Below, piece after piece: positions 1 through 64,000 of a stretch of 64,000 nt of DNA (the first letter of the stretch is position 1; every line of letters begins with the position of its first letter). The position numbers were made by a program, and so were the translations under genes. The DNA is from Candidozyma auris (taxonomy: Eukaryota > Ascomycota > Pichiomycetes > Serinales > Metschnikowiaceae): NCBI RefSeq assembly GCF_003013715.1, contig NC_072814.1, forward strand, positions 1,364,001 through 1,428,000, read 5' to 3'. The notes beneath the pieces are model-generated. The model had not been told where the DNA came from, did no database searches, and worked only from the letters and a program-made list of their open reading frames with translations.

Positions 1-148
1 AAAGTTCAAGAATCTATGTCTCCAATAGCACACTCTAAGGATATAGAGTCCAAAAAACAAAGAATGTGTGTGTTGAAGCACGACTTCAGTGTAGACCGAT
101 TCCTCTTTGTACGTCTACTGCATAAGATTGCCATATTTTGGATCCACT

Positions 149-1156
149 ATGATCCATTCAGCTATTCGTCAATTCACAACCTCAGCACTCAAAATGTCCG
201 CTTCAAAATTGACAATTGCCTGTGGGCAGATGTGCTCTTCCTCGAATCTTGCCGCTAATGCCAGAGTAGCCACCAAGCTTATAGACCAGGCTGTGGCGAA
301 AAACGTCAAAGTGCTCTTTCTTCCTGAAGCAGCTGATTATATCTCAAGAGACGCTGCTCATTCTGTTCAATTGGCCAACGATAGCAAGGATAAGTTTATA
401 AATGTGTTACAAAACCACGTTCGTGCAATTCACGACAGAGCTGAGGGAAATGCTCAAGAAAAGGGGATTTTTGTAGCCGTGGGCGTTCACGAGCCTGCTG
501 AAGGAGCCAACAAGGGCAAGAAAGTTAGAAACAATCAGCTTTGGATAGACAATCGTGGTGAAATTGCCCACACGTATCAGAAACTTCACTTGTTTGATAT
601 CAATATACCCAATGGACCCATTTTGAAAGAACTGAATTCAGTTGAGCCAGGGCAGGAGATTTTGCCTCCGTTCAAAATCAACGAGGGTGAATTTGCCAAA
701 TTTTCCGTGGGGTTGGCTATCTGTTACGATATCCGGTTTAACGAGATGGCACTTCGGTTACGTCGATTGGGTGCAAATATCATCACCTTCCCATCTGCCT
801 TCACCACGAGAACTGGAGAGGCCCACTGGTTGAAATTGGGCAAAGCTCGTGCAATTGACTCTCAGTGCTACGTAGTGATGGCAGCTCAGTGCGGAGAGCA
901 TGATGTGTATGCTGATGTTGAGGAAAACACCGCAGAGGGCAAGAAAGTGAGAGTCAGTTACGGCCAATCGGTAATCATTGGCCCCTGGGGAGAGGTGGTG
1001 GCTAAAGGAGACACCTACTTGGAGCGCCCACAAGAAGAGAAGGAGTACAGCCAGTTGATTGTTGGGGAAATAGACTTGGACTATGTGGAGAAGATCAGAA
1101 GAGACTTGCCTGTTTTCACCCACAGGCGACCGGAGATATTTGGCTATGAAGTGTGA
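149..1156 (+). CDS. NIT2: Nit2-type amidase (deaminated glutathione amidase, nitrilase superfamily)
   Basis: This is a nitrilase-superfamily amidase of the Nit1/yeast Nit2 branch, a metabolite-repair enzyme that hydrolyses deaminated glutathione. The catalytic triad is visible as Glu60 (FLPEA), Lys145 (YQKLHLFD) and Cys192 (AICYDIRF), counted from the ATG at 149. The length of about 335 residues is usual. Two in-frame ATGs exist. The one at 149 adds 15 residues rich in Arg, Ser and Thr without acidic residues, which look like a mitochondrial presequence. The one at 194 gives the cytosolic-type N-terminus. The reading frame stays open upstream to 107 but has no earlier ATG. Family placement is confident; dual targeting is inference. 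Confidence 0.9.
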   Translation: MIHSAIRQFTTSALKMSASKLTIACGQMCSSSNLAANARVATKLIDQAVAKNVKVLFLPEAADYISRDAAHSVQLANDSKDKFINVLQNHVRAIHDRAEGNAQEKGIFVAVGVHEPAEGANKGKKVRNNQLWIDNRGEIAHTYQKLHLFDINIPNGPILKELNSVEPGQEILPPFKINEGEFAKFSVGLAICYDIRFNEMALRLRRLGANIITFPSAFTTRTGEAHWLKLGKARAIDSQCYVVMAAQCGEHDVYADVEENTAEGKKVRVSYGQSVIIGPWGEVVAKGDTYLERPQEEKEYSQLIVGEIDLDYVEKIRRDLPVFTHRRPEIFGYEV

Positions 1157-1705
1157 AAGGTGAAGCGTGAATATGGATAAATTGAGGGGGACCTTTTTGG
1201 TGCTTTGAATTGGAGGCGTGGAGGGAGGAGAAATTCGTTAGTTGCTCTAGCGTTGACCACTTCTCATCAACACACATGAACCGTCTCCTAAACATCTCCT
1301 GATAATCAGAGGCAAAGTACAAGCGGGGAATTGAAACGTGAACACTGTGGCTTTTCAAGTTGTGAATTGCTTCGAAGGTCTGGAAGACCTAAACAAGTCC
1401 TCCACAGAACCTAGGCACGAGCTTCCCTCTCAAGCAGACAATTTTGAGAACGCGTCCATTCGATCTCGATGAAAGTAATTGCTTTATTCTGGCAGACATC
1501 AAGCGGCTAAGCCGTTTTGTTGCGTGACATTCGGACTCTGATAAGATAAGAGGCTGCACTTGGCACTGTACGTGGGTGACGGCGCTGACGAGAGGAGACT
1601 ATACGGCTGGCCTTAGCAACGCAATATTCAATTATTTTGTTCGAAAGCTTCTTATCAGCGGGGCACGAAGCTTGAAATTCTGACAGTGTCAAAGTGACTT
1701 CGTCT

Positions 1706-1716
1706 TTTGCAGCCAT
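1706..1716 (-). promoter_or_regulatory. ATGGCTGCRAA element
   Basis: Exact copy (TTTGCAGCCAT on the plus strand) between NIT2 and the FMP46-like gene. Confidence 0.6.
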
Positions 1717-1933
1717 GGCTAGCACTACGGTGGACCGGTCGCGCTATCTGCAGTACATTTCTCACCAAACCAGGCTTTACGCTCGGTGGGAGCAACTCCG
1801 AAAGTAAGGGAGCGGAAGGCGATGTCGAAAGGGAGGGAAGAGCGTGTGTGATGATCATCTCCGGAATTGCAGTTCCAGCAAGATGTGAACGACCATACTC
1901 AATTTCAGAAGACAAGTGGAAGAATTAAAATGA
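1715..1933 (+). CDS. Candidate microprotein, possibly spliced (low confidence)
   Basis: An ATG in good context (GCAGCCATGG) opens a 30-codon frame ending with TAA at 1805-1807. It is Tyr/Arg-rich and reads like the N-terminus of a small mitochondrial assembly factor. A GTAAGG donor overlaps the last sense codon at 1804. Joining it to an acceptor ending at 1908 (TTTCAG) continues in frame to KRQVEELK and a TGA at 1931-1933, giving 37 residues. The branch region (TACTCAA, about 1896-1902) is only a weak match to the TACTAAC seen in the other introns here. I recognise no family. The ATG is also part of the recurrent element at 1706-1716, so the start may be coincidence. Confidence 0.25.
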
Positions 1934-2582
1934 AAATTGGCTCGATTGAGTAACAGTAGAAGTCGGCGCGCCGTTGGGGTTGACAGAAAAAAATAGACTC
2001 AGATCGAATCTCAGAGATACAGAAACAGCTGCCGAGAGAAGTCAACAAACGAACATAACCAAGAAAAGTTAACAAAAACGAAGTTTTAGAAAATCAACCA
2101 AAGAAATGATCATGAATCGAGTTTTTTGAGATTCAATTTTTATTGTCATTCTCCCTTTCACACCTGCCTAATCAATCAAATCTCCTCACTTTCAACCAGC
2201 CGCCAATTTTCATATTTGCGTTTTGTCCCTGTTCTACACAGCCTGGGAGGAGAACAGTCTGGCCAATTTTTTTTTTGCTTCCTTAGTGAGGGCGGGGTAT
2301 CCCTAGGAGAGCGAGACGTGTTCGTATAGAAGTCAGTTTCCTGCACACAGGTGTTTTTTTTGACCCAGGGATTTTTTTGAGCTCTGCCTCAGTACCTTTT
2401 ACGGCCCAACCGATTCAAAAATTTGGCTGTCTCGGATTATCTCCCCCTTCTGTGTGCAGGCGCACACATCGTTCCCGCCTTCGATACCCCTCCCTGGCAT
2501 CGTACAATTAAAGATATAAAAAGACAGCAATTCCCCCAAAGCCTTCATTCTTTTCTTCCTTATCATCGCCTTCAACAGAAAG

Positions 2583-3311
2583 ATGTTCAATTTCAGCAAT
2601 CTCGCCCGCTTCACCGGGTTTGCCCGCGCTGCCAGCCGCTCGGTGGTAGCTTCGAAGCCAACGGTCACTATGTTCCACAATCCCAATGTGCCCATGTCGC
2701 ATCAAATCTTACAAAAATTGAAGGAAAGAGCACCAAAAACCTTCAATTTGGATGTGAGGGAGAATCAATTGCCCCATTACTCCACCTACCATTTCATTCA
2801 CGAAAAGTGCATTAACGTGCACCCACAGAACGCTCGCGGGTTCGAGCGTATCTTCCCTGCGTTGCTCGATTCATCCAACCACACCTTTTGTGACGTTGAA
2901 GTAAGAAAGAACTCAAAACAAAAGCAATTTGTGCCGGACATCGACCTTGTCTCTGAAAACACTTATCTCGACAAGGTTGCTCACCAGAGTGCAAGCAATA
3001 TGGCGCCATTCGCAGTCGATTGGTTCAACCAGTTGGTGGCTACCGATGAGGAAGGATTGAACAGGCTCCTTGCCAATTACAATTCGACGCACATTGTTCG
3101 GGACATGAAGGAGGCTAAAGGTAAAACCGAAGTGGCCAAAGAAGACGCTGTCAAGGTGTGTGCACGTGAGCCCCCATCCAATTTGCAGCCATCCGTTCAA
3201 CACGGGTGTGCCCCTTCTGTGGCCTCAGAGCCCTTCACATCGCGTGCCCTGGCGGCCGCTATGGCTTGTGTTGTCCACCCGCATATTGCTGAATTTGCTG
3301 ATCTCTTTTAA
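2583..3311 (+). CDS. FMP46: Fmp46-like mitochondrial thioredoxin-fold protein (DUF1687)
   Basis: This is a putative mitochondrial redox protein. An N-terminal basic segment without acidic residues (about residues 1-28, many Ala, Ser and Arg) looks like an import presequence. The domain then runs from FHNPNVPMS (about residue 31) through FNLDVRENQLPHY to a C-terminal PFAVDW...LLANY block (about residues 142-167), matching the Fmp46/DUF1687 pattern. The predicted product is 242 residues, far longer than the roughly 133-residue S. cerevisiae protein as I recall it. The last 45-50 residues (from about 3157) look non-protein-like and contain a CACGTG and a copy of the intergenic ATGGCTGCRAA element. 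The 3' end may therefore reflect a lost stop, a frameshift or a sequence error. Assignment is moderate. Confidence 0.65.
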   Translation: MFNFSNLARFTGFARAASRSVVASKPTVTMFHNPNVPMSHQILQKLKERAPKTFNLDVRENQLPHYSTYHFIHEKCINVHPQNARGFERIFPALLDSSNHTFCDVEVRKNSKQKQFVPDIDLVSENTYLDKVAHQSASNMAPFAVDWFNQLVATDEEGLNRLLANYNSTHIVRDMKEAKGKTEVAKEDAVKVCAREPPSNLQPSVQHGCAPSVASEPFTSRALAAAMACVVHPHIAEFADLF

Positions 3312-3782
3312 TGGCTGTGGCCGCCCTCGAGAGATGGAATAGATTATATAGAAATGGGACGGATTGGGAATGCGAGAATCTATGAAGTAGAGAAACCAAG
3401 AGTAACGAGGCGCTTTTTTTTTGTATTGGAAGGCCGATTGCATAGATGTTATGGCCATCGACTTCGAAGAACGGTGTTGAGACTTTTGACGAACACGAGT
3501 GATGACTCCTGGTAAATTTCAATCTTTATCAACTTAGAAAATTTCGGAAAAAATTAGAATAATAGAAGCATCAGAAAGTCAAAGTCGTTGATGACTGAGA
3601 TCTTCTTGCAGTCGAAAGCACACTTGAGGCGTTCGTAGCTAGATGCATCAGAAGCGGTGACGACGGTCCCAAAGTGTAAATCGAGCTTGGCAAAAGCAAA
3701 TGTTCTTTTCATTGACCTTAGCTGCTCACTGAATTTTGTAGTGGGCCCGGCAATAGCCGTCAGCTATCGGCCTTCTCCGAGT
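3312..3782. other. Convergent 3' region FMP46-like/MTC1
   Basis: This 471-bp gap lies between two convergent genes. I see no ORF, RNA gene or repeat in it beyond a short T run near 3415-3421. It presumably carries the two 3' UTRs. Confidence 0.5.
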
Positions 3783-5141
3783 TTATATGCCCATTCTCTT
3801 GGTGACGTACTCTTGTGCCAAAACAGCAAGACTGAGCGAGAGACCCTCTTGAATCCATTCCTTAACCCACTCGCTTGGATCGACTGCCTCGTCATTGTCA
3901 CTGCCGAAATACTCCTCCACGTCTCTCCTGTCACCCGCCACCCAGCGAGCCCACTTCAAGGGGAACGGCTGAGACTTTGTGGAGATGGTGATTTTGTTGG
4001 TGATATCCTTCAAAATCAATGCAAATGCAAACGATTCATTGTTGGTCGTGTCAATAAGTACAGGGCCACCAGAAGATTCCTTTTGAATCTCTTTGAGCTT
4101 ATCGGAGGTTCCGGTACTGATAGGCTGAATTGCAATGAACACATTGCTGCTGTTTATATCCAAGTCACCATCTCTTGCCATTAGCCTCTCCTCTGCATCT
4201 TTTAAATCCTTGTGGTCGGTATTTTCCAGCTCGGTGATCCTGAGGTAATCCTTGATTGAGGAATCGAGATTGGCATAGCACAACTTTTCTCCATCAATCA
4301 TCTTGCCAAAGAATATATCCAAATCATAATATGGTCCCAGACTTTCTTTCGGCTCATGGCGGTGGTTGAAGTTACTCACTGTGACTTTGATGCCTCCCTC
4401 CACTTGAGACATCACCCTGTTGAACTTGGCTGCACACACTTTATCCAAGAAGTCCATGTTGGACACGTCATACACGAGCATGATATTCAACAACTCATCC
4501 TCACGGTCCATGAGCCCATCCTTGATTTGCTGGGAAACTGTTGTGAGTATGGAGTTGAGTCTAGAGGTGATGTGGGAAACCTGGTCATTTTCCAACTTCG
4601 GGTTTTCCTTCAAAAGCTTCTGTCTTGAGTGGCTAAGCTCCTGCGATGTTTTCGACGCCAATTGGTAAGTTTGTTCACCCAATTGCAGCGCATTGGACGT
4701 CAAAGAGCCCCACAACGACAGCGCCTTTTTCGAACCCTCAGATGACCACCACAGAGACAACGACGCAAATGGGTCTGGCATTTGCGCAGCCTCCTCAATT
4801 TTCTCCTGCCACTCCACACTGGCGCTTTTTTCATTGAGAAGTGAAATGTCTTCTTTAGGTTTAGGTGTAGGTGTAGAAGTAGCACTTTCGGGTTCATTTT
4901 GCTGTGCTTTCACGACGGGCGTGCTACTTGAGGACATTCTTTTCTCAATGTCGGTTTTTTTCTCTTTTTTTGGGCCAAGCTTCGCCTTTGAAGGTGTAGC
5001 GCTCTCATGGGCAGACAACTCGTCAAGAAACTCCAAAAAGTCGTCGTTGCCAGCGTTAGACGAGTCGCCCGGCGCTGGCGTGCCCGGGTGCAGATCTGGA
5101 AGCGAGTTGATGAAGTCCATCACATCGTCGTTTTTGCTCAT
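3783..5141 (-). CDS. MTC1: Mtc1 (maintenance of telomere capping 1)
   Basis: This is a Mtc1-family protein, linked genetically to telomere capping and to COPI vesicle traffic in S. cerevisiae; its biochemical role is unclear. The N-terminus has the repeated short motif DVMDFINSLP and DDFLEFLDEL, then a Ser/Thr/Lys-rich low-complexity linker. The conserved family domain starts about residue 110 and runs to the C-terminus, ending in SLAVLAQEYVTKRMGI. I chose the ATG at 5141 (MSKNDDVMDF) because the family motif starts right after it. An in-frame ATG at 5198 would add 19 His/Thr-rich residues. It is convergent with the FMP46-like gene and divergent from the Ste5-like gene 2.3 kb away. Confidence 0.8.
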   Translation of the reverse strand: MSKNDDVMDFINSLPDLHPGTPAPGDSSNAGNDDFLEFLDELSAHESATPSKAKLGPKKEKKTDIEKRMSSSSTPVVKAQQNEPESATSTPTPKPKEDISLLNEKSASVEWQEKIEEAAQMPDPFASLSLWWSSEGSKKALSLWGSLTSNALQLGEQTYQLASKTSQELSHSRQKLLKENPKLENDQVSHITSRLNSILTTVSQQIKDGLMDREDELLNIMLVYDVSNMDFLDKVCAAKFNRVMSQVEGGIKVTVSNFNHRHEPKESLGPYYDLDIFFGKMIDGEKLCYANLDSSIKDYLRITELENTDHKDLKDAEERLMARDGDLDINSSNVFIAIQPISTGTSDKLKEIQKESSGGPVLIDTTNNESFAFALILKDITNKITISTKSQPFPLKWARWVAGDRRDVEEYFGSDNDEAVDPSEWVKEWIQEGLSLSLAVLAQEYVTKRMGI

Positions 5142-6064
5142 GGTGAATCGAAATGTGATTTGAGAATGAAGCGTATCTGTTTGGTGATGTTGGTGCATGG
5201 AAATGATACGGGGTCAGGGTCGCAAGTGCAGGATGGTACTGACGGTGGCAGAAGAAAGGTAAAAAATAAATAAAAAGTACTGTCGATGTTTGTTTTTTGG
5301 TATGATTGAATTATTGCTGGAAGGAATTTATTAGGCTTTGCTTGAGTCTTCTGGGTTACGGTAATTTGAATGGGGCGGATCGCATTGGCGTCTCTCACAA
5401 TAGTATATACGCATTGGACGAGCATAACAGAGTATATGTTGATTTCTTTCTTTTAAACGAGTTGTATAGACTTGATTGAGTTACAAAGCTTCTAAAATTT
5501 GTCGTGGTGGTGTCCTGATAATCTCTAATGTACTTCCAAATATTTGGTATAGAGGGGAATATTTCGAGATTTACCTGACAAGCTTTAGATGTGGGAAGAA
5601 AATTGAACATAAAAAAAAATCAAAAAATGTTCTAGGGTAGCTGTTGATGGCTCGAATTAAAATGACTTCGCTGACTTTTGAGAGACCAGTCAATTCCCTT
5701 GGTTGAGACTGCTGAGAATCCAGGAGACAGATACAGAGTTGTTATAACTTCAAGGACACTAACAGAACACCTCCAATTCCAGAATAAATAATACTGTCCC
5801 ACCTTAATGAGCTGTAGGAGATCCCGTGGAGCTTAGCTCTTTGTATCGGATTACAGTGATTGAAAGCCGAGGATGCAATTCAGAAACTACTTCACACCAA
5901 CCAGCAATGATACTGTGACGCATTGGCGATGCGAGTTGTCCAGAAAAAATAGTCATTATAGCCGCTACTCTAAATTACCCCAGAATTTATCACACGAAGA
6001 ACTCGATGGTTGCAGAGTGAAGCGATCGTACGATCTTCGCTGAAACGAGTCTGCTTTCCGTAAA

Positions 6065-6071
6065 TGTTTCA
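6065..6071 (-). promoter_or_regulatory. Pheromone-response-element heptamer
   Basis: TGTTTCA is the complement of TGAAACA, the binding site of Ste12/Cph1-type factors. It lies about 1.34 kb upstream of the Ste5-like scaffold gene. The match is seen; function is inferred from that gene's expected mating role. Confidence 0.35.
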
Positions 6072-6808
6072 TTGGAAAGAACCAAAGCCACCGAGACAAC
6101 ACAGCCACTCGTTTTACGTATTTAACCCAAGTCACTAGCCGAATGGCCCTACATCTTCTGCGAGGTCTACTTGCATCTATCTGACGCAGTGGCCTAGAGT
6201 ATAGAAAATATTACGCTGCATCTTTTGCCCGAAGTACCTTGCAGAAGCCACTCTCCAATCGAAAGTGCCAGAAGCCCATGTCCCAGTGCAGACAACTCAA
6301 TCTTTTTCCTGCTGCCATTTGCCCGAAAGAAGGAAGTAATGGCTCATCGCGGCTTTTCCAGGGTCTCAAGGGTTTTCAGCACAGCAAGTAGGGACTACAA
6401 CATCACCGCATTAGCGTCAATATCACAACGTAAGGGACCAAAACATTCATAATTTAGATTTTTTTTTTTTTTTGCTGGAGCGACATGGAAACGGGAAGAC
6501 TGTAAGGATTTTTTTCCTCTCTTCACACTCTTCGTTTCCCTTAGAGAGTTGCACATGGCAGGAAAATCGACGATAGCTTCTGAAGCTAAAGCAAAGCCCA
6601 GATTTTAATGTAGATCAAATGGCAGTGGAGGGGTGAAGTTTCATTGCCGTTGCTAGTTGCAGCTCTGGTGTACTCGCCACAAAAGAGACAGGACTTGCCT
6701 GGGTGTGCAAATTCAGCAGAGAGCTGAAAGTGTAGAGTGTATTTTGAGAGAATTTAAAACCATTTTTCGCTGTGGCCTGTACCAGCATCTCAGGTACAAA
6801 CGCAAAGA

Positions 6809-6815
6809 TGAAACA
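6809..6815 (+). promoter_or_regulatory. Pheromone-response-element heptamer
   Basis: A perfect TGAAACA about 600 bp upstream of the Ste5-like gene, and the second copy in this promoter. Single heptamers occur by chance every few kb, so only the pairing with a mating gene makes it notable. Confidence 0.4.
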
Positions 6816-7094
6816 GACTGTGCGTTTTCGCTGCGGCGGTCAGCGGGGGCAAAGTTGGCCAGGGTTTTGCAAGATGGTTCTTTATGGAACAGAACTGTGC
6901 GTTTTCAAATACTTTTCTGCTGAATATGTTCTCTCGCTTTTAAAGAATGTCTGAACACTAAGAAAGGCTTTTTCGTAATTAGTCTTTCGGGATCGTCTCG
7001 CTAGAGGCTTAACAATGGTGCGAAAGTGGTCTCTCGCAGGAAAACAAGTGTTACAGACACTCAATCGGTGGTGAGAGCGCACTTAGCCTAGCAA

Positions 7095-7128
7095 CAGGCT
7101 GCAACATGCTGCAACATGCTGCAACACT
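7095..7128. repeat. Short tandem repeat, unit ATGCTGCAAC
   Basis: About three head-to-tail copies of a 10-bp unit lie roughly 300 bp before the Ste5-like ATG. The first copy reads GGCTGCAAC, so the array is also a set of degenerate versions of the ATGGCTGCRAA element found elsewhere in the window. Confidence 0.6.
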
Positions 7129-7409
7129 TGAAACCTTGCAGGAACCAGGGCAAAACACTCTCTTTGCCCAATTGAGACACTATGCGGACAGCTTCGAAGC
7201 AATGACCCAAATCTATCTAAATTACTTGCATAGGCGGTTGTTTTCTGCACAACCCATGTGCTTTAGCAAGAGCTTCACGAGCGTATTTTCGCCAGAACAT
7301 ATGGGTGCAAATAAAAATAAAAGGAGCCGTCATACCAAGCCGACGTTTCAAATTAATACCAGAGGCTTGCTGATTTTCCAAACTTCAACAACCACTTGAT
7401 ATTCCTCTA

Positions 7410-9161
7410 ATGGCCAAGTCCCTCTCGTCGCCAAAGTGGCGCCTCAAGCTCAAGTCTCTCTACAAGCTGCGGTCAAGCCTGATATCGCCTATGAGCATCA
7501 ACAGCAGCGAACCATCAACGCCAGATTGTGATTTTTTGACCCCCCTAGACAATTACACCAGCGATTACTTCACTCCTCTCACAGATAGACAGGAGAAGAA
7601 GATTGGCGACATCACGCTACCGCTGCCTCCTCCCCCACCTCGACTTAAATGGGAGTTGATCGAGAATGAGTCGTCGTTCTTGCTGGAAAAAGAGCCATCG
7701 CCTGTTTCTTCAGGGCCCCGAGTGAAGCCCTATTTTGCAACCGCAAACAACGCGAGACTGGGATTGCAGGGTCACAAGGAGATGTGCTTCATTTGCGAGG
7801 AGCTGCTTGAAACCACTCTCTATCTGGAAAAGTTGGTGCCTCTTCAGTGTGGAGACATCCTCCACGAGGAGTGCTTGCGGACAGTGATTAATATGGAGCT
7901 TACGAAGAAGCTTCAGGATGGAGAATTGCGCTCCTCGAGCTCCACAGACGAAATGATGAATGCCGTGTACCCAAAGTGTCTGGGGGCCATTTGCAAATCA
8001 AAGCACGAATATCCTCGAGCAGTTCCAGTACATGAGACAGTCCTCAACGACTTGAATAACGACCTTGTTCTTTCAATGAAACTCGCTCATTATGAGGCTC
8101 CCAAAACGTTGGACCCTAATCAGAACCCCGCAAGCGTCTCCATACTCAACGCAGAGCCTGAAAAGGCGTTGCCGTGGCCTCCATCTCGTACATCCTCCAC
8201 AAAAGTGGTGAAAACCTCTACGACGCCTTTGAGGAACACTACCACCACCCAAAAGTCTTTGCACAGATCGTCTCTCGTCTCCAACACCAGTGTGGGCACC
8301 TGTGCTACTGTCTCGGTGAGAGTAAACGAACACAGCAATATAGATCCTGGGGAGCTTAAGCTGGCCTTTATAAAGCATATGATCAGCCATGCGCCCGAGT
8401 TCGATCTTTCTTTTCTTGTGTCGTTGGGACGGTTGAGGCTTGTGGATGAGCTTTCGGTCAGCGTAGCTAGAAGCGGGCCTTTTAGAACAAAGAACGTTTA
8501 CCTATTCTCTAACTATTTGGTCGTTTGGTCGGCATGTGACGATCCAAGCTTCCTCATGGTGCCATTGCATGAGGAAGTGATGATCAGCACACCCATTCCG
8601 TCTGTTCTCCAGGTAATCAGCTCAGGTGAGGAAGGAGAGTTCAACATCAGGCTCCATTCGGATACGAACTCCATTATTGAAAAATGGTGTATCGCTATAG
8701 CCGACAGGCAGATGACATTTCCGTCCAACATCTTCTCTTCTACAATGAGGCTTCCAGAGATTGTTGCTGCCACTGCTGCCGCAGTTAATCTGAAGACCAA
8801 AATATCGCCAATTCTAGAATCAGTTTCCGATTTTGCGCCTTCTGTCCCAGAAAGGAGCCCCAAGCGAAGCTACCAGGGACTCGCTGTCTATACTGACGAC
8901 ATCCCTGGCAGTGATATCTCTAGGCCCACCAGCCCACTACGATTGCGCAAGGACGACAGTTCGTCTAGCGAAAGGAGCATTGAAACTGATATTACTGACG
9001 AGCTCTTCGTGGACGACAAATCTGTCGCTTCTGCATTGGATGCTTTGTCAAGAACGATGGAACTTCGGGATACCTCCTCCCAATATGACTCGGAAGACGA
9101 TTCGGACGAAGACCTGGACTGTGAAGTCATTGAGAAAGTGATGAATTCTTTGAATAGCTAG
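7410..9161 (+). CDS. CST5: Ste5/Cst5-like MAP-kinase scaffold (RING-H2 + PH-like)
   Basis: This is a probable pheromone-pathway scaffold holding the MAPK cascade at the membrane. The 583-residue product starts with a basic amphipathic stretch (about residues 8-25, many Lys and Arg between Leu and Trp), like the membrane/nuclear-targeting segment of Ste5. A poly-Pro run lies near residue 72. A RING-H2-like zinc site begins at Cys126 (CFIC), continues as CGDILHEEC and closes with YPKCLGAIC near residue 195. A PH-like region covers about 325-430 (LRLVDELSV to IIEKWCIAI). The tail is acidic and Ser/Asp-rich. It lacks the VWA-like kinase-activating domain of S. cerevisiae Ste5, as reported for C. 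albicans Cst5. It is convergent with SPO71, with 28 bp between stop codons. Confidence 0.7.
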   Translation: MAKSLSSPKWRLKLKSLYKLRSSLISPMSINSSEPSTPDCDFLTPLDNYTSDYFTPLTDRQEKKIGDITLPLPPPPPRLKWELIENESSFLLEKEPSPVSSGPRVKPYFATANNARLGLQGHKEMCFICEELLETTLYLEKLVPLQCGDILHEECLRTVINMELTKKLQDGELRSSSSTDEMMNAVYPKCLGAICKSKHEYPRAVPVHETVLNDLNNDLVLSMKLAHYEAPKTLDPNQNPASVSILNAEPEKALPWPPSRTSSTKVVKTSTTPLRNTTTTQKSLHRSSLVSNTSVGTCATVSVRVNEHSNIDPGELKLAFIKHMISHAPEFDLSFLVSLGRLRLVDELSVSVARSGPFRTKNVYLFSNYLVVWSACDDPSFLMVPLHEEVMISTPIPSVLQVISSGEEGEFNIRLHSDTNSIIEKWCIAIADRQMTFPSNIFSSTMRLPEIVAATAAAVNLKTKISPILESVSDFAPSVPERSPKRSYQGLAVYTDDIPGSDISRPTSPLRLRKDDSSSSERSIETDITDELFVDDKSVASALDALSRTMELRDTSSQYDSEDDSDEDLDCEVIEKVMNSLNS

Positions 9162-9189
9162 AAGTAAATTTATTAGAGGCATTAAACAC

Positions 9190-12100
9190 TCATGATATGC
9201 CTGAAAACCGTGTGATCTCCTTAAGTAGTTTGGTCACCCATGCTTCTCGCAATACCCTTGACCTTGTCATGAAAACCATGCTCTTACCTGTTATTCCTAG
9301 AAGCCTCACCATGCTAATAAGTGTAGGGTTGTTTGCAACTTCAAGCTGATGCCTGAGCTTTCTTTTCTTTCCAAACCATAAAGTGAAACAAAGCTGCAGC
9401 TCCTCCTCGCACAGCTTCCACCCATCAGGGTAAATTCTTGGAAGGTGATTCCGGCCAGAATGCTTTTCTTGACTACCGTTATCGCTTTCGACTAAATCAA
9501 AGGCTGTCTGGTTTCCTGAATAAACGAAGCACTCGGAAATGGGGATAGTAATATGATGCTCGTAGCATGGAGTAACCTTAATTGCACCTGTAGCCTTGGA
9601 TCTTTTGGCTATAGAGAACAATATAAGATGTCCAGGGCATAACACCACATAAAAAGCGGCAAAATTGGCGTGCTTTTTGTGCTTCTGATATAAATAACCA
9701 CTCATTAGAATACAACTGGACATCGAAATCGCACTCATGTCAAAGATATGGTCGTTTGCTACGGAAAATGGAGTTTCGAAGCCATGGCTCTCATTGACGA
9801 AATTGGAGTCGACGTACTCGCTGAAATCCAATGTTTCCATGTTCCTCTGTCTATTTTTCAGCGCTAGAAATACTCTGTGCCCTTCTGCAATCTTGTAGTA
9901 TGCGACGAGCTCGTTTAATCTTCGAAGCCATTCATCTCTGCAAGCTCGAGATGGTGCCATCAAGATAAACCTGCTGTCGTTTTGAAGCTCTAATTCTAAG
10001 GCGCAATCTATGATATTCTCGTCGTCCAAAATTCTTGGGCTTGAGTGCCAAAACATGCAATGAAAGTATAGCTGCTCCTTGAACAACTTCTTGTAAGAAT
10101 GCAGTTTGATATGCTTTACCTGCAAGAGGTCAATCATGGCATCCGCTCTGACTATTTGAACGATTTTACGCTCAAGCTCGTCTACTGTGTGTTTATCTCT
10201 GTTTGTGAAGTCAGGCAGATTAAGCCATGGAATATGACCATGTTTATCTACCTCATATGGGTCTTTTATAAAGAACTCGGGAAGCATCGCATCTTCTTCA
10301 TCGGGATCTCTTAGACCATTTGTTGGAGAAGGCGGAATCGCATTAAACATTTTTGAAAGGAACAAAATATTCTCCACGGTATAGAAGTAGGAAATCTTGT
10401 AAAATACCCGAAAATTCGACACTTCGTTACCGGATGTATTTGTTGCTCTTCCCAAAAAGCCCTCGATGGGATACGGTTTACCCCACACTGTTCCATGGTG
10501 ATCTTCGATAGACAAAGGAGGCCTGCTCGCCTGTCTAATATTAAGCGAGTGTGATTTATGCCAAAGTTTATGCATAATGAGGAAGGACTTACTATCCCTA
10601 GGAACCCATTCAACACGGTCGTAAAGTTTATAACAGAACCATGGTTCAGGATTCTTGGCAAGCCACTCCTTCACTTCTTCTATGAAGTGAGTCGCGTGGC
10701 TGAGCTTTGCGTAAATTCTGTCTCTTAAGTAATTTGGCAAGACTCCCTGTGAGATATGATAGCCGTAGTCCAAGGTATCAATTTCCAAGTGAGGCAGCGT
10801 TCTGGTAATTTCCTTGATCATGGAAGGGTGCATAGGAATACTTATTTGCTGACGAATTCCAGGAAACGAGATATTAAACACTACCTCCTCATCTCCTTCT
10901 AGAATTCCTTTCACAATGAAAAGCCACGTGAATGCCACATTCTCATACTTGGCGTTAATGAGGGCAACACGGGCGCCAGTATCGAGCGTTTGTGTGACGC
11001 TGATAGTCCTATCGCAGTGACTAAAGAAACCAACCCTGACATTTGGCAATAAATGAATCTTGTAGTCAGGCTTCTCTTCGAACCTTTTCCCTCTTTTTGC
11101 ATCGTAGAATTGAACTGTGAGAAGAGCCAGCAGGTCGTCAGCTTTACGAAGCACAACGTTATACTCCCGCCACCTCCTAGTGATCCGCAACTCTGAAGTG
11201 GATTTCTCGCTATAATGAACCATCAGGGTAAATTCATCAGCTCTCAGTATTTGCACTAACATTCTATCGACTCTCACGATCTCTCCAGGCTTGAATCGGC
11301 TCAAAATCTTGTGGGCAACTTTCAGCTTGACCCTAGATCCTCCTTTTCTCGCCTTTCCTCCCGACTTTTGTGCCATGTGCCCTATTTTCTTCAAAGTTTT
11401 GAGATGCTTCTTGTGTGCTTTGATGTACTCGCATTCGAGCTCTCTGTTCCTCTCCTCGGTCTCTGGGTTTGGAGCAGCATACGAAATCCTCGAGTGCTTT
11501 GAATCTCGCAAGCTCGGTTCGAACCTAACACTCTGAGGTTTGTTCACGAAGGGATCTGTGGAGTTACTCCGAGCGTGTGCCATAATCGACGTCACATGTT
11601 CTTTAGACGGAGATAAAGCCCTTGATGTTTCTATAAATGGAATCTGCAAATGATCCTGGTCATCACATTCCCGCTCGTCAACATCAAAAGATACGTTTCT
11701 CGCCAGCATACGAGCAGCTGGGGTCTCTCCCGTGATTATCAGCCCAACTTCTGAGTCGATCTCTGCCAAAGCCTCATTAAAAATCCTGTCGTTGTACTCA
11801 TTAAAGTCAAGAGTCGTATCCTCTATCCGTGACTCTCGCGCTGAGGATTCTTCATCTCCGCCAATTCTGTTACTCAAGTTGGCTTGAGGAATTGCCGGCT
11901 CATTATTGATATCAGGGAGCCTCATACCCTCTTCAGACTCTGTATCCTCACAAACCTCATCAACATTTCGCCACCACGCTGTCTCTGGTACGGTCTGTCG
12001 TAGAGAATAGTCGACCACCAGTTTTGATTTTCTGATTTTGCTCTTCACTTTTTTTTTGGCCCGCTTCAACGTACGTGAAAGAATGCCATACTGCTGGCCG

Positions 12101-12261
12101 CCATACCAAGCATCGGGTGCTTTGCCCAAAAACACCAGTTTGGCGTGTTCTCCAACTTCATAGGCAGGGGCGTACAGTAGTCTGAATGCTGTGAAAGACG
12201 ATTTGGGGATCTTGAAGGTCTCAAGGGAAACACGTGTGGATGTGTCTGTTGACTGGGACAT
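9190..12261 (-). CDS. SPO71: Spo71-like sporulation protein with PH domains
   Basis: This resembles Spo71, which with Spo73 recruits the lipid-transfer protein Vps13 to the growing prospore membrane in meiosis. The N-terminus (about residues 20-75: FRLLYAPAYEVGEHAKLVFLG and a Lys-rich helix) fits the Spo71 N-terminal domain. A basic block near 285-315 precedes PH-like regions near 320-450 (FKPGEIVRVDRMLVQILRADEF, ITRRWREYNVVLRK), in the middle (FFIKDP to WLRRLNELVAYYKI) and at the C-terminus (ILMSGYLYQKHKKHANFAAFYVVL to REAWVTKLLKEI). The product of 1023 residues is somewhat shorter than my memory of the S. cerevisiae protein. It is convergent with the mating scaffold gene. Confidence 0.75.
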   Translation of the reverse strand: MSQSTDTSTRVSLETFKIPKSSFTAFRLLYAPAYEVGEHAKLVFLGKAPDAWYGGQQYGILSRTLKRAKKKVKSKIRKSKLVVDYSLRQTVPETAWWRNVDEVCEDTESEEGMRLPDINNEPAIPQANLSNRIGGDEESSARESRIEDTTLDFNEYNDRIFNEALAEIDSEVGLIITGETPAARMLARNVSFDVDERECDDQDHLQIPFIETSRALSPSKEHVTSIMAHARSNSTDPFVNKPQSVRFEPSLRDSKHSRISYAAPNPETEERNRELECEYIKAHKKHLKTLKKIGHMAQKSGGKARKGGSRVKLKVAHKILSRFKPGEIVRVDRMLVQILRADEFTLMVHYSEKSTSELRITRRWREYNVVLRKADDLLALLTVQFYDAKRGKRFEEKPDYKIHLLPNVRVGFFSHCDRTISVTQTLDTGARVALINAKYENVAFTWLFIVKGILEGDEEVVFNISFPGIRQQISIPMHPSMIKEITRTLPHLEIDTLDYGYHISQGVLPNYLRDRIYAKLSHATHFIEEVKEWLAKNPEPWFCYKLYDRVEWVPRDSKSFLIMHKLWHKSHSLNIRQASRPPLSIEDHHGTVWGKPYPIEGFLGRATNTSGNEVSNFRVFYKISYFYTVENILFLSKMFNAIPPSPTNGLRDPDEEDAMLPEFFIKDPYEVDKHGHIPWLNLPDFTNRDKHTVDELERKIVQIVRADAMIDLLQVKHIKLHSYKKLFKEQLYFHCMFWHSSPRILDDENIIDCALELELQNDSRFILMAPSRACRDEWLRRLNELVAYYKIAEGHRVFLALKNRQRNMETLDFSEYVDSNFVNESHGFETPFSVANDHIFDMSAISMSSCILMSGYLYQKHKKHANFAAFYVVLCPGHLILFSIAKRSKATGAIKVTPCYEHHITIPISECFVYSGNQTAFDLVESDNGSQEKHSGRNHLPRIYPDGWKLCEEELQLCFTLWFGKKRKLRHQLEVANNPTLISMVRLLGITGKSMVFMTRSRVLREAWVTKLLKEITRFSGIS

Positions 12262-12547
12262 GAAGATATGCTGAATGAAGCCGCGAAACGAGTTCTATGA
12301 AAATTAAAGAGATTAATGCAATGAATGGAAAAAATGCAATATAAATATGGGCATGAAGCCCTCTAAATTGAAAAATCGACCGAATGTGGCGAGTTTGATG
12401 GAGGAGCAAGAGTTGATGGTATCATGGCGTCACCTTGAAAGGCCTGCACATACATAAGTGACGAAACCTACCATTCTGCTCAACTCTGGTCTCTACATGG
12501 ACGGCAATTCGAAAAGGGTGTCTTGCTAAAATCATATTTCCTCTATT

Positions 12548-13235
12548 TTACACGACATCTTCATCCTGGACGCCGATGGAAATGCCCTCAGGGCTCATAT
12601 TCTCTGGAGGGGAGATGCTGGGCACCGCCTCCAACGCAATATACACCAAGCCAATGACGAAGATCAAGATTCCAGCGAAAAGGCGGAACCACGACGCGCC
12701 ATTGATGCTGGCACCGATCAATGTGTAGACTGGGGTTAGTAAGCAGCGAAGTGATTATTCAGGAATGGTACATACAAACACCTCTTCCCACAAAGGAGAA
12801 AAGGAAGGAACCATAAGTGTACGCCTCGCTAGGGACGCGGAACTCTGTATGAATTAGTAAAATTGAGCTGAAGATTCGATTAGAATTGATTATTGTAGTG
12901 GCTGACGTACCGAGAAGGCCTATGACGGCACCGAAACCGATGATATAGATTCCAATAAGGAACTGACGTTAGTATCAGAAGGTAAAATATGCGAAACACT
13001 TCATGAAACTGTAACATACCGATTGGCTAAGGTTAGTATAACTATGTAGTCGTGTTTCCACAGGAGATACTTACACGCCCGAGAATAATTGGGATAATCC
13101 AGAGAGCACCTGAGGTTAGTATACGAAGAATGACAGTCCATATCGCAATTGGCATACCGAAAGTGCAGCAACAGCTAAATTGGCTACTTTAAAAGAGCCG
13201 TTTAAATCCTGTCCACTGATAGCGTCGATGTTCAT
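12548..13235 (-). CDS. TVP15: Tvp15-like Golgi membrane protein, six exons with a 7-nt microexon
   Basis: Splicing on the reverse strand gives a 140-residue four-span protein of the Tvp15 (Tlg2-vesicle/COPI-associated) family. Exons, in transcript order, are 13235-13158, 13109-13075, 13026-13020, 12962-12911, 12844-12776 and 12729-12548. Their sum of 423 nt is exactly 141 codons including TAA. Introns of 46-66 nt start GTATGC, GTAAGT, GTATGT, GTACGT and GTATGT and all end in AG. Four have a TACTAAC branch point; the fourth intron has TTTACTAATT. Exon 3 is only seven bases (CCAATCG). Without it the frame would break. Conserved landmarks are KVANLAVAALSVLSG, FLIGIYIIGFGAVIG and FVGRGVFYTLIG. 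No unspliced ORF covers the gene. Confidence 0.88.
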
Positions 13236-13619
13236 TGTGGAAATTGGAGATAGTGAATCTTGATATCAGTAGTCCGCTTGACGTGTGGAAAGGTGACCGT
13301 GTGCAGGTCAGATCCAGAAGTGCACAAGAGGAGGCACCTCAATTTTAAGTATTTCATTACTTGAGAATTTGTAAGAAGATGCTTCAAGTTCTTGTAGGAG
13401 ATCTTTCCGTCAGCTAATCATGCGGTGTTTGAAAGTTAGTTAAGTGTACCAAAAGCAGTGCTCACCATGTTCACTCGAGATTAGCAGTGGAGCGATCAAA
13501 ATTGGGTATTTATTAGGAGGTAAACCTTGCATTTCAAATAAAACATTTCGTGAATTGATTTATCAGTCTGTTGTTTCCACTGAAAAGATTTGGACATGGT
13601 GTCACTGTCGGGAAGAGAA

Positions 13620-13630
13620 ATGGCTGCGAA
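13620..13630 (+). promoter_or_regulatory. ATGGCTGCRAA element
   Basis: Exact copy in the TVP15/KAP114 divergent region. Confidence 0.65.
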
Positions 13631-13948
13631 AATGTACATACTGTTCGAATACTATTCAAGGTAATTGCATTGACAAAAGCTATTCACAAATTTTCAGGGT
13701 ACTTAGGTCTGGTTTCAAAAAAATTGGGGAAGAAGAGTGTGTAAATTCTTGTAGCACTACGATTTACAAAAAAACTCTACAAGTCACCATGTCGTGTGGA
13801 AAATGCTAATCATGGGTCTCATCTTTGGAGAATGTTTCGTTTTGCGGGACTAAAATAATACCGTCAGTATTACCAGTGGAAGAAGAAACCAACTGGCAGT
13901 TCCCAGAATACCAGAAGTATGCCAGTCAATCTTCTAGCTTTCTAAAGA

Positions 13949-13959
13949 ATGGCTGCGAA
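13949..13959 (+). promoter_or_regulatory. ATGGCTGCRAA element
   Basis: Second exact copy in the TVP15/KAP114 region, about 420 bp before KAP114. Confidence 0.65.
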
Positions 13960-14284
13960 ATATGGTGAGTTTGACTAGTAAGTCTTGAACGAACCCGAAG
14001 CAACAAAACAAAACCAATACAATGGAAAAACAATTTCAAAAGATTTCACACATTTGCAGATCAAACCACCGTTCAAAATAGTATTGCCCTTCAATAAGAC
14101 TCTCCTCTTTTCATTACTACTGGCCCTATCATCGCGCAGTCGGAAAGCTCACCGAAAGCACCACCTACAAACCTCTTGAAGCCTTTTCCATATCAAATGC
14201 ACCAGTTGAGCTAAGAATAACATCTATCCCCTCATTTTGTCCCTAGACCTTCTGCAAAACACGTCTCCATCACTAGCTTAACCC

Positions 14285-14290
14285 CACGTG
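14285..14290. promoter_or_regulatory. CACGTG site upstream of KAP114
   Basis: A CACGTGA core lies 92 bp before the KAP114 ATG. It is the typical site of Cbf1-type bHLH factors. Confidence 0.4.
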
Positions 14291-14381
14291 ACCTACCATC
14301 ACGCGTTTCCCACCTTCACGGTTTCTTCTCTTTACCACTACGTTTTATTTTCCACCAATCTTCATCATTTCGTCATTAAAA

Positions 14382-17300
14382 ATGTCCAGCCACGCTATTT
14401 TGGCGTTGGTTGCTGATCAAAACAGTCCAGGTAACAATAGGCGTCTTGCAGCGGAGCTTCAATTCAATAAGCTCGCTGCTGAAGACCCATCTCAAGTAGC
14501 GTTCGAGCTCATTCAAGGAGCGTGTTCAGCCGACGAAAAAATTGATATTAGACAGGCTTGTCTCTTGCACTTAAAACGGCTCGTGCCGAAATTTTGGTCT
14601 ATGGGATTTGAGCTGTTTGTGGGCCCGCCAATTGATCAAAAACTCAAGCAAGACATCAGATCATCTTTACTTAAGTTAGTCTCTACCGATCCAAACTCGA
14701 AGGTTCGGTCGGGAAGTGCTTATGTTATTGTACAAATTGCTGCTGCTGATTATCCTGATGAGTGGCCCGATTTGCTTGTGCAATTGTACGATTTGGCTCG
14801 AGACTTAAATAACCACACTGCTGTTGTGGGAAGCTTGTCTGTATTGACCGACTTGTTTGATGACCTCATTAGTGAGGAGCAGTTTTGGGAGGGTGGTGTT
14901 GGCTCTCAGCTCCTCTCATATATCACTAATTTATTGGGCCAGGATGCATTACCTGCTGATATCAAGACCAGTGCGCTCAAATTGTACCTTACAGTGTATA
15001 ACACCTTGCTGAGTGCCGAAGCGGTGGAAGTTCCTGAGAGAAAGGCTGCTGTCGTTGATCATATCGTCAAAATGTTCATGCTTGCAGGTCAATTATTGGA
15101 AAAGCTGTGCAATGCCACTGCTAACTCTTTGAACCTTTCCGAAATTTACTTCAGAATGAAACTTTACAGAGTCATTGCCAATATTTTGAGCACTTATAGA
15201 AAACGTGTTGGCAAGGACTTAGTTTCAAAGGTTTGTACGATCATGCTCCAAGACCTCACCTACTCATCCAATGCATACAAGCTCGTTGCCCTTGATGGCA
15301 ACACCCAATCGATAGTTGCGGGTACTCACAACGAGCTAGACGACCCTGCGCGTGTCATCACCAACCACCTTGCTGAGTTGTTGTCGACTTTGTCTTTAAT
15401 TCAGGATTCCTTGCCCCTTGTTAAAAACTACCCACTTGAGGTCTTCGAGGAGCTTACTCGAAGCATTGTTCAGTGTGCTATTTTGCCGGCTGAAACTGCA
15501 GAGGAATATGTCTCTGATTTCAATGCCTATGTCACTGAGATCTCGGGTCTCTCTGGCGTGACAACCGCAAGAGATGCTGTGAGAGATTACGTCATGGACT
15601 TGGGCGATAAAGATGCAGCACAACTTTTCGACATGATAAAAAATGAGGCAATGAACAGAAGCCTCGATTGGAGGTTACAGGAAGCCTACTTATTGTTAGC
15701 AGAATCAGCATTTCTGAATGAGCAAGCAGAATCTGTTGGGGCTGACCTTCAGTTATCCCAGTACCTCGCAAGTATTGATGAGCTTGTAGATCAAGCACAC
15801 CCCTTACTTGTTGCGAGAATCTTTATCCTCCTTCCTAAGTTCATAGAAAAATTCTCGGGCAAGCTCTCTGTGAGTGATTTTGGAGGTGTTCAGTTTAAGA
15901 ATACCTATGCATTCGCATCTTCCCCCTCGTCAGAGGAGCTGTTCAAGCTTGTTAAGGCGAGCTCGCTTGTGGCTGCCACTTTCTGGAATCAAGTGCCAGG
16001 GTTGAAGCTAAAGGATATGGGTCTTGAACTGCAAGGACAAATTGTTCAAATTGCATCAGATTTGCTTGATGATAGCGAAGAAGATACTCCACCTGTCATA
16101 ATGGAGGCGCTCTCAGTTGCCATCGACATCGATCAACGCAATGCATTCACTTTAATAGTGAACGATGAATATTCTGTCATCGACATAATAATCAAGGCGG
16201 CATTCAAGGATCCTGCTAATGTGCAGCTCACTATAGATTCGAGAGAGTGTCTAGACACTTTACTAAAGGATGTTTCACTACAAGAGTTTCTTCAAGTGTG
16301 TGACAGGCTGCTTCCCTTCGTCATAAAAATCATCCAAGAGGCGGTCTCCTCCACTGCTGTCGAATATTCCCCTAAGCTCAGTTTAGCACTTGACCTTTTG
16401 GGTAACCTACTTGTGGCTGCTCCATCCAAGGCTAATGATCAGGCCGCCGATAGCTTCCCAAAAGACGTATTCGACTTTGCATTTCCTGTTCTCAGGCAAC
16501 TCATAATGAAGGCCAGTGATGATCAGATCTTACAAAGTGGCGCTGAAGTTTTTAATAGCCTTCTACAAAAGGCCCCCAAGTACTTCGTGGAATACTCTGA
16601 CCCAGAGACCAAAGAGTCTGGGATGCATATCCTTATCGCAGTTGCTGGAAAATTCCTTTCGCCAGAGCTTTCAGATAGTGCTGCGATGAATTGTGGACTT
16701 ATAGTCGCGTCCTTATTCGAAAACTTTCAAGCATTCTTTGATAGTGATTTCTTCTATCAATTGCTAGAAGCAACAGTGAGAAGATTGGTCATTGCCAAAG
16801 GTGTAGTTACGATTGAAAACCTTGTGATGGTCTTCTGCAAGCTTGTGTTAAATGCATCGCCTGAAAACCTCATCAATGCATTGACCGCTGTGAATGTAGT
16901 GATGCCAGACTCACAGCAACAACGCAATGGATTGGAAGCTGTTTTGCCCATCTGGTTCGGTTCATTTGAGGTTACCAGAGGTTACGAGAAGATTCAGCAA
17001 AACATCCTTGCATTGGGAAAACTTTATTCCCTCAACGACTCCAGGCTTTCTTCCATGATTGTTGATGGAGATATTATACCTTACGAAGGCGACATGATCA
17101 TCACCAGGTCGAAGTCTAAAACCATGCCTCAAAAGTACACTCAGATTCCCGCTCCTGTCAAGATCCTCAAGCTACTTGCCAATGAGTTGGGATTCCAGTG
17201 CCAGCAACCTAATGCGGAGGATTACCAGATTGAAAACCGTGGCGATGATGACGATAATGGTGATGACTGGGAAGATCTTGAGGACATTGGAGTTCCCACT

Positions 17301-17498
17301 TACGAGAAGCTCAAGTCATATGTCGACTCCGATGAAGAGGAGGAGGACGGAGCCCCTGTTGGAGACCAGACAGTGAAGGAGATGTTGGTTCAATTCTTCA
17401 AGGAGTGCATTTCCAAGAATCTTGGTAATTTCCAGCAATACTATGAAGCTCTTGATGAAGACGAGAAGAAAATCCTCACTGAGAACGTTGTGTTCTAA
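14382..17498 (+). CDS. KAP114: Karyopherin Kap114 (importin-9 type)
   Basis: This is an importin-beta family receptor. In S. cerevisiae Kap114 carries TBP, histones H2A/H2B and Nap1 into the nucleus. The 1038-residue product has an importin-beta N-terminal domain (about residues 22-100, containing the LHLKRLVPKFW helix and the DEWPDLL motif near 130). HEAT-type helical repeats follow throughout. An acidic insertion with repeated Asp sits at about residues 950-965 (DDDDNGDDWEDLEDIG), matching the cargo-binding acidic loop of this family, and a second Glu/Asp-rich stretch lies near 985. The length agrees with about 1000 residues for the family. The ATG sits in AAAAATGTCC, a good yeast context. 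Confidence 0.93.
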   Translation: MSSHAILALVADQNSPGNNRRLAAELQFNKLAAEDPSQVAFELIQGACSADEKIDIRQACLLHLKRLVPKFWSMGFELFVGPPIDQKLKQDIRSSLLKLVSTDPNSKVRSGSAYVIVQIAAADYPDEWPDLLVQLYDLARDLNNHTAVVGSLSVLTDLFDDLISEEQFWEGGVGSQLLSYITNLLGQDALPADIKTSALKLYLTVYNTLLSAEAVEVPERKAAVVDHIVKMFMLAGQLLEKLCNATANSLNLSEIYFRMKLYRVIANILSTYRKRVGKDLVSKVCTIMLQDLTYSSNAYKLVALDGNTQSIVAGTHNELDDPARVITNHLAELLSTLSLIQDSLPLVKNYPLEVFEELTRSIVQCAILPAETAEEYVSDFNAYVTEISGLSGVTTARDAVRDYVMDLGDKDAAQLFDMIKNEAMNRSLDWRLQEAYLLLAESAFLNEQAESVGADLQLSQYLASIDELVDQAHPLLVARIFILLPKFIEKFSGKLSVSDFGGVQFKNTYAFASSPSSEELFKLVKASSLVAATFWNQVPGLKLKDMGLELQGQIVQIASDLLDDSEEDTPPVIMEALSVAIDIDQRNAFTLIVNDEYSVIDIIIKAAFKDPANVQLTIDSRECLDTLLKDVSLQEFLQVCDRLLPFVIKIIQEAVSSTAVEYSPKLSLALDLLGNLLVAAPSKANDQAADSFPKDVFDFAFPVLRQLIMKASDDQILQSGAEVFNSLLQKAPKYFVEYSDPETKESGMHILIAVAGKFLSPELSDSAAMNCGLIVASLFENFQAFFDSDFFYQLLEATVRRLVIAKGVVTIENLVMVFCKLVLNASPENLINALTAVNVVMPDSQQQRNGLEAVLPIWFGSFEVTRGYEKIQQNILALGKLYSLNDSRLSSMIVDGDIIPYEGDMIITRSKSKTMPQKYTQIPAPVKILKLLANELGFQCQQPNAEDYQIENRGDDDDNGDDWEDLEDIGVPTYEKLKSYVDSDEEEEDGAPVGDQTVKEMLVQFFKECISKNLGNFQQYYEALDEDEKKILTENVVF

Positions 17499-17531
17499 AT
17501 GGATTTGTGTAATCTTACGCATCTTTCGTGC

Positions 17532-17542
17532 ATGGCTGCGAA
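17532..17542 (+). promoter_or_regulatory. ATGGCTGCRAA element
   Basis: Exact copy 34 bp after KAP114 and about 385 bp before SUA5. Confidence 0.65.
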
Positions 17543-17847
17543 ATCTGGATCTTTCAAGATTACGAACACACAGTGATGGTCAACTACACCAAGCAAAGAC
17601 ATGCGTTTTAAACTAATAAATCGAATGGTGACACGCGTCGCTTATAGTTGGTACTCTGTCCAACTTTCTTAGTGGGGTAGTACTAAGCATCCCATCTCAC
17701 GTCCTGTGCTACGTGTAAGGCAAATTGGAGACCACACCTCAACTCTCATGAATTCTGGTGTCGAACTTTCCTTCGAATAGATCTTATTTCTGCATTATCT
17801 GTATCTTGTCTGTTTATTGTGCTCATTGCCTCTCCATGCCTATGACT

Positions 17848-17901
17848 CTTCAAGTACTGCCTGCACACGAGGAGATGACCTCGATGGCCTAGTACTTGAA
17901 G
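17848..17901 (+). repeat. Inverted repeat / leader hairpin before SUA5
   Basis: The arms CTTCAAGTACT (17848-17858) and AGTACTTGAAG (17891-17901) are perfect 11-bp complements. Between them GCC/GGC can extend the stem, and CGAGG (17868-17872) pairs with CCTCG (17879-17883) around a six-base loop. The hairpin ends 24 bp before the first SUA5 ATG. In the mRNA leader it could slow scanning ribosomes; as DNA it could be a palindromic protein site. Confidence 0.7.
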
Positions 17902-17925
17902 AAGTAACTACCAGTTGGTCATTGG

Positions 17926-19092
17926 ATGCACAAGAACCTCTCTAGAATCTTAACAATGACATTGTCGACAAAAATCCTACCGGTCTCTGTGTCTCTGATC
18001 ACGTTCGAGGGGAATGTACCCAAAATTGTTGATGAGGTAACCAAGTCCAATCTAGATATTGCAGCTGATGAAGTGAAGAAGCCTGGACATGTGGTGGCGT
18101 TTCCTACTGAGACCGTCTATGGACTAGGTGGATCTGCTCTTTGCGATGAAAGTGTCCGTGCCATCTACGCTGCAAAGAACCGTCCCGCCGATAACCCCCT
18201 CATAGTGCATGTATCAAGCCATGAACAGATTGAGAGGATTCTTCTTCCCCAGCTGCACAAAATCCCAGCTATCTACGAAAAACTCATTCAGAAGTTCTGG
18301 CCCGGGCCCTTGACGATTCTCTTGCCCGTGGAAGAAGGTTCTCCTGTGCTGAAATTGACCACTGCCGGCCAGAACACTGTGGGAGTGAGAATGCCGTTGC
18401 ACCCAGTTGCAAGAGCACTTATTGCACAAAGTGATACCCCATTGGCTGCTCCTTCGGCCAATGCATCCACAAGACCAAGTCCCACAATTGCCAGTCATGT
18501 ATACCACGACTTGAACGGGCGCATTCCTTACATTCTAGATGGAGGTGCGTGCGATGTGGGTGTAGAGTCTACGGTGGTGGATGGGCTCACGAGTCCGCCT
18601 ATGTTGCTTCGTCCTGGAGGTGTCTCTGCAGAGGATATCAGAAAATACGGAGGGGGCGAGTGGGAGAACTTGGTGATGGCGAAGATGACCGCTGACAAGT
18701 CTGAGGCGGTGAGAACCCCAGGCATGAAGTATAGACATTATCTGCCCACAGCAAAAGTGGTGCTTTTTTCTGGATGCAAGGACGGAAACATTGCAGTGAA
18801 GCGGTGGATGCAGAAGCTGCCAGAAAGAGATCCCAGTAAGATTGCATTGCTCCGAGGAGCGCTGTTCAGCAGTGCAGCCGAGTTGAACCTTGAAGGAGCT
18901 ATAGAAAGGCATTTGGGCAAAAATGCTACGGAAATGGCCCACAACTTGTTCAAAATGTTGCGAGAGGTGGACGAGTTGGGCGTGCTGTTGATACTTGTTG
19001 AGGGAGTTGAGGAGACTGGAGATGGGCTTGCTGTAATGAACCGGTTGGCCAAGGCAGCGTTTGAAGTAGTCCATGCAACGGATGAGAATTGA
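17926..19092 (+). CDS. SUA5: Sua5 threonylcarbamoyl-AMP synthase
   Basis: Sua5 makes threonylcarbamoyl-adenylate from Thr, bicarbonate and ATP, the first step of t6A37 modification of ANN-decoding tRNAs. The YrdC domain runs from about residue 45 (VAFPTETVYGLGGSAL, KNRPADNPLIVHV) to about 260 and includes SANASTRPSPT. The C-terminal Sua5 domain follows (MKYRHYLPTAKVVLF). The 388-residue length is close to the yeast norm. Two in-frame ATGs occur: 17926 gives MHKNLSRIL, which looks like a mitochondrial presequence, and 17956 gives MTLSTKILP, a cytosolic start. Sua5 acts in both compartments, so both may be used. The hairpin just upstream could affect which start is chosen. Confidence 0.95.
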   Translation: MHKNLSRILTMTLSTKILPVSVSLITFEGNVPKIVDEVTKSNLDIAADEVKKPGHVVAFPTETVYGLGGSALCDESVRAIYAAKNRPADNPLIVHVSSHEQIERILLPQLHKIPAIYEKLIQKFWPGPLTILLPVEEGSPVLKLTTAGQNTVGVRMPLHPVARALIAQSDTPLAAPSANASTRPSPTIASHVYHDLNGRIPYILDGGACDVGVESTVVDGLTSPPMLLRPGGVSAEDIRKYGGGEWENLVMAKMTADKSEAVRTPGMKYRHYLPTAKVVLFSGCKDGNIAVKRWMQKLPERDPSKIALLRGALFSSAAELNLEGAIERHLGKNATEMAHNLFKMLREVDELGVLLILVEGVEETGDGLAVMNRLAKAAFEVVHATDEN

Positions 19093-20800
19093 GCGGCCAA
19101 ATGACTTATTTGAAGATGTTTAGAGCATTTTCAAGTTGCCAGCATATCCATGATTTTGTCATCTGCTCACCTGTTGGCAGTTGTCAGAAAGGAGCTTGAA
19201 GGAGTCTTTGTCTGTCAGATGCACTGCTTGTTAATAGGACTTGAAGATGCTTACAGGATGAATTAATTTCACTGTTGAAGACGAGCATCGCAATGGCGCC
19301 CTTAAAGGGCCTGGCAAATGTATCAACATATGTACACTATAACGGGACGGATCTTTAAAGCCCGGCAACTGCCAACATTCACATGTGGTGCTAGATGGAT
19401 GTGTGTCAAGAGCTTCAAGTTTGAGGTGTGCCCTCAGCCTAGTGTTACCTTCGGTCTAGTCACATTTTGAAGCATTCAGTATTCTATCTACGGACAGATT
19501 ATGAACTGAACCTGGGACCCTAAGAATCGGGCGCAGAGCTAGGGCGAGCTCGCGTAGACGCTTGCGAAGGACGTCGTTGAAGAAGGTATGTGACACAAAG
19601 ACGTATCAAATGCACAGGGAACAGAAAGAATAGTTAGGGAACGGGGGATGAGGCAGGCAAGGAACATCTCCATCTTTGAAGACTGAAACCTTGTTGATGT
19701 TATAGGTCAACTACAAAAATTGTCGAAAGACAGGCTTCAAGCCTTGCTTAAATCTTTTTAACCCTTATTTAACTCACAATCAGTTCGAACTATTTAACCT
19801 GGTCTTTCCTTGTCCTTCTTGTGCTACTACCACCTCAATTTTCAGGCTGCACAGACTCTCGCGGTTTGCAGCCATTTTAGCAGTCATCTCTGATGAATCA
19901 CAGATTCCTCAACAAAACCACAAAGTCCCGAAAGCAAACCCCCTATTGACTTTGAACGCAACGGAATTTCTTGACTAAATCCGAGCCGACTTTCGCTGAG
20001 CAGTTTTACTGGCGCCGTGCGTGGGCGGTGGGTACGTGAGCTTGTGCGGGTGCCAAACCAAGGAGTAGCACAGTGTGCCCTGACCACCCTCATGAGAAAG
20101 CACATTTATAAGCACAGGTGCAAGAGCCAATGGGGAGCAAGAACAAGTTGAGGCTCCGAGCGGGAAATCCATTAAATTGTGGCGAAGGCGTTACAGTTGC
20201 CATGATTTCAGGCCCAAATCCGGAGTTCGGAACGAATTTCCGAGTTTTGTAGTGCTATTTTTTTTTTTCAGGCCTCCTCGCCCTGCCCTTTTCTCACCAG
20301 CCAGCGCCAGCGAGCAGCCTGGCGCCAGCGAGGATTATTTTTCGCTTGCCGGCCGCGAACCACGGAGTGGAAACGGAGCCTACGCGAGCACTCACCATCC
20401 TCATCCTGGCCCCAACAACCAAGGTGCAAACACAATACATATAGAAGCAAACAAACCCAGCTCAAAAGCGCCCTCCATCTCAAGATCGAATCTTTCACAA
20501 CATCTCAACTCAATTTCACTATCTCCAATTCTGTCCCCCTTTTCCTTTCCTTCCCTTTCCCTTCCTTGCCCTTGCTTATCTTTCTCATCTCTCGCCTGCT
20601 CAGTCTCCTGCCTGGAGCCCTCCCTCGCCCTCAATTTGGCGCCCTAGCACATTACCCAAGGCTGTCGCGTGGCTCTCGTTGCGGTGCTCGCGCTCCGCCA
20701 TATAACCCATGAATCTTCATCGATTCCACCTGGGTCCCTATATCTCCCAAACCACTAGCATCCCTCGCCCACAACCCAACCCCCTAATACATATCCTCGG
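19093..20800. other. Long upstream region of PMR1
   Basis: No gene is recognised in these 1.7 kb. They hold one exact element copy (19865-19875, reverse) and, at about 20520-20630, a long C/T-rich tract typical of a promoter or leader of an expressed yeast gene. Open frames on both strands here (for example around 20177-20647) are low complexity and have no homologue I know. Confidence 0.5.
19865..19875 (-). promoter_or_regulatory. ATGGCTGCRAA element
   Basis: Exact copy in the PMR1 upstream region. Confidence 0.65.
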
Positions 20801-23572
20801 ATGTCCCTAATATCGGAAAAGAACCCGTCGAGGGCCAACACGCCGCTGGCAAGGTTTGCTCAGCAGCTGATCAAGGACACCATCGCCGAGTTTGTCACCG
20901 ACGCCCACTTGGGCTTGTCCAATACCCAGGACATTCTCAATCGGCGCCTGATCCATGGCGATAACGAGTTGACTCACGACGAGAAGGAGCTGTTGGTGGT
21001 GAAGTTTTTCCAGGCGTTCAACGACCCGTTGATCTTGCTTTTGATCGGCTCCGCCGTCATCTCGTTCTGGATGGGCAACGTGGACGATGCCGTATCGATC
21101 TCTCTAGCCATCACCATCGTGGTCACTGTGGGTTTTGTTCAGGAGTACCGCTCGGAGAAGTCTTTGGAGGCACTCAATCGCTTGGTGCCCGCAGAGGCCA
21201 AGTTGACTCGAAACGGCAACACCTCCACCGTCTTGGCATCTCACTTGGTGCCTGGCGACTTGGTGCATTTTTCCCAGGGCGACAGAATCCCGGCTGACGT
21301 CAGGTTGACCGATGCTGTCCACTTGACCATCGATGAGTCCAACTTGACCGGTGAAAACGACCCGGTGAAGAAACTGGCCAACGTCAACAACCCGACTGAC
21401 CACACGGGGGACGTGTCCAAAGACCTCCCGGTGACAGAGCGCTCGTCCATCGCTTTCATGGGCACATTGGTGCGCGACGGCCACGGTTCTGGCATTGTAG
21501 TGGCCACGGGTGGGCAGACGGAGTTTGGGACGGTGTTTGAGATGATGTCTGAGATTGAAAAACCCAAAACTCCGCTACAACAGGCCATGGATAGGCTCGG
21601 TAAGGATTTGTCGGTGTTCAGTTTTGGTGTTATCGGTACCATTTGCTTGTTGGGCATCATCCAGGGCCGCGAGTGGCTCGATATGTTTCAAATCTCTGTC
21701 TCTTTGGCCGTGGCTGCCATTCCTGAGGGTTTACCCATCATTGTCACTGTTACACTAGCCTTGGGTGTGTTGCGTATGGCCAAGAGAAAGGCAATCGTGC
21801 GTCGATTGCCCAGTGTTGAGACCTTGGGCAGTGTCAACGTCATTTGCTCCGATAAGACTGGTACCTTGACCCAGAACCACATGACCGTCACGAAAATATG
21901 GTCTTTCGACTTCCAGGGCTCCTTCAACAGTCCTTTTTTGGTAGTGGAGAAGTTGGACGACAGTGCTCTTCATGAGAAGTTGACGCCGAACATTAGAAAA
22001 GTGCTAGAAATTGGCAATGTGTGTAACAATGCCCGCTACTCTCACGAAAGTGACAAGTACGTCGGAAACCCCTCCGATATCGCCCTACTAGAGACGTTGC
22101 CCCATTTCAGTTTGGAAGATGTTAGGGGAACAAAGCAGAGGATCAATGAGATCCCTTTTTCTTCTGACAGAAAATTCATGGCAGTTTGTGCTCATAGTGG
22201 GGACGCCAGCAGGTGTGAAACCTACGTCAAGGGCGCCAATGAGGCTATACTCAAACTTTCTGACAAGTACCTCGATGAGCAGGGAAACACAAAACCGCTT
22301 ACAGAAGCATTGAAAAATCACATTCATGAAAGAGCCGTTGCCCTATCATCTGAGGGACTTCGAGTGTTAGCTTTTGCTAAAAAGTCCTCCAAGTTGACTC
22401 ACGATAAAGACCACACCATCCTGTCTGATTTGACTTTCTGCGGGTTGGTAGGTATGAAGGATCCTCCCAGACCAAACGTGGCCAGGTCAATAGCTCAATT
22501 GATGAAGGGTGGTGTCCACGTCATCATGATCACCGGTGACTCGCCTAGCACGGCTACTAATATTGCCAGGCAGATTGGTATTCCCATCTCCGGCAAAGAC
22601 TCGATCTTGACCGGTGATCAGTTGGATCGCTTGTCTGAAGAAAGCTTAAGTCATGCAATCCACAATGTTTCCGTCTTTGCAAGAACAACGCCTGAGCACA
22701 AGGTTACAATTGTGAAAGCTTTGCAAAGAAGAGGAGATGTTGTGGCAATGACTGGTGATGGTGTGAATGATGCTCCAGCTTTGAAACTTGCTGACATAGG
22801 TATTGCAATGGGTAAGAACGGTACTGATGTGGCTAAGGAAGCCGCCGATATGGTGCTTACCGATGATGACTTCTCCACCATTTTAAACGCTATAGAAGAG
22901 GGCAAAGGCATTTTTTACAACATCCAAAATTTCATAACCTTCCAGTTGTCCACCTCCATTGCAGCATTGACATTAATCGCGTTGGCCACATTCTTTGGGC
23001 TTCCAAACCCCTTGAACGCTATGCAAATTTTGTGGATCAATATTCTAATGGACGGCCCACCAGCACAGTCTTTGGGAGTTGAGCCTGTGGACCATGAAGT
23101 GATGAACAAGCCACCAAGAAAGAGAAATGAGAATATCTTGACGCAACAGGTGATCAAAAGAGTATTGCAAAGCGCTGCCATGATCATCCTTGGTACAATG
23201 TACATATTCATCAAAGAGATGAGAGATGGCCAAGTCACAGCCAGAGACACTACAATGACATTCACCTGTTTTGTGCTATATGATATGTTCAATGCGTTAT
23301 CATGTCGCCACTACACGAGATCCATATTCGAACTCGGATTTGACAACAACATGTTCAACCTTTCGGTTATCGGTTCACTTTTGGGCCAGATGTGTGCTAT
23401 ATACGTTCCTTTCTTCCAAGCTGTGTTCCAGACTGAAGCCTTGTCATTCACAGACTTAGTGCACTTGGTCTTCTTAACCAGTACTGTGTTCATTGCAGAT
23501 GAGATCAGAAAATACTTGTTGAGAAGAAGAAACCAAATGATCAATGGCTACAGTTACACGTACGCAGTCTAA
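20801..23572 (+). CDS. PMR1: Pmr1 Golgi Ca2+/Mn2+ P-type ATPase
   Basis: This P2A-type ATPase pumps Ca2+ and Mn2+ into the Golgi, where they are needed for glycosyltransferases and secretion. Every signature is present: the actuator motif [16 protein letters not shown] in the ion-binding helix, the phosphorylated Asp351 in [16 protein letters not shown] in the nucleotide-binding domain, MITGD, the hinge [10 protein letters not shown], and [20 protein letters not shown] in M6. There are about ten membrane spans, and 923 residues is near the usual 950. The early part of the gene uses GC-rich codons more than the 3' part, a mild shift in composition along the gene. Confidence 0.96.
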
Positions 23573-23638
23573 TAGCCCACTTCATGTTGAACAGCCCCGT
23601 CAAGGCTAGTTACGTATATATTATTTAGAGATTTCTGT

Positions 23639-24445
23639 CTAGAAATCGACAATATCATCAAGACTAACAACGCCATTGGCTTCTGGGTCCTCAAGCTTGC
23701 GATAAAGCGTGATGGCCACCTGTTCTGTAGAAACTGGAGGCCGTATGAGCTCGTTGAACACGGGGATCTTATCTCCCAAAACCCCCTCTTTCACTGAGTA
23801 CCCCAAACTCAAAAACTTGCTGAAAAGCTTCCGTTTCTCCACAAGAGGGGCACTCTCGTCGTACATAATGCCCGGACGCAAAAAGATGGACCGAAGGCCT
23901 GGTTTACAGGAAAGCTCAAACTCTGCTTCTCTTTTGGTTGTTAAGTAGCCCTCGGGCACAATCGGAGGCTTCATTTCAGCAGATATGTAGACGTAAGAAG
24001 GATTCTCCACTTCTTTCAGGTTCTCAATGTAAGTGTCTGCCAACATCACGGCAGTGTCCCTTTGAATTGCCTCGTATGTCAGATTGTGGTTCTTGGTCAA
24101 AGGGTTGGGGCCCTTCAACATGGAAGCAAGCCTCAGGAAGTCATTCAAGAAGCTAAAGTTGGAGTTGATCGCCTTCTTGTAGTCCAGGTTCTCAAAAAGA
24201 ATCCCCACGGAGTGAACTACCGCATTCTTATTTGCAACGTGCTCTTTGTAAGTGTCTGGGTTAAAAAGATCAGCAGCCTGCCAATTGACGCTGGAGATCC
24301 ACTGGGGATCTGAGTGGCTAGTAGGTTTGGGCGGGTTCCCAGATCTAGAGAGAGACGTCACTGACCACCCCATTCGAACACCCACTTCACAGATTTTCCT
24401 CCCAAGAAAGCCATTGCCTCCAAACACAGCAATTGACTGAGACAT
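23639..24445 (-). CDS. COQ11: Coq11-like NAD(P)-binding protein of the CoQ synthome
   Basis: This is an extended short-chain dehydrogenase-like protein orthologous to S. cerevisiae Coq11 (YLR290C), a component associated with the mitochondrial coenzyme Q biosynthetic complex. The Rossmann loop is GGNGFLGRK (residues 9-17), followed by SLSRSG at the end of the second strand, HSVGILFE, YVYISAE and FLRPGIMYDE. The 268-residue length matches. The ATG at 24445 was chosen because it directly precedes the first Rossmann strand; the frame is open further upstream but without an ATG. It is convergent with PMR1, 66 bp away. Confidence 0.88.
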   Translation of the reverse strand: MSQSIAVFGGNGFLGRKICEVGVRMGWSVTSLSRSGNPPKPTSHSDPQWISSVNWQAADLFNPDTYKEHVANKNAVVHSVGILFENLDYKKAINSNFSFLNDFLRLASMLKGPNPLTKNHNLTYEAIQRDTAVMLADTYIENLKEVENPSYVYISAEMKPPIVPEGYLTTKREAEFELSCKPGLRSIFLRPGIMYDESAPLVEKRKLFSKFLSLGYSVKEGVLGDKIPVFNELIRPPVSTEQVAITLYRKLEDPEANGVVSLDDIVDF

Positions 24446-25005
24446 GGTGATGAATTGAAAAGTAGCCAAAAGTGGCCTTAGAATTATGGGATCTTGCGGT
24501 ATCTAGTCGGAGCGTCATGTGCACTACTGGGTTCGTCTATAATTTGCAGCCGAATCTCTTCAACGCAAAAATTAAAGATTGCTGATAGAAAATTCGGTCA
24601 TAAAGCTTCTCTTTGTGTACTTTGCTGTGTTTGCCACCAAACATACGAGCAGATTGCTGTGGCACCTGAGTATATTGTTTTTGGGCGCACTCTTTAGTTT
24701 TGTGTGTTTGCAGCCATTCCAATCAGAAAATGTCAAAATGATAGAGAAAGGACGTGAAGTATTAAGAAATAAAATAAAACACTTGGCCTCATGAATTTAC
24801 AGTACTCAAAGTATACAATGATTTCAATCACATTTACAATATACTCTTTTCATCTGCAATCTATCACTGGAGATCATACGACAATCGAATAGTACAAGTA
24901 AAAAATGCAGCAATATAAAAAGAGCGCGACTTTTTGGAGCCTGGAAAATGTACTTCGAGAAGCACAAGTTCAAATGTCATTACGTTTTCATCAGCAAAAT
25001 GCCAA
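24446..25005. other. COQ11 promoter region
   Basis: This region between the COQ11 start and the 3' end of the next reverse-strand gene holds an exact element copy at 24707-24717 and a two-mismatch copy at 24543-24553. No gene is seen. Confidence 0.5.
24707..24717 (-). promoter_or_regulatory. ATGGCTGCRAA element
   Basis: Exact copy 262 bp upstream of COQ11. Confidence 0.65.
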
Positions 25006-25755
25006 TTACCTAAAAACAAGCCATTCGCAACCAAACACTCCAATGGTGATGGCAACGGCACGTAGGTAGTACCACAATGAACCTGGACTGTTGGTGGAAT
25101 AAAGGACCCAAATGTAGTGCAAAGCTGCTAGTCCTGCAACGCCAGCCAAATGGTAGATTGTCTTCACTGACACCGGTTGCACGGGTCCATTGGGCACGGT
25201 CAGATGCAGCAAGAAAGCACTCACCAAGCAAAGAAGGGCAAACACGGGGTAGGTCAAGGGGTGCTGGGCGATACTCGAAAACTTGACCGTAGCAAATACT
25301 GCCAATGCGTATGTGCAATAGGTGACTAACCACAGAAAACGTGGGCAGTATTTTCCAAGTAAGAAGTTTGCGTTGGGGAAAGCATAAGTACCGCCCACGG
25401 TACTCAAGAACAGAGTTACTTCATGAAGGCTTTTGGAGCCTGTTGCTAGAGATGCGGCCTCGAGAATGGCTCTTATCCCACACAATACTAGACCGCAGTT
25501 CATCACCTGCTTGAAACCATATGGCTCATCTAGACGACAGGTGGCAGCCACGTAGAATAGCAACCATGCCATCACGGAACCAGCGTTCGAGATATCATCT
25601 GGCTTGTACAATTCCTGAAGGAATGGCAGAATGCACTCTACTAATGAAAGCACCAGGCAGAAGGCGAGAAACACCACGAGAAAAACCCTGTGGTTGGTGT
25701 AAACCACGGGCTCACTTCTCAAAAGTGGCGAGTCCGAGGGCTTTTCCTTAATCAT
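25006..25755 (-). CDS. Uncharacterised multi-span membrane protein
   Basis: The 249-residue product has about seven hydrophobic spans (roughly residues 23-46, 60-73, 84-105, 112-125, 139-156, 162-186 and 196-246, the last probably two). A short polar N-terminus carries Lys, Ser and Asp. There is no signal peptide, catalytic motif or family pattern that I recognise. The start ATG at 25755 follows a short leader. It sits downstream of, and in the same direction as, the heat-shock-type gene, with 180 bp between them. A transporter or an organelle membrane protein are both possible. Coding status is supported by length and by regular spacing of hydrophobic segments. Confidence 0.7.
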   Translation of the reverse strand: MIKEKPSDSPLLRSEPVVYTNHRVFLVVFLAFCLVLSLVECILPFLQELYKPDDISNAGSVMAWLLFYVAATCRLDEPYGFKQVMNCGLVLCGIRAILEAASLATGSKSLHEVTLFLSTVGGTYAFPNANFLLGKYCPRFLWLVTYCTYALAVFATVKFSSIAQHPLTYPVFALLCLVSAFLLHLTVPNGPVQPVSVKTIYHLAGVAGLAALHYIWVLYSTNSPGSLWYYLRAVAITIGVFGCEWLVFR

Positions 25756-25935
25756 ACCTCAGATTGAAAGTCTTTTGGGAGTTTCAGGGACCGTGGTGAA
25801 AAACCTTTGTACTGCAGAGGGTTGGGTGGATGTTTACGAGATTTACGAGTCGAGGTGAAATTCCCAATTAATCTCTTCTACATTTAAGTATTTCATGACA
25901 TCATGACATTTAAAATTACTCTATAAATGCATTGA

Positions 25936-27201
25936 TTAGTTTCCAAACTTCTTTCTGAACATAACAAACTCCTCATCTTCGACTTCTTCCAAAGAAGGAT
26001 GCCTGTGAAGCTTTTCAGCACCACCCGGGAGATCATCACCGCTCCTCTTCAAAGATGATCTGGAGGAGTCAGGCGTAGAGGCGTCAGACTGAATTGACTC
26101 CGTATCAGATTCAGGCTCGCTCTCACTAACAATGGCTGCTTCATTGTCTTCAACCTTTTGAGAAGCAGGTTCTTGATTGGTCTCCTTTGGCTGCTCCGGT
26201 CTTTGATCGTAAATCTTGACAGGCACACTTTGCTTCACTGGCTCTGATTCATCTTTCTGGTGAGTTTGTTGCGTTTGCTTTTGTGACATCTGTGGCATCT
26301 GGGAGTCAACAAACTTGAACGGGAAAGCACCACCAAAGAGGGCCTGAAGGAACTCCTGCTGCTTCTGCAAGTTCTCTCTAGCAACTCTTTCTTCTTCTTC
26401 CTTCTGCTTTCTAGCTAAGTCTGCTTGCTTCTTGGCTCTCACGGCAGCGAGCCTTTTGGCCTTTTCTTCAGCAACTCTTCTCGCCTTCTCCTCGGCTGCT
26501 TTCTGTTCAGCGAGCTTTTTAGCAGCTTCAGCTTCTCTCTTGGCCTTTTCTTCCGCCTCCTTTCTTGCTCTTTCAGCTTCTTGTCTGGCTCTTTCTTCAG
26601 CTTCCTTTCTAGCAGCCTCTATTCTGGCAGCCTCAGCCTCAGCCCTGGCAGCTTCCGCTCTGGCTTCAGCTTTGTCTCTTCTTCTGTCCTTACTATGTCT
26701 ATGCTTTCTTTCTCTGTGTTCGCAGTGGCAGGAAGCAGGAGGTAACGACTGGACACTAGGAACACCAAGCATACCCGCAAGCAAAGAGTTAATGTAATCG
26801 TCAGCACAATACTTGATCTTTTTGGGAATATTCAACACCAACACATTGTCCTCTTCAAAGTACTCCCAGTCGATGTCACGAACCTCAATGTCGTTCAAGT
26901 TGAACTGGAACACCTTACGGAAGTCGTCGCGTCTCGATTCAATGACCAAGTTGATCAAATTGCTGTTACCATAAGCAGCATTGCGCAACACCTTGACTTC
27001 GTACGAGTTGAAGTTGCCGTACTTCTTGAAGATCTGGATCTGGTATTTGTCTTCGGTTTCCACCTTCTTGACAATCTTGGGTCTTGAGGCTTCGTACTGC
27101 TGCTGCAAGAGCTGCTGAGCCTGCTGGTACTGGTTCACTGAGTCCAAAGTATGGAACAAAGTGTTGAAGTCATACAAGGGGGATCTGGTGACTGTGAACA
27201 T
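25936..27201 (-). CDS. Hsp20-like protein with long Ala/Glu/Lys/Arg helix
   Basis: From the ATG at 27201 the product is 421 residues. An alpha-crystallin-like domain spans about residues 48-130 (YQIQIFKKYGNFNSYEVKV to VLVLNIPKKI). Next comes a Cys/His/Arg patch (CHCEHRERKHRH). A charged helix of over 100 residues, about 165-275, is made almost only of Ala, Glu, Lys and Arg; it could be a single alpha-helix or a coiled coil. The C-terminus is acidic and Ser-rich and ends EFVMFRKKFGN. Three heat-shock elements upstream support a stress-chaperone role. An in-frame ATG at 27360 exists but would place the HSEs within coding sequence, so I prefer 27201. I cannot name a specific orthologue. Confidence 0.8.
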   Translation of the reverse strand: MFTVTRSPLYDFNTLFHTLDSVNQYQQAQQLLQQQYEASRPKIVKKVETEDKYQIQIFKKYGNFNSYEVKVLRNAAYGNSNLINLVIESRRDDFRKVFQFNLNDIEVRDIDWEYFEEDNVLVLNIPKKIKYCADDYINSLLAGMLGVPSVQSLPPASCHCEHRERKHRHSKDRRRDKAEARAEAARAEAEAARIEAARKEAEERARQEAERARKEAEEKAKREAEAAKKLAEQKAAEEKARRVAEEKAKRLAAVRAKKQADLARKQKEEEERVARENLQKQQEFLQALFGGAFPFKFVDSQMPQMSQKQTQQTHQKDESEPVKQSVPVKIYDQRPEQPKETNQEPASQKVEDNEAAIVSESEPESDTESIQSDASTPDSSRSSLKRSGDDLPGGAEKLHRHPSLEEVEDEEFVMFRKKFGN

Positions 27202-27296
27202 TGATGAAATATTGATTGACTGTTGTGTGGGTTGATTTGGAATAGTTAAGATTTCAGTGGGAAATACCACAACCTTTATAGTCGCCACTAATTGTG

Positions 27297-27314
27297 GAAG
27301 GTTCCAGAAATTTT
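27297..27314. promoter_or_regulatory. Heat-shock element
   Basis: Alternating units GAA-nn-TTC-nn-GAA-nn-TTT lie about 100 bp before the start of the Hsp20-like gene. The first three units are perfect and the fourth has one mismatch. This is the Hsf1-type arrangement. Confidence 0.75.
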
Positions 27315-27322
27315 GCAGCCAT
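27312..27322 (-). promoter_or_regulatory. ATGGCTGCRAA element
   Basis: Exact copy 110 bp before the Hsp20-like gene, embedded between two heat-shock elements. Confidence 0.7.
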
Positions 27323-27331
27323 TCGAATATG

Positions 27332-27344
27332 GAAGCTTCTCGAA
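27332..27344. promoter_or_regulatory. Heat-shock element
   Basis: Three perfect alternating units, GAA-GC-TTC-TC-GAA. An exact ATGGCTGCRAA copy lies between this HSE and the previous one. Confidence 0.75.
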
Positions 27345-27381
27345 TAATGCTGCGGGTCATCCCACTGTGCAGGCTTCACCA

Positions 27382-27394
27382 GAATCTTCTAGAA
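27382..27394. promoter_or_regulatory. Heat-shock element
   Basis: Three perfect alternating units, GAA-TC-TTC-TA-GAA, about 185 bp before the gene. This is the third HSE in a 100-bp cluster. Confidence 0.75.
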
Positions 27395-27579
27395 GGTCCA
27401 TGGTCCAGGTGCAAAAAATAGAAAACACACAAGGACATTTGGATCATGATTACCGAATTCGGGAAATCTAAATGCATCCCTCTGTGTGGTCCCACACTCG
27501 TCACAGTGAGCCGGGAAGGAGACTACGATTGTGGGGTTAATGAGAGTAGCTAGGGATCTGACCTGTCCAATTCCGCAAC

Positions 27580-27630
<51 letters not shown>

Positions 27631-27945
27631 AAGACAACCATGATACGACGAGGAATCGTTGTGTGACCTGAACTTCGACCAACTAGTACTTTGAAAGTCC
27701 TAAATTTATTCTCCAAGGGCATTTAAGCCTTGGGAATACGTCGAGATGTCCAACTCACTTGGAGAGGAAGTCGTTATTTCATTTTTTTGACATTTAGTGA
27801 AGCCGGAATGGGCCAGCAATAGTTAAGGAAAGAATCAAATATGAGACTATTACATTTTGCGTTGAGTATTATTTACGTACATGTAAATTGAACATTTTGG
27901 TCTATTATATATATACATGCGCACTTTCCTTCACAACACGAAATC
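27395..27945. other. Distal HSP promoter and tRNA upstream region
   Basis: This contains an unbroken run of 45 T (27582-27626) and otherwise AT-rich sequence without ORFs. A TATATATATA-type stretch at about 27905-27916 lies just 5' of the tRNA pair. Confidence 0.5.
27582..27626 (+). repeat. 45-bp poly(T) tract
   Basis: A homopolymer of 45 T, or poly(A) on the other strand, far longer than any other run in the window. It may be a nucleosome-excluding tract. Its exact length is probably polymorphic or uncertain from sequencing. Confidence 0.9.
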
Positions 27946-28029
27946 CTCCCGGTGGCCAAGCTGGCTAAGGCGCGAGACTGTAATGTGATTGTAATCTTGA
28001 GATCGGGTGTTCGACTCACCCCCGGGAGA
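27946..28029 (+). tRNA. tRNA-Tyr (GTA) with a 10-nt intron
   Basis: The acceptor stem CTCCCGG pairs with CCGGGAG (28022-28028), with discriminator A at 28029. The A box region TGGCCAAGCTGG and B box GTTCGACTC are present. The anticodon arm CGAGA-CTGTAAA-TCTTG forms after removal of 27984-27993, placing the intron one base 3' of the anticodon as in other tRNA-Tyr genes. A TTTT terminator follows at 28030-28033. Confidence 0.93.
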
Positions 28030-28038
28030 TTTTCCTTT

Positions 28039-28111
28039 GCCTTTATGGCCAAGTTGGTAAGGCACCTCACTAGTAATGAGGAGATCGTCAGTTCGAATCT
28101 GGCTGAAGGCA
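28039..28111 (+). tRNA. tRNA-Thr (AGT)
   Basis: The gene is 73 nt. Acceptor GCCTTTA pairs with TGAAGGC (one G-U pair), discriminator A. The anticodon loop is CTAGTAA with anticodon AGT. B box GTTCGAATC is perfect. A run of seven T follows at 28113-28119. It lies nine bases after tRNA-Tyr in the same direction; each has its own terminator. Confidence 0.94.
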
Positions 28112-28150
28112 ATTTTTTTATATTTCTGACTAACCATAAATCCTAATTAA

Positions 28151-30430
28151 CTACTCTACGTTGTTGGCGGCTTTTACCGCGAGAAGCTCAACTTCCTCAC
28201 GTATCGCGAACCTTAACAACTCGTCCTTCACCTCCGAGTCCAAGTATTCGTGAGACATCACAAAAACATCGCCAGCCAGGGCAGGATCGTGCTTGACTTC
28301 ACCAGCAATGTCAGAAAACTCCTTGAAGTAGGATATAGTGAGATCAATGCCTGGACCACTAGACTTGATGTACTCGTCAAACTGCTTCTCCAACTCATTC
28401 GAAGCCCCCATGCTAGATTTGACATAAATGTGGACCTCAGTATGCACCTTGGCCAACTGAGAGACCAAGTATAAGCCAAGAAGATCGTTTGAGCTGAGCA
28501 AGTTGTCATGATCTAAAATCATTCTCACTGTGCACTTCTTATCTGTCCTTGTTGCGCCTGTAGTAAGCAAGATGGCCATATGCCCTTCGCAGTTGTCGTA
28601 GAGATAACGGTATGACATGTCAAAGTCGTTCTCCTCTTCGGTAAAATCCAAAACGCTTCTAAGAGTGTATGAAGTAAGAAGTAAATTTGATGGCCCAGTA
28701 ATCTGGTCATTTATGGTTGTTGCATAATTCCTCTGAGGAGCTAAGATGGACTTGGACGAGAAATGGACATGCAAAATGCTACTGAAAGCCTTGACGATAG
28801 AAAGAATTGACTGTGAATGAGTCAAGTCAGTCGGCGTGGACTCCACCACCTCGGGATTGGCACTTGAAGCCTCGAGCAAATGTGAAGTTCTGGAGGAAAA
28901 CGCACGTAAGTGAATGGCCTTGACACTGTAGTCGAAATCGTCGAATGTCAAGTCCTTCAAAAGGGCAAGAACGTGTGGCAACGTGTCGATTTTGCGAAGC
29001 AACAAAAGGATATTGGTCAACTTGAAGCGACTCATATTGCCCAAAGACAAATCGGACACAGAGCCCAACAATTCACCTTCGGAGTCCACATCCTTGTTGA
29101 GTGTGCCTCTGTGACGAGCCACCAGCTCTCTGTAGCTCACAGGATAAGACAACAATGTCAATGGGGTGGTCAAAAAGGTCGTAACCAAAGTCATGACAAT
29201 GAACATTGAATAGACCCTTCTGGATATGATGTTAGCATTCAAACCCACATTCAACACGACAATCTCCACAATACCTTTACACGACATCAACACGCCCACT
29301 GTGAGAGACTCTCTCCAGAAAAGCCCATTGAGCCTTGCAGCAATTAAACCACCGGCAACTTTGCCGACCATGGCCAACACAATCACGCCTATCACGTATG
29401 CCCAATCGATGCCTCTATTGAGGTCACCCAAGTTGACATTCAAACCAGCCAAGGCGAAGTAGATCGGAATCATGACAATGTGCACCATATCCTCTAGCTT
29501 TTCTGTGATCTTAATCACATAGCCGTTATCTCGAGGCACCAACACACCGACCATGAACGCACCAAAAATAGGGTGCACGCCAATAATGTCAGTGTAGAAG
29601 GACGACACAAACACCATGGCAATGATGATAACCATCAGCAACTGAGATGGCTCACCGGTAGCCAACTCATTGGTGAACTTCCTCAAGTACCATCTGAGAG
29701 CCAAGCGTACAGGGTAGGCCAAAAGAAGGAACCATGCAAACGTCAAGAGCAAAATGTAAAGGGTGTTGATGCCGTTGTCTGCGTTACTCAAGGTCACCAC
29801 CAACGCAAGCAAGATCCAGCCTGTCAAGTCGTTCATGATGCCCGCGGCCAACACGATGGTGCCCACTTTATCGCCAATGAGATTCAACTCAACCAAAATA
29901 CGAGCCAAAACCGGGAAAGCAGTGATGCACAAAGCCACAGCAACGAACACCATATACGTGGTGAACTCAATCGATGCCATAGTTTCGTCTGACCTGTACT
30001 CATTATACAAGCCCACAGAGATGGCACAGCCCAAGCCAAAAGGAATGGCCATGTTAATAAGCCCCACCGATACAGCGACTTTGAAGTTCTTCTTGATGTA
30101 GTGAAGATCAACTTCCAACCCCACAATGAACAAGAACAAAATGATGCCCACATTGGCTATTAAAGTCATTCCAGGGATGCTTTCCTTGGGAAAACAAGTG
30201 TCGGTGAAATTCGGAATTCGGCCAAGAACGGTCGGGCCCAACAAGATCCCCGTCACAACCTCAGCAATGACTTTTGGTTGTTGCAACTTTCTCATGGGCC
30301 AGTGAAGAAGCTGGCAGAGAAAGAGAATGAACACCGCCTGAAACAAAAATAGCGTGTACGGCGACAGCGGCACGTATTCAAGCGGGTTCCGGCCGGAAAC
30401 AATGCCGGCAACAGACGAAGTGGAAACCAT
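28151..30430 (-). CDS. KHA1: Kha1 K+/H+ antiporter (CPA2 family)
   Basis: This is a cation/proton exchanger of the CPA2 family. Yeast Kha1 resides in the Golgi and helps set luminal pH and K+. The first 430 residues form about 12 membrane spans, with family motifs such as EVVTGILLGPTVLGR, FLFIVGLEVDL, FPVLARILVELNL and GIVEIVVLNVGLNANIIS. The remaining 330 residues are cytosolic and contain a weakly conserved nucleotide-binding-like region (GHMAILLTTGATR, DVFVMSHEYLD). The product of 759 residues is shorter than 873 in S. cerevisiae. The ATG at 30430 is the first in frame. The leader carries a 14-bp direct repeat. Confidence 0.92.
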   Translation of the reverse strand: MVSTSSVAGIVSGRNPLEYVPLSPYTLFLFQAVFILFLCQLLHWPMRKLQQPKVIAEVVTGILLGPTVLGRIPNFTDTCFPKESIPGMTLIANVGIILFLFIVGLEVDLHYIKKNFKVAVSVGLINMAIPFGLGCAISVGLYNEYRSDETMASIEFTTYMVFVAVALCITAFPVLARILVELNLIGDKVGTIVLAAGIMNDLTGWILLALVVTLSNADNGINTLYILLLTFAWFLLLAYPVRLALRWYLRKFTNELATGEPSQLLMVIIIAMVFVSSFYTDIIGVHPIFGAFMVGVLVPRDNGYVIKITEKLEDMVHIVMIPIYFALAGLNVNLGDLNRGIDWAYVIGVIVLAMVGKVAGGLIAARLNGLFWRESLTVGVLMSCKGIVEIVVLNVGLNANIISRRVYSMFIVMTLVTTFLTTPLTLLSYPVSYRELVARHRGTLNKDVDSEGELLGSVSDLSLGNMSRFKLTNILLLLRKIDTLPHVLALLKDLTFDDFDYSVKAIHLRAFSSRTSHLLEASSANPEVVESTPTDLTHSQSILSIVKAFSSILHVHFSSKSILAPQRNYATTINDQITGPSNLLLTSYTLRSVLDFTEEENDFDMSYRYLYDNCEGHMAILLTTGATRTDKKCTVRMILDHDNLLSSNDLLGLYLVSQLAKVHTEVHIYVKSSMGASNELEKQFDEYIKSSGPGIDLTISYFKEFSDIAGEVKHDPALAGDVFVMSHEYLDSEVKDELLRFAIREEVELLAVKAANNVE

Positions 30431-30450
30431 GCAGATGTCTCGGAGTTGAA

Positions 30451-30500
30451 GATGTAGCTGAAGTGTTAGCTATAGTTGTAGCTGGTGATGTAGCTGAAGT
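30451..30500 (-). repeat. 14-bp direct repeat in the KHA1 leader
   Basis: GATGTAGCTGAAGT occurs at 30451-30464 and 30487-30500. In the direction of KHA1 it reads ACTTCAGCTACATC. The inner 13 bases recur at 32610-32622, before the next reverse-strand gene. Confidence 0.8.
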
Positions 30501-30937
30501 TTGGGATTGCCGAGTTCGGTTGGTGATATTTATGGTCTGGGAGTGTATGGACACAGAATGCGGAGACCAGGCACAAATGCTGTAACAAAGCTTGAGCCAC
30601 TAAGGATAAGGGAATGATGAAGGTGAGAATGAGATTGAAAGATTGTAGAACTGGAGCTTTCAGTTAACTTGAGATGAAGTGGAAAAATTAAGTGGAATTC
30701 ACTTTTTGCGTGAAATTCCTCACTTCGAGTGCCTCGTGTACCGCTGTAGTACTGTTTTTTCTTAGACGCACTTTCACTTGGTGAGTGTCTCCAAAAATGC
30801 AAAAAGATGATCTTCGTGGCTCTCTCAAAGCCAGGCTTATTCCGTAAAATAGGCTTTCAAACACGCTTTACGTTTGGAAACGTGACTATGACGAGTGCCC
30901 AGATTCGCTCTTCTTTGGAATCGGGTCTCTGGAATGT

Positions 30938-30948
30938 ATGGCTGCGAA
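30938..30948 (+). promoter_or_regulatory. ATGGCTGCRAA element
   Basis: Exact copy about 510 bp upstream of KHA1. Confidence 0.65.
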
Positions 30949-31446
30949 AAAGAACCCAATGACCAATCACGCTGGGAAGAGGGCAGTGCAACCAGATAAA
31001 AGCTCACCAAATTTAGATCTCTTCGCCATTTCGTGTACGGAGCGCTTGGCAACACAACCCTTTTGCCCGTTCTTTTCTGTACACAACACGGCCCGGGTAC
31101 AAAGTAATCAGGCGAGGAAACGTGCCGAGGCTGTTCCGTGGTGTCCAAACTAGCTAGTCTATGTACAATAAACGTGAAGGATGTAGTTGACAAAGTCCAA
31201 AATACACATTCAAATGAGGTTTAAGACTCTCTAACGTTAGTGCTGACTCTATAAGCACGACACTCAAGTCATGGATAAGCTTTAACGTTTCAAGTGCTCA
31301 GTGTTCAGCCTTCTCAGTACATCTCATGTGGGCAGAAAGGTCAGCCACGATACAAACTAAGTCAGCAATCCCACGACTCTTCCTTTAAGTCTTCTTGCCT
31401 GGGTACTTCACCTTACGGTCATCACGAAATCCTCGTATCATTCTCA

Positions 31447-32403
31447 TCATGAAACGTGCTCCGGATGCCTCACATACGATGGCTTATTGTTGCCTCTCAT
31501 CTTCCTCACCTCCTGCTCAGTCAAGACCAACATCATTGCCGTGATCACCAACGTATCACGACTGATGTCGTCTTCGTCGCCTACATTAGCCTCAAAAATG
31601 CGGATGGCACCATCCAACTTGACCCCATCGACCTTCTGCTTGCCGTGATCTAGGAAGCTGGCCACGGGGTAGTTTACAAGAGGCTCAGCCAGAGCTAGAA
31701 TCTGAGACACTTGGGACTTCCGCTGTTTGGTGACAGCATGGTATAGCGGGCTCTCCTCGAGAAACTTGATCTTCACGTCCTTTATGGTGGCCCCGTCCTC
31801 TGGAGGAACAAGACCGTCACATAAAACTGGTGATCTATCCGAAAGAGCAAACGCTTTGATGTGGCCGTTGCCGTAGGTTGATGCAGCACCAGAAGCACCT
31901 ATTATCCGGATCTTCGTTCCCTTGTAGACAGTATCCAGGCAGGGCTTAATAGCATTGTTAAACAAGAACAACTTCTCGCCCTGATCAAAGATAAGCACGT
32001 AGCATGTCAAGTTGTTGGCAATGATCTTGAAGTACACTTTACAGAATTCGGCGCCGTTGCGGCAAATGGTAAGAAGAGGAGCATTGCGAGCCAAAAAATG
32101 GAACTTGTTGGAATGCACCGTGAGGATGGGCGATTTCCCTTCCTTGATAGCACCCGTAGATAAGTAGCACGCTAGCTCAGACTTCAAGTTTCCTGCCAAA
32201 ACGGGCAACTCTCTTATCCTTGTGTAAGCAGCGATTCTGGTTCCGAAAAGCGGAATTGAGCCAATCAGGTAAGTCTCTTCGGACTCAGCAGACCAAATGG
32301 AAGATTCGTCGCCTGAAAATGGGTTGGCTTGTCGCTGCAGTGTCAGCTGTGCCGCTGAGATGAGAGTCAGAAGACTCTCTTCGCTTGGCGCTCGAGGGAG
32401 CAT
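31447..32403 (-). CDS. Unidentified protein, possibly PH-like (Inp1-like at best)
   Basis: The 318-residue product is mixed alpha/beta in character, with a strand-rich middle (about residues 75-185: YLSTGAIKEGKSPILTV, FCKVYFKIIANNLTCYVLIFD, GTKIRIIGAS) that could be a PH-like fold. The start of a plateau motif GxIxxGKxPILxV recalls the peroxisome inheritance protein Inp1, but I cannot confirm this. The only ATG is at 32403. However, the frame remains open about 50 codons further upstream (to about 32556) and encodes a plausible hydrophobic/amphipathic segment ending TTFFAKY. Either the real start is non-AUG or this is chance. An exact element copy sits 241 bp upstream. Confidence 0.65.
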   Translation of the reverse strand: MLPRAPSEESLLTLISAAQLTLQRQANPFSGDESSIWSAESEETYLIGSIPLFGTRIAAYTRIRELPVLAGNLKSELACYLSTGAIKEGKSPILTVHSNKFHFLARNAPLLTICRNGAEFCKVYFKIIANNLTCYVLIFDQGEKLFLFNNAIKPCLDTVYKGTKIRIIGASGAASTYGNGHIKAFALSDRSPVLCDGLVPPEDGATIKDVKIKFLEESPLYHAVTKQRKSQVSQILALAEPLVNYPVASFLDHGKQKVDGVKLDGAIRIFEANVGDEDDISRDTLVITAMMLVLTEQEVRKMRGNNKPSYVRHPEHVS

Positions 32404-32643
32404 GTACTTGGCGAAGAAGGTGGTGATGGAAGCCGATATGGGTTGTAGCAGTTTGTGCAGGTACGATGCCCAGAGGAGGTTGCCAATGATGCAAGCAGGG
32501 GGAAGGCTGGAGATGAAAAGTACTTGACATGGGATAAAGAAAAAGTTGAGAAGAGAATGATTTGAAAGTGGTTATTTGATTGAAGGTTTGTATAGTTGAC
32601 GGCTACGGAATGTAGCTGAAGTAGGATGTCACACGAGGCTTAA

Positions 32644-32654
32644 ATGGCTGCAAA
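32644..32654 (+). promoter_or_regulatory. ATGGCTGCRAA element
   Basis: Exact copy 241 bp upstream of the unidentified gene at 31447-32403. Confidence 0.65.
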
Positions 32655-33979
32655 ATGGGTGGTACCGCAAGTGTGGCGGTGAAAATGCTACAAATAACGA
32701 GAGTCGAAGAACGTTACTGAAAGAAAGTGGTCGTGGGGTCCGAAGAGGCCAATTTGATGAACGGGTCGTGAACAATTTGAAGAATTTGTAAAGATTAAGG
32801 AGTTGCATCCAGTTATGAGACTGTTTAAGATGAAATTGCCAAAATCAATGGAAGTGCAACTAAAAAAATGATAGAAAATGGGGCTATCTGAAAATTTGAA
32901 GAGAAATGATTTGTATGAGCAACGAATTAATGAAAACTGAGCGTGCTCAATCAAAATGCCTTTGGGAAGGCTTCTAAGAAGAACTGTCATGATCAATGAC
33001 GATAAACATCGCCGAATGGAGAAATCAAAAAAACAATAATAAGAAAACAAACAAAAAAAAATTAAGAACACGGAATACAAAAAATTAAAAAGTGCACGGA
33101 ACATGGATGTGAAGAAAATTGAAGCTTTTCACTGTGCTCCGAAGGCACTGGCGATGTTCCTCATTCGTTCTACTCTTGAGCAATCCATCAAGTGTATCAA
33201 AGATCACCAACAAACTACAGGAACTGACTAGCAAGAGAATGAGAGTAAACCATAAAGTAGGAGTCAACCAGGCTTTCTTGATAAAACCAAGAATTACTCC
33301 ACCTCCATGTCGACGAAACCCCGGGGAAATCGAGACCACCAAACACGAGCAACTACAAGGAGACACGAAAAATCCATACACGAAAGATGAGCAATTGAGC
33401 CCTCAGCTTTACCTCCAAAGCCTTCCCACGCTCCCTCGTAATTCAAGGTCATACTGCAGCCTCTCCACCAACCCCCTCAGACCGGCCGTCACGAACTCGC
33501 CCAAGCATTCCAAAAATTTGTAAGCAAGAAGAGGAGAAGGGTAAAAGAAAGGGTGAGCATTCTAGACAAGAAAAACTGGGGAAGGAAGCATTCCTGTCAG
33601 CCAAACCTTACATTTACGAGACGGCTAAAAGAAAGAGGCGAGAGAGAAAGGGATCCTCCAAGAATTTGCATCTGATATCGTGGGACACACCTCCTTTGTC
33701 GGGGGCCCTAACTTTCAACGGCGAGGGACCTGAGGGGAGCTTGGAGGGGAACGGTCTCCTCAGCAGGGGAAGAGTCGGGTGAATGGATGCGAGTGAAGGG
33801 CACAGGAGGAATAACGAGGTTTACAGTGTTTTTGTGGATAGAAAATTATTAGAGGGTAAAACATACGTTAGAATGTTGCTCACACTAAAGGTGTTGTAGA
33901 TGTTTCTGATATGTCTTGTATGGCGTGGGGGATATGCAATGGAACAGTGGGTCACATGCGAGGTGGCGGGACGGTGGTT

Positions 33980-34027
33980 GGGGGTCCAAAAGAAACATTG
34001 GGGGGACAATATGGGGGCAGCTTGGGG
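33980..34027 (+). other. Potential G-quadruplex
   Basis: Four G-tracts of 5, 6, 5 and 4 bases (33980-33984, 34000-34005, 34013-34017 and 34024-34027) are separated by loops of 15, 7 and 6 bases. A further GGGGG lies at 33927-33931. The first loop is long, so folding is plausible but untested. Confidence 0.5.
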
Positions 34028-34349
34028 ACGGCAAGTTCCCGGAAAGACGATGGATTTCTCGGGTGGACGGAAATCCACCAGGTAGGCGAGATTTTCTTTC
34101 GGTTGCTCCCACAAAAAATTTTGATAAGCGGTTCCTCCACACATCGGTTTGCTTTGTGTAACCCGGGGGTGTTTCGGTGTTTGTGCTACTGGAGCCGAAG
34201 TGGGGCTCCTGCGGCAGTTGCAAGAGCGATTGTGAAGAAGCGCAAACAGATGGAACGGGATGAGTTGGACGGTTTGCGCAACCATCGTTGGGAGGGCTAA
34301 ATTGGAATGTGGAATGCGGTTTTTGCACGTAGTAGTCGAGGAGTTCAAA

Positions 34350-34360
34350 ATGGCTGCAAA
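34350..34360 (+). promoter_or_regulatory. ATGGCTGCRAA element
   Basis: Exact copy in the 4-kb region upstream of the C2H2 factor. Confidence 0.65.
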
Positions 34361-34806
34361 TGTCGTAAAGTCGAAGCAAGCAAGTTGACGGTGAAGGTGT
34401 GGCCACTGTGAGCTTTTCCATTCGCCTCTGACTGAGGATACCTTGTAATTGAAACGGAGGAATGACTTAGATTGGCCATCTATACAATGGCTGACTGAAG
34501 TTGGCAGACATAGACGGGTGCTGCAGAAATGGCGTCTCCTTTACCGCAAAGCCTGTTTGCTGGAGTCTTGCTTGTTCCTCTTTTTCTTTTTCTTTATTTT
34601 TTTTATTCTTTTGATTCTAAGCTTTATTCTACTTTCTCTAATTTTTTGTATGTTTTCCTGGACATCAAATGTAGGGCCACCGCCGGAATCGCCTTCACCA
34701 TTTCCCCCACAGAACACCATATATATTTTACGAACCATCTGAGTAGAATCTCAGGCAGGTGCAACTAACCGGGCCCCACCACAAGCCATACGGTTAGAGC
34801 CATCGG

Positions 34807-34839
34807 CCCGACCGCCCGACCGCGGGAGTAAGCGGTCGG
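34807..34839. repeat. GC-rich direct and inverted repeat
   Basis: CCCGACCG is repeated head to tail (34807-34814 and 34815-34822). CCGACCGC (34816-34823) is complementary to GCGGTCGG (34832-34839) with an 8-bp spacer. CGG/CCG triplets in this arrangement resemble zinc-cluster factor sites. Confidence 0.55.
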
Positions 34840-35042
34840 TGACGGAAATTGCAGCCATTCCCGAGAGCGGTAAAGGAAATAGGAGTTTTTTTTTGGGGTG
34901 ACGTTCCTGATTCCACTCGTTTACGAGAATAAGGCGATTTTACCGCCACGGCGGCTGCGAAAAAAACTCCCACCGCAGAGCCGCCAAAGTTTAAGTAGAG
35001 GGAACCAGGAAGTCAGAACCGAAACAAAACAACATCACCAAA

Positions 35043-35098
35043 ACAACAAATCAACAAATCAACAAATCAACAAATGATCAAATCAACAAATCAACAAT
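35043..35098 (+). repeat. AACAAATC octamer array
   Basis: Five to six imperfect head-to-tail copies of an 8-bp unit containing only A, C and T, with one copy interrupted by ATG. Unstructured A/C-rich sequence of this kind is common in yeast 5' leaders. Confidence 0.7.
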
Positions 35099-35379
35099 TC
35101 AAAAAAACAAATGGTGCTTCAATGGGCTCTGTTAGTGTGGCACGGCGCCGCTCCAGCTGCAAACTGCCGCTGCAAACTGCCTCGTCTCCTTTTCCAGGGA
35201 CTCAGCTAAGCGGCTTCAAAAAAGTGGGAACGCTGTGGAGAAGCCTTGCCGTTGAGGTGGTGTACGACGCTGCCCACGTCGCTGGCTCCCGCCTTGTCCT
35301 TCCCAGAGAGTCAGAAAGAAGCCAAAAATGGGACTCAAAATGGGTCTCAGAAAGAGACATGGTTTTTTCCTCTTGTTCT

Positions 35380-35390
35380 TTCGCAGCCAT
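35380..35390 (-). promoter_or_regulatory. ATGGCTGCRAA element
   Basis: Exact copy in the same region, about 1.2 kb before the C2H2 factor. Confidence 0.65.
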
Positions 35391-36563
35391 CCAGCCAGCC
35401 AGAAAATCTACATTTGACACCAAAAATGGGCATCTCCTTACTAGTCTCCATTGCACCTACGCCAGTATTCAGATCTACTTTGTACTTACCCTGATTTTCT
35501 AAAGTTAGTGCACATTGGACTTCCACATTGGTAAATCCTCATAGCGAGGGTGTCGCTGGTCCTTGCGGACTGGCCCTGGTGGACTTTGACTTCCACTCCC
35601 CCACCTCCACTATTGTTCGCCACGCTGACTCCAACATTTTTCTTCTACATCTTCACTTTTTAACTTCTCCCCACCTCCCACTCTCGCTGACCGCCAAGGC
35701 GCAACGGCCAAGTACAAAGCTTTTTGATAAGAAAAATTAATGAAGAAGAAAATTCTTGTATTCTGGTATACGCACGGCTTGTGTTTTCTGTGTTGCTTTC
35801 GTCTGTAGCGTCTCACTGTCTGTGGCCTGCTCTCACTTGTCTCTCAAACTGTCACTTTCCGCTTGACTCTCTCAAAATGTCTCTTTGCACGCTGCTCGGG
35901 CCTCTGCCCTCCCGCATTGCCCCGGGCGCCCCTCTTGGCTGGGCCCCGCTGGGCGCCATGCGTGTTTTCCCCCACATTCGCTTGTCAATGCAACCCAGAA
36001 TTCATCTTGCATACGGACCAACGGACTTTTCCAGCCCCTCCCCCTCACGCGGCCACACGCGGCTCTCAAAGAAAGACATCAAAAACCCCTCCAGGTTCCT
36101 GCTGACCTAAGAATGAACATTAAGTGACTCTTGACGCGTTTCTAAATCCTTTTGTGGGTCAGTTTTAGGGGCTGTTCCTCATGTGGTGGAATGCGTTCTG
36201 CACAAAGTACAGCCACATGCAGGGACGCAGCTGCAAAACACCATGGCTCATCTCCTGCACCGAATGCATGTACTGCAGGCATGCCGCCCCCCAGACAGCA
36301 CTTGCCGTCGTAAAAAAGCATGCGAATCGGCCCATATATTATGCCCTCATCCCTGCCCTCCCCAGATTTATACCTAGTTGACTTATTTATTTTTGGGAAA
36401 AGAAGCGCTCTAAAAGGGCCCATATAATTTCAAAGTCCCCGTACTGCAGGCAGAAACACCGTCCCGCTTTAACCTCCACCTCTTTCACCCCTCCGTACTT
36501 CGTCAGTCGTCAATCGTCAATTTTCCCACCATATAGTCAATTCCCCCATCTTCCACCTTTTGT

Positions 36564-39185
36564 ATGCCCCCACAGAAGAAGTACGTGTGTGCCTTCTGTG
36601 CACGTGCCTTCACCCGGTCCGAACACAAGCAACGCCACGAACGCTCCCACACTAACGAAAAACCCTTCCACTGTCTTTATTGCACTTCAGCTTTTGTCAG
36701 AAGAGATCTCCTCCAGAGACACTGCAGAACTGTCCACAACATAAAGCTTGTGCTGAGATCCAAACGCGATAAGAGAGCTCTCTCAGACGGCTCGATCCAG
36801 CCAGATAGCGAAGGCAACTTGCACCCCGTCAATGTGAATGCTTCAAGCTCTTCCGCTGCTAGTGCTACTCTCACGGCCACTCCAGATCAGCACCCTCCTA
36901 ATGTGCCAGGCCCAGGCCCAGGCCCAGCGTCAGGCCCAGCGCAAGCACCAGCCCACGGTTCGAATCCCGCACACGCCTCCAACAACCACAACTCCTCCTT
37001 CCCTCCTCCTTTGGCGCCTCCCTTGGCCCATATTCCCTCAAATACGCTAGCAGAGCCCCTTTCTCCCCGGGGCCACAGATCGCCTCCAGCACACCCTTTC
37101 CAGCACCCCGTTTCCAACCCACAAGTGCCCCTGGCAGTCGTTCTTCTGCCCAACTCATCGGCTCCTCTTGCCCTGCTACGGCTCCTGGCCCACCTTCCGT
37201 CACAGGATCCACTCCACCTTCTCTCGATTTCGAAAAACTTATCTCACATTTGCGATTCTCAGGATTTGCAGTACCCTGTGAACGAGTTGTTTCTTGTGGG
37301 CCACTCGGTGCTTTCGGCTGAGCCATATACCGTTTTCCCCAATTCGCTAGCGGCGTTGGTGGACCAGCTCCATTCACATTTGTCGGGTTCGACACTCTCC
37401 GAGTTCCGTTTGGGCCAGGTTTACTCAGTGCTTGCAGTTGGAGCGCTCTCGAAGCCTCTGAGAGCGTACGACCTGGAAGAATTGGCTACCACCTTCATCA
37501 ACAAGTCGTGGAACATCGTGGTGGACAAGTTGAACTCGGCGCATTCTCTGGTGCACGCCCAGTGTGACGTGCTCAAGAACTTGTTCTTGCTCACGTATAT
37601 TTATCTTCGTTATTTCAATAACGATCTCATGGTGTCGTACTTGGAGGACTCGGCTCACTTCATTTTGCTGAACCTTTCGTCGTCCCCAGAGTACGCAGAG
37701 CTCATTGATTTCAACATCGAGGTGTTTTGGTCCATCTACGTCTTGGTGTCGAAATACAAGGCCAACGAGGCTCCTCCAAAGTTCTACTCGTGGTTTATGG
37801 CTTCGAAATTGCAGAAGGGGTCTCCCATCACTTTGGCGCTGGCGGCAAAGACTTATGCAAAACAGACTCTTCCCCTCGAGGACCCCTTTTTGCTTGAAGT
37901 CATCATCTGTACCCTCTCCAATGAGGTGAACAATCTCATTTTCAACAAGGTCTTGTGGCTCTACGACTCTCTTCAATCCTTGCATAACGCCATAGTCTTG
38001 GCCAACAAGTCAATGGCGATGTCGTTGTCTCCGCCTGCTCGAGGCACTCTGGACATATTCAGCATTTTCAGAACAAAACTCATTTTGGGTGCTTCGCCAA
38101 AGTACGAGGAGCTTTTGCAAACGCACCTCTTCAAGATCACCAAACCTTACCATTGGAACATGCTTCTCCTCACGTTGAGAGAATTCAATGCTCCATTCAG
38201 CTTCAACAACTTTATGCGTGAGAACTTGATGCTGTCTTTCCAAAACTTCGGCAACAGCTTGTTGGGCTTCTTCACTTACGAGTCCCTGAGTTTCCCTACT
38301 TCTCGTGCTCAGAGCCCAAACCCTGAATTGAACAACAACCTCGGCATTGTCAGCTTCCCGTTGATTTTCCAGTGCAACTTCCTCAGCCTTAACAACACCG
38401 ACCCTCCATTCAGGCCCAGCGATCTCAGCATCGTGGATCTTGCCAACTTGAACAACTTGATCTTGGAATGGTACATCACCATTGTTAAGGTATTGGTCAA
38501 TCTCATCACCAAAAGCTCGCAGACAGAGGCAGAGGAAATTGTCAGAAACAGCACGATTCTTTCGTGCTTGTTCTACATGATCAATAGCAATTGCTCCTCT
38601 ACTCCAGCGTTTGCATCAACAGAGTTTTATTTGCAAGTTTTCGAGGAGCTCACGAGAATCTGTGACACCTGGTTCAATTTCATCAATCAGACAGCCAATT
38701 TGCGTAATTTGAGAATAAACTTGAACCGCTTCCTCAACGACTTAGTGGTTCTTGCCTTGAACAACGACAATATGTCGCTTGGCGACTTGTACGTTGCAAA
38801 CGAGTCCATCCTCATCAAGAACAAAAGGTCAAAGTCCATTGGATCGATCGACATGAGCTCCACACCGTCTACTAGATCATCTCTTTCTACTACCATACCC
38901 ACTACCAACCGAGGAGTTTCAAACAACTACGTCTTGAAGCCAGATAATGAAGCAGGGTCTCCACAGCAATATTATTCCACGCAAATTCCGGCACCGTCAC
39001 TGCTTGCACCCCTCCAGGGGGTTACCAAGCTCAACTTTCTGTCTCCAGTGGGTCCTGGAGCACAGAGCCTGATGGCACAACCCATGAGGTCTCCCCCGGT
39101 GCATCATCCTCCAAGCACATATGTGTTGCCACCAATTTATGCCGCCGTCAAGGATCTTGGTAAGCCTGGTGACTCTATGAAGTAA
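36564..39185 (+). CDS. C2H2 zinc-finger transcription factor, Adr1/Rsf2 type
   Basis: Two N-terminal C2H2 fingers, C9-C12-H25-H29 and C37-C40-H53-H58, carry the Adr1-class features RSEHKQRHERSHTNEKPF and RRDLLQRH. A Pro/Ala-rich linker follows (about 110-170). A helical region (about 205-600) resembles the regulatory domain found in fungal C2H2 and zinc-cluster factors. The C-terminus is Ser/Thr/Pro-rich. With 873 residues and fingers at the extreme N-terminus, it fits the Adr1/Rsf2/Tda9 group, but I cannot tell which member. The 4-kb gene-free region upstream suggests complex regulation. It is convergent with the protease gene, with a gap of 42 bp. Confidence 0.85.
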   Translation: MPPQKKYVCAFCARAFTRSEHKQRHERSHTNEKPFHCLYCTSAFVRRDLLQRHCRTVHNIKLVLRSKRDKRALSDGSIQPDSEGNLHPVNVNASSSSAASATLTATPDQHPPNVPGPGPGPASGPAQAPAHGSNPAHASNNHNSSFPPPLAPPLAHIPSNTLAEPLSPRGHRSPPAHPFQHPVSNPQVPLAVVLLPNSSAPLALLRLLAHLPSQDPLHLLSISKNLSHICDSQDLQYPVNELFLVGHSVLSAEPYTVFPNSLAALVDQLHSHLSGSTLSEFRLGQVYSVLAVGALSKPLRAYDLEELATTFINKSWNIVVDKLNSAHSLVHAQCDVLKNLFLLTYIYLRYFNNDLMVSYLEDSAHFILLNLSSSPEYAELIDFNIEVFWSIYVLVSKYKANEAPPKFYSWFMASKLQKGSPITLALAAKTYAKQTLPLEDPFLLEVIICTLSNEVNNLIFNKVLWLYDSLQSLHNAIVLANKSMAMSLSPPARGTLDIFSIFRTKLILGASPKYEELLQTHLFKITKPYHWNMLLLTLREFNAPFSFNNFMRENLMLSFQNFGNSLLGFFTYESLSFPTSRAQSPNPELNNNLGIVSFPLIFQCNFLSLNNTDPPFRPSDLSIVDLANLNNLILEWYITIVKVLVNLITKSSQTEAEEIVRNSTILSCLFYMINSNCSSTPAFASTEFYLQVFEELTRICDTWFNFINQTANLRNLRINLNRFLNDLVVLALNNDNMSLGDLYVANESILIKNKRSKSIGSIDMSSTPSTRSSLSTTIPTTNRGVSNNYVLKPDNEAGSPQQYYSTQIPAPSLLAPLQGVTKLNFLSPVGPGAQSLMAQPMRSPPVHHPPSTYVLPPIYAAVKDLGKPGDSMK

Positions 39186-39227
39186 GGCGGACAATATATA
39201 TACATAGTTTAATCAGCATATGCTCAA

Positions 39228-40778
39228 TCACAATTTTGCCTCTCTCTCAAACACATTGACATGAGAGCTCTGTAAATTCCACGTCTTCACAACGTCATCA
39301 TTCAAAACAATATCGTCGTCTTTTTTATCCTTGTCAACTCTCGTCCTGTAGCATTCAAACACCAATTCCAGAGGAATACAGAGGCAAAACAGGGGCACTT
39401 TCTCAGACTTGATCTCCTCGTATTGAAGGCCAGAAACTGAAGGTTTGAAAACCTGAGCATTGCTGCTGACAATCCCAATTAGCTTCCCACTCAGATCAAA
39501 AAGTCCACCTCCAGAAGACCCATTCCAGCATTGTGAAGAAGCCACAAGCATGCACGGAATTTCAGGATACTCAGTTCTGAAAGGATTATGACGAATGACC
39601 GAGGAAAGGTGACCCTTGGAGACGATCGGATCGAGGAAGTCATGATTGAGCAAAAGTCCATGGCCTACAGTGGAAACTTCATCTGTCACATTCATCTCAC
39701 CCGCAAATCCCATTGGCGCTGACTGAACATGGGCCAACGCCAACTGCTTCTCCTCTGAGAGTTGTATAAATGCCAAGTCTAGGTCTGTAAAGGGTACAAT
39801 TACCTTGTCTTTTTCGGTGAGATTCACTGAGTGGTCTTTTCCTAAAGTTATGCTGCAGCACACAGAATCGTGTTGAAGATAGGGTCGTATCACATGGTGG
39901 TTCGTGACAAGGGTATCTTTTTTGAGTTTGACGCAGGACCCCCATGAGGATGGATGTCCAAACAGCGAAATAACGAGCGGGAGAACTGGTTGGCTCTGAG
40001 AAGAAGCAGATGCCGCCAAGTTGGAGCGACGAAGTTCGTTCTCTACTTTAACCTTCTCAAACAAACGGTCCCACGGTGCTATCACCATAAGATCGCCATC
40101 GCCATTAAGCTTTCTCAAGTTGCCCAACAAAAGCCCCACAGAACCGCCGCTGCCACCATTCACAACGCTCCCGCACATATTCTCTAGGTATTTCATATCG
40201 CTGAGGAAACCACGGGCCACCTGGTCTCCATCTCGAATAACAGCGTTTATATGGCCCGTAGAGATAAAGTCAGAAAACAACGCAGGACTGGTGAAATTGA
40301 ATGGAAACGATCTTATCGTCACTTTTGTTAATTCCTGAGCCTGCTCCACGTGAAATGGCTGCAAATGCTTCGAGTCGATTTCTGTGTGGATAGCTCGACA
40401 ATGCACTACCATCACTGTCATCGACTGAAGAGAATTTCCCACGAACGTATCAAGCGGGATCATATTGAACCCGTTTTTTAGCGCATACTGAAGGTACTCT
40501 CTCAAGGCATCATTCTTCTCCAGCAAAACAGGTACCGTAGTTCCTCTGATCCCTTGTACCCACTGCACGCCATTCTCTCTCATAAGAGGCTTGCACGACA
40601 CGTACATTTTATACTTATCGATCTCTTCCACTGGTGTATGGCAGATCAGGATGCAAAAGTGTCTTTTGAAAGAGGTTCCGTCCTTATTGACCAAGTAGAT
40701 TCCCGAGTAGCTCTGTGAGGGCACGTCTGAGCGCTGAGATACAAGACGTATGCACACAGGTACATAAAGCCACACCAT
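39228..40778 (-). CDS. Peroxisomal trypsin-like protease, TYSND1/Deg15 type
   Basis: The C-terminal half is a trypsin-fold domain with the triad His295 (LVTNHHVI), Asp334 (TDLDLAFIQL) and Ser422 (NGSSGGGLF). The last three residues are Ala-Lys-Leu, a canonical PTS1 peroxisome signal. This combination matches TYSND1 (animals) and Deg15 (plants), which remove PTS2 presequences or process peroxisomal enzymes. The N-terminal half has a weak second protease-like pattern without a triad (GSVVNGGSGGSVGLLLG near 203-219). Its substrates here are unknown. The ATG at 40778 is the first in frame. An exact ATGGCTGCRAA copy lies 150 bp upstream; a second copy at 40355-40365 lies inside the CDS. Confidence 0.82.
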   Translation of the reverse strand: MVWLYVPVCIRLVSQRSDVPSQSYSGIYLVNKDGTSFKRHFCILICHTPVEEIDKYKMYVSCKPLMRENGVQWVQGIRGTTVPVLLEKNDALREYLQYALKNGFNMIPLDTFVGNSLQSMTVMVVHCRAIHTEIDSKHLQPFHVEQAQELTKVTIRSFPFNFTSPALFSDFISTGHINAVIRDGDQVARGFLSDMKYLENMCGSVVNGGSGGSVGLLLGNLRKLNGDGDLMVIAPWDRLFEKVKVENELRRSNLAASASSQSQPVLPLVISLFGHPSSWGSCVKLKKDTLVTNHHVIRPYLQHDSVCCSITLGKDHSVNLTEKDKVIVPFTDLDLAFIQLSEEKQLALAHVQSAPMGFAGEMNVTDEVSTVGHGLLLNHDFLDPIVSKGHLSSVIRHNPFRTEYPEIPCMLVASSQCWNGSSGGGLFDLSGKLIGIVSSNAQVFKPSVSGLQYEEIKSEKVPLFCLCIPLELVFECYRTRVDKDKKDDDIVLNDDVVKTWNLQSSHVNVFEREAKL

Positions 40779-41467
40779 GGTTTTGGGTTTTTATGGTGGC
40801 CGTCTTTTAGTGGGATTTGGGTGAAAAAGTTGAAATGTGGAGATTGACAGTTGGTGTGCATGGAGGCTGGATAAGTGATAAAGAGCCTCGGGTGAGAGTT
40901 CGCTCGGTTGGTGCAGGTAGAGAACCAATGGCTGCAAAATAAGAAGGATGGGCCCGCATATTTGATTGAAGGTATTGAAATCAATGACCGGTATGTGATC
41001 TTTTTGAGTGAATCTAAAGAGCAAAAGGTCCTCTTTTATTTACAGGAGTGGGGAGGTCTTGTACGGGAGTGAGAGTGGAGGAATGAAGGTGAAAGTGATA
41101 GGGTGAATGATTTTGTAAGATGTGAATCATAGCATATTGCTCGAATTCAGTCAAATGTGTTAGATGTGCCACTAAAAGATGCAAGCATTGACTTTTGTAG
41201 AGCCGTTTTTCAATCTTCCTTCGACCATATTGTCCGAGGATCATCACAAGAATGCCTTAAGAGACCCAAAAATTCCAGCCTAGCAAATGGCAAATAGCTT
41301 TGTTTCGTTCCAGATGCTGTTCGTTGATGCCTCCAGCCTATATTTGAATTCTATCGGAAATGAGAACGATGGTGATAAAAATTTGGGAATATCGATTCTC
41401 TTAGACTCGAAGATGGCGAAAACCAGTTAGCAGGTCTCTCATTCCTTAGAAACGAAGCCTCATCTTT
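40779..41467. other. Protease promoter / Nudix gene 3' region
   Basis: An exact element copy occurs at 40928-40938. No gene or repeat is recognised otherwise. Confidence 0.5.
40928..40938 (+). promoter_or_regulatory. ATGGCTGCRAA element
   Basis: Exact copy 150 bp upstream of the peroxisomal protease gene. Confidence 0.65.
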
Positions 41468-42394
41468 TTAATTTCTTGTTGCAAAAGGAAACCTTCTGTG
41501 TATCCTTGACACAATCTCAAGGTAGTTCTCTTCATTTTCTGGCGTAATTATTCCATGACGAATTAAAAAGTCTACAATCACTAACGTGCAATTGGGCTTG
41601 AACTCACCATTTTTCATCCGTTCAAGCACCTCGTCCAAGTCCATCAATCGAAACTCCTCTGCTTCTCCATCCACTGGCTCAGGCTGGTACTCAGTCTCTG
41701 ACTCAAATACCAAATCGTAGATGTACTCTACTTCAGGCTGTGCATCGCCTTTTGGACCATACGGCTGACAAAGGTACAGAATCACCCCAGCAGATGTAAG
41801 ACGAGGCTCCACGAATTCCTTGCTCATACCACCTTCCTCATAGCATTCCTTGATCACATTGTCCCAAAGCCCCAATGGGTAGGCTACCCCTCCGGCAATG
41901 GTGTTATCAAGCTTTCCTGGGTAAGTCGCCTTGGTCTTCAGTCTTCGTGGGACCCACATCTTGGTTTTTCCGTTGGACGACTTGGACGCTGGCACTATGC
42001 CATTTATGTGAACACCATACGTGACCACACCAAGAGGACCCGAAAACGCCCTCTCCACGGTGAAATAGGGAACTGTTCTTGGTGAAAATACCACGTAGAG
42101 CTCGTCTCTCCACCCTTTGGCCACAAGAGGGTCTTTTGATTTCCACTCACTAGCCAATTCCGCAATAACCTTACTTCTCTTTTCGAACGTATCGAGGTTT
42201 GGCAGCATGGTGACAGTTCTCTTTTGATCGTTCACGTCGAACAACTCTGCCTGTGAGCAGTATTTGAAGCCTTTGGCCAGCTCTGGCGTCATGTACCCCA
42301 ACGGATGGCCGTCATGACTGATGAAAGTGTAGTGGTATTCATTTGAGTCATATGGGAAAGAGTCTACAGCTTCCACGAGGGGTAAAAGAGACAT
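41468..42394 (-). CDS. Nudix hydrolase of the YJR142W/DUF4743 type
   Basis: The N-terminal DUF4743-type region (about residues 1-120) is followed by a Nudix domain with the box GGVAYPLGLWDNVIKECYEEGGM near residues 165-190. The catalytic part of the box, KECYEEGG, keeps the metal-binding Glu pair. The first Glu of the canonical box is replaced, as is usual in this subfamily. The S. cerevisiae relative YJR142W and the C-terminal part of Tnr3 hydrolyse damaged oxy/oxo-thiamin diphosphates, so this is probably a thiamin-metabolite repair enzyme. Length 308 is typical. A palindromic GTCACGTGAC lies 176 bp upstream. Confidence 0.88.
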   Translation of the reverse strand: MSLLPLVEAVDSFPYDSNEYHYTFISHDGHPLGYMTPELAKGFKYCSQAELFDVNDQKRTVTMLPNLDTFEKRSKVIAELASEWKSKDPLVAKGWRDELYVVFSPRTVPYFTVERAFSGPLGVVTYGVHINGIVPASKSSNGKTKMWVPRRLKTKATYPGKLDNTIAGGVAYPLGLWDNVIKECYEEGGMSKEFVEPRLTSAGVILYLCQPYGPKGDAQPEVEYIYDLVFESETEYQPEPVDGEAEEFRLMDLDEVLERMKNGEFKPNCTLVIVDFLIRHGIITPENEENYLEIVSRIHRRFPFATRN

Positions 42395-43138
42395 CTGATG
42401 GAGGGTTGTGAATTTTTCAAGTAGCGTTTGTGGTAGTTGTACTTGAAGAAACGTGATTGGCTTACAGGGGGCTGGAAAGACGAGATATGGTGAGTCAATT
42501 CGAGGAGTAGGAATACGATCAGAATTGTAAGATCTTGAAGTTGTATGAATTCGGTAAAATTCTGTGTGTGGTCACGTGACGCCCCATTGAAATAAACCAA
42601 TCGGCAACCCATTAGACCAATCAATTTCTTCTCTTGTAGCTGAATAAACTAAGGTTTAGGTAACTCAGTCTTTATAAGAAGGGGCGAGGACCTCTCTTTT
42701 TACAGAAAGCATGTTGTCACCAGGAAGCTTATCTCAGAATCTCGGTACTGCATTTGCCGGATTCCGAAGCAGATTTAAAAACGCGTTTTGATCTGTCCCA
42801 AAACGGAAACAGCCTTGAAAGCCTGAAAGTGTAATGATTATCAAATCAGGTAATCTTTAAGGTAGCAATTTTGAGATTGATGAAAATTTTGTTTACTGTT
42901 ATAATCTTCACTATCGTTTTTCGTCAAGAGCTGATGAACCATCAAGAGGTAAACAAACAGCGGCTCCATATCGAGCGGCGCACGACCCGCACATAAAGTG
43001 TTTCGAGAGCGTACAGAGTTTAAATATAATCACAACATTTCCTTCTTTTCCATAAATTTACTATTAACTGCGCAAATTATATACAGAGTTTCACTCATCG
43101 ATATAAGAATATACTGAAAATTGCCCTCACCACTTTTC
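42395..43138. other. Divergent promoter, Nudix gene / unidentified gene
   Basis: This contains the palindrome GTCACGTGAC (42571-42580). It lacks a good copy of the ATGGCTGCRAA element, unlike most promoters here. No gene is seen. Confidence 0.5.
42571..42580. promoter_or_regulatory. Palindromic GTCACGTGAC (Cbf1-type E-box)
   Basis: A perfect 10-bp palindrome with a CACGTG core lies in the Nudix gene promoter. Other CACGTG cores occur at 14285, 45541 and 63695, all in promoters. Confidence 0.5.
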
Positions 43139-43960
43139 ATGTCAGCTGAAGTCGCCGATAACACATCCTCACGCGTTCAGGAGGTCTCAGAAGCCAAAGA
43201 CTCTAACGGTGATCCTCCACAAACCCCCACTGTTGAAAGCTCACAAGCAGCCGAGATTGGTCATCTGCATTCAGGCTCGGTATCATCAGTAGAGTCCTCA
43301 GAATCCACGAAAAAGCTCATTCATAGTCTTTCGAAGCAGGGTCTCAGCGGCGTGCTACCGGGTGCAGAAAACTCCAAGAAGAATGATGAGAAATCGAATG
43401 ATGAGAAATCAAAAATTGAGGATACGCCTAACTTGAATCTGGGTGCTTCCACCCCAGCTACTGACGTTTCAGCTGTTCAGTCTCCTCTTTCGGACACTTT
43501 CCCTGTAAATGGTGGTCAGGGATTGCCAAAGGAGAGAAAACCAGTCAAGTTCACGGTAAGAAAAGTGTCTAGAGAAACAATCAATACTAGTGCCACATCC
43601 TCTTCAAGCGGACAGCGCCAGTACTCGTATGGCAATTTACCAGAAAACCAAGAGCCCAAGGAGCGCAAGCCACTCACAAAAAACGAGCAGCTACAGCGTA
43701 GTCAGAACAAGTACGATCTGTACGCCGTGAGAATCGAGAAAATCAACAAGGAAATAGACTTTTTGACCAACCTTCTTCCGCCTTACAACGTGGAGATCGA
43801 CTATGCTACACGGAACAAGATTGCTCGTGCCATCGAAAAATTGAAGATGAAACAGGACGAGATCGAGAAGAAGAAATACAGCTTGGGTATCACTCTAAGC
43901 CGATTATGGAGAGAACATGACGAAAGAGAGCTTTGGGTCCGCTCGGTGAGCAACCAGTGA
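43139..43960 (+). CDS. Unidentified protein with C-terminal conserved coiled coil
   Basis: From the ATG at 43139 the product is 273 residues. The first 130 are Ser/Glu/Asn-rich and probably disordered. A basic segment KPVKFTVRKVSRET (about residues 135-150) comes next. The last 90 residues are a dense Lys/Glu helix (RSQNKYDLYAVRIEKINKEIDFL to LSRLWREHDERELW) that looks like a conserved fungal domain. I cannot name the family. The frame is open to 43121 but with no ATG there. Coding status is well supported by composition and codon use. Confidence 0.75.
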   Translation: MSAEVADNTSSRVQEVSEAKDSNGDPPQTPTVESSQAAEIGHLHSGSVSSVESSESTKKLIHSLSKQGLSGVLPGAENSKKNDEKSNDEKSKIEDTPNLNLGASTPATDVSAVQSPLSDTFPVNGGQGLPKERKPVKFTVRKVSRETINTSATSSSSGQRQYSYGNLPENQEPKERKPLTKNEQLQRSQNKYDLYAVRIEKINKEIDFLTNLLPPYNVEIDYATRNKIARAIEKLKMKQDEIEKKKYSLGITLSRLWREHDERELWVRSVSNQ

Positions 43961-44074
43961 GCTTGCTGTGAGTGTCAACTATGAATTTTAGCTATTAGCA
44001 TCAATTTGGGTGGACTTTTTATGTATTAATACATGTACAATAATATATATAAATTAACAAAATAATAGTGTGAC

Positions 44075-45379
44075 CTAGTCTCCCCTGCTGAGATTTTGAG
44101 CCAATGTATTCACAACACTGCTCTCTGCTAAGGACGTTTGATGGCCATCCTGAGCACTTGGGTCGGTGTCCACACGAGACACCTCCATTATGGAAGAATA
44201 CAAGTCTGTAAGCTCCAGGAGATCGGTGATCGAGTCGGGCCGCAAGTCGTAGATGAGCTGTTGGAAAGAATGCAGCTTGAGCAACCTGACGGACAATTTG
44301 TTTTCTGTGAGAAATGCAAGGAGGTGTCTATGAAACTTTTGAACTGAATATGGAGTGTTGTCGAAATTTGGCGAGATAAACCTTCTTCCGCCGTACTGGG
44401 CTCCTGCTGGACTATTTAGCGAAGACTGCTGAGTAGCATTTCGGCGGTGGTTGTTCAGTGGGTGTAACTGCAATCTGTCATCGACACTACTAACACTGTT
44501 AACACCACCAATTGAGTTGATTCTTGATGAACTGCCATTGCCGCCAACAGACACACTACCCACGCCTCCTTGAACGCCGTTCATCATATTGGCAGTTCTT
44601 CTGTATTTTGCAGGTTTTTGTTGATGCATTTCTTCACTCTCGGGGTGGTTTTGAGCCATCGTAGGGTTCTGCTGTAACGATTGCTGCAACATGTTATTGA
44701 GTTGTGGATTCCCCATTGCAGTGGTGCCAGCACCGCTATTGCCCGAAGAGCTCCCGCTGGTACCATTGCCTCCACTAGGAGTGTTATATGCGTTTTTGTA
44801 GTTGGGCATCAGAAGCCCTCCAGGACTATACGTGATGCCATTGCCATCCACAGGAACCGGTCTCGTCGTATTGATCAGGTCTCGTGAAAGCTTATGTGTT
44901 TTCAAGTGCTCACTGAGCTTCTTGGGCAGCCCCTTATCTGAAGGCTGTCTGGTGATAATCTTACCGCAATAATCACAAACGGCGACATTCGGGTCTCTCA
45001 GGTCTTGAACAAACCACGTCCACACCCACAGTTTCTTCTTGGCGCCAAACTTCTGTCCTGGTCTGTTCTTCCGCTCGCTTTTTCTGAGCTTCTCATCGTC
45101 CAACTGTGGATCCGTGTTTTTCCCGTTTTTTGGTCCTCCATCCTGAGTTTCTGCTGTCAGAGTCACCGCATTTGCATTCTGTCCATTTGTGCCCTGCTGC
45201 TGTGTTTCTGAAGCGTTTGGTCCCGTCTGAAGCTGCTGCGGGAGATGACTCCTATACTGTTGATGGAGTTGAGGCACCGACCCCAGAAGCGTGTTGAGCG
45301 AGTTCATGTTTCGCGGGATTCCTTGTTGTGGGTACAGGGGAAACGCCATATGGGCATTTGAATTAGAATAGTAGCTCAT
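44075..45379 (-). CDS. BED zinc-finger protein derived from a hAT transposase
   Basis: A BED-type zinc finger (WVWTWFVQDLRDPNVAVCDYC, ligands Cys135, Cys138, His158, His162) follows a Gln/Asn-rich N-terminus. A Ser/Gly/Asn-rich linker leads to a short C-terminal block (about residues 335-390: YSVQKFHRHLLAFLTENKLSVRLLKLHSFQQLIYDLRP). That block matches the region just after the BED finger in hAT transposases. The RNase-H-like catalytic domain and dimerisation region are absent, so this is a domesticated DNA-binding regulator, not a transposase. The ATG at 45379 is chosen; upstream in-frame codons lack ATG. A CACGTG lies 162 bp upstream. Confidence 0.8.
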   Translation of the reverse strand: MSYYSNSNAHMAFPLYPQQGIPRNMNSLNTLLGSVPQLHQQYRSHLPQQLQTGPNASETQQQGTNGQNANAVTLTAETQDGGPKNGKNTDPQLDDEKLRKSERKNRPGQKFGAKKKLWVWTWFVQDLRDPNVAVCDYCGKIITRQPSDKGLPKKLSEHLKTHKLSRDLINTTRPVPVDGNGITYSPGGLLMPNYKNAYNTPSGGNGTSGSSSGNSGAGTTAMGNPQLNNMLQQSLQQNPTMAQNHPESEEMHQQKPAKYRRTANMMNGVQGGVGSVSVGGNGSSSRINSIGGVNSVSSVDDRLQLHPLNNHRRNATQQSSLNSPAGAQYGGRRFISPNFDNTPYSVQKFHRHLLAFLTENKLSVRLLKLHSFQQLIYDLRPDSITDLLELTDLYSSIMEVSRVDTDPSAQDGHQTSLAESSVVNTLAQNLSRGD

Positions 45380-47549
45380 AGTCAAGTGGGAGTTTTGTTT
45401 TGGGATATGTTATGATATGCTGTAAGATTACCGGGGGTTGTTGACCGGTAGATGTGTTGATATTGACCGGAAGTAAGCGAGAAAGTGAGGAAATTGGGGA
45501 CCGGATGAGGTTCAGAGGTGTCAAAAAAGTCCCCGGATGTCACGTGGACACCGGTCGGATCGGCTGATAGAGAGGTGCCGAGGGGGGGTTAGGATTGAAA
45601 GACAAGAAGTATTTGAAATTTTTGGTGATTTAATTAGGATATGCTAGTTATTTGTTGGGATGTGCCTCTTTGTGATATTTAGGTGTTTTGAGGGTGACTT
45701 TTGTTGGGCGTTTAGAGTTGCTTTTTGCACAAAGTGATTCAGACAAGCCAAATATTAAAGATGAATTGTCTTCTTGAGCAATAGTGGTCTCTTGTCTTTC
45801 TATGAATATTGATGAAGAATTCTGGAATGTCCACGTCCAAAAAAAAAAAAATTATAAACTTGAAGAATGCTAACAATCCACAAAATGCAGTTTAAGGAGC
45901 CGTCACATTAAACGGATGATAGGTTTGAGCGTTTGCAGTCATCTTTGATGAACAAAAAGCCCTTGGATGGCTGCGGTATAAATTGAATCTTCAAGCCTGA
46001 AGAATAGGAGAGAAACATTCTTCTCGATGTGGACAATTATGTCTATGATATGAGTTCCTCGGGCATGGCGGCTCTTTTTGAAACAGCTATTTTCAGGAAT
46101 CCGAATCTGGTATGACCATGACACACAGAGACGATATTCAGGTGCTTTTTTTCCCAGATGAAGCTGGCTGGTGGAGTACGCAGCCGAGTGCCATCAATGA
46201 AGTAGTCAAATAGCGAAATGAAGTCATTATCAAGAACAGTGTCGATAGGGGTCTGATATCATTGAAGTATTTCCCGTCGTGTAGAATGAAACAACTTATA
46301 AACGCAGTATACCAAACTTAGCTAGTATTGATCTTCTGTGGAATTTGTTAGTGGAGATGGTGCACGTCGACGCAATTGATGGTATTTCCAACAGAAGTCA
46401 TGCCCCTAGAAGGCTACGCTTGTCATTTAGCACTACCTAGAAGCTTGGGTTGAAAAAGTTTCAAATACCAAGGTAGAGAAAATAGACTCGCTTTAACAGG
46501 AGAGTCTTCACCTAAAATTTCAGAGCATCGATCTGTCAGTTTGATCATCAAAGCGACGGTATATTTGCACCCATCCTACAAAAGAGAAAGACCAATAGAG
46601 TTTCAGCTCAAAGGAGGTAGCATTTTTAGCTTCTTTGATTGGATTTTGCCTCTCAAAAGTCAATAGTTGGCCCACAGCATGCTGCCTCAGCCATGATTCT
46701 TTCCAAAGAGCTCTAATTCGCCCGTGAGCCCACTACTACTTGCTACATTCTTGAGAAAAGTTGCTGGCAGTTTTTAGCCACCAAACGCCTCCAATCTTCC
46801 AATTGTCTCTTCTATAGGGGTTGCTGCCAAAATTTGAGCCCAAAACCTTGTTTTGTAGCATTTGCACTTACTAGTGCGGCGAGAATTCCCTTACGTGTCC
46901 CGGGAGAAGTGACGCTTTTCAATGTGATGTTGCGCCTTTTCAACTTTTGCGGTGTAAAGGCTAAGCAAGCTTTCGAGGAATGCTGGAAGCCAAACTTTGT
47001 TAGGAAAGAGCGGGAGGTGACGTTTTTCCCAACTCTCACAGTATGTATCTTCTTTGGGGATTTGGACCAGCCGTACTGCACACAAGCGCCACACTTGGCG
47101 GTAGTACCACCTAGCATCGAGACGCAGCAATGTCGAGACTCACGCAACTTGCCCCACTGGATCTATTTCTTCTGCCGCTTTGGTGCTTCTTCTGCTGGTT
47201 AGCTTCACTGAAGGGGTATTGACCAGCGTCCAGAAAAATGTTACGTCAATGGTCCCTGCAAGCGACTATTCTGTATGCAGTGCGCGATCGTATGGGTGCA
47301 TATTTTTTGCAACCTTTTCCCAAGCTACAAAGACCTTATATATAGCCAGTTTTGTCGCCTTTTTTTGTCATTTCCCTGCTTTCCCACATCACCACTACAA
47401 AACAAAAAACAACAAAAACCTCTCCATAGTCGACCTGAGCGCAGCGAGAAACAGACAACTTTATCCCACCTCCAGTCCTTCCTTATCTTAGACCCACCCC
47501 AGTCCTTCCTTTCCAGAAAAACACACTCACCCCAGTCTTTCTTTAAAAC
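45380..47549. other. Divergent promoter, BED factor / secreted protein
   Basis: These 2.2 kb hold a CACGTG (45541-45546), a 13-A run (about 45840-45852), a one-mismatch element copy (45932-45942) and a TATA box at 47336-47345. A 101-codon reverse-strand frame from an ATG at 47117 to a stop at 46812 encodes a Lys/Arg-rich sequence with no relatives I know. It is the best unsupported ORF here, but I do not call it. Confidence 0.45.
47336..47345 (+). promoter_or_regulatory. TATA box of the secreted-protein gene
   Basis: TTATATATAG lies 205 bp upstream of the ATG at 47550, in front of a C-rich leader. A strong TATA element is in keeping with a regulated or highly expressed cell-surface gene. Confidence 0.5.
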
Positions 47550-48176
47550 ATGAAATTGCAAACTCTCTCGACCATCGCGTCCCTTCTCTCTCTTTCCCAG
47601 CTCACTCAGGCGGCCAGGGTCATCAAGGTGACCAAAACGGTCGACAATACCGTCACCAACACCAATGTCGTTGAAGGTACCATGTCCACTGTTACGGACT
47701 GGCTGACCAACACCAGAACCACCACAACCACCCGCTACACTTCCACCTACACCCTGACGATATTCGGTGAACCTTACACTTACGTCAGTGTGGTGACGGA
47801 CAATGCTCCTCAGCCAGAGCAGGAGTCTTCTCAGCTGCCCGAGGATCCAAAGGCTCAGGAGCCCACTCTGCAAGCACAGACGCTGAATAGCAAGCCTGAA
47901 GAGACCAAGGAGACCTCGCAAGCAGCTCCACAGAGCACTCCCAATTCCCCTGAGCCAGCACCTACTCCATCCACAACGTCCACCAAGACTGAGGAGTCAG
48001 AGCTGGTGCAAACTGTTGCTGCCAACGACCACACGCTGGAGAGCGGATACGTGCTTGAGTCTCTGCTGACCACGGTTGACGGGGACGTGTGCATCGTCGA
48101 CTACGAGTACTACGACACCACATCCACGGAAACCGTCACCAGCACGAGCACCATCACCAGCACCATCACCGTCTAA
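47550..48176 (+). CDS. Small secreted Thr/Ser-rich protein
   Basis: The 208-residue product begins with a signal peptide (MKLQTLSTIASLLSLSQLTQA, likely cleaved near residue 21). A Thr-rich N-terminal region with repeated TVT and NTRTTTTTRYT patterns and the motif YTYVSVVT follows. Next is a Pro/Glu/Gln/Ser linker (about 90-155), and finally a C-terminal part with DGDVCIVDYEYYDTTST and TST repeats. There is no C-terminal hydrophobic GPI signal, so it is probably secreted or wall-associated by other means. Such repeats resemble fragments of yeast cell-wall proteins, but I recognise no specific family or enzyme domain. Confidence 0.75.
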   Translation: MKLQTLSTIASLLSLSQLTQAARVIKVTKTVDNTVTNTNVVEGTMSTVTDWLTNTRTTTTTRYTSTYTLTIFGEPYTYVSVVTDNAPQPEQESSQLPEDPKAQEPTLQAQTLNSKPEETKETSQAAPQSTPNSPEPAPTPSTTSTKTEESELVQTVAANDHTLESGYVLESLLTTVDGDVCIVDYEYYDTTSTETVTSTSTITSTITV

Positions 48177-49333
48177 TTCTATACCCAGTTGTTTTAATGT
48201 ATTTTATGAAATGATATGTGTAGCCGCCCTAGGGCAAGGAAATTTATTTTATTATTATTATTTTATTTATTTATTTATTTTTTTTTGTGATGTAGCTGTT
48301 CTTGAAAATTTGGCTTGGTTCTGGTGCTGATTATCCGAAGCACAATTATATGGCTTAATTGATTTGTGTTCTCGATTACTCTTAGAAATAAGTCCCAGTA
48401 ATCCGGATTTTTTTGACATCAGCACCTCATACTTTTGTATCCGTAGCACCATAGAGTCGGATATTAGAATGTCTCTATACATTGGTGTTAGCTGCTTTCG
48501 GTAGTCTACGCAAGATGGGATATACCATTTTGCCAGATGTGTTTAAAAGGGAAGGGAGAGTTTCTATCACTCATTTAGCCGACTCCTTGGAGTTGATAAC
48601 AGGAAAGCAATCTGAAATCCGGTTACCTAACAATTGAGTTTGAGTTTCGCTAGTCTGTCCTCGAGTTTATATCTAAGTATGAAGCGAGAATGGAAGCTAA
48701 TTCTGGTCAAGAGACTTGTGGTAAAATATTATACACAATTTTAGAATGATTTGACAAGTTAAAACTCCCACCCTTATTTGTGCATTTACAGGGGAACATG
48801 CCACAATTTCAGTTTGTATCAGTTTTCGCAGCCAATATTAACATATGGACTATTTAGTGTTGGTGGCCCGGCCATGTAAGTTTCTTTCTGTCTTTGGGCA
48901 AATCGCCCTGAAAGAGGCCTGCGTCGCCCTCGTCAGATACTGATACTTGTTATTTTACATCATGTGTATGTTTTGTGATTTTATCATTAAAGCATTCTCG
49001 AGTGAGTGGAATACTAGCAACCCTCATTTACCTCGAATACTCCTCTCGAGTTCAACAAACGCTATATTTATTTCTTTGGTAATTATGAGATCCAAAGCCA
49101 AAGGTATCAAGGAACACATACTTTATTCAGCGACGTCTTCTCTTGACTACTTTCCTTCCTGAAGATTTCTAGGGCTCAAACCCTAAATACTTCGCACCCA
49201 TCATAATGTCCTCTGGATATCCTGCAGACAAACGACCTACTACCACCACCCCCCAGCGGGTGCGAGGAGTACTCACTGAAAAAAGGCTGTAAAAATTTTC
49301 CTTCCTCCTTTATCACCTACAACTTCAGTCACA
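48177..49333. other. Intergenic region before RPL42
   Basis: An AT-rich stretch of ATT/ATTT units follows the secreted-protein gene (about 48240-48288). A one-mismatch element copy is at 48825-48835, and a Tbf1-type inverted pair is at 49170-49186. No gene is recognised. Confidence 0.5.
49170..49186. promoter_or_regulatory. Tbf1-type inverted TAGGG/ACCCTAA pair before RPL42
   Basis: TAGGG (49170-49174) and ACCCTAA (49180-49186) form an inverted pair about 150 bp before the RPL42 ATG. In Candida albicans ribosomal-protein genes are driven by Tbf1, which binds this core, not by Rap1. The position and orientation fit that scheme. Confidence 0.6.
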
Positions 49334-49982
49334 ATGGGTATGTTTAAAGTGCCAGAAATATGAGGAGATTGAAATCAGAAGTCCCAGATTTTAGATAAAT
49401 GAATTTAAGAATGACATGATGACGTTTTATGAGACTTCTTTGGTGTTAAATGTGTTGCACAAGATTCCAGTTGAAAAGTTACCAAAGCTTGCGAGAATGC
49501 TGAACTACTCCTCGAAATAGCGAAAAATTTGAAAATGCCCCCATCCCCAAGCTACAATGTCCATATCTTGCCATACTGTTCCTCTCCCTATGTGATTTTC
49601 CAAAGCTCAGTTCACTATCTTTAGAGATCAATCTCCCTCCAACTATTCCTATACTAACCTTCCAGTTAACGTCCCAAAAACCAGAAGAACCTACTGCAAG
49701 GGCAAGGACTGCAAGAAGCACACCCAGCACAAGGTCACCCAGTACAAGGCTGGTAAGGCTTCCTTGTTTGCCCAGGGTAAGAGAAGATACGACCGTAAGC
49801 AGAGCGGTTACGGTGGTCAGACCAAGCCAGTTTTCCACAAGAAGGCTAAGACCACCAAGAAGGTTGTCTTGAGATTGGAGTGTGTTGTCTGCAAGACCAA
49901 GGCCCAGTTGGCTTTGAAGAGATGTAAGCACTTTGAGTTGGGTGGTGACAAGAAGCAGAAGGGCCAGGCCTTGCAGTTCTAA
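49334..49982 (+). CDS. RPL42: Ribosomal protein eL42 (Rpl42/Rpl44), one intron
   Basis: This large-subunit ribosomal protein lies at the E site. Exon 1 is only ATGG (49334-49337). The intron is 49338-49665 (donor GTATGT, branch TACTAAC at 49652-49658, acceptor CCAG), and exon 2 is 49666-49982. The 106-residue product is near-identical to eL42 across yeasts, with zinc ligands in YCKGKDC and ECVVCKTK. Residue 56 is Pro ([10 protein letters not shown]), the form associated with cycloheximide sensitivity; Gln at this site gives natural resistance in several Candida species. Codon use is strongly biased to AAG, TTG, GGT and GTC, as expected for a very highly expressed gene. Confidence 0.97.
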
Positions 49983-51484
49983 GCGCTGCCCGGTCGGGTT
50001 ATTTTGTACTTTACGACATATACTCCATAATATAGTTATCCTTGAATGATTGTAGGGCCGTGACCATGATGTGAAATACCCAGAATGGGTCAATGTGTTA
50101 AAATGTTGCGGTTAGATGTCATACACTTGACAACGTGAAGCAGGCACGAGACCCTCTGCAGAGGTTTTGAGTACCTCAAATTGTGGATCCTTGTAGGGTT
50201 TTATGAATGGCAGTAACACTGTGACATAGAGCTAGTAGAGGCTTCACACGTAACAGGATCGAATCGGCCCTATACAACAGATTAGGGAAGTAATCCTTCT
50301 GCAAAACGTACTTGAAGCAGCTCAAAGATCATTTGATTAGAGATGGGAACCAAATTTAACAACATGCTTCTTCATGCCCCTCCTTTTAATGCCAGGCCCT
50401 CACTTATACCTTTTAGGTCCAACTTCTGCTGGTTGCATTTGTCATGGTCAATCACCAATCTTACTTATGAAGCTGTTTCTTATAGCAATGCTACTGAGAA
50501 TGTTATATTAGCTTAGTCAAAGAACCCTCTGTGAGATTAAGAAGAGGAAGCACAAAATATGATATGGCCGGTGTATTTGACGGGGACGTTGGATTTCATT
50601 GAATTTATAGAAGTTTTAAGCTTTTTCGCAGCCAGTACGAGAAGGGCTCAACAGAGCGAAAGTATTCCAAAGACCCAAGAAATTCAAGCAGATTCGAAAA
50701 ATCATTAACATTGAGACCACATATCCTGAGCAATCTCCACGACTCATTTTCCTTCATTCATCTCGGTGTTGAAACTCATCGAGTACGTGCTACTTACTGC
50801 AGTGAGCACTGTATTGGACGCAAACATTCTCGCTCTCACCTGGTGAGACCACAGTTTAAGTCAACCAAGGTTCAAAGTGTTCAGTCTTCAAAACCCAGCA
50901 CAATTTTCATTTTTTCTTTTCACATTACGCAAATTCTGTGATACACGATCTCAAATTAAAATTTTGCAACCTCTGCTTCAAATAGTATCTTGTTTTTGAC
51001 TCTTCCCTTTGCGACACTTTTTTGATCTGTTGTGTACCTTCAGCGCGTTCAGGCACGGCTGGAGCTATCCCTAGAACGTAGCTGAGACAGTGGCTAAACG
51101 GTGTCTACTAGCTAAGAAAGAATGCCAATAAAGAACAAACCTGTTCGAAATGAACCATTTACTTCAGGATTTTGAACTGTGCTTCGTCCAACCCCTATTT
51201 ATGTACGGGGTGTACGGGTTTTCTTTTTCCGCTGGAGTCCATCAGCCACGATGGAAGAATGAGAATGTTTTCGATCCTCAAGACATAGACCTACCTTCAT
51301 TCTTCGATCCATCTGATCTTCGCGTTCCTTACTCCGTTCTTGTCCAAAGCCCGCTCTTTTAGTCAAACTGCATTTAAAGCTGCAATTATCTGTATCATTC
51401 CACTCAGATCAAGCTTTCGCTGAAAATTAGACTAGCACAACTTCAATACCTTTAAAACATCCGTTCTACTGAGAAGTACACCTC
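49983..51484. other. CBK1 upstream region
   Basis: These 1.5 kb have a one-mismatch element copy at 50625-50635 and several short open frames without homologues (for example 50711-50941 and 51150-51362). No RNA gene is recognised. Confidence 0.5.
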
Positions 51485-53743
51485 ATGAATTACAACCACG
51501 ACTACATGGCCCAGACGCGTGCTGACCACGCCAACGGGCAAGCCCAGCTCAACAGGGCACCAGCGTATCAGCAGCAACAGCATCCCCAGCTACAGCACCA
51601 GCAGATCCCCAATTTGGCGTTTCGTAACCAGCAGCACCAAGAGTATCACGAAGATTCGTTCATGGACGAGGACACGTCGGGTTTTGTTGAAAATCTGCCT
51701 TCTCAGGAAGCTCAAGTACCGGGGACTAATAGATACACTCAGTTTTACCAGCAGCCGGTGCTTCAGAATCACTATCAGCAACAGCAACAACAGCAACAAC
51801 AGCAACAGTACGAGCAAAACGTTCAGGTTTCTCCAACCTTCTCGAATGGCCACTTCGACAACTACCCAGGAGACAACAATAGACACCTCCATCTGGTGGA
51901 CTCTGGGTCGCTGGACGTGTTTAGGCCGCCTCAGGGTATTACTACCTTGAACAATATCTCCAACACGAACTTGCTGGAGGTGAGCAACTCAAACAACTCA
52001 GTGACAAACTCGTTGAATGATCCATTGACGTATTCCCACAATAACGTCTCTGTGGGCAACTTGGCTTCGTCGTCACCTCCAAAGCAGCACTCACCCATCC
52101 AACCTCATGTTCAGCTCCAAATGCAGCAACCGCCACATCCAACAATTCCGCTGTTGCAATCTGGGTTGAAGCAGCCAAACCCTCAGTATAGAAATAGTGA
52201 CACTCCACGAACTCCCCCATCGCAGGTGGCTAATCTGCCCGGGAAGTCTGGGGAGGTTCGTGACAGGAGAAATAACTACGTATACTTCAACAGAAACCCA
52301 GATCTCATGAGCAAAGTGACTCAAGATAAAGCCGCTGCCATGAAGCTCAGGCTCGAGAATTACTACCAAATGTCTGTGAGCCACGCCATTGAGAGAAATC
52401 AGCGTAGATTGGACTTAGAAAACAAGTTGATGGCTGAAGAGGCTGGACTGAGTGAAGAAAGAAAAAATAGGCAGTTGCAAAACTTGGGGAAGAAAGAGTC
52501 TCAGTTCTTGCGTCTTAGAAGGACAAAATTATCTTTGGATGACTTTATTACGGTCAAAGTGATTGGTAAAGGTGCCTTTGGTGAGGTCAGATTGGTGCAG
52601 AAAAAAGACACAGGTAAGATCTACGCCATGAAGACCCTTTTGAAATCTGAAATGTACAAGAAAGATCAATTGGCGCACGTCAAGGCGGAAAGAGACGTTT
52701 TGGCTGGCAGTGATTCTCCTTGGGTGGTCTCTTTATACTACTCATTCCAAGATCACGTCAATCTCTACTTGATTATGGAATTTCTTCCCGGAGGCGATCT
52801 TATGACGATGTTGATTCGTTGGCAAATCTTTACGGAAGACATTACGCGATTCTATATGGCAGAGTGTGTTTTGGCGATCGAGGCCATTCACAAGTTGGGT
52901 TTCATACATAGAGACGTGAAGCCAGACAATATCTTGATCGATAAGAGAGGACATGTGAAGCTCTCTGACTTTGGATTATCGACAGGGTTCCATAAGACAC
53001 ACGACTCCAAGTACTACAAAAAACTTCTAGAGAAGGAGGACAACAAGGTACAGAACTCCATGTTGCAAGTTCCCGGGAAGGGCCAAGCACAGCGTAATTC
53101 GATGATGGTCGATGCCATTCATTTGACCATGAGCAACAGACAGCAAATGCAGACGTGGAGAAAATCCAGAAGACTCATGGCGTATTCAACAGTGGGCACG
53201 CCCGACTACATTGCTCCCGAGATCTTTATTCACCAAGGTTACGGTCAGGAATGTGACTGGTGGTCGCTTGGGGCCATCATGTTTGAGTGTCTCATTGGAT
53301 GGCCCCCTTTCTGTTCTGAGACACCCCACGAGACGTACAGGAAGATCATCAATTGGCAGGAAACGTTAGTGATTCCCGAGGACATTCATTTGCTGCCGGA
53401 AGCCGAGGACTTAATCCGGAGGCTCTTAACCAGTAGTGACAGGAGACTTGGCAGGCACGGTGGGGCCGATGAAATCAAGCAGCATCCGTTCTTCCGCGGT
53501 GTCGACTGGGAAACAATCAGGCGAGTGGACGCGCCATTTATCCCAAAACTCAAATCGATTACTGATACAAGATTTTTCCCTACCGACGAGCTTGAAAATG
53601 TACCTGACAGCCCTGCGATGACAAGGGCTCACAAGCAGCAACAGCAACAGCAACAAGACGGAAAGAATATCAAAGAGGATTTACCATTCATTGGGTACAC
53701 GTACTCGAGATTTGATTACCTTACGAGGAAAAATGCATTGTAA
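51485..53743 (+). CDS. CBK1: Cbk1 NDR-family kinase of the RAM network
   Basis: This NDR/LATS kinase works with Mob2 to control cell separation, polarised growth and wall integrity. The N-terminus is Gln/Asn-rich with an 11-residue poly-Gln run (about 51775-51807). The Mob-binding NTR helix lies at about residues 280-325. The kinase domain starts near 350: [11 protein letters not shown] at about 361, the HRDVKPDN catalytic loop with Asp477, and DFGLSTGF. An insert typical of NDR kinases separates DFG from the activation segment [14 protein letters not shown]. The hydrophobic motif [11 protein letters not shown] carries Thr739. Length 752 is normal. A CTG at 53393-53395 (residue 637) sits where the S. 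cerevisiae enzyme, as I recall it, has Ser, pointing to the CUG-Ser code. Confidence 0.97.
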
Positions 53744-55072
53744 ATTTCGAGAATTCAAATGGTTGCAAAAAAGTACGATGAATACAAGAAGAACAAAGAG
53801 CCACTGGGGTGGAGAGTGCATGGTGCGCATGAGGGAGCAAAAGGGTTTTTTTTTTTGTTTAATTCAGGTGTGGATGGCGTGACTGAGCAAAAAAAGGTAA
53901 ATGTTGCCACTAGCACAGAGGAATTGTTCGGCAATAATCCCCATCGGGGTTATTGCATCCTGCACACATGCGGCTACATACCGTTAGAATGTGAGACACG
54001 CTAAATTACTAAGAAAACTGAGGCGAGTGAGCAAAAAAACATGCAGCACACTAGCCACATGCAATCCGGCCGGAACTGTCATAACCCGAAGGGATCAAAA
54101 CCGAAAGCAAAAAAAAAAAGCTCACGAGATAGAATTGCCAGCAACAAAAGAGCATGCACAGTGCGAAGCTTAAAGAAGCATTGCTTGCTCGAGACACTCT
54201 TGTCGAAAGGTGTCTCTTTGCAGAATCGGGCCACAAAGGAAATTTATGGACGGAATTCTAGGCATATGCCCTGCCTGAAGCGAAAAAAAAAAAATTACCA
54301 TTGCGAAAGAAGCAGTTGTTAATGACAAAATGACGCTCCTGTGCAATGAGCCGCTTGCCATGAACATGCCGAAACTACCGGGTCAAGCTAATCCCCGGAG
54401 AAGAGAAAAAAGCTGTTGGGACGGCTAGAACGTTTCTAAATCTGGCTATCCACGTTTTGTTGTCTCCACAACGGGCTTAGATGCTGAAGCCTAATCACTC
54501 AGGAGCGTGAATAGCGGAGAGCGTAATTTACACCCCAGCTTTAGTTCCCTTACCTCTCCTCGGCCGGCATTGACTAAAGGTGCCTCCATATGCGCGCTGA
54601 GATGACCAGCGAAAAAAGGTGCAAGACACACAAAAATTGATTGATTACCGGTTTTGCCGAAGGCGATGTCTTAGCCAAGCTTAAAAATTAAGAATGAAAA
54701 AATATTATCAATCACGGCTGTAACAGCTGGGCACTTCCGATCTCGTCCGGAGACAACTCCCGCAGCCCGACGCTTCACCCGAATTTCTACACTCATTTCA
54801 TCCATGTTCCTGTACTGCACACAGGCCCCACTCACACACTGCTGCTGCTCCTGCTGCTTCCGAGTGTACACCCCGTTGTTGCGGCTGCTGCCCCGAACAT
54901 CATTTATAATCAGCGCTGCTTCCTGCCATTGAGTCAGATCTGTTACTAACAGCGTTGAACCCAAGGTTCAAAATACGTACGCAAACGAATCCCAGCTCTC
55001 CGATCTTATCCGTTGCCCTTGACAACCGCTTCCGCGTCTTCGACTCCCCCACCTATCTCGTTTGCAGCCACC
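53744..55072. other. Intergenic CBK1-YTP1
   Basis: These 1.3 kb hold a one-mismatch element copy right after CBK1 (53759-53769), a strong hairpin (53931-53956), several A runs, and a near-exact element copy ending 2 bp before the YTP1 ATG (55061-55071). No gene is recognised. Confidence 0.5.
53931..53956. repeat. Short perfect-type hairpin downstream of CBK1
   Basis: GCAATAA pairs with TTATTGC and CCCC with GGGG, with one bulged T and a loop of three bases. It lies 190 bp after the CBK1 stop and could be an mRNA 3' structure. Confidence 0.6.
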
Positions 55073-56869
55073 ATGCGTTTCCTCAGCATAGCTTGTTTAG
55101 CGTCTGTTGCCATCGCCATGGAAGGTCATAGTTTTGGAGACGACCATGGGCACGAAAATTATGAACACGTGAAGGAATTGAAAGGTTCAAACACCACCGA
55201 TGACCCTGCTCCCACGCTTTCTCCAGTGCCTCATGTTGCGCACCACCATCACGGGATGCCCATCCTTGAAATGAATCTTAAACCAGAGGAAAGGCTATTC
55301 TGGGAAAATTACTCGACGGAAACCTACTTCACCACGCCGTCCAACCACAGAGCAGCTCTTTATCTTCATATTGCTCTCTGGGCGCTCCCGTATATTTTCT
55401 TGTATCCATTGGTGCTAGTGTTCTGGAACACCAAGTCGAGGCTCTTTTTTCCAGCATTATCCGTGCACATTGGCGCCGTGTGCGTTTCGATCATCAACTA
55501 CTGGGTGTTTGCCGGTTCGATCCGTGATGACTTGTACCCTAACAACGCGTTTCACCCCATGTGCGCCATCTTGTTCGTTGGATCCATCGTGCATTGGGCC
55601 GTTGCTCTTGTGGCCACGGCTTACTCCTCGCTCGACATTGATAGCCACGCTTACTTTGCCGTGGACGATGAAGGGGCTTCCTCTGATGACGCGTCTTCAA
55701 TTGACTCGCCTCAATTGACCTTGAGAGACTCCCACTCCGACTCGTTCGAGCTTGACGACATGACCCCCGGTGAAAATAGCCATTTGCATACTTCCAACAC
55801 TTCGATGATCTCAAAAAAGCCAAACTGGGTCACTAGCTTTGTGGTTCGTTTCCCCATGTTCCGTCAAGTTGTGACCGCGTTTGGCAGAACCGCGCTGGTT
55901 CTAACCGCAGTGATGAATTGGGTCCTGTTCTTCTATTTCCTCATTTACACAGGTGTTGCTGTGGCAACTTATGCTGTTTACGGTGCTGACAAGACCATGT
56001 TCAATATGTTAGCACATTTCATCAAGGGCGGTGTGTTCTTTGCCTTGGGCTTGCTCACTTTGGCTCGCTACTGCGGCGCTTTTGCTGACAAGGGCTGGGC
56101 CTGGAATCACCGTTTTGTTCCTGTCAGGAAAGCTCACCGGGGTTGGTTCAAGTGGCAGCCTGCGGGCCTTTGGTCGATGGAGTTTGTTGAGAGTTCCCTT
56201 ATCTTATTCTATGGATCTACAAACATATTCTTGGAGCACCTTGCCAATCCTGGTGGTGCATGGTCCGCGAAGGATTTGCAGCATGTGTCAATTGCTTTCA
56301 TTTATATTGGCTGTGGCCTCTGTGGTGTGTTAGTGGAAAAAAAGTTGAATAACTACCGGTTCCAGAAGGCTACTGAACACATGGCTCTTGTGGCTGACTC
56401 CAAAGATGTTGCTCGTGTGGCAAAGGCCATGCCTGGGTTCTCTCCAAACCCATTTCCCATCTTGACTATCTACTGGACAGGTGTTCTCATGTCTAAGCAC
56501 GAACAAGCCTCTGAATTGTCCACTGCAATCCACACTCAATGGGGTAATCTTTTCGTCACTGGCTGCGCGTTCAGACTCATGACTTATGTGCTTCAAATGG
56601 TGACTCCTGTCAACAGCAAGTCGTTAACCAGACCACTGAGCCCAATGACTGAGTTGGTAGTGAGTTTCACCTTGATGTGTGGCGGCCTCATCTTCATGGA
56701 GTCTTGCGACCCTGTAGTTTACACGTTCGAATACTACGGGTACACGCCTATGTTTACGCTTAATGTGTCTCTAGGTGTCGTCACACTTCTCATGTCGTGG
56801 GAAATGTCTGTCTTTGCATTCAAGGACTGGCTCAAGGCGAAGAAGAGCTCGCTCACGACCATGGCGTGA
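55073..56869 (+). CDS. YTP1: Ytp1-like multi-span membrane protein
   Basis: From the ATG at 55073 the product is 598 residues. It has a signal peptide (MRFLSIACLASVAIA), a His/Asp-rich lumenal segment (HVAHHHHGM near residue 55), about ten membrane spans, and an acidic Ser/Asp loop (about 190-240) between the first group of spans (DUF2427-type) and the Ytp1 domain. S. cerevisiae Ytp1 is poorly understood; related proteins are plasma- or vesicle-membrane proteins with mitochondrial-carrier-like fragments. A His-rich lumenal segment could bind metal, but this is inference. Upstream in-frame codons lack ATG. Confidence 0.83.
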   Translation: MRFLSIACLASVAIAMEGHSFGDDHGHENYEHVKELKGSNTTDDPAPTLSPVPHVAHHHHGMPILEMNLKPEERLFWENYSTETYFTTPSNHRAALYLHIALWALPYIFLYPLVLVFWNTKSRLFFPALSVHIGAVCVSIINYWVFAGSIRDDLYPNNAFHPMCAILFVGSIVHWAVALVATAYSSLDIDSHAYFAVDDEGASSDDASSIDSPQLTLRDSHSDSFELDDMTPGENSHLHTSNTSMISKKPNWVTSFVVRFPMFRQVVTAFGRTALVLTAVMNWVLFFYFLIYTGVAVATYAVYGADKTMFNMLAHFIKGGVFFALGLLTLARYCGAFADKGWAWNHRFVPVRKAHRGWFKWQPAGLWSMEFVESSLILFYGSTNIFLEHLANPGGAWSAKDLQHVSIAFIYIGCGLCGVLVEKKLNNYRFQKATEHMALVADSKDVARVAKAMPGFSPNPFPILTIYWTGVLMSKHEQASELSTAIHTQWGNLFVTGCAFRLMTYVLQMVTPVNSKSLTRPLSPMTELVVSFTLMCGGLIFMESCDPVVYTFEYYGYTPMFTLNVSLGVVTLLMSWEMSVFAFKDWLKAKKSSLTTMA

Positions 56870-57061
56870 TTGCACACAACCTCCAATTTATGACTTGATG
56901 AATTTCAAAGCTCGGTGTATCACGATTTGGTTCTTGCTGGGGTAGCAAGCGAAAAGTAATGTGTGATTGTTGTCTTTGTTGAAACTGATATATGTATTGT
57001 GGCCATTGAGGCCTATCCTACCTTCTAATAGCTAATCTTCGTTATATGATCGATTTATTAA

Positions 57062-58057
57062 TTACTTATCCTGTTTTCTTGTAGTTTCGTCCACCACTTG
57101 CCTTGCTACTGCTATTTCATTTGGGCCTGTACTGCAGCAGCTTCCTATGAGCCTAATAGTTGGGATTTTGCACCACTGCTCCAATGCGTCCTTCCATTTT
57201 TCTGTGTTTGATTTGAAGCCATACTGACTCACGTCAGCCATGTCGTTGCTAAAACCAAGGTTTGGGTAAACAACCAAGGACAATTGAGAAGAGGATATTT
57301 CGTTGACGTAATTGGCAAAATCTGTGACGAGCTCAAAATCAACACAGTTGCATCCCACGCCAATGAGGTACTGATCAAATGCTGAAGAAATGGATCTCTG
57401 CTGTAGAATGTACTGTATCACCTCCCTCAAGTCTGTTCCATCTGCGAGGGTGGTGCTGGTCTTGCAAGAGAAGCAGATGTAGAACTCTTTAGAAATGTTG
57501 AACAGCTTCACAAGCTCCACAATGGCCTTCACCTCGTCGAACGAAGGGATTGTTTCGAATGCAATCAAGTCTGTGTCTCTGTTGGCAAGAAAAAAGCGTA
57601 CCTGCTCCGTATGGTACTCCTCCAATTTGCCCAAACCAACGTCGCCATATTCTCCACTGTACTCGGCTCCATTGGCCAAGTAAGCTCCAAAGGGCCCTAT
57701 AGAGCCCGCAATGTAGCGTTTTCCTCCATCCAGAACACCGTCCACTGCTCTCTTTGCTGTGTCCACAGAGATCTTCCACACATTGCGGGTTTCCTCCAAA
57801 CCCATGCCCCTGTGCTTGGCCAACGTCGCCTGAGATGCCTGATACGTCGACGTGATGATGATATCGGCGCCCTTCTCAAGGTAGTTTCTGTGTACCTGCT
57901 CAATGATCAGGGGATCTCCCAAAAGCACCTCAGTGGACCACAAGGGGGACCCCTTCACGTACATGGGGGACGAAGGTGGAATGATCTCTTCAAGCTGTGT
58001 GCCCATGGCGCCGTCGAGGACAAGGCGACGCTTTTGTGCTAGTTCTTTGATCAGCAT
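57062..58057 (-). CDS. SAM4: Homocysteine S-methyltransferase (Sam4/Mht1 type)
   Basis: This zinc enzyme transfers a methyl group from S-adenosylmethionine (Sam4) or S-methylmethionine (Mht1) to homocysteine, giving methionine and controlling the AdoMet/Met ratio. The barrel begins with LVLDGAMGTQLE and includes TSTYQAS, ETIPSFDEV and CFSCKT. The likely zinc ligands are Cys238 (GVGCNC) and Cys307/Cys308 (GSCCST). The 331 residues match the family. The sequence does not let me separate Sam4 from Mht1; Sam4 is the usual single copy. It is convergent with YTP1 and divergent from STO1. Confidence 0.9.
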   Translation of the reverse strand: MLIKELAQKRRLVLDGAMGTQLEEIIPPSSPMYVKGSPLWSTEVLLGDPLIIEQVHRNYLEKGADIIITSTYQASQATLAKHRGMGLEETRNVWKISVDTAKRAVDGVLDGGKRYIAGSIGPFGAYLANGAEYSGEYGDVGLGKLEEYHTEQVRFFLANRDTDLIAFETIPSFDEVKAIVELVKLFNISKEFYICFSCKTSTTLADGTDLREVIQYILQQRSISSAFDQYLIGVGCNCVDFELVTDFANYVNEISSSQLSLVVYPNLGFSNDMADVSQYGFKSNTEKWKDALEQWCKIPTIRLIGSCCSTGPNEIAVARQVVDETTRKQDK

Positions 58058-58757
58058 ATGTAGTTGAAGTGTGGGTGAAGGGATTTTGCACCGATGTGAG
58101 AAAGTTTAGGAAGACCTGCTTGAAGTGTATGGGGAAGAAATAACGAGGCATAATATCAAGGGAGCAGCGAAGGAATTACGATTTCTAGCGGTAATGAGAA
58201 AGGTTCTATAAAGACAGTCTCGTCAAATCATGCTGGGGCTCATTTGAGTGACTCAAGTCGTAAGGAGTTGATTGTGCATCTTTCAGAGCACCTCTCTTAG
58301 TGCACCTTATTATTGAGACTCAGTAGCACACGAGCAAAGCACTAGTACCTTAGAGACATAGAAGGGAGGAATCTCACTCAACACCTAGCGGAACTTGAAA
58401 ATACTCTTCTGTGTGACTGCACTTCTGCTGAATTCATTTTTAGTTTTGTATGTTCGTATTTTTCAGTCTTCTCTTCTCTACTTTCACGATGTTACATTTT
58501 CCATCCTAGTGACATATTTCGCAGCAAATGCAAATGCTCATACTACTTTCCACCATAGGAGCATTCTCACAATCACCCAAAAACCCACTGCTTTCGTGTA
58601 AAGGATCTCTCTGAATCAACTGCCGCAACAGTCTTTATCTCCAATTCTTTCAACTTCAGGCCGTTTCTAGTGAATTATTCTGTTACACCTGGATGTGTCC
58701 TGCACACACCAACACACGCATATATTTTCCATCTTCAACACTACCACCAACAAGCCA
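58058..58757. other. Divergent promoter SAM4 / STO1
   Basis: This 700-bp region has a degenerate element copy (TTTCGCAGCAA, about 58517-58527), an ATGTAGTTGAAGT directly before the SAM4 ATG (58058-58070), and an upstream ATG at 58693 that overlaps STO1 out of frame. No other gene is seen. Confidence 0.5.
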
Positions 58758-61628
58758 ATGGATAACCCCAACAAGAGAACCAGAGACGAGTTCGAGGGCC
58801 CAGACGCCCATGTGGGGCCCGGGTACGACGACTACGATGATCCAACGAAAAGACAACACATTGACCCCACGGCAGAGTTAATCACCAACATTTGCAAAGA
58901 CATCAGACGAATTGGTGAAAATAGTAACTTGGCCAACCAGGTCGACGACATCTCGTATATCTCCAACCCTATAGTGGCCGAATTTGAGAAGATCGATAAG
59001 CTCAGAGACGCCGTGTTGTCCACGTTATATGCGGTAGTCATTGAGCAGCCTCAGAAGATCAGCGCTCTTAGTGTGCTTATCATCATTTGTAACGCTAAGA
59101 ATTTCCTTGTGGCCAAATACGTAATTGAATTCTTCCATGCTAAAGCTCAGGCGCTACTAGACAAGCTCAGAGAGCTGTCGATGGAGGTGGAAGTGAAGCT
59201 GGAGAAACAGGCTGAGGATGCTGGTGTCTTCAACGATTTAAAGTCTGTGTTCAAGTTTTTGGGCGCCTTGAGCCCCATTGTCACCGATAATGCTGTGTCT
59301 GGGATTTTAAAACAGCTTTTAAATACTGCTATTGAGTTGCAGAACGCTTCGGGCGACAAGAGAAACGGCATCGCTGAAGAAATCTTCTACAATGTGTTGA
59401 TTGCAACACCGTATCTCTTTGCTAACAGTTTCTCCGATGCTACTGTCCAGGAAGCAAACGAAATCCTTGATTTGGCAAGCACTTTCAAAATCGTGGAACA
59501 GGATGAGGCCAAGACAGTCAGCGTACTTGAACCTTTTGACGCCAAACACAAAAATTTCGCAGATGAATTGCCTTACAAGCCAAGAAAGCTCATCACTTTG
59601 GTTTTGCCAGCTCTTGTGGCCTTACAAAAGCCGGGGAAGGATTGGGAAGGTTTCAGGGGTGCTCTATTCCTTGACTACAGTGACCTAGTTGACCCTATAG
59701 TAAAGGAGGCTTTAGAGTCGAACGAAATCTCCCATGAGCTCGTCAAGCACGCTTTGCCACAGTTCTCCATCCCTTCCATCGAGGAAATTGCTAACTACAA
59801 ACCTGATGGCTTGATCGACAATCTTTGGTTTGAACATCCAAGACTTCTTTTCCAAGTGTACAATACGAGCACAGACTTTGAAACCGTGCCATCAATAGAA
59901 TCATATTATGGATTGTTCTTTAAAGACATTGCTTTCGACATCTTGACTAACATGTCTTTCAACCAGAAGGAAGCGTCGATTCAATTGTCAATATTAGATC
60001 TTTTCTGTTCAAGAGACTTGTTCAGTCCTCCTGGCTCCTCCGTTGACCAACTCTCGATGATAGCCAAAGACAATGAATCTGGTGAAAACAATCCTCCCCT
60101 TTCCACGTGGAAGATTGAGGACGTTGCCGTGGAGAGTATTCTCACAATGATCTTCCAGCTTCCAAACCCTCTTCATTACGAAATATATTACTACACAGTT
60201 TTGATCTCTTGCTGCCAAGAGAGCCCTGAATCGATCGCTCCGGTGTTTGGAAGAGCTATCAGATTCTTTTACAAAAATTTGGAGACTTTGGACTACGAGC
60301 TTAAGATTCGTTATATGGACTGGATGACCACTCAAATTTCTAACTTCGACTTCAGCTGGAAGTGGGACGAATGGGTCGCAGACTCTCAGCTCTATGCTAA
60401 CCTCAACTATCATCCCAAGAAGAACTTCATCAAAAACTTGATTGCTAAAGAGATCCGTCTCTCCAACAAGGCAAGAATAAAGGACAATTTTGTTACTATG
60501 CAGCAAGACGAAAATGGGGAGAACAAACTCATGGCGCTTGACGAGTTTTACAAATACCTTGACATCTCGCTTTACCCTAATGCTTTGGACTTCGCTATTA
60601 ATTACGACTACGAACTTTATGGTGGTAATAACGAGGAGTTGAAGAAGGTGATTATCGACGCAATCAACCATCGCAAAGAATCGATGGCTGACAAGTTGTT
60701 ATTGTCGCCGCAGGAGGAGCTCATGTACGAATTCTCCAATCCACAACTCCCTCTTCATGAAATTGCTAACAAGCTATATGATTTTATTATCGCAAACTGG
60801 AGATCGAACGAGCAATTCTATGACATGATCAAGGAAACGATTGAGGCCATCAAGTCATCTGTCGTTCACGTCGATGCCGATCGTATATTGATCAACCTCC
60901 TTTTCCAGACATATGCTTATATTGGGTCAAGATCAATCTACTCTGTGGTCAGTATTCTCAACAGAGATATTGCCAAATTGAAATTTATCAGCGGCCAAAC
61001 AGTCACCGAAGAAGACTACAAGGCCAGTGGTACAGATTTCTCGTTCCCCGATATGGAATTAAATGATGAACAATTCCAAGAGAGACAAAAATGGATCGTG
61101 GACTCCATTCTAAGAATTTGGGTTCATCAACCACAGGTAGCATTCCTTATCTTGGAGTACCTCATAGAGTTCGGTATCCTCAATGCTAATTTCCTTATCA
61201 AAAAGGCATTGGACTTTGACCATAATCTTATCATCAGCAATGTCTCGTGTATGGAATCTATAAATCGAGTGTTGAGCAACAGCTCTCAGGGTGATCAATT
61301 CAAGGAAGTGATTCTCACTTTGTTCGGACGTATCGTTGAAAATTTGAATCTCACAGTGATGAAACTCGAAGTTACAGATCCTGCTAATGATGAGATAGAA
61401 ATCATCAAGCAAATCAGCGAGGATCAGAAGAGTGATGAGCAGTTGATGGCTAAGATTGACTTGCAATGGTTGTTTTATGAGTACAGAGGCTTACTCAAGA
61501 CTTACTTGAGGAAGTTCAACGTTGAGCACGCGGAGTTCTTGGATGACGCCAAAAATTTGTTTAGCGGCATACAGAACGAACCCACTAAGAACGACGTTTT
61601 TAGATGGCTCGAGGAGTTGCAATATTGA
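58758..61628 (+). CDS. STO1: Nuclear cap-binding complex large subunit (CBP80, Sto1)
   Basis: This partner of Cbc2 (CBP20) binds the m7G cap of nascent transcripts and promotes splicing, export and pioneer translation. The acidic/basic N-terminus with a KRTRDEF nuclear-signal-like patch precedes the MIF4G-type helical repeats (LSTLYAVVIEQPQK, LIIICNAKN). The body is helical to the end and includes LWFEHPRLLFQVY and LYPNALDFAINYDYE. The 956-residue product is slightly longer than the S. cerevisiae protein of about 860. I chose the ATG at 58758 since the family begins there. An ATG at 58693 opens an overlapping out-of-frame 62-codon ORF. No intron is seen, unlike in S. cerevisiae STO1. Confidence 0.92.
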   Translation: MDNPNKRTRDEFEGPDAHVGPGYDDYDDPTKRQHIDPTAELITNICKDIRRIGENSNLANQVDDISYISNPIVAEFEKIDKLRDAVLSTLYAVVIEQPQKISALSVLIIICNAKNFLVAKYVIEFFHAKAQALLDKLRELSMEVEVKLEKQAEDAGVFNDLKSVFKFLGALSPIVTDNAVSGILKQLLNTAIELQNASGDKRNGIAEEIFYNVLIATPYLFANSFSDATVQEANEILDLASTFKIVEQDEAKTVSVLEPFDAKHKNFADELPYKPRKLITLVLPALVALQKPGKDWEGFRGALFLDYSDLVDPIVKEALESNEISHELVKHALPQFSIPSIEEIANYKPDGLIDNLWFEHPRLLFQVYNTSTDFETVPSIESYYGLFFKDIAFDILTNMSFNQKEASIQLSILDLFCSRDLFSPPGSSVDQLSMIAKDNESGENNPPLSTWKIEDVAVESILTMIFQLPNPLHYEIYYYTVLISCCQESPESIAPVFGRAIRFFYKNLETLDYELKIRYMDWMTTQISNFDFSWKWDEWVADSQLYANLNYHPKKNFIKNLIAKEIRLSNKARIKDNFVTMQQDENGENKLMALDEFYKYLDISLYPNALDFAINYDYELYGGNNEELKKVIIDAINHRKESMADKLLLSPQEELMYEFSNPQLPLHEIANKLYDFIIANWRSNEQFYDMIKETIEAIKSSVVHVDADRILINLLFQTYAYIGSRSIYSVVSILNRDIAKLKFISGQTVTEEDYKASGTDFSFPDMELNDEQFQERQKWIVDSILRIWVHQPQVAFLILEYLIEFGILNANFLIKKALDFDHNLIISNVSCMESINRVLSNSSQGDQFKEVILTLFGRIVENLNLTVMKLEVTDPANDEIEIIKQISEDQKSDEQLMAKIDLQWLFYEYRGLLKTYLRKFNVEHAEFLDDAKNLFSGIQNEPTKNDVFRWLEELQY

Positions 61629-61754
61629 GGTTGCATAATCTTAAAAAGCTGGCAATGCCTGTATACGCGCACCCGATTATGGCGCTACCATAAGATATCA
61701 ACGAGTTGAACTGATCTCCCACATATAGTTTTAGAACGACAAAATTAGATAGTA

Positions 61755-62723
61755 ATGACACAGACGCTAGCAGTCGAGACAACAAACCTCACATATGTGT
61801 TTAACAATAAGAAATGCGGATTGGAGGATATTAATTTGCAAATCCCATGGGGTACCACCAATCTTCTCGTGGGACCTAACGGTGCTGGTAAATCCACGCT
61901 TTTGAAGATTCTTGCTGGAAAAACTCTAGTGAAACAAGGCAAGTTGAGGCTTGGAGGGTTCGATCCTTTTGAATTCTCTCCGACTCGTCACGAGCAACAT
62001 AATTCCGACATCAACAACTACATCTCGTACTTGGGCACAGAGTGGGCGAACAACGAGGTAGTGAAGAGAGATATCCCCGTCAAGCTCCTCATATCATCAA
62101 TTGGCGGTGAAGCATACAGGGAGAGACGTGACGAGCTCATTCAGATCATGGACTTGGACCCTGATTGGTCCATGTGTTCTATCAGTGATGGTGAGCGTAG
62201 GAGGGTGCAATTGGTGATGGGCTTACTCAAGCCATGGAAATTGCTTTTATTGGATGAAGTGACGGTGGATTTGGACGTGATCGTGCGCCAGAACTTGCTC
62301 AATTTCCTTAAGAGGGAGTGTAAGGAGAGAGGCTGTTGTGTGATATATGCCACACATATCTTCGATGGGCTTGGCAAAAATTGGTGTGACCGTGTAATTC
62401 ACTTGAACGCTGGAAGAAAGACAGATGATGTTGATGTGAGCAAGATCGAATTCTCTGACGATACCAAGGAGATCGAAGTGCAGAAGAGCGAAGAAGGCAT
62501 CATTAATCGAATCAAAGTGGCCATGGCTCAATCCTTACATCCCTTGGTGTTGCACTGGCTTCGAGACGATCTTGAGGAGCGAGGCAGCCGTGAAGATGAG
62601 AAAGCCAGAATTGCGCAGAGGCAATTGGACTGGGACAATGCCAGAGACGGGCACTACTTCGACAAGGACCTGAAGATTGCCCAGTACTTTCAAGCCACAC
62701 GTGGCCGTCCCAACAAGAGCTGA
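61755..62723 (+). CDS. CAF16: Caf16 ABC-type ATPase (Ccr4-Not associated)
   Basis: This soluble ABC ATPase lacks membrane spans. It is associated with the Ccr4-Not complex in S. cerevisiae. The Walker A motif is GPNGAGKST (about residue 40), the signature is ISDGERRRVQL, and Walker B is LLLLDEVTVDLD, followed by the switch His in YATHIFDGL. The usual C-terminal extension rich in charged residues ends in GRPNKS. It is 322 residues, versus 289 in S. cerevisiae as I recall. It lies in tandem with STO1, 126 bp downstream. Confidence 0.92.
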   Translation: MTQTLAVETTNLTYVFNNKKCGLEDINLQIPWGTTNLLVGPNGAGKSTLLKILAGKTLVKQGKLRLGGFDPFEFSPTRHEQHNSDINNYISYLGTEWANNEVVKRDIPVKLLISSIGGEAYRERRDELIQIMDLDPDWSMCSISDGERRRVQLVMGLLKPWKLLLLDEVTVDLDVIVRQNLLNFLKRECKERGCCVIYATHIFDGLGKNWCDRVIHLNAGRKTDDVDVSKIEFSDDTKEIEVQKSEEGIINRIKVAMAQSLHPLVLHWLRDDLEERGSREDEKARIAQRQLDWDNARDGHYFDKDLKIAQYFQATRGRPNKS

Positions 62724-62820
62724 GCAGTTGACAAGTGACACATTTTGAGGACTTTGCTAAGGTTAAAAGCCCTTTTTAGACTTCGATCCACCGTTCCGTA
62801 TAGTATATAACAATACAGCA

Positions 62821-63105
62821 TTACACATCCTTGTCGCTCGTTTCTCCCTCGTCTTCGTTCATTCGTCTCTCCAACTCCAAGAACTCCCTGAGCTCTTTCT
62901 CTTTATCTAGCTCTTTTTGCGTGAGCCACAAGTTATATTTGCACATGAGAAGCTCTCTCTGGTAGTCAGTAGCGTGGATGGTCAAGATCTCTTTCTGAGG
63001 CGTCTTCTGTACAAATTGCTGTCTTTTGGGATGGTTGCTAGACATCAAGGGCGTAGAAGGGCCCCTTTTCTGGGCGGTAGGAGAGCTGAAGGCGTGGAGG
63101 GACAT
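62821..63105 (-). CDS. Small hypothetical coiled-coil protein
   Basis: The 94-residue product starts at an ATG in good context. Its basic, Pro/Ser-rich first half (KRGPSTPLMSS, HPKRQQFVQKTPQKEIL) is followed by a charged helix (QRELLMCKYNLWLTQKELDKEKELREFLEL) and an acidic tail. The length and layout resemble small kinetochore or assembly-factor subunits, but I recognise no family. It is convergent with CAF16, 97 bp away. Confidence 0.55.
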   Translation of the reverse strand: MSLHAFSSPTAQKRGPSTPLMSSNHPKRQQFVQKTPQKEILTIHATDYQRELLMCKYNLWLTQKELDKEKELREFLELERRMNEDEGETSDKDV

Positions 63106-63790
63106 AATAGTGTTGAGTAGCCAGTGGTGGTTTGTTTGTTAGTATTGTGTTCGCGATGTAAACAGAGGGGAGAAAAAGGCGGGTGACAGAGATGAAATTT
63201 TCAAAAAGGAAGTATAACAAATAACAAGTAAACTCTGAAAGTATAGTAATGCTGGTGATATGGGGATCTTCTAGCTGACATAGGAAGATATGTGTCTTCC
63301 AAAATTTCACTCCTTCAGCACTTCTATACTATGCGAGTCGCAGGCGATCAGAGCAGCTTGATAGTACTGCCATTGAAATGTAAAAACTTGAGAACCGCTT
63401 CAAAAAATCGGTTGAATCGATCTCGAAGAACAACTTTGCTTCGTGAGGGCTTTTCAAAGCGGTAGCCATGCGTTGAAGGCCATTTATCACAATCCAGGCA
63501 GAGATGTACACCACGATAGGTAAGGTGCGATATTCAAAGTGATCCACACAAACCCGTTTAATAAGGCACCCACAAATGAGATTCTGGTCCCATTAAACAG
63601 GCTCCAATTGAGCAATTTATTTCCTTCTGAACTCCTAGAGATCTTTATTCGCTTCACGTATCTGAACTTCTCCCACCTTGGCCTCGTGGTCCTTCACGTG
63701 ACCAAAGCACCAATGCCAGAGAGGTTGGAAAATTTTTTTTCCAGTCCCTTTTCCCCTTTCCCTCTTTATCCACAAAACTACCTATTCATC
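63106..63790. other. Divergent promoter, small ORF / YNK1
   Basis: A CACGTG lies at 63695-63700, 90 bp before the YNK1 ATG, followed by a C/T-rich tract (63728-63770) typical of highly expressed yeast genes. No gene is recognised. Confidence 0.5.
63695..63700. promoter_or_regulatory. CACGTG site upstream of YNK1
   Basis: TTCACGTGAC lies 91 bp before the ATG, at a spacing similar to the site before KAP114. It is a Cbf1-type core. Confidence 0.45.
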
Positions 63791-64000
63791 ATGTCTGACG
63801 AGAGAACCTTCATTGCCATTAAGCCCGACGGTGTCCAGAGAGGCTTGATCAACAAGATCTTGGGCAGATTCGAGAACAGAGGCTTCAAGTTGGTGGGCAT
63901 CAAGCTCTGCCAGCCATCTGAGTCTCTCTTGAGAGAGCACTACGACGACTTGCAGTCCAAGCCTTTCTTCCCATCCTTGTTGTCCTACATGTTGTCTGGT
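63791..64000 (+). CDS. YNK1: Nucleoside diphosphate kinase, cut by the window end
   Basis: The first 70 residues of NDP kinase, which transfers the gamma phosphate from ATP to other NDPs through a phospho-histidine. [15 protein letters not shown] contains the conserved Lys of the active site, and GFKLVGIKL is also typical. The catalytic His lies beyond the window. Codon use is strongly biased (AAG, TTG, GGC, GTC), as for abundant proteins. Confidence 0.96.

Follow-up and report, generated by a model that had tools for sequence, protein, structure and literature searches.

Copies of the element in the 64-kb window

The window, by which we mean the whole 64-kb stretch of Candidozyma auris DNA analyzed here, contains 14 exact copies of the 11-bp element ATGGCTGCRAA, eight on the forward (+) and six on the reverse (-) strand, all at the starts recorded in the first-pass annotation. 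Our working motif is shorter and slightly degenerate, consisting of the ten bases TGG[C/T/G]TGC[A/G]AA (TGGBTGCRAA), and has further matches in the window. Both kinds of site are listed here.

Exact matches
1706..1716, -, exact element ATGGCTGCAAA
3182..3192, -, exact element ATGGCTGCAAA, in a 242-aa ORF
13620..13630, +, exact element ATGGCTGCGAA
13949..13959, +, exact element ATGGCTGCGAA
17532..17542, +, exact element ATGGCTGCGAA, between importin-like and Sua5 genes
19865..19875, -, exact element ATGGCTGCAAA
24707..24717, -, exact element ATGGCTGCAAA
27312..27322, -, exact element ATGGCTGCAAA, in a 474-aa ORF, about 44 bp from its mechanical start
30938..30948, +, exact element ATGGCTGCGAA
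32644..32654, +, exact element ATGGCTGCAAA
34350..34360, +, exact element ATGGCTGCAAA, in a doubtful 178-aa ORF
35380..35390, -, exact element ATGGCTGCGAA, in a doubtful 142-aa ORF
40355..40365, +, exact element ATGGCTGCAAA, in a 516-aa ORF of the opposite strand
40928..40938, +, exact element ATGGCTGCAAA

Wider-motif matches
768..777, +, variant TGGGTGCAAA, in a 335-aa ORF
7302..7311, +, variant TGGGTGCAAA, about 100 bp ahead of a 583-aa ORF
25024..25033, -, variant TGGTTGCGAA, in a 249-aa ORF
46564..46573, -, variant TGGGTGCAAA
48825..48834, -, variant TTGGCTGCGAA, core TGGCTGCGAA
49191..49200, -, variant TGGGTGCGAA
50625..50634, -, variant CTGGCTGCGAA, core TGGCTGCGAA
53760..53769, +, variant TGGTTGCAAA
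55061..55070, -, variant GTGGCTGCAAA, core TGGCTGCAAA, directly before a 598-aa Ytp1-like ORF (start 55073)

The figure of 0.06 exact copies expected per 64 kb, given in the first-pass annotation, is right at equal base frequencies, and the window is also richer than the genome mean, with 14 exact copies against 5.7 expected (Poisson p 0.0025). The same annotation placed 12 of the 14 outside coding sequence; most do lie outside, but the number falls to 11 when ORFs of at least 200 aa are taken as genes, the copies at 3182, 27312 and 40355 being inside. Among the seven near copies that it proposed, those at 48825, 50625, 53759 and 55061 fit the wider motif, whereas 34848 and 45932, each with one mismatch at a rarely changed motif position, and 34951, with two mismatches, do not.

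Abundance, sequence and location of the motif

In the 12.25-Mb genome we observe 1,100 exact copies of ATGGCTGCRAA, compared to two for the reversed-pattern control and about 11 predicted from base composition, a frequency far from random. The strands are nearly equal (560 forward, 540 reverse). TGGBTGCRAA has 3,128 copies genome-wide, compared to 106 for its reversed control. In a 264-kb sample the motif accounts for the top over-represented intergenic 8-, 9- and 10-mers, words with six consecutive A or T being excluded, and the 64 intergenic exact copies compare with a mean of 0.9 (maximum 3) across 60 column permutations. The fourth base is preferably C over T or G (C in 45 and G in 14 of the 75 motif copies in the sample), the frame is A-rich, roughly AATGGCTGCRAAA, and the A that opens ATGGC is not required, as T, G or C can replace it. 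One-mismatch copies are scarce at inner motif positions.

The motif is mostly intergenic: in the sample, 11 of the 75 copies fall within ORFs of at least 200 aa and the other 64 elsewhere, with a 9.8-fold higher density outside these ORFs (p 1e-17), which bears out the enrichment that the first-pass annotation proposed to look for. Genes are defined here by ORF length, and the counts outside coding sequence shift with the ORF cut-off. A strict codon-usage filter, which left 82 genes and 44% coding sequence, put 70 of the 75 sites between genes; since this filter lost real genes, the length-based ORF sets were used. Among the central sites of loci L021-L045, 5 of 25 fall within ORFs of at least 200 aa, one of them deep inside an NPL4 gene. 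At L015:253, a single motif copy falls on the mechanical start of an ORF.

With 22 of the 75 sites unplaced (in ORFs, or with a single flanking ORF in the piece), 36 of the 65 intergenic regions of tandem or divergent type contain the motif, as does 1 of the 19 convergent ones (Fisher p 6e-5), although convergent regions are weakly depleted per base (1 site in 5.3 kb where about 3.8 would be expected). A location in front of most genes, as first claimed, is thus too strong a statement, even for the wider motif. The claim that both orientations are used holds, with 13 sites in tandem regions oriented as the gene and 19 opposite. Site positions within tandem regions do not depart measurably from a uniform distribution (KS p 0.90), and, with the ATG rather than the transcription start as reference, no clustering at a fixed distance near the gene start was found there. 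The 5th to 95th percentiles of the distance to the ATG span 63-2,838 bp in tandem and 65-1,218 bp in divergent regions. Around the 62 of 64 intergenic sites that have 400-bp flanks, composition gave no clear chromatin signature, the excess of A/T tracts being weak (A6/T6 0.40 vs 0.30). Close motif pairs are in excess head-to-tail, with a spacing peak at 10-12 bp, often one helical turn.

Apart from the two bases 5' and the one base 3' of the core, the flanks carry no more than about 0.2 bit of information, both for 62 exact sites and for the 75 sites, which indicates that the element is not a repeat; the extended flanking similarity of a dispersed repeat family, raised in the first-pass annotation as a check, is absent. 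We therefore give practically no credence to the copies being members of a dispersed repeat or side effects of coding or RNA signals, for instance start codons and upstream ORFs. The element does begin with ATG, and a single copy sits at an ORF start. Nevertheless, the random flanks, the replaceable first A, the about equal use of the strands and the few one-mismatch copies at inner positions together refute repeat family, start codon and upstream ORF alike.

A role in chromosome maintenance, as a replication-origin (ORC) element or otherwise, with accumulation in intergenic DNA, is extremely improbable for the motif. Such an element would share the intergenic enrichment, the use of either orientation, the even spread within regions and the tandem copies, but about 3,000 sites far exceed the usual numbers of yeast origins, convergent regions are nearly devoid of the motif (the single one in 19), and the surroundings of the sites are not AT-rich, unlike those of an ARS.

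Comparison with general regulatory factors

Since the motif is far above chance and mostly between genes, a single abundant DNA-binding protein very probably recognizes it. The ORFs that adjoin or enclose exact sites are of mixed function, in agreement with the earlier remark that the genes are unrelated: 16 of 20 ORFs chosen at loci L021-L041, less than half of those listed there, belong to Pfam families, including CDC37, VPS9, HDA2-3, SurE, permeases and Zn-cluster regulators. Four of the 20 (L023, L037, L038, L039) contain the site rather than adjoin it, and one ORF is a ferric reductase, with the site within it.

The sites of general regulatory factors (GRFs) such as Reb1, Abf1, Rap1 and Cbf1 are long, specific motifs present in hundreds to thousands of promoter copies, in either orientation and in front of unrelated genes, and the C. 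auris element resembles them in all of these features. To our knowledge, it matches the site of none of these four factors. The Reb1/Nsi1 site, with core TTACCCGG, is unlike the element in sequence, and its form RTTACCCGG is not enriched in the genome (60 matches vs 140 for the control). The Cbf1-type sequence RTCACGTGAC has 148 strand-counted matches, and an Abf1 family search gave no match, its controls being equally silent. GRF use shifts between yeast clades and novel nucleosome-depleted motifs occur, as reported in PMC2897762. The element is undescribed in the literature searched for its core word and for the candidate factors, in part as excerpts and with most subscription journals outside the search; none of the full 10-mers appeared among the matches listed, and neither GCAGCC nor GGCTGC occurs in the main text of a C. 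albicans ATAC-seq paper (PMC7559329).

We consider it likely that the element is the site of one abundant sequence-specific protein, most probably working as a GRF, a reading already put forward in the first-pass annotation and strengthened by the genome-wide abundance, the tenfold intergenic density, the use of either orientation, the mixed neighbors and the random flanks. We infer, from sequence, both the binding of a protein and the opening of chromatin as its role: the factor would recognize TGG[C>T,G]TGC[A/G]AA in its A-rich frame, would have sites in roughly every second promoter-bearing intergenic region of this Candidozyma yeast, and would bind them in both orientations, upstream of functionally unrelated genes. 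Once bound, it may open or position promoter chromatin, which would let other regulators and Pol II act. The even spread and the wide distances to the ATG count against a GRF, as the sites of a classical GRF would be concentrated around the nucleosome-depleted region.

These broad, even upstream positions would suit an activator, and the element might instead serve a conventional activator or repressor whose regulon is very large yet specific, such as a growth or iron regulon under Aft2 or Rbf1. The motif accommodates the Aft consensus TGGGTGCA, which is over-represented, an Aft2-like locus is present in the genome, and the ferric reductase is among the scanned ORFs, even if its site is internal. 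We nevertheless regard an ordinary regulator as unlikely, in view of the roughly 3,000 copies, the functional breadth of the neighbors and the preference for C over G at the fourth base.

Candidate binding proteins

The first-pass annotation loosely likened the element to the site of animal YY1, AANATGGCGGC, with which it has the ATGGC core, and more fully ATGGC.GC, in common. C2H2 zinc-finger genes, one of which could encode a fungal counterpart, are numerous (78 PF00096 matches in the genome). The parallel nevertheless does not stand, and we find this explanation highly improbable. Base preferences differ at positions 1 and 6. The element can do without the first A, and ATGGCGGC, the YY1 form with G at the sixth position, has one copy in the 264-kb sample, and none between genes. 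Two four-finger arrays that we translated look like Azf1 and Zap1, and none of 21 zinc-finger stretches, 20 from part of the 78 matches and one from the window, looked YY1-like. The substitution spectrum and, among the stretches translated, the finger arrays speak against a YY1-type zinc finger.

A WRKY-GCM1 factor of the Aft/Rbf1 kind is a better lead than YY1. The iron-regulon consensus of Aft1 and Aft2 is YRCACCC, and the Aft site TGGGTGCA fits TGG[CTG]TGC[AG]AA. The variant with the GGGTGCA/TGCACCC core, TGGGTGCAAA, is enriched in the sample (10 intergenic copies vs 0.6 expected), yet 61 of the 75 copies carry C or T at the fourth base. The C. auris element differs from the Aft site in this preference for C and in its AA tail, and its copy number far exceeds what an iron regulon needs. 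The AFT-family domain PF08731 scores over the cut-off at two genome loci and under it at a third; one AFT-family locus is Aft2-like. The three AFT-like loci lie at C1:1360574-1360786, C2:2309098-2309436 and C4:814946-815158. Searches for homologues of S. cerevisiae Aft2, of which structure 4lmg contains a chain, showed no named CTG-clade protein.

The complement of the motif also has CACCCA in common with the RPG box. Rbf1 of Candida albicans reportedly binds the telomeric repeat, as the title of a 1997 paper has it. Rbf1 is treated as a CTG-clade factor in PMC11221756 and is described as an RPG-box DNA binder in PMC3904162; the Rbf1 literature searched, consulted partly as excerpts, gave no genome-wide motif for it.

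Because the Aft site fits the motif and AFT-family loci exist besides the Aft2-like one, our tentative guess for the binder, if the element is a GRF site, would be a WRKY-GCM1 factor of the Aft/Rbf1 kind, which is possible although the odds are against it. More doubtful is the proposal that a transposase-derived factor of this type has become the chief GRF of the Candidozyma lineage, where it would occupy about 3,000 sites, fill the role played elsewhere among yeasts by Reb1, Abf1 or Cbf1, and bind head-to-tail pairs one helical turn apart. With the sequence defined to ten bases and some 3,000 sites, both the binder and the effect on chromatin are directly testable by existing methods.

As a dominant promoter element, the motif would be a key to the promoter architecture of C. 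auris and a test case for the evolutionary replacement of general regulatory factors. It would further help with the annotation of promoters and the study of motifs in this medically important yeast.

Abundance and sequence of the element

All 14 copies of ATGGCTGCRAA listed in the first-pass annotation are present in the window (8 on the forward strand and 6 on the reverse), and the genome-wide count that it had proposed as a check lies far over random expectation. The 12.25-Mb genome consists of seven contigs, in line with the chromosome number of seven that PMC8262905 gives for C. auris and certain relatives, and holds 1,100 exact copies (560 forward, 540 reverse), against 2 for the backward pattern and about 11 expected from base composition. 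The window is about 2.4 times richer than the genome average (14 copies versus 5.7 expected, p 0.0025), which is probably why it drew attention in the first place. Twenty 10-kb pieces taken from all seven contigs contain 18 exact copies, as the genome mean predicts, so these pieces look representative. With up to one mismatch allowed, 3,332 copies occur genome-wide, compared to 202 for the reversed control.

The unselected sequence used for variant analysis consisted of the window plus the twenty pieces (264 kb, hereafter the sample), in which 45 one-mismatch copies were found, versus 6 when the pattern is reversed. The bulk of the 45 fall at position 1 (13 copies, A to T, G or C) and position 5 (12 copies, C to T or G, never A); position 7 is changed in seven copies and position 11 in five, of which only one and two, respectively, lie outside ORFs of 150 aa or more. 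Since the tolerated changes concentrate at positions 1 and 5, we define the element as TGG[C/T/G]TGC[A/G]AA. This wider form occurs 3,128 times genome-wide versus 106 in the control, and the broader pattern TGGNTGCNAA 3,598 times versus 252. The ORF density of the sample scales up to roughly 5,000 genes, which puts the element at about 0.6 copies per gene. TGGATGCRAA has no copy in the sample, yet TGGATGCAAA accounts for six of the first 100 genome matches listed for TGGNTGCNAA, indicating that A at the fourth base is disfavoured rather than forbidden.

At the fourth base, the 75 sites of the sample have C in 45 cases, T in 16, and G in 14. An A directly precedes TGG in 44, stands one base further out in 47, and directly follows the terminal AA in 47. 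Outside this A-rich frame the flanks are near random, which rules out a dispersed repeat. Exact intergenic copies of the wider form number 64, against a mean of 0.9 and a maximum of 3 in 60 column permutations. The excess of intergenic one-mismatch copies is largest at the first and second positions (11 and 10, versus 2.7 and 2.9 in permuted controls), amounts to some twofold at the two final ones (5 and 6, versus 2.4), and hardly exists at the middle positions; decayed copies therefore do not form an even halo around the element.

When the intergenic 8-, 9-, and 10-mers of the sample are ranked by over-representation, leaving aside words that contain a run of six A or T, the element and its variants come first, and AAAAGAAA, CCTGCACA, and the Cbf1-type CACGTGAC stand lower on the list. 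A second over-represented word, CCTGCACAC/GTGTGCAGG, has 8 intergenic copies versus 0.6 expected, and its 8-mer CCTGCACA has 13 versus 3.0; neither occurs in ORFs of the sample.

Location relative to genes and close pairs

We took ORFs of 200 aa or more as genes, which gives 107 genes and 63% coding sequence in the sample. Outside them lie 28 of the 32 exact copies (density ratio 11.8) and 64 of the 75 wider copies (9.8); the intergenic enrichment anticipated by the first-pass annotation is thus about tenfold. Cut-offs of 150 and 250 aa leave 59 and 67 of the 75 outside. Among the first 25 of 30 extra loci around exact sites, the central site falls within such an ORF in 5, one of them deep within an NPL4 gene. 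At 253 in L015, one of the twenty pieces, a copy coincides with the start codon assigned mechanically to a 672-aa ORF, whose true start may lie downstream.

The element is carried by 25 of 46 tandem, 11 of 19 divergent, and 1 of 19 convergent regions (Fisher p 6e-5). Convergent regions are short, and per base the densities are 0.19 versus 0.64-0.78 per kb, so that the convergent deficit alone (one site versus about 3.8 expected) is weak evidence. In tandem regions, 13 copies have the orientation of the downstream gene and 19 the opposite one, at a median of 417 bp from the ATG. Their position is not distinguishable from uniform (KS p 0.90), which would not be the case for a classical general regulatory factor (GRF) site.

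Twenty ORFs were scanned for families, 16 adjoining an exact site and 4 containing one. They include NPL4, CDC37, VPS9, an amino-acid permease, a major-facilitator transporter, an M24 peptidase, a ferric reductase, an EH domain, a pyridoxal-dependent decarboxylase, SurE, NmrA, HDA2-3, CDC4, and three Zn-cluster regulators; the scan was silent for four, and no common pathway is visible among the 20.

Same-strand pairs with gaps of 0-30 bp number 63 genome-wide versus 0 in the control, and inverted pairs occur at 5 tail-to-tail and 6 head-to-head places. The same-strand excess (p 5e-10) falls to p 0.006 without the 34 same-strand pairs of period 10-12 (11 in 22, 10 in 9, and 12 in 3), all 11 inverted pairs being retained. 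Nine of the 34 come from two arrays, on contigs C3 and C7:

C3:1751045-1751104, six copies of the element, 10-bp period
C7:589213-589266, five copies of the element, 11-bp period

The same orientation at one helical turn suggests either cooperative binding on one DNA face or expansion by tandem duplication.

Other features were observed in the same DNA. Sua5 of the window is 84% identical to a protein of Candidozyma, a genus of the order Serinales, and 98% to another database protein. A 923-aa ATPase has six CTG codons, four of them within the alignment to a human protein, where three stand opposite A, P or V and one opposite leucine beside a gap. Genes for tRNA-Ser(CGA) and tRNA-Thr(AGT) (27946-28112, same strand, 8 bp apart) are possibly co-transcribed.

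Candidate binders and the regulatory-factor reading

The parallel to animal YY1 did not hold, as the element can do without the first A of ATGGC and shows no enrichment of the sixth-position G that YY1 prefers. We translated 20 of the genome's zinc-finger stretches, which span some of the 78 PF00096 matches, plus one from the window, and found no YY1-like fingers; the two four-finger arrays look like Azf1 and Zap1. The zinc-finger genes C6:242419-242577 and C6:388210-388368 have identical PF00096 scores and 296-aa frames on the same strand, 145,791 bp apart, and look like a recent duplication.

The Aft1/Aft2 site, YRCACCC (TGGGTGCA on the other strand), fits the element, and TGGGTGCAAA is enriched in the intergenic sample (10 versus 0.6 expected). 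Rbf1 is a member of the WRKY-GCM1 group, which derives from transposases. Rbf1 of C. albicans is present in other CTG-clade species (PMC11221756), and RPG-box DNA binding has been ascribed to it (PMC3904162). A profile search of the genome placed two AFT-family loci over the cut-off, one Aft2-like, and a third below; homologue searches seeded with S. cerevisiae Aft2 returned no named CTG-clade members. If the element is a GRF site, an Aft/Rbf1-type WRKY-GCM1 factor is a tentative candidate for its binder, judging from the motif and the AFT-family loci.

The Reb1/Nsi1 site RTTACCCGG is not enriched genome-wide (60 versus 140 for the reversed control), which suggests that Reb1 either does not act widely at promoters of this yeast or has shifted its specificity. 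Early Nsi1 peaks of C. albicans carry TTACCCGG (PMC7565893), and GRF turnover between yeast clades is documented (PMC2897762). The Cbf1-type palindrome RTCACGTGAC is present but far rarer than the element (148 strand-counted matches versus 23 in the control, genome-wide); the strand-counted matches to bare CACGTG in the sample number 70, and a strict, codon-usage-based gene filter places 54 of these between genes.

Searches of an open-licence library turned up no account of the element, although one may exist elsewhere. The first-pass proposal of a GRF-type site is supported by abundance, promoter-bearing location, either orientation, and functionally mixed neighbours. A GRF site is the simplest reading of a long asymmetric word that about half of the promoter-bearing regions carry, in one orientation or the other and with no apparent link to gene function, even if the even spread in tandem regions and the in-ORF share among the extra loci lower our confidence slightly. 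We conclude that the element is real and strong, that it belongs to promoter-bearing DNA across the genome, and that it is probably a GRF site, at which a protein would bind and thereby open promoter chromatin.
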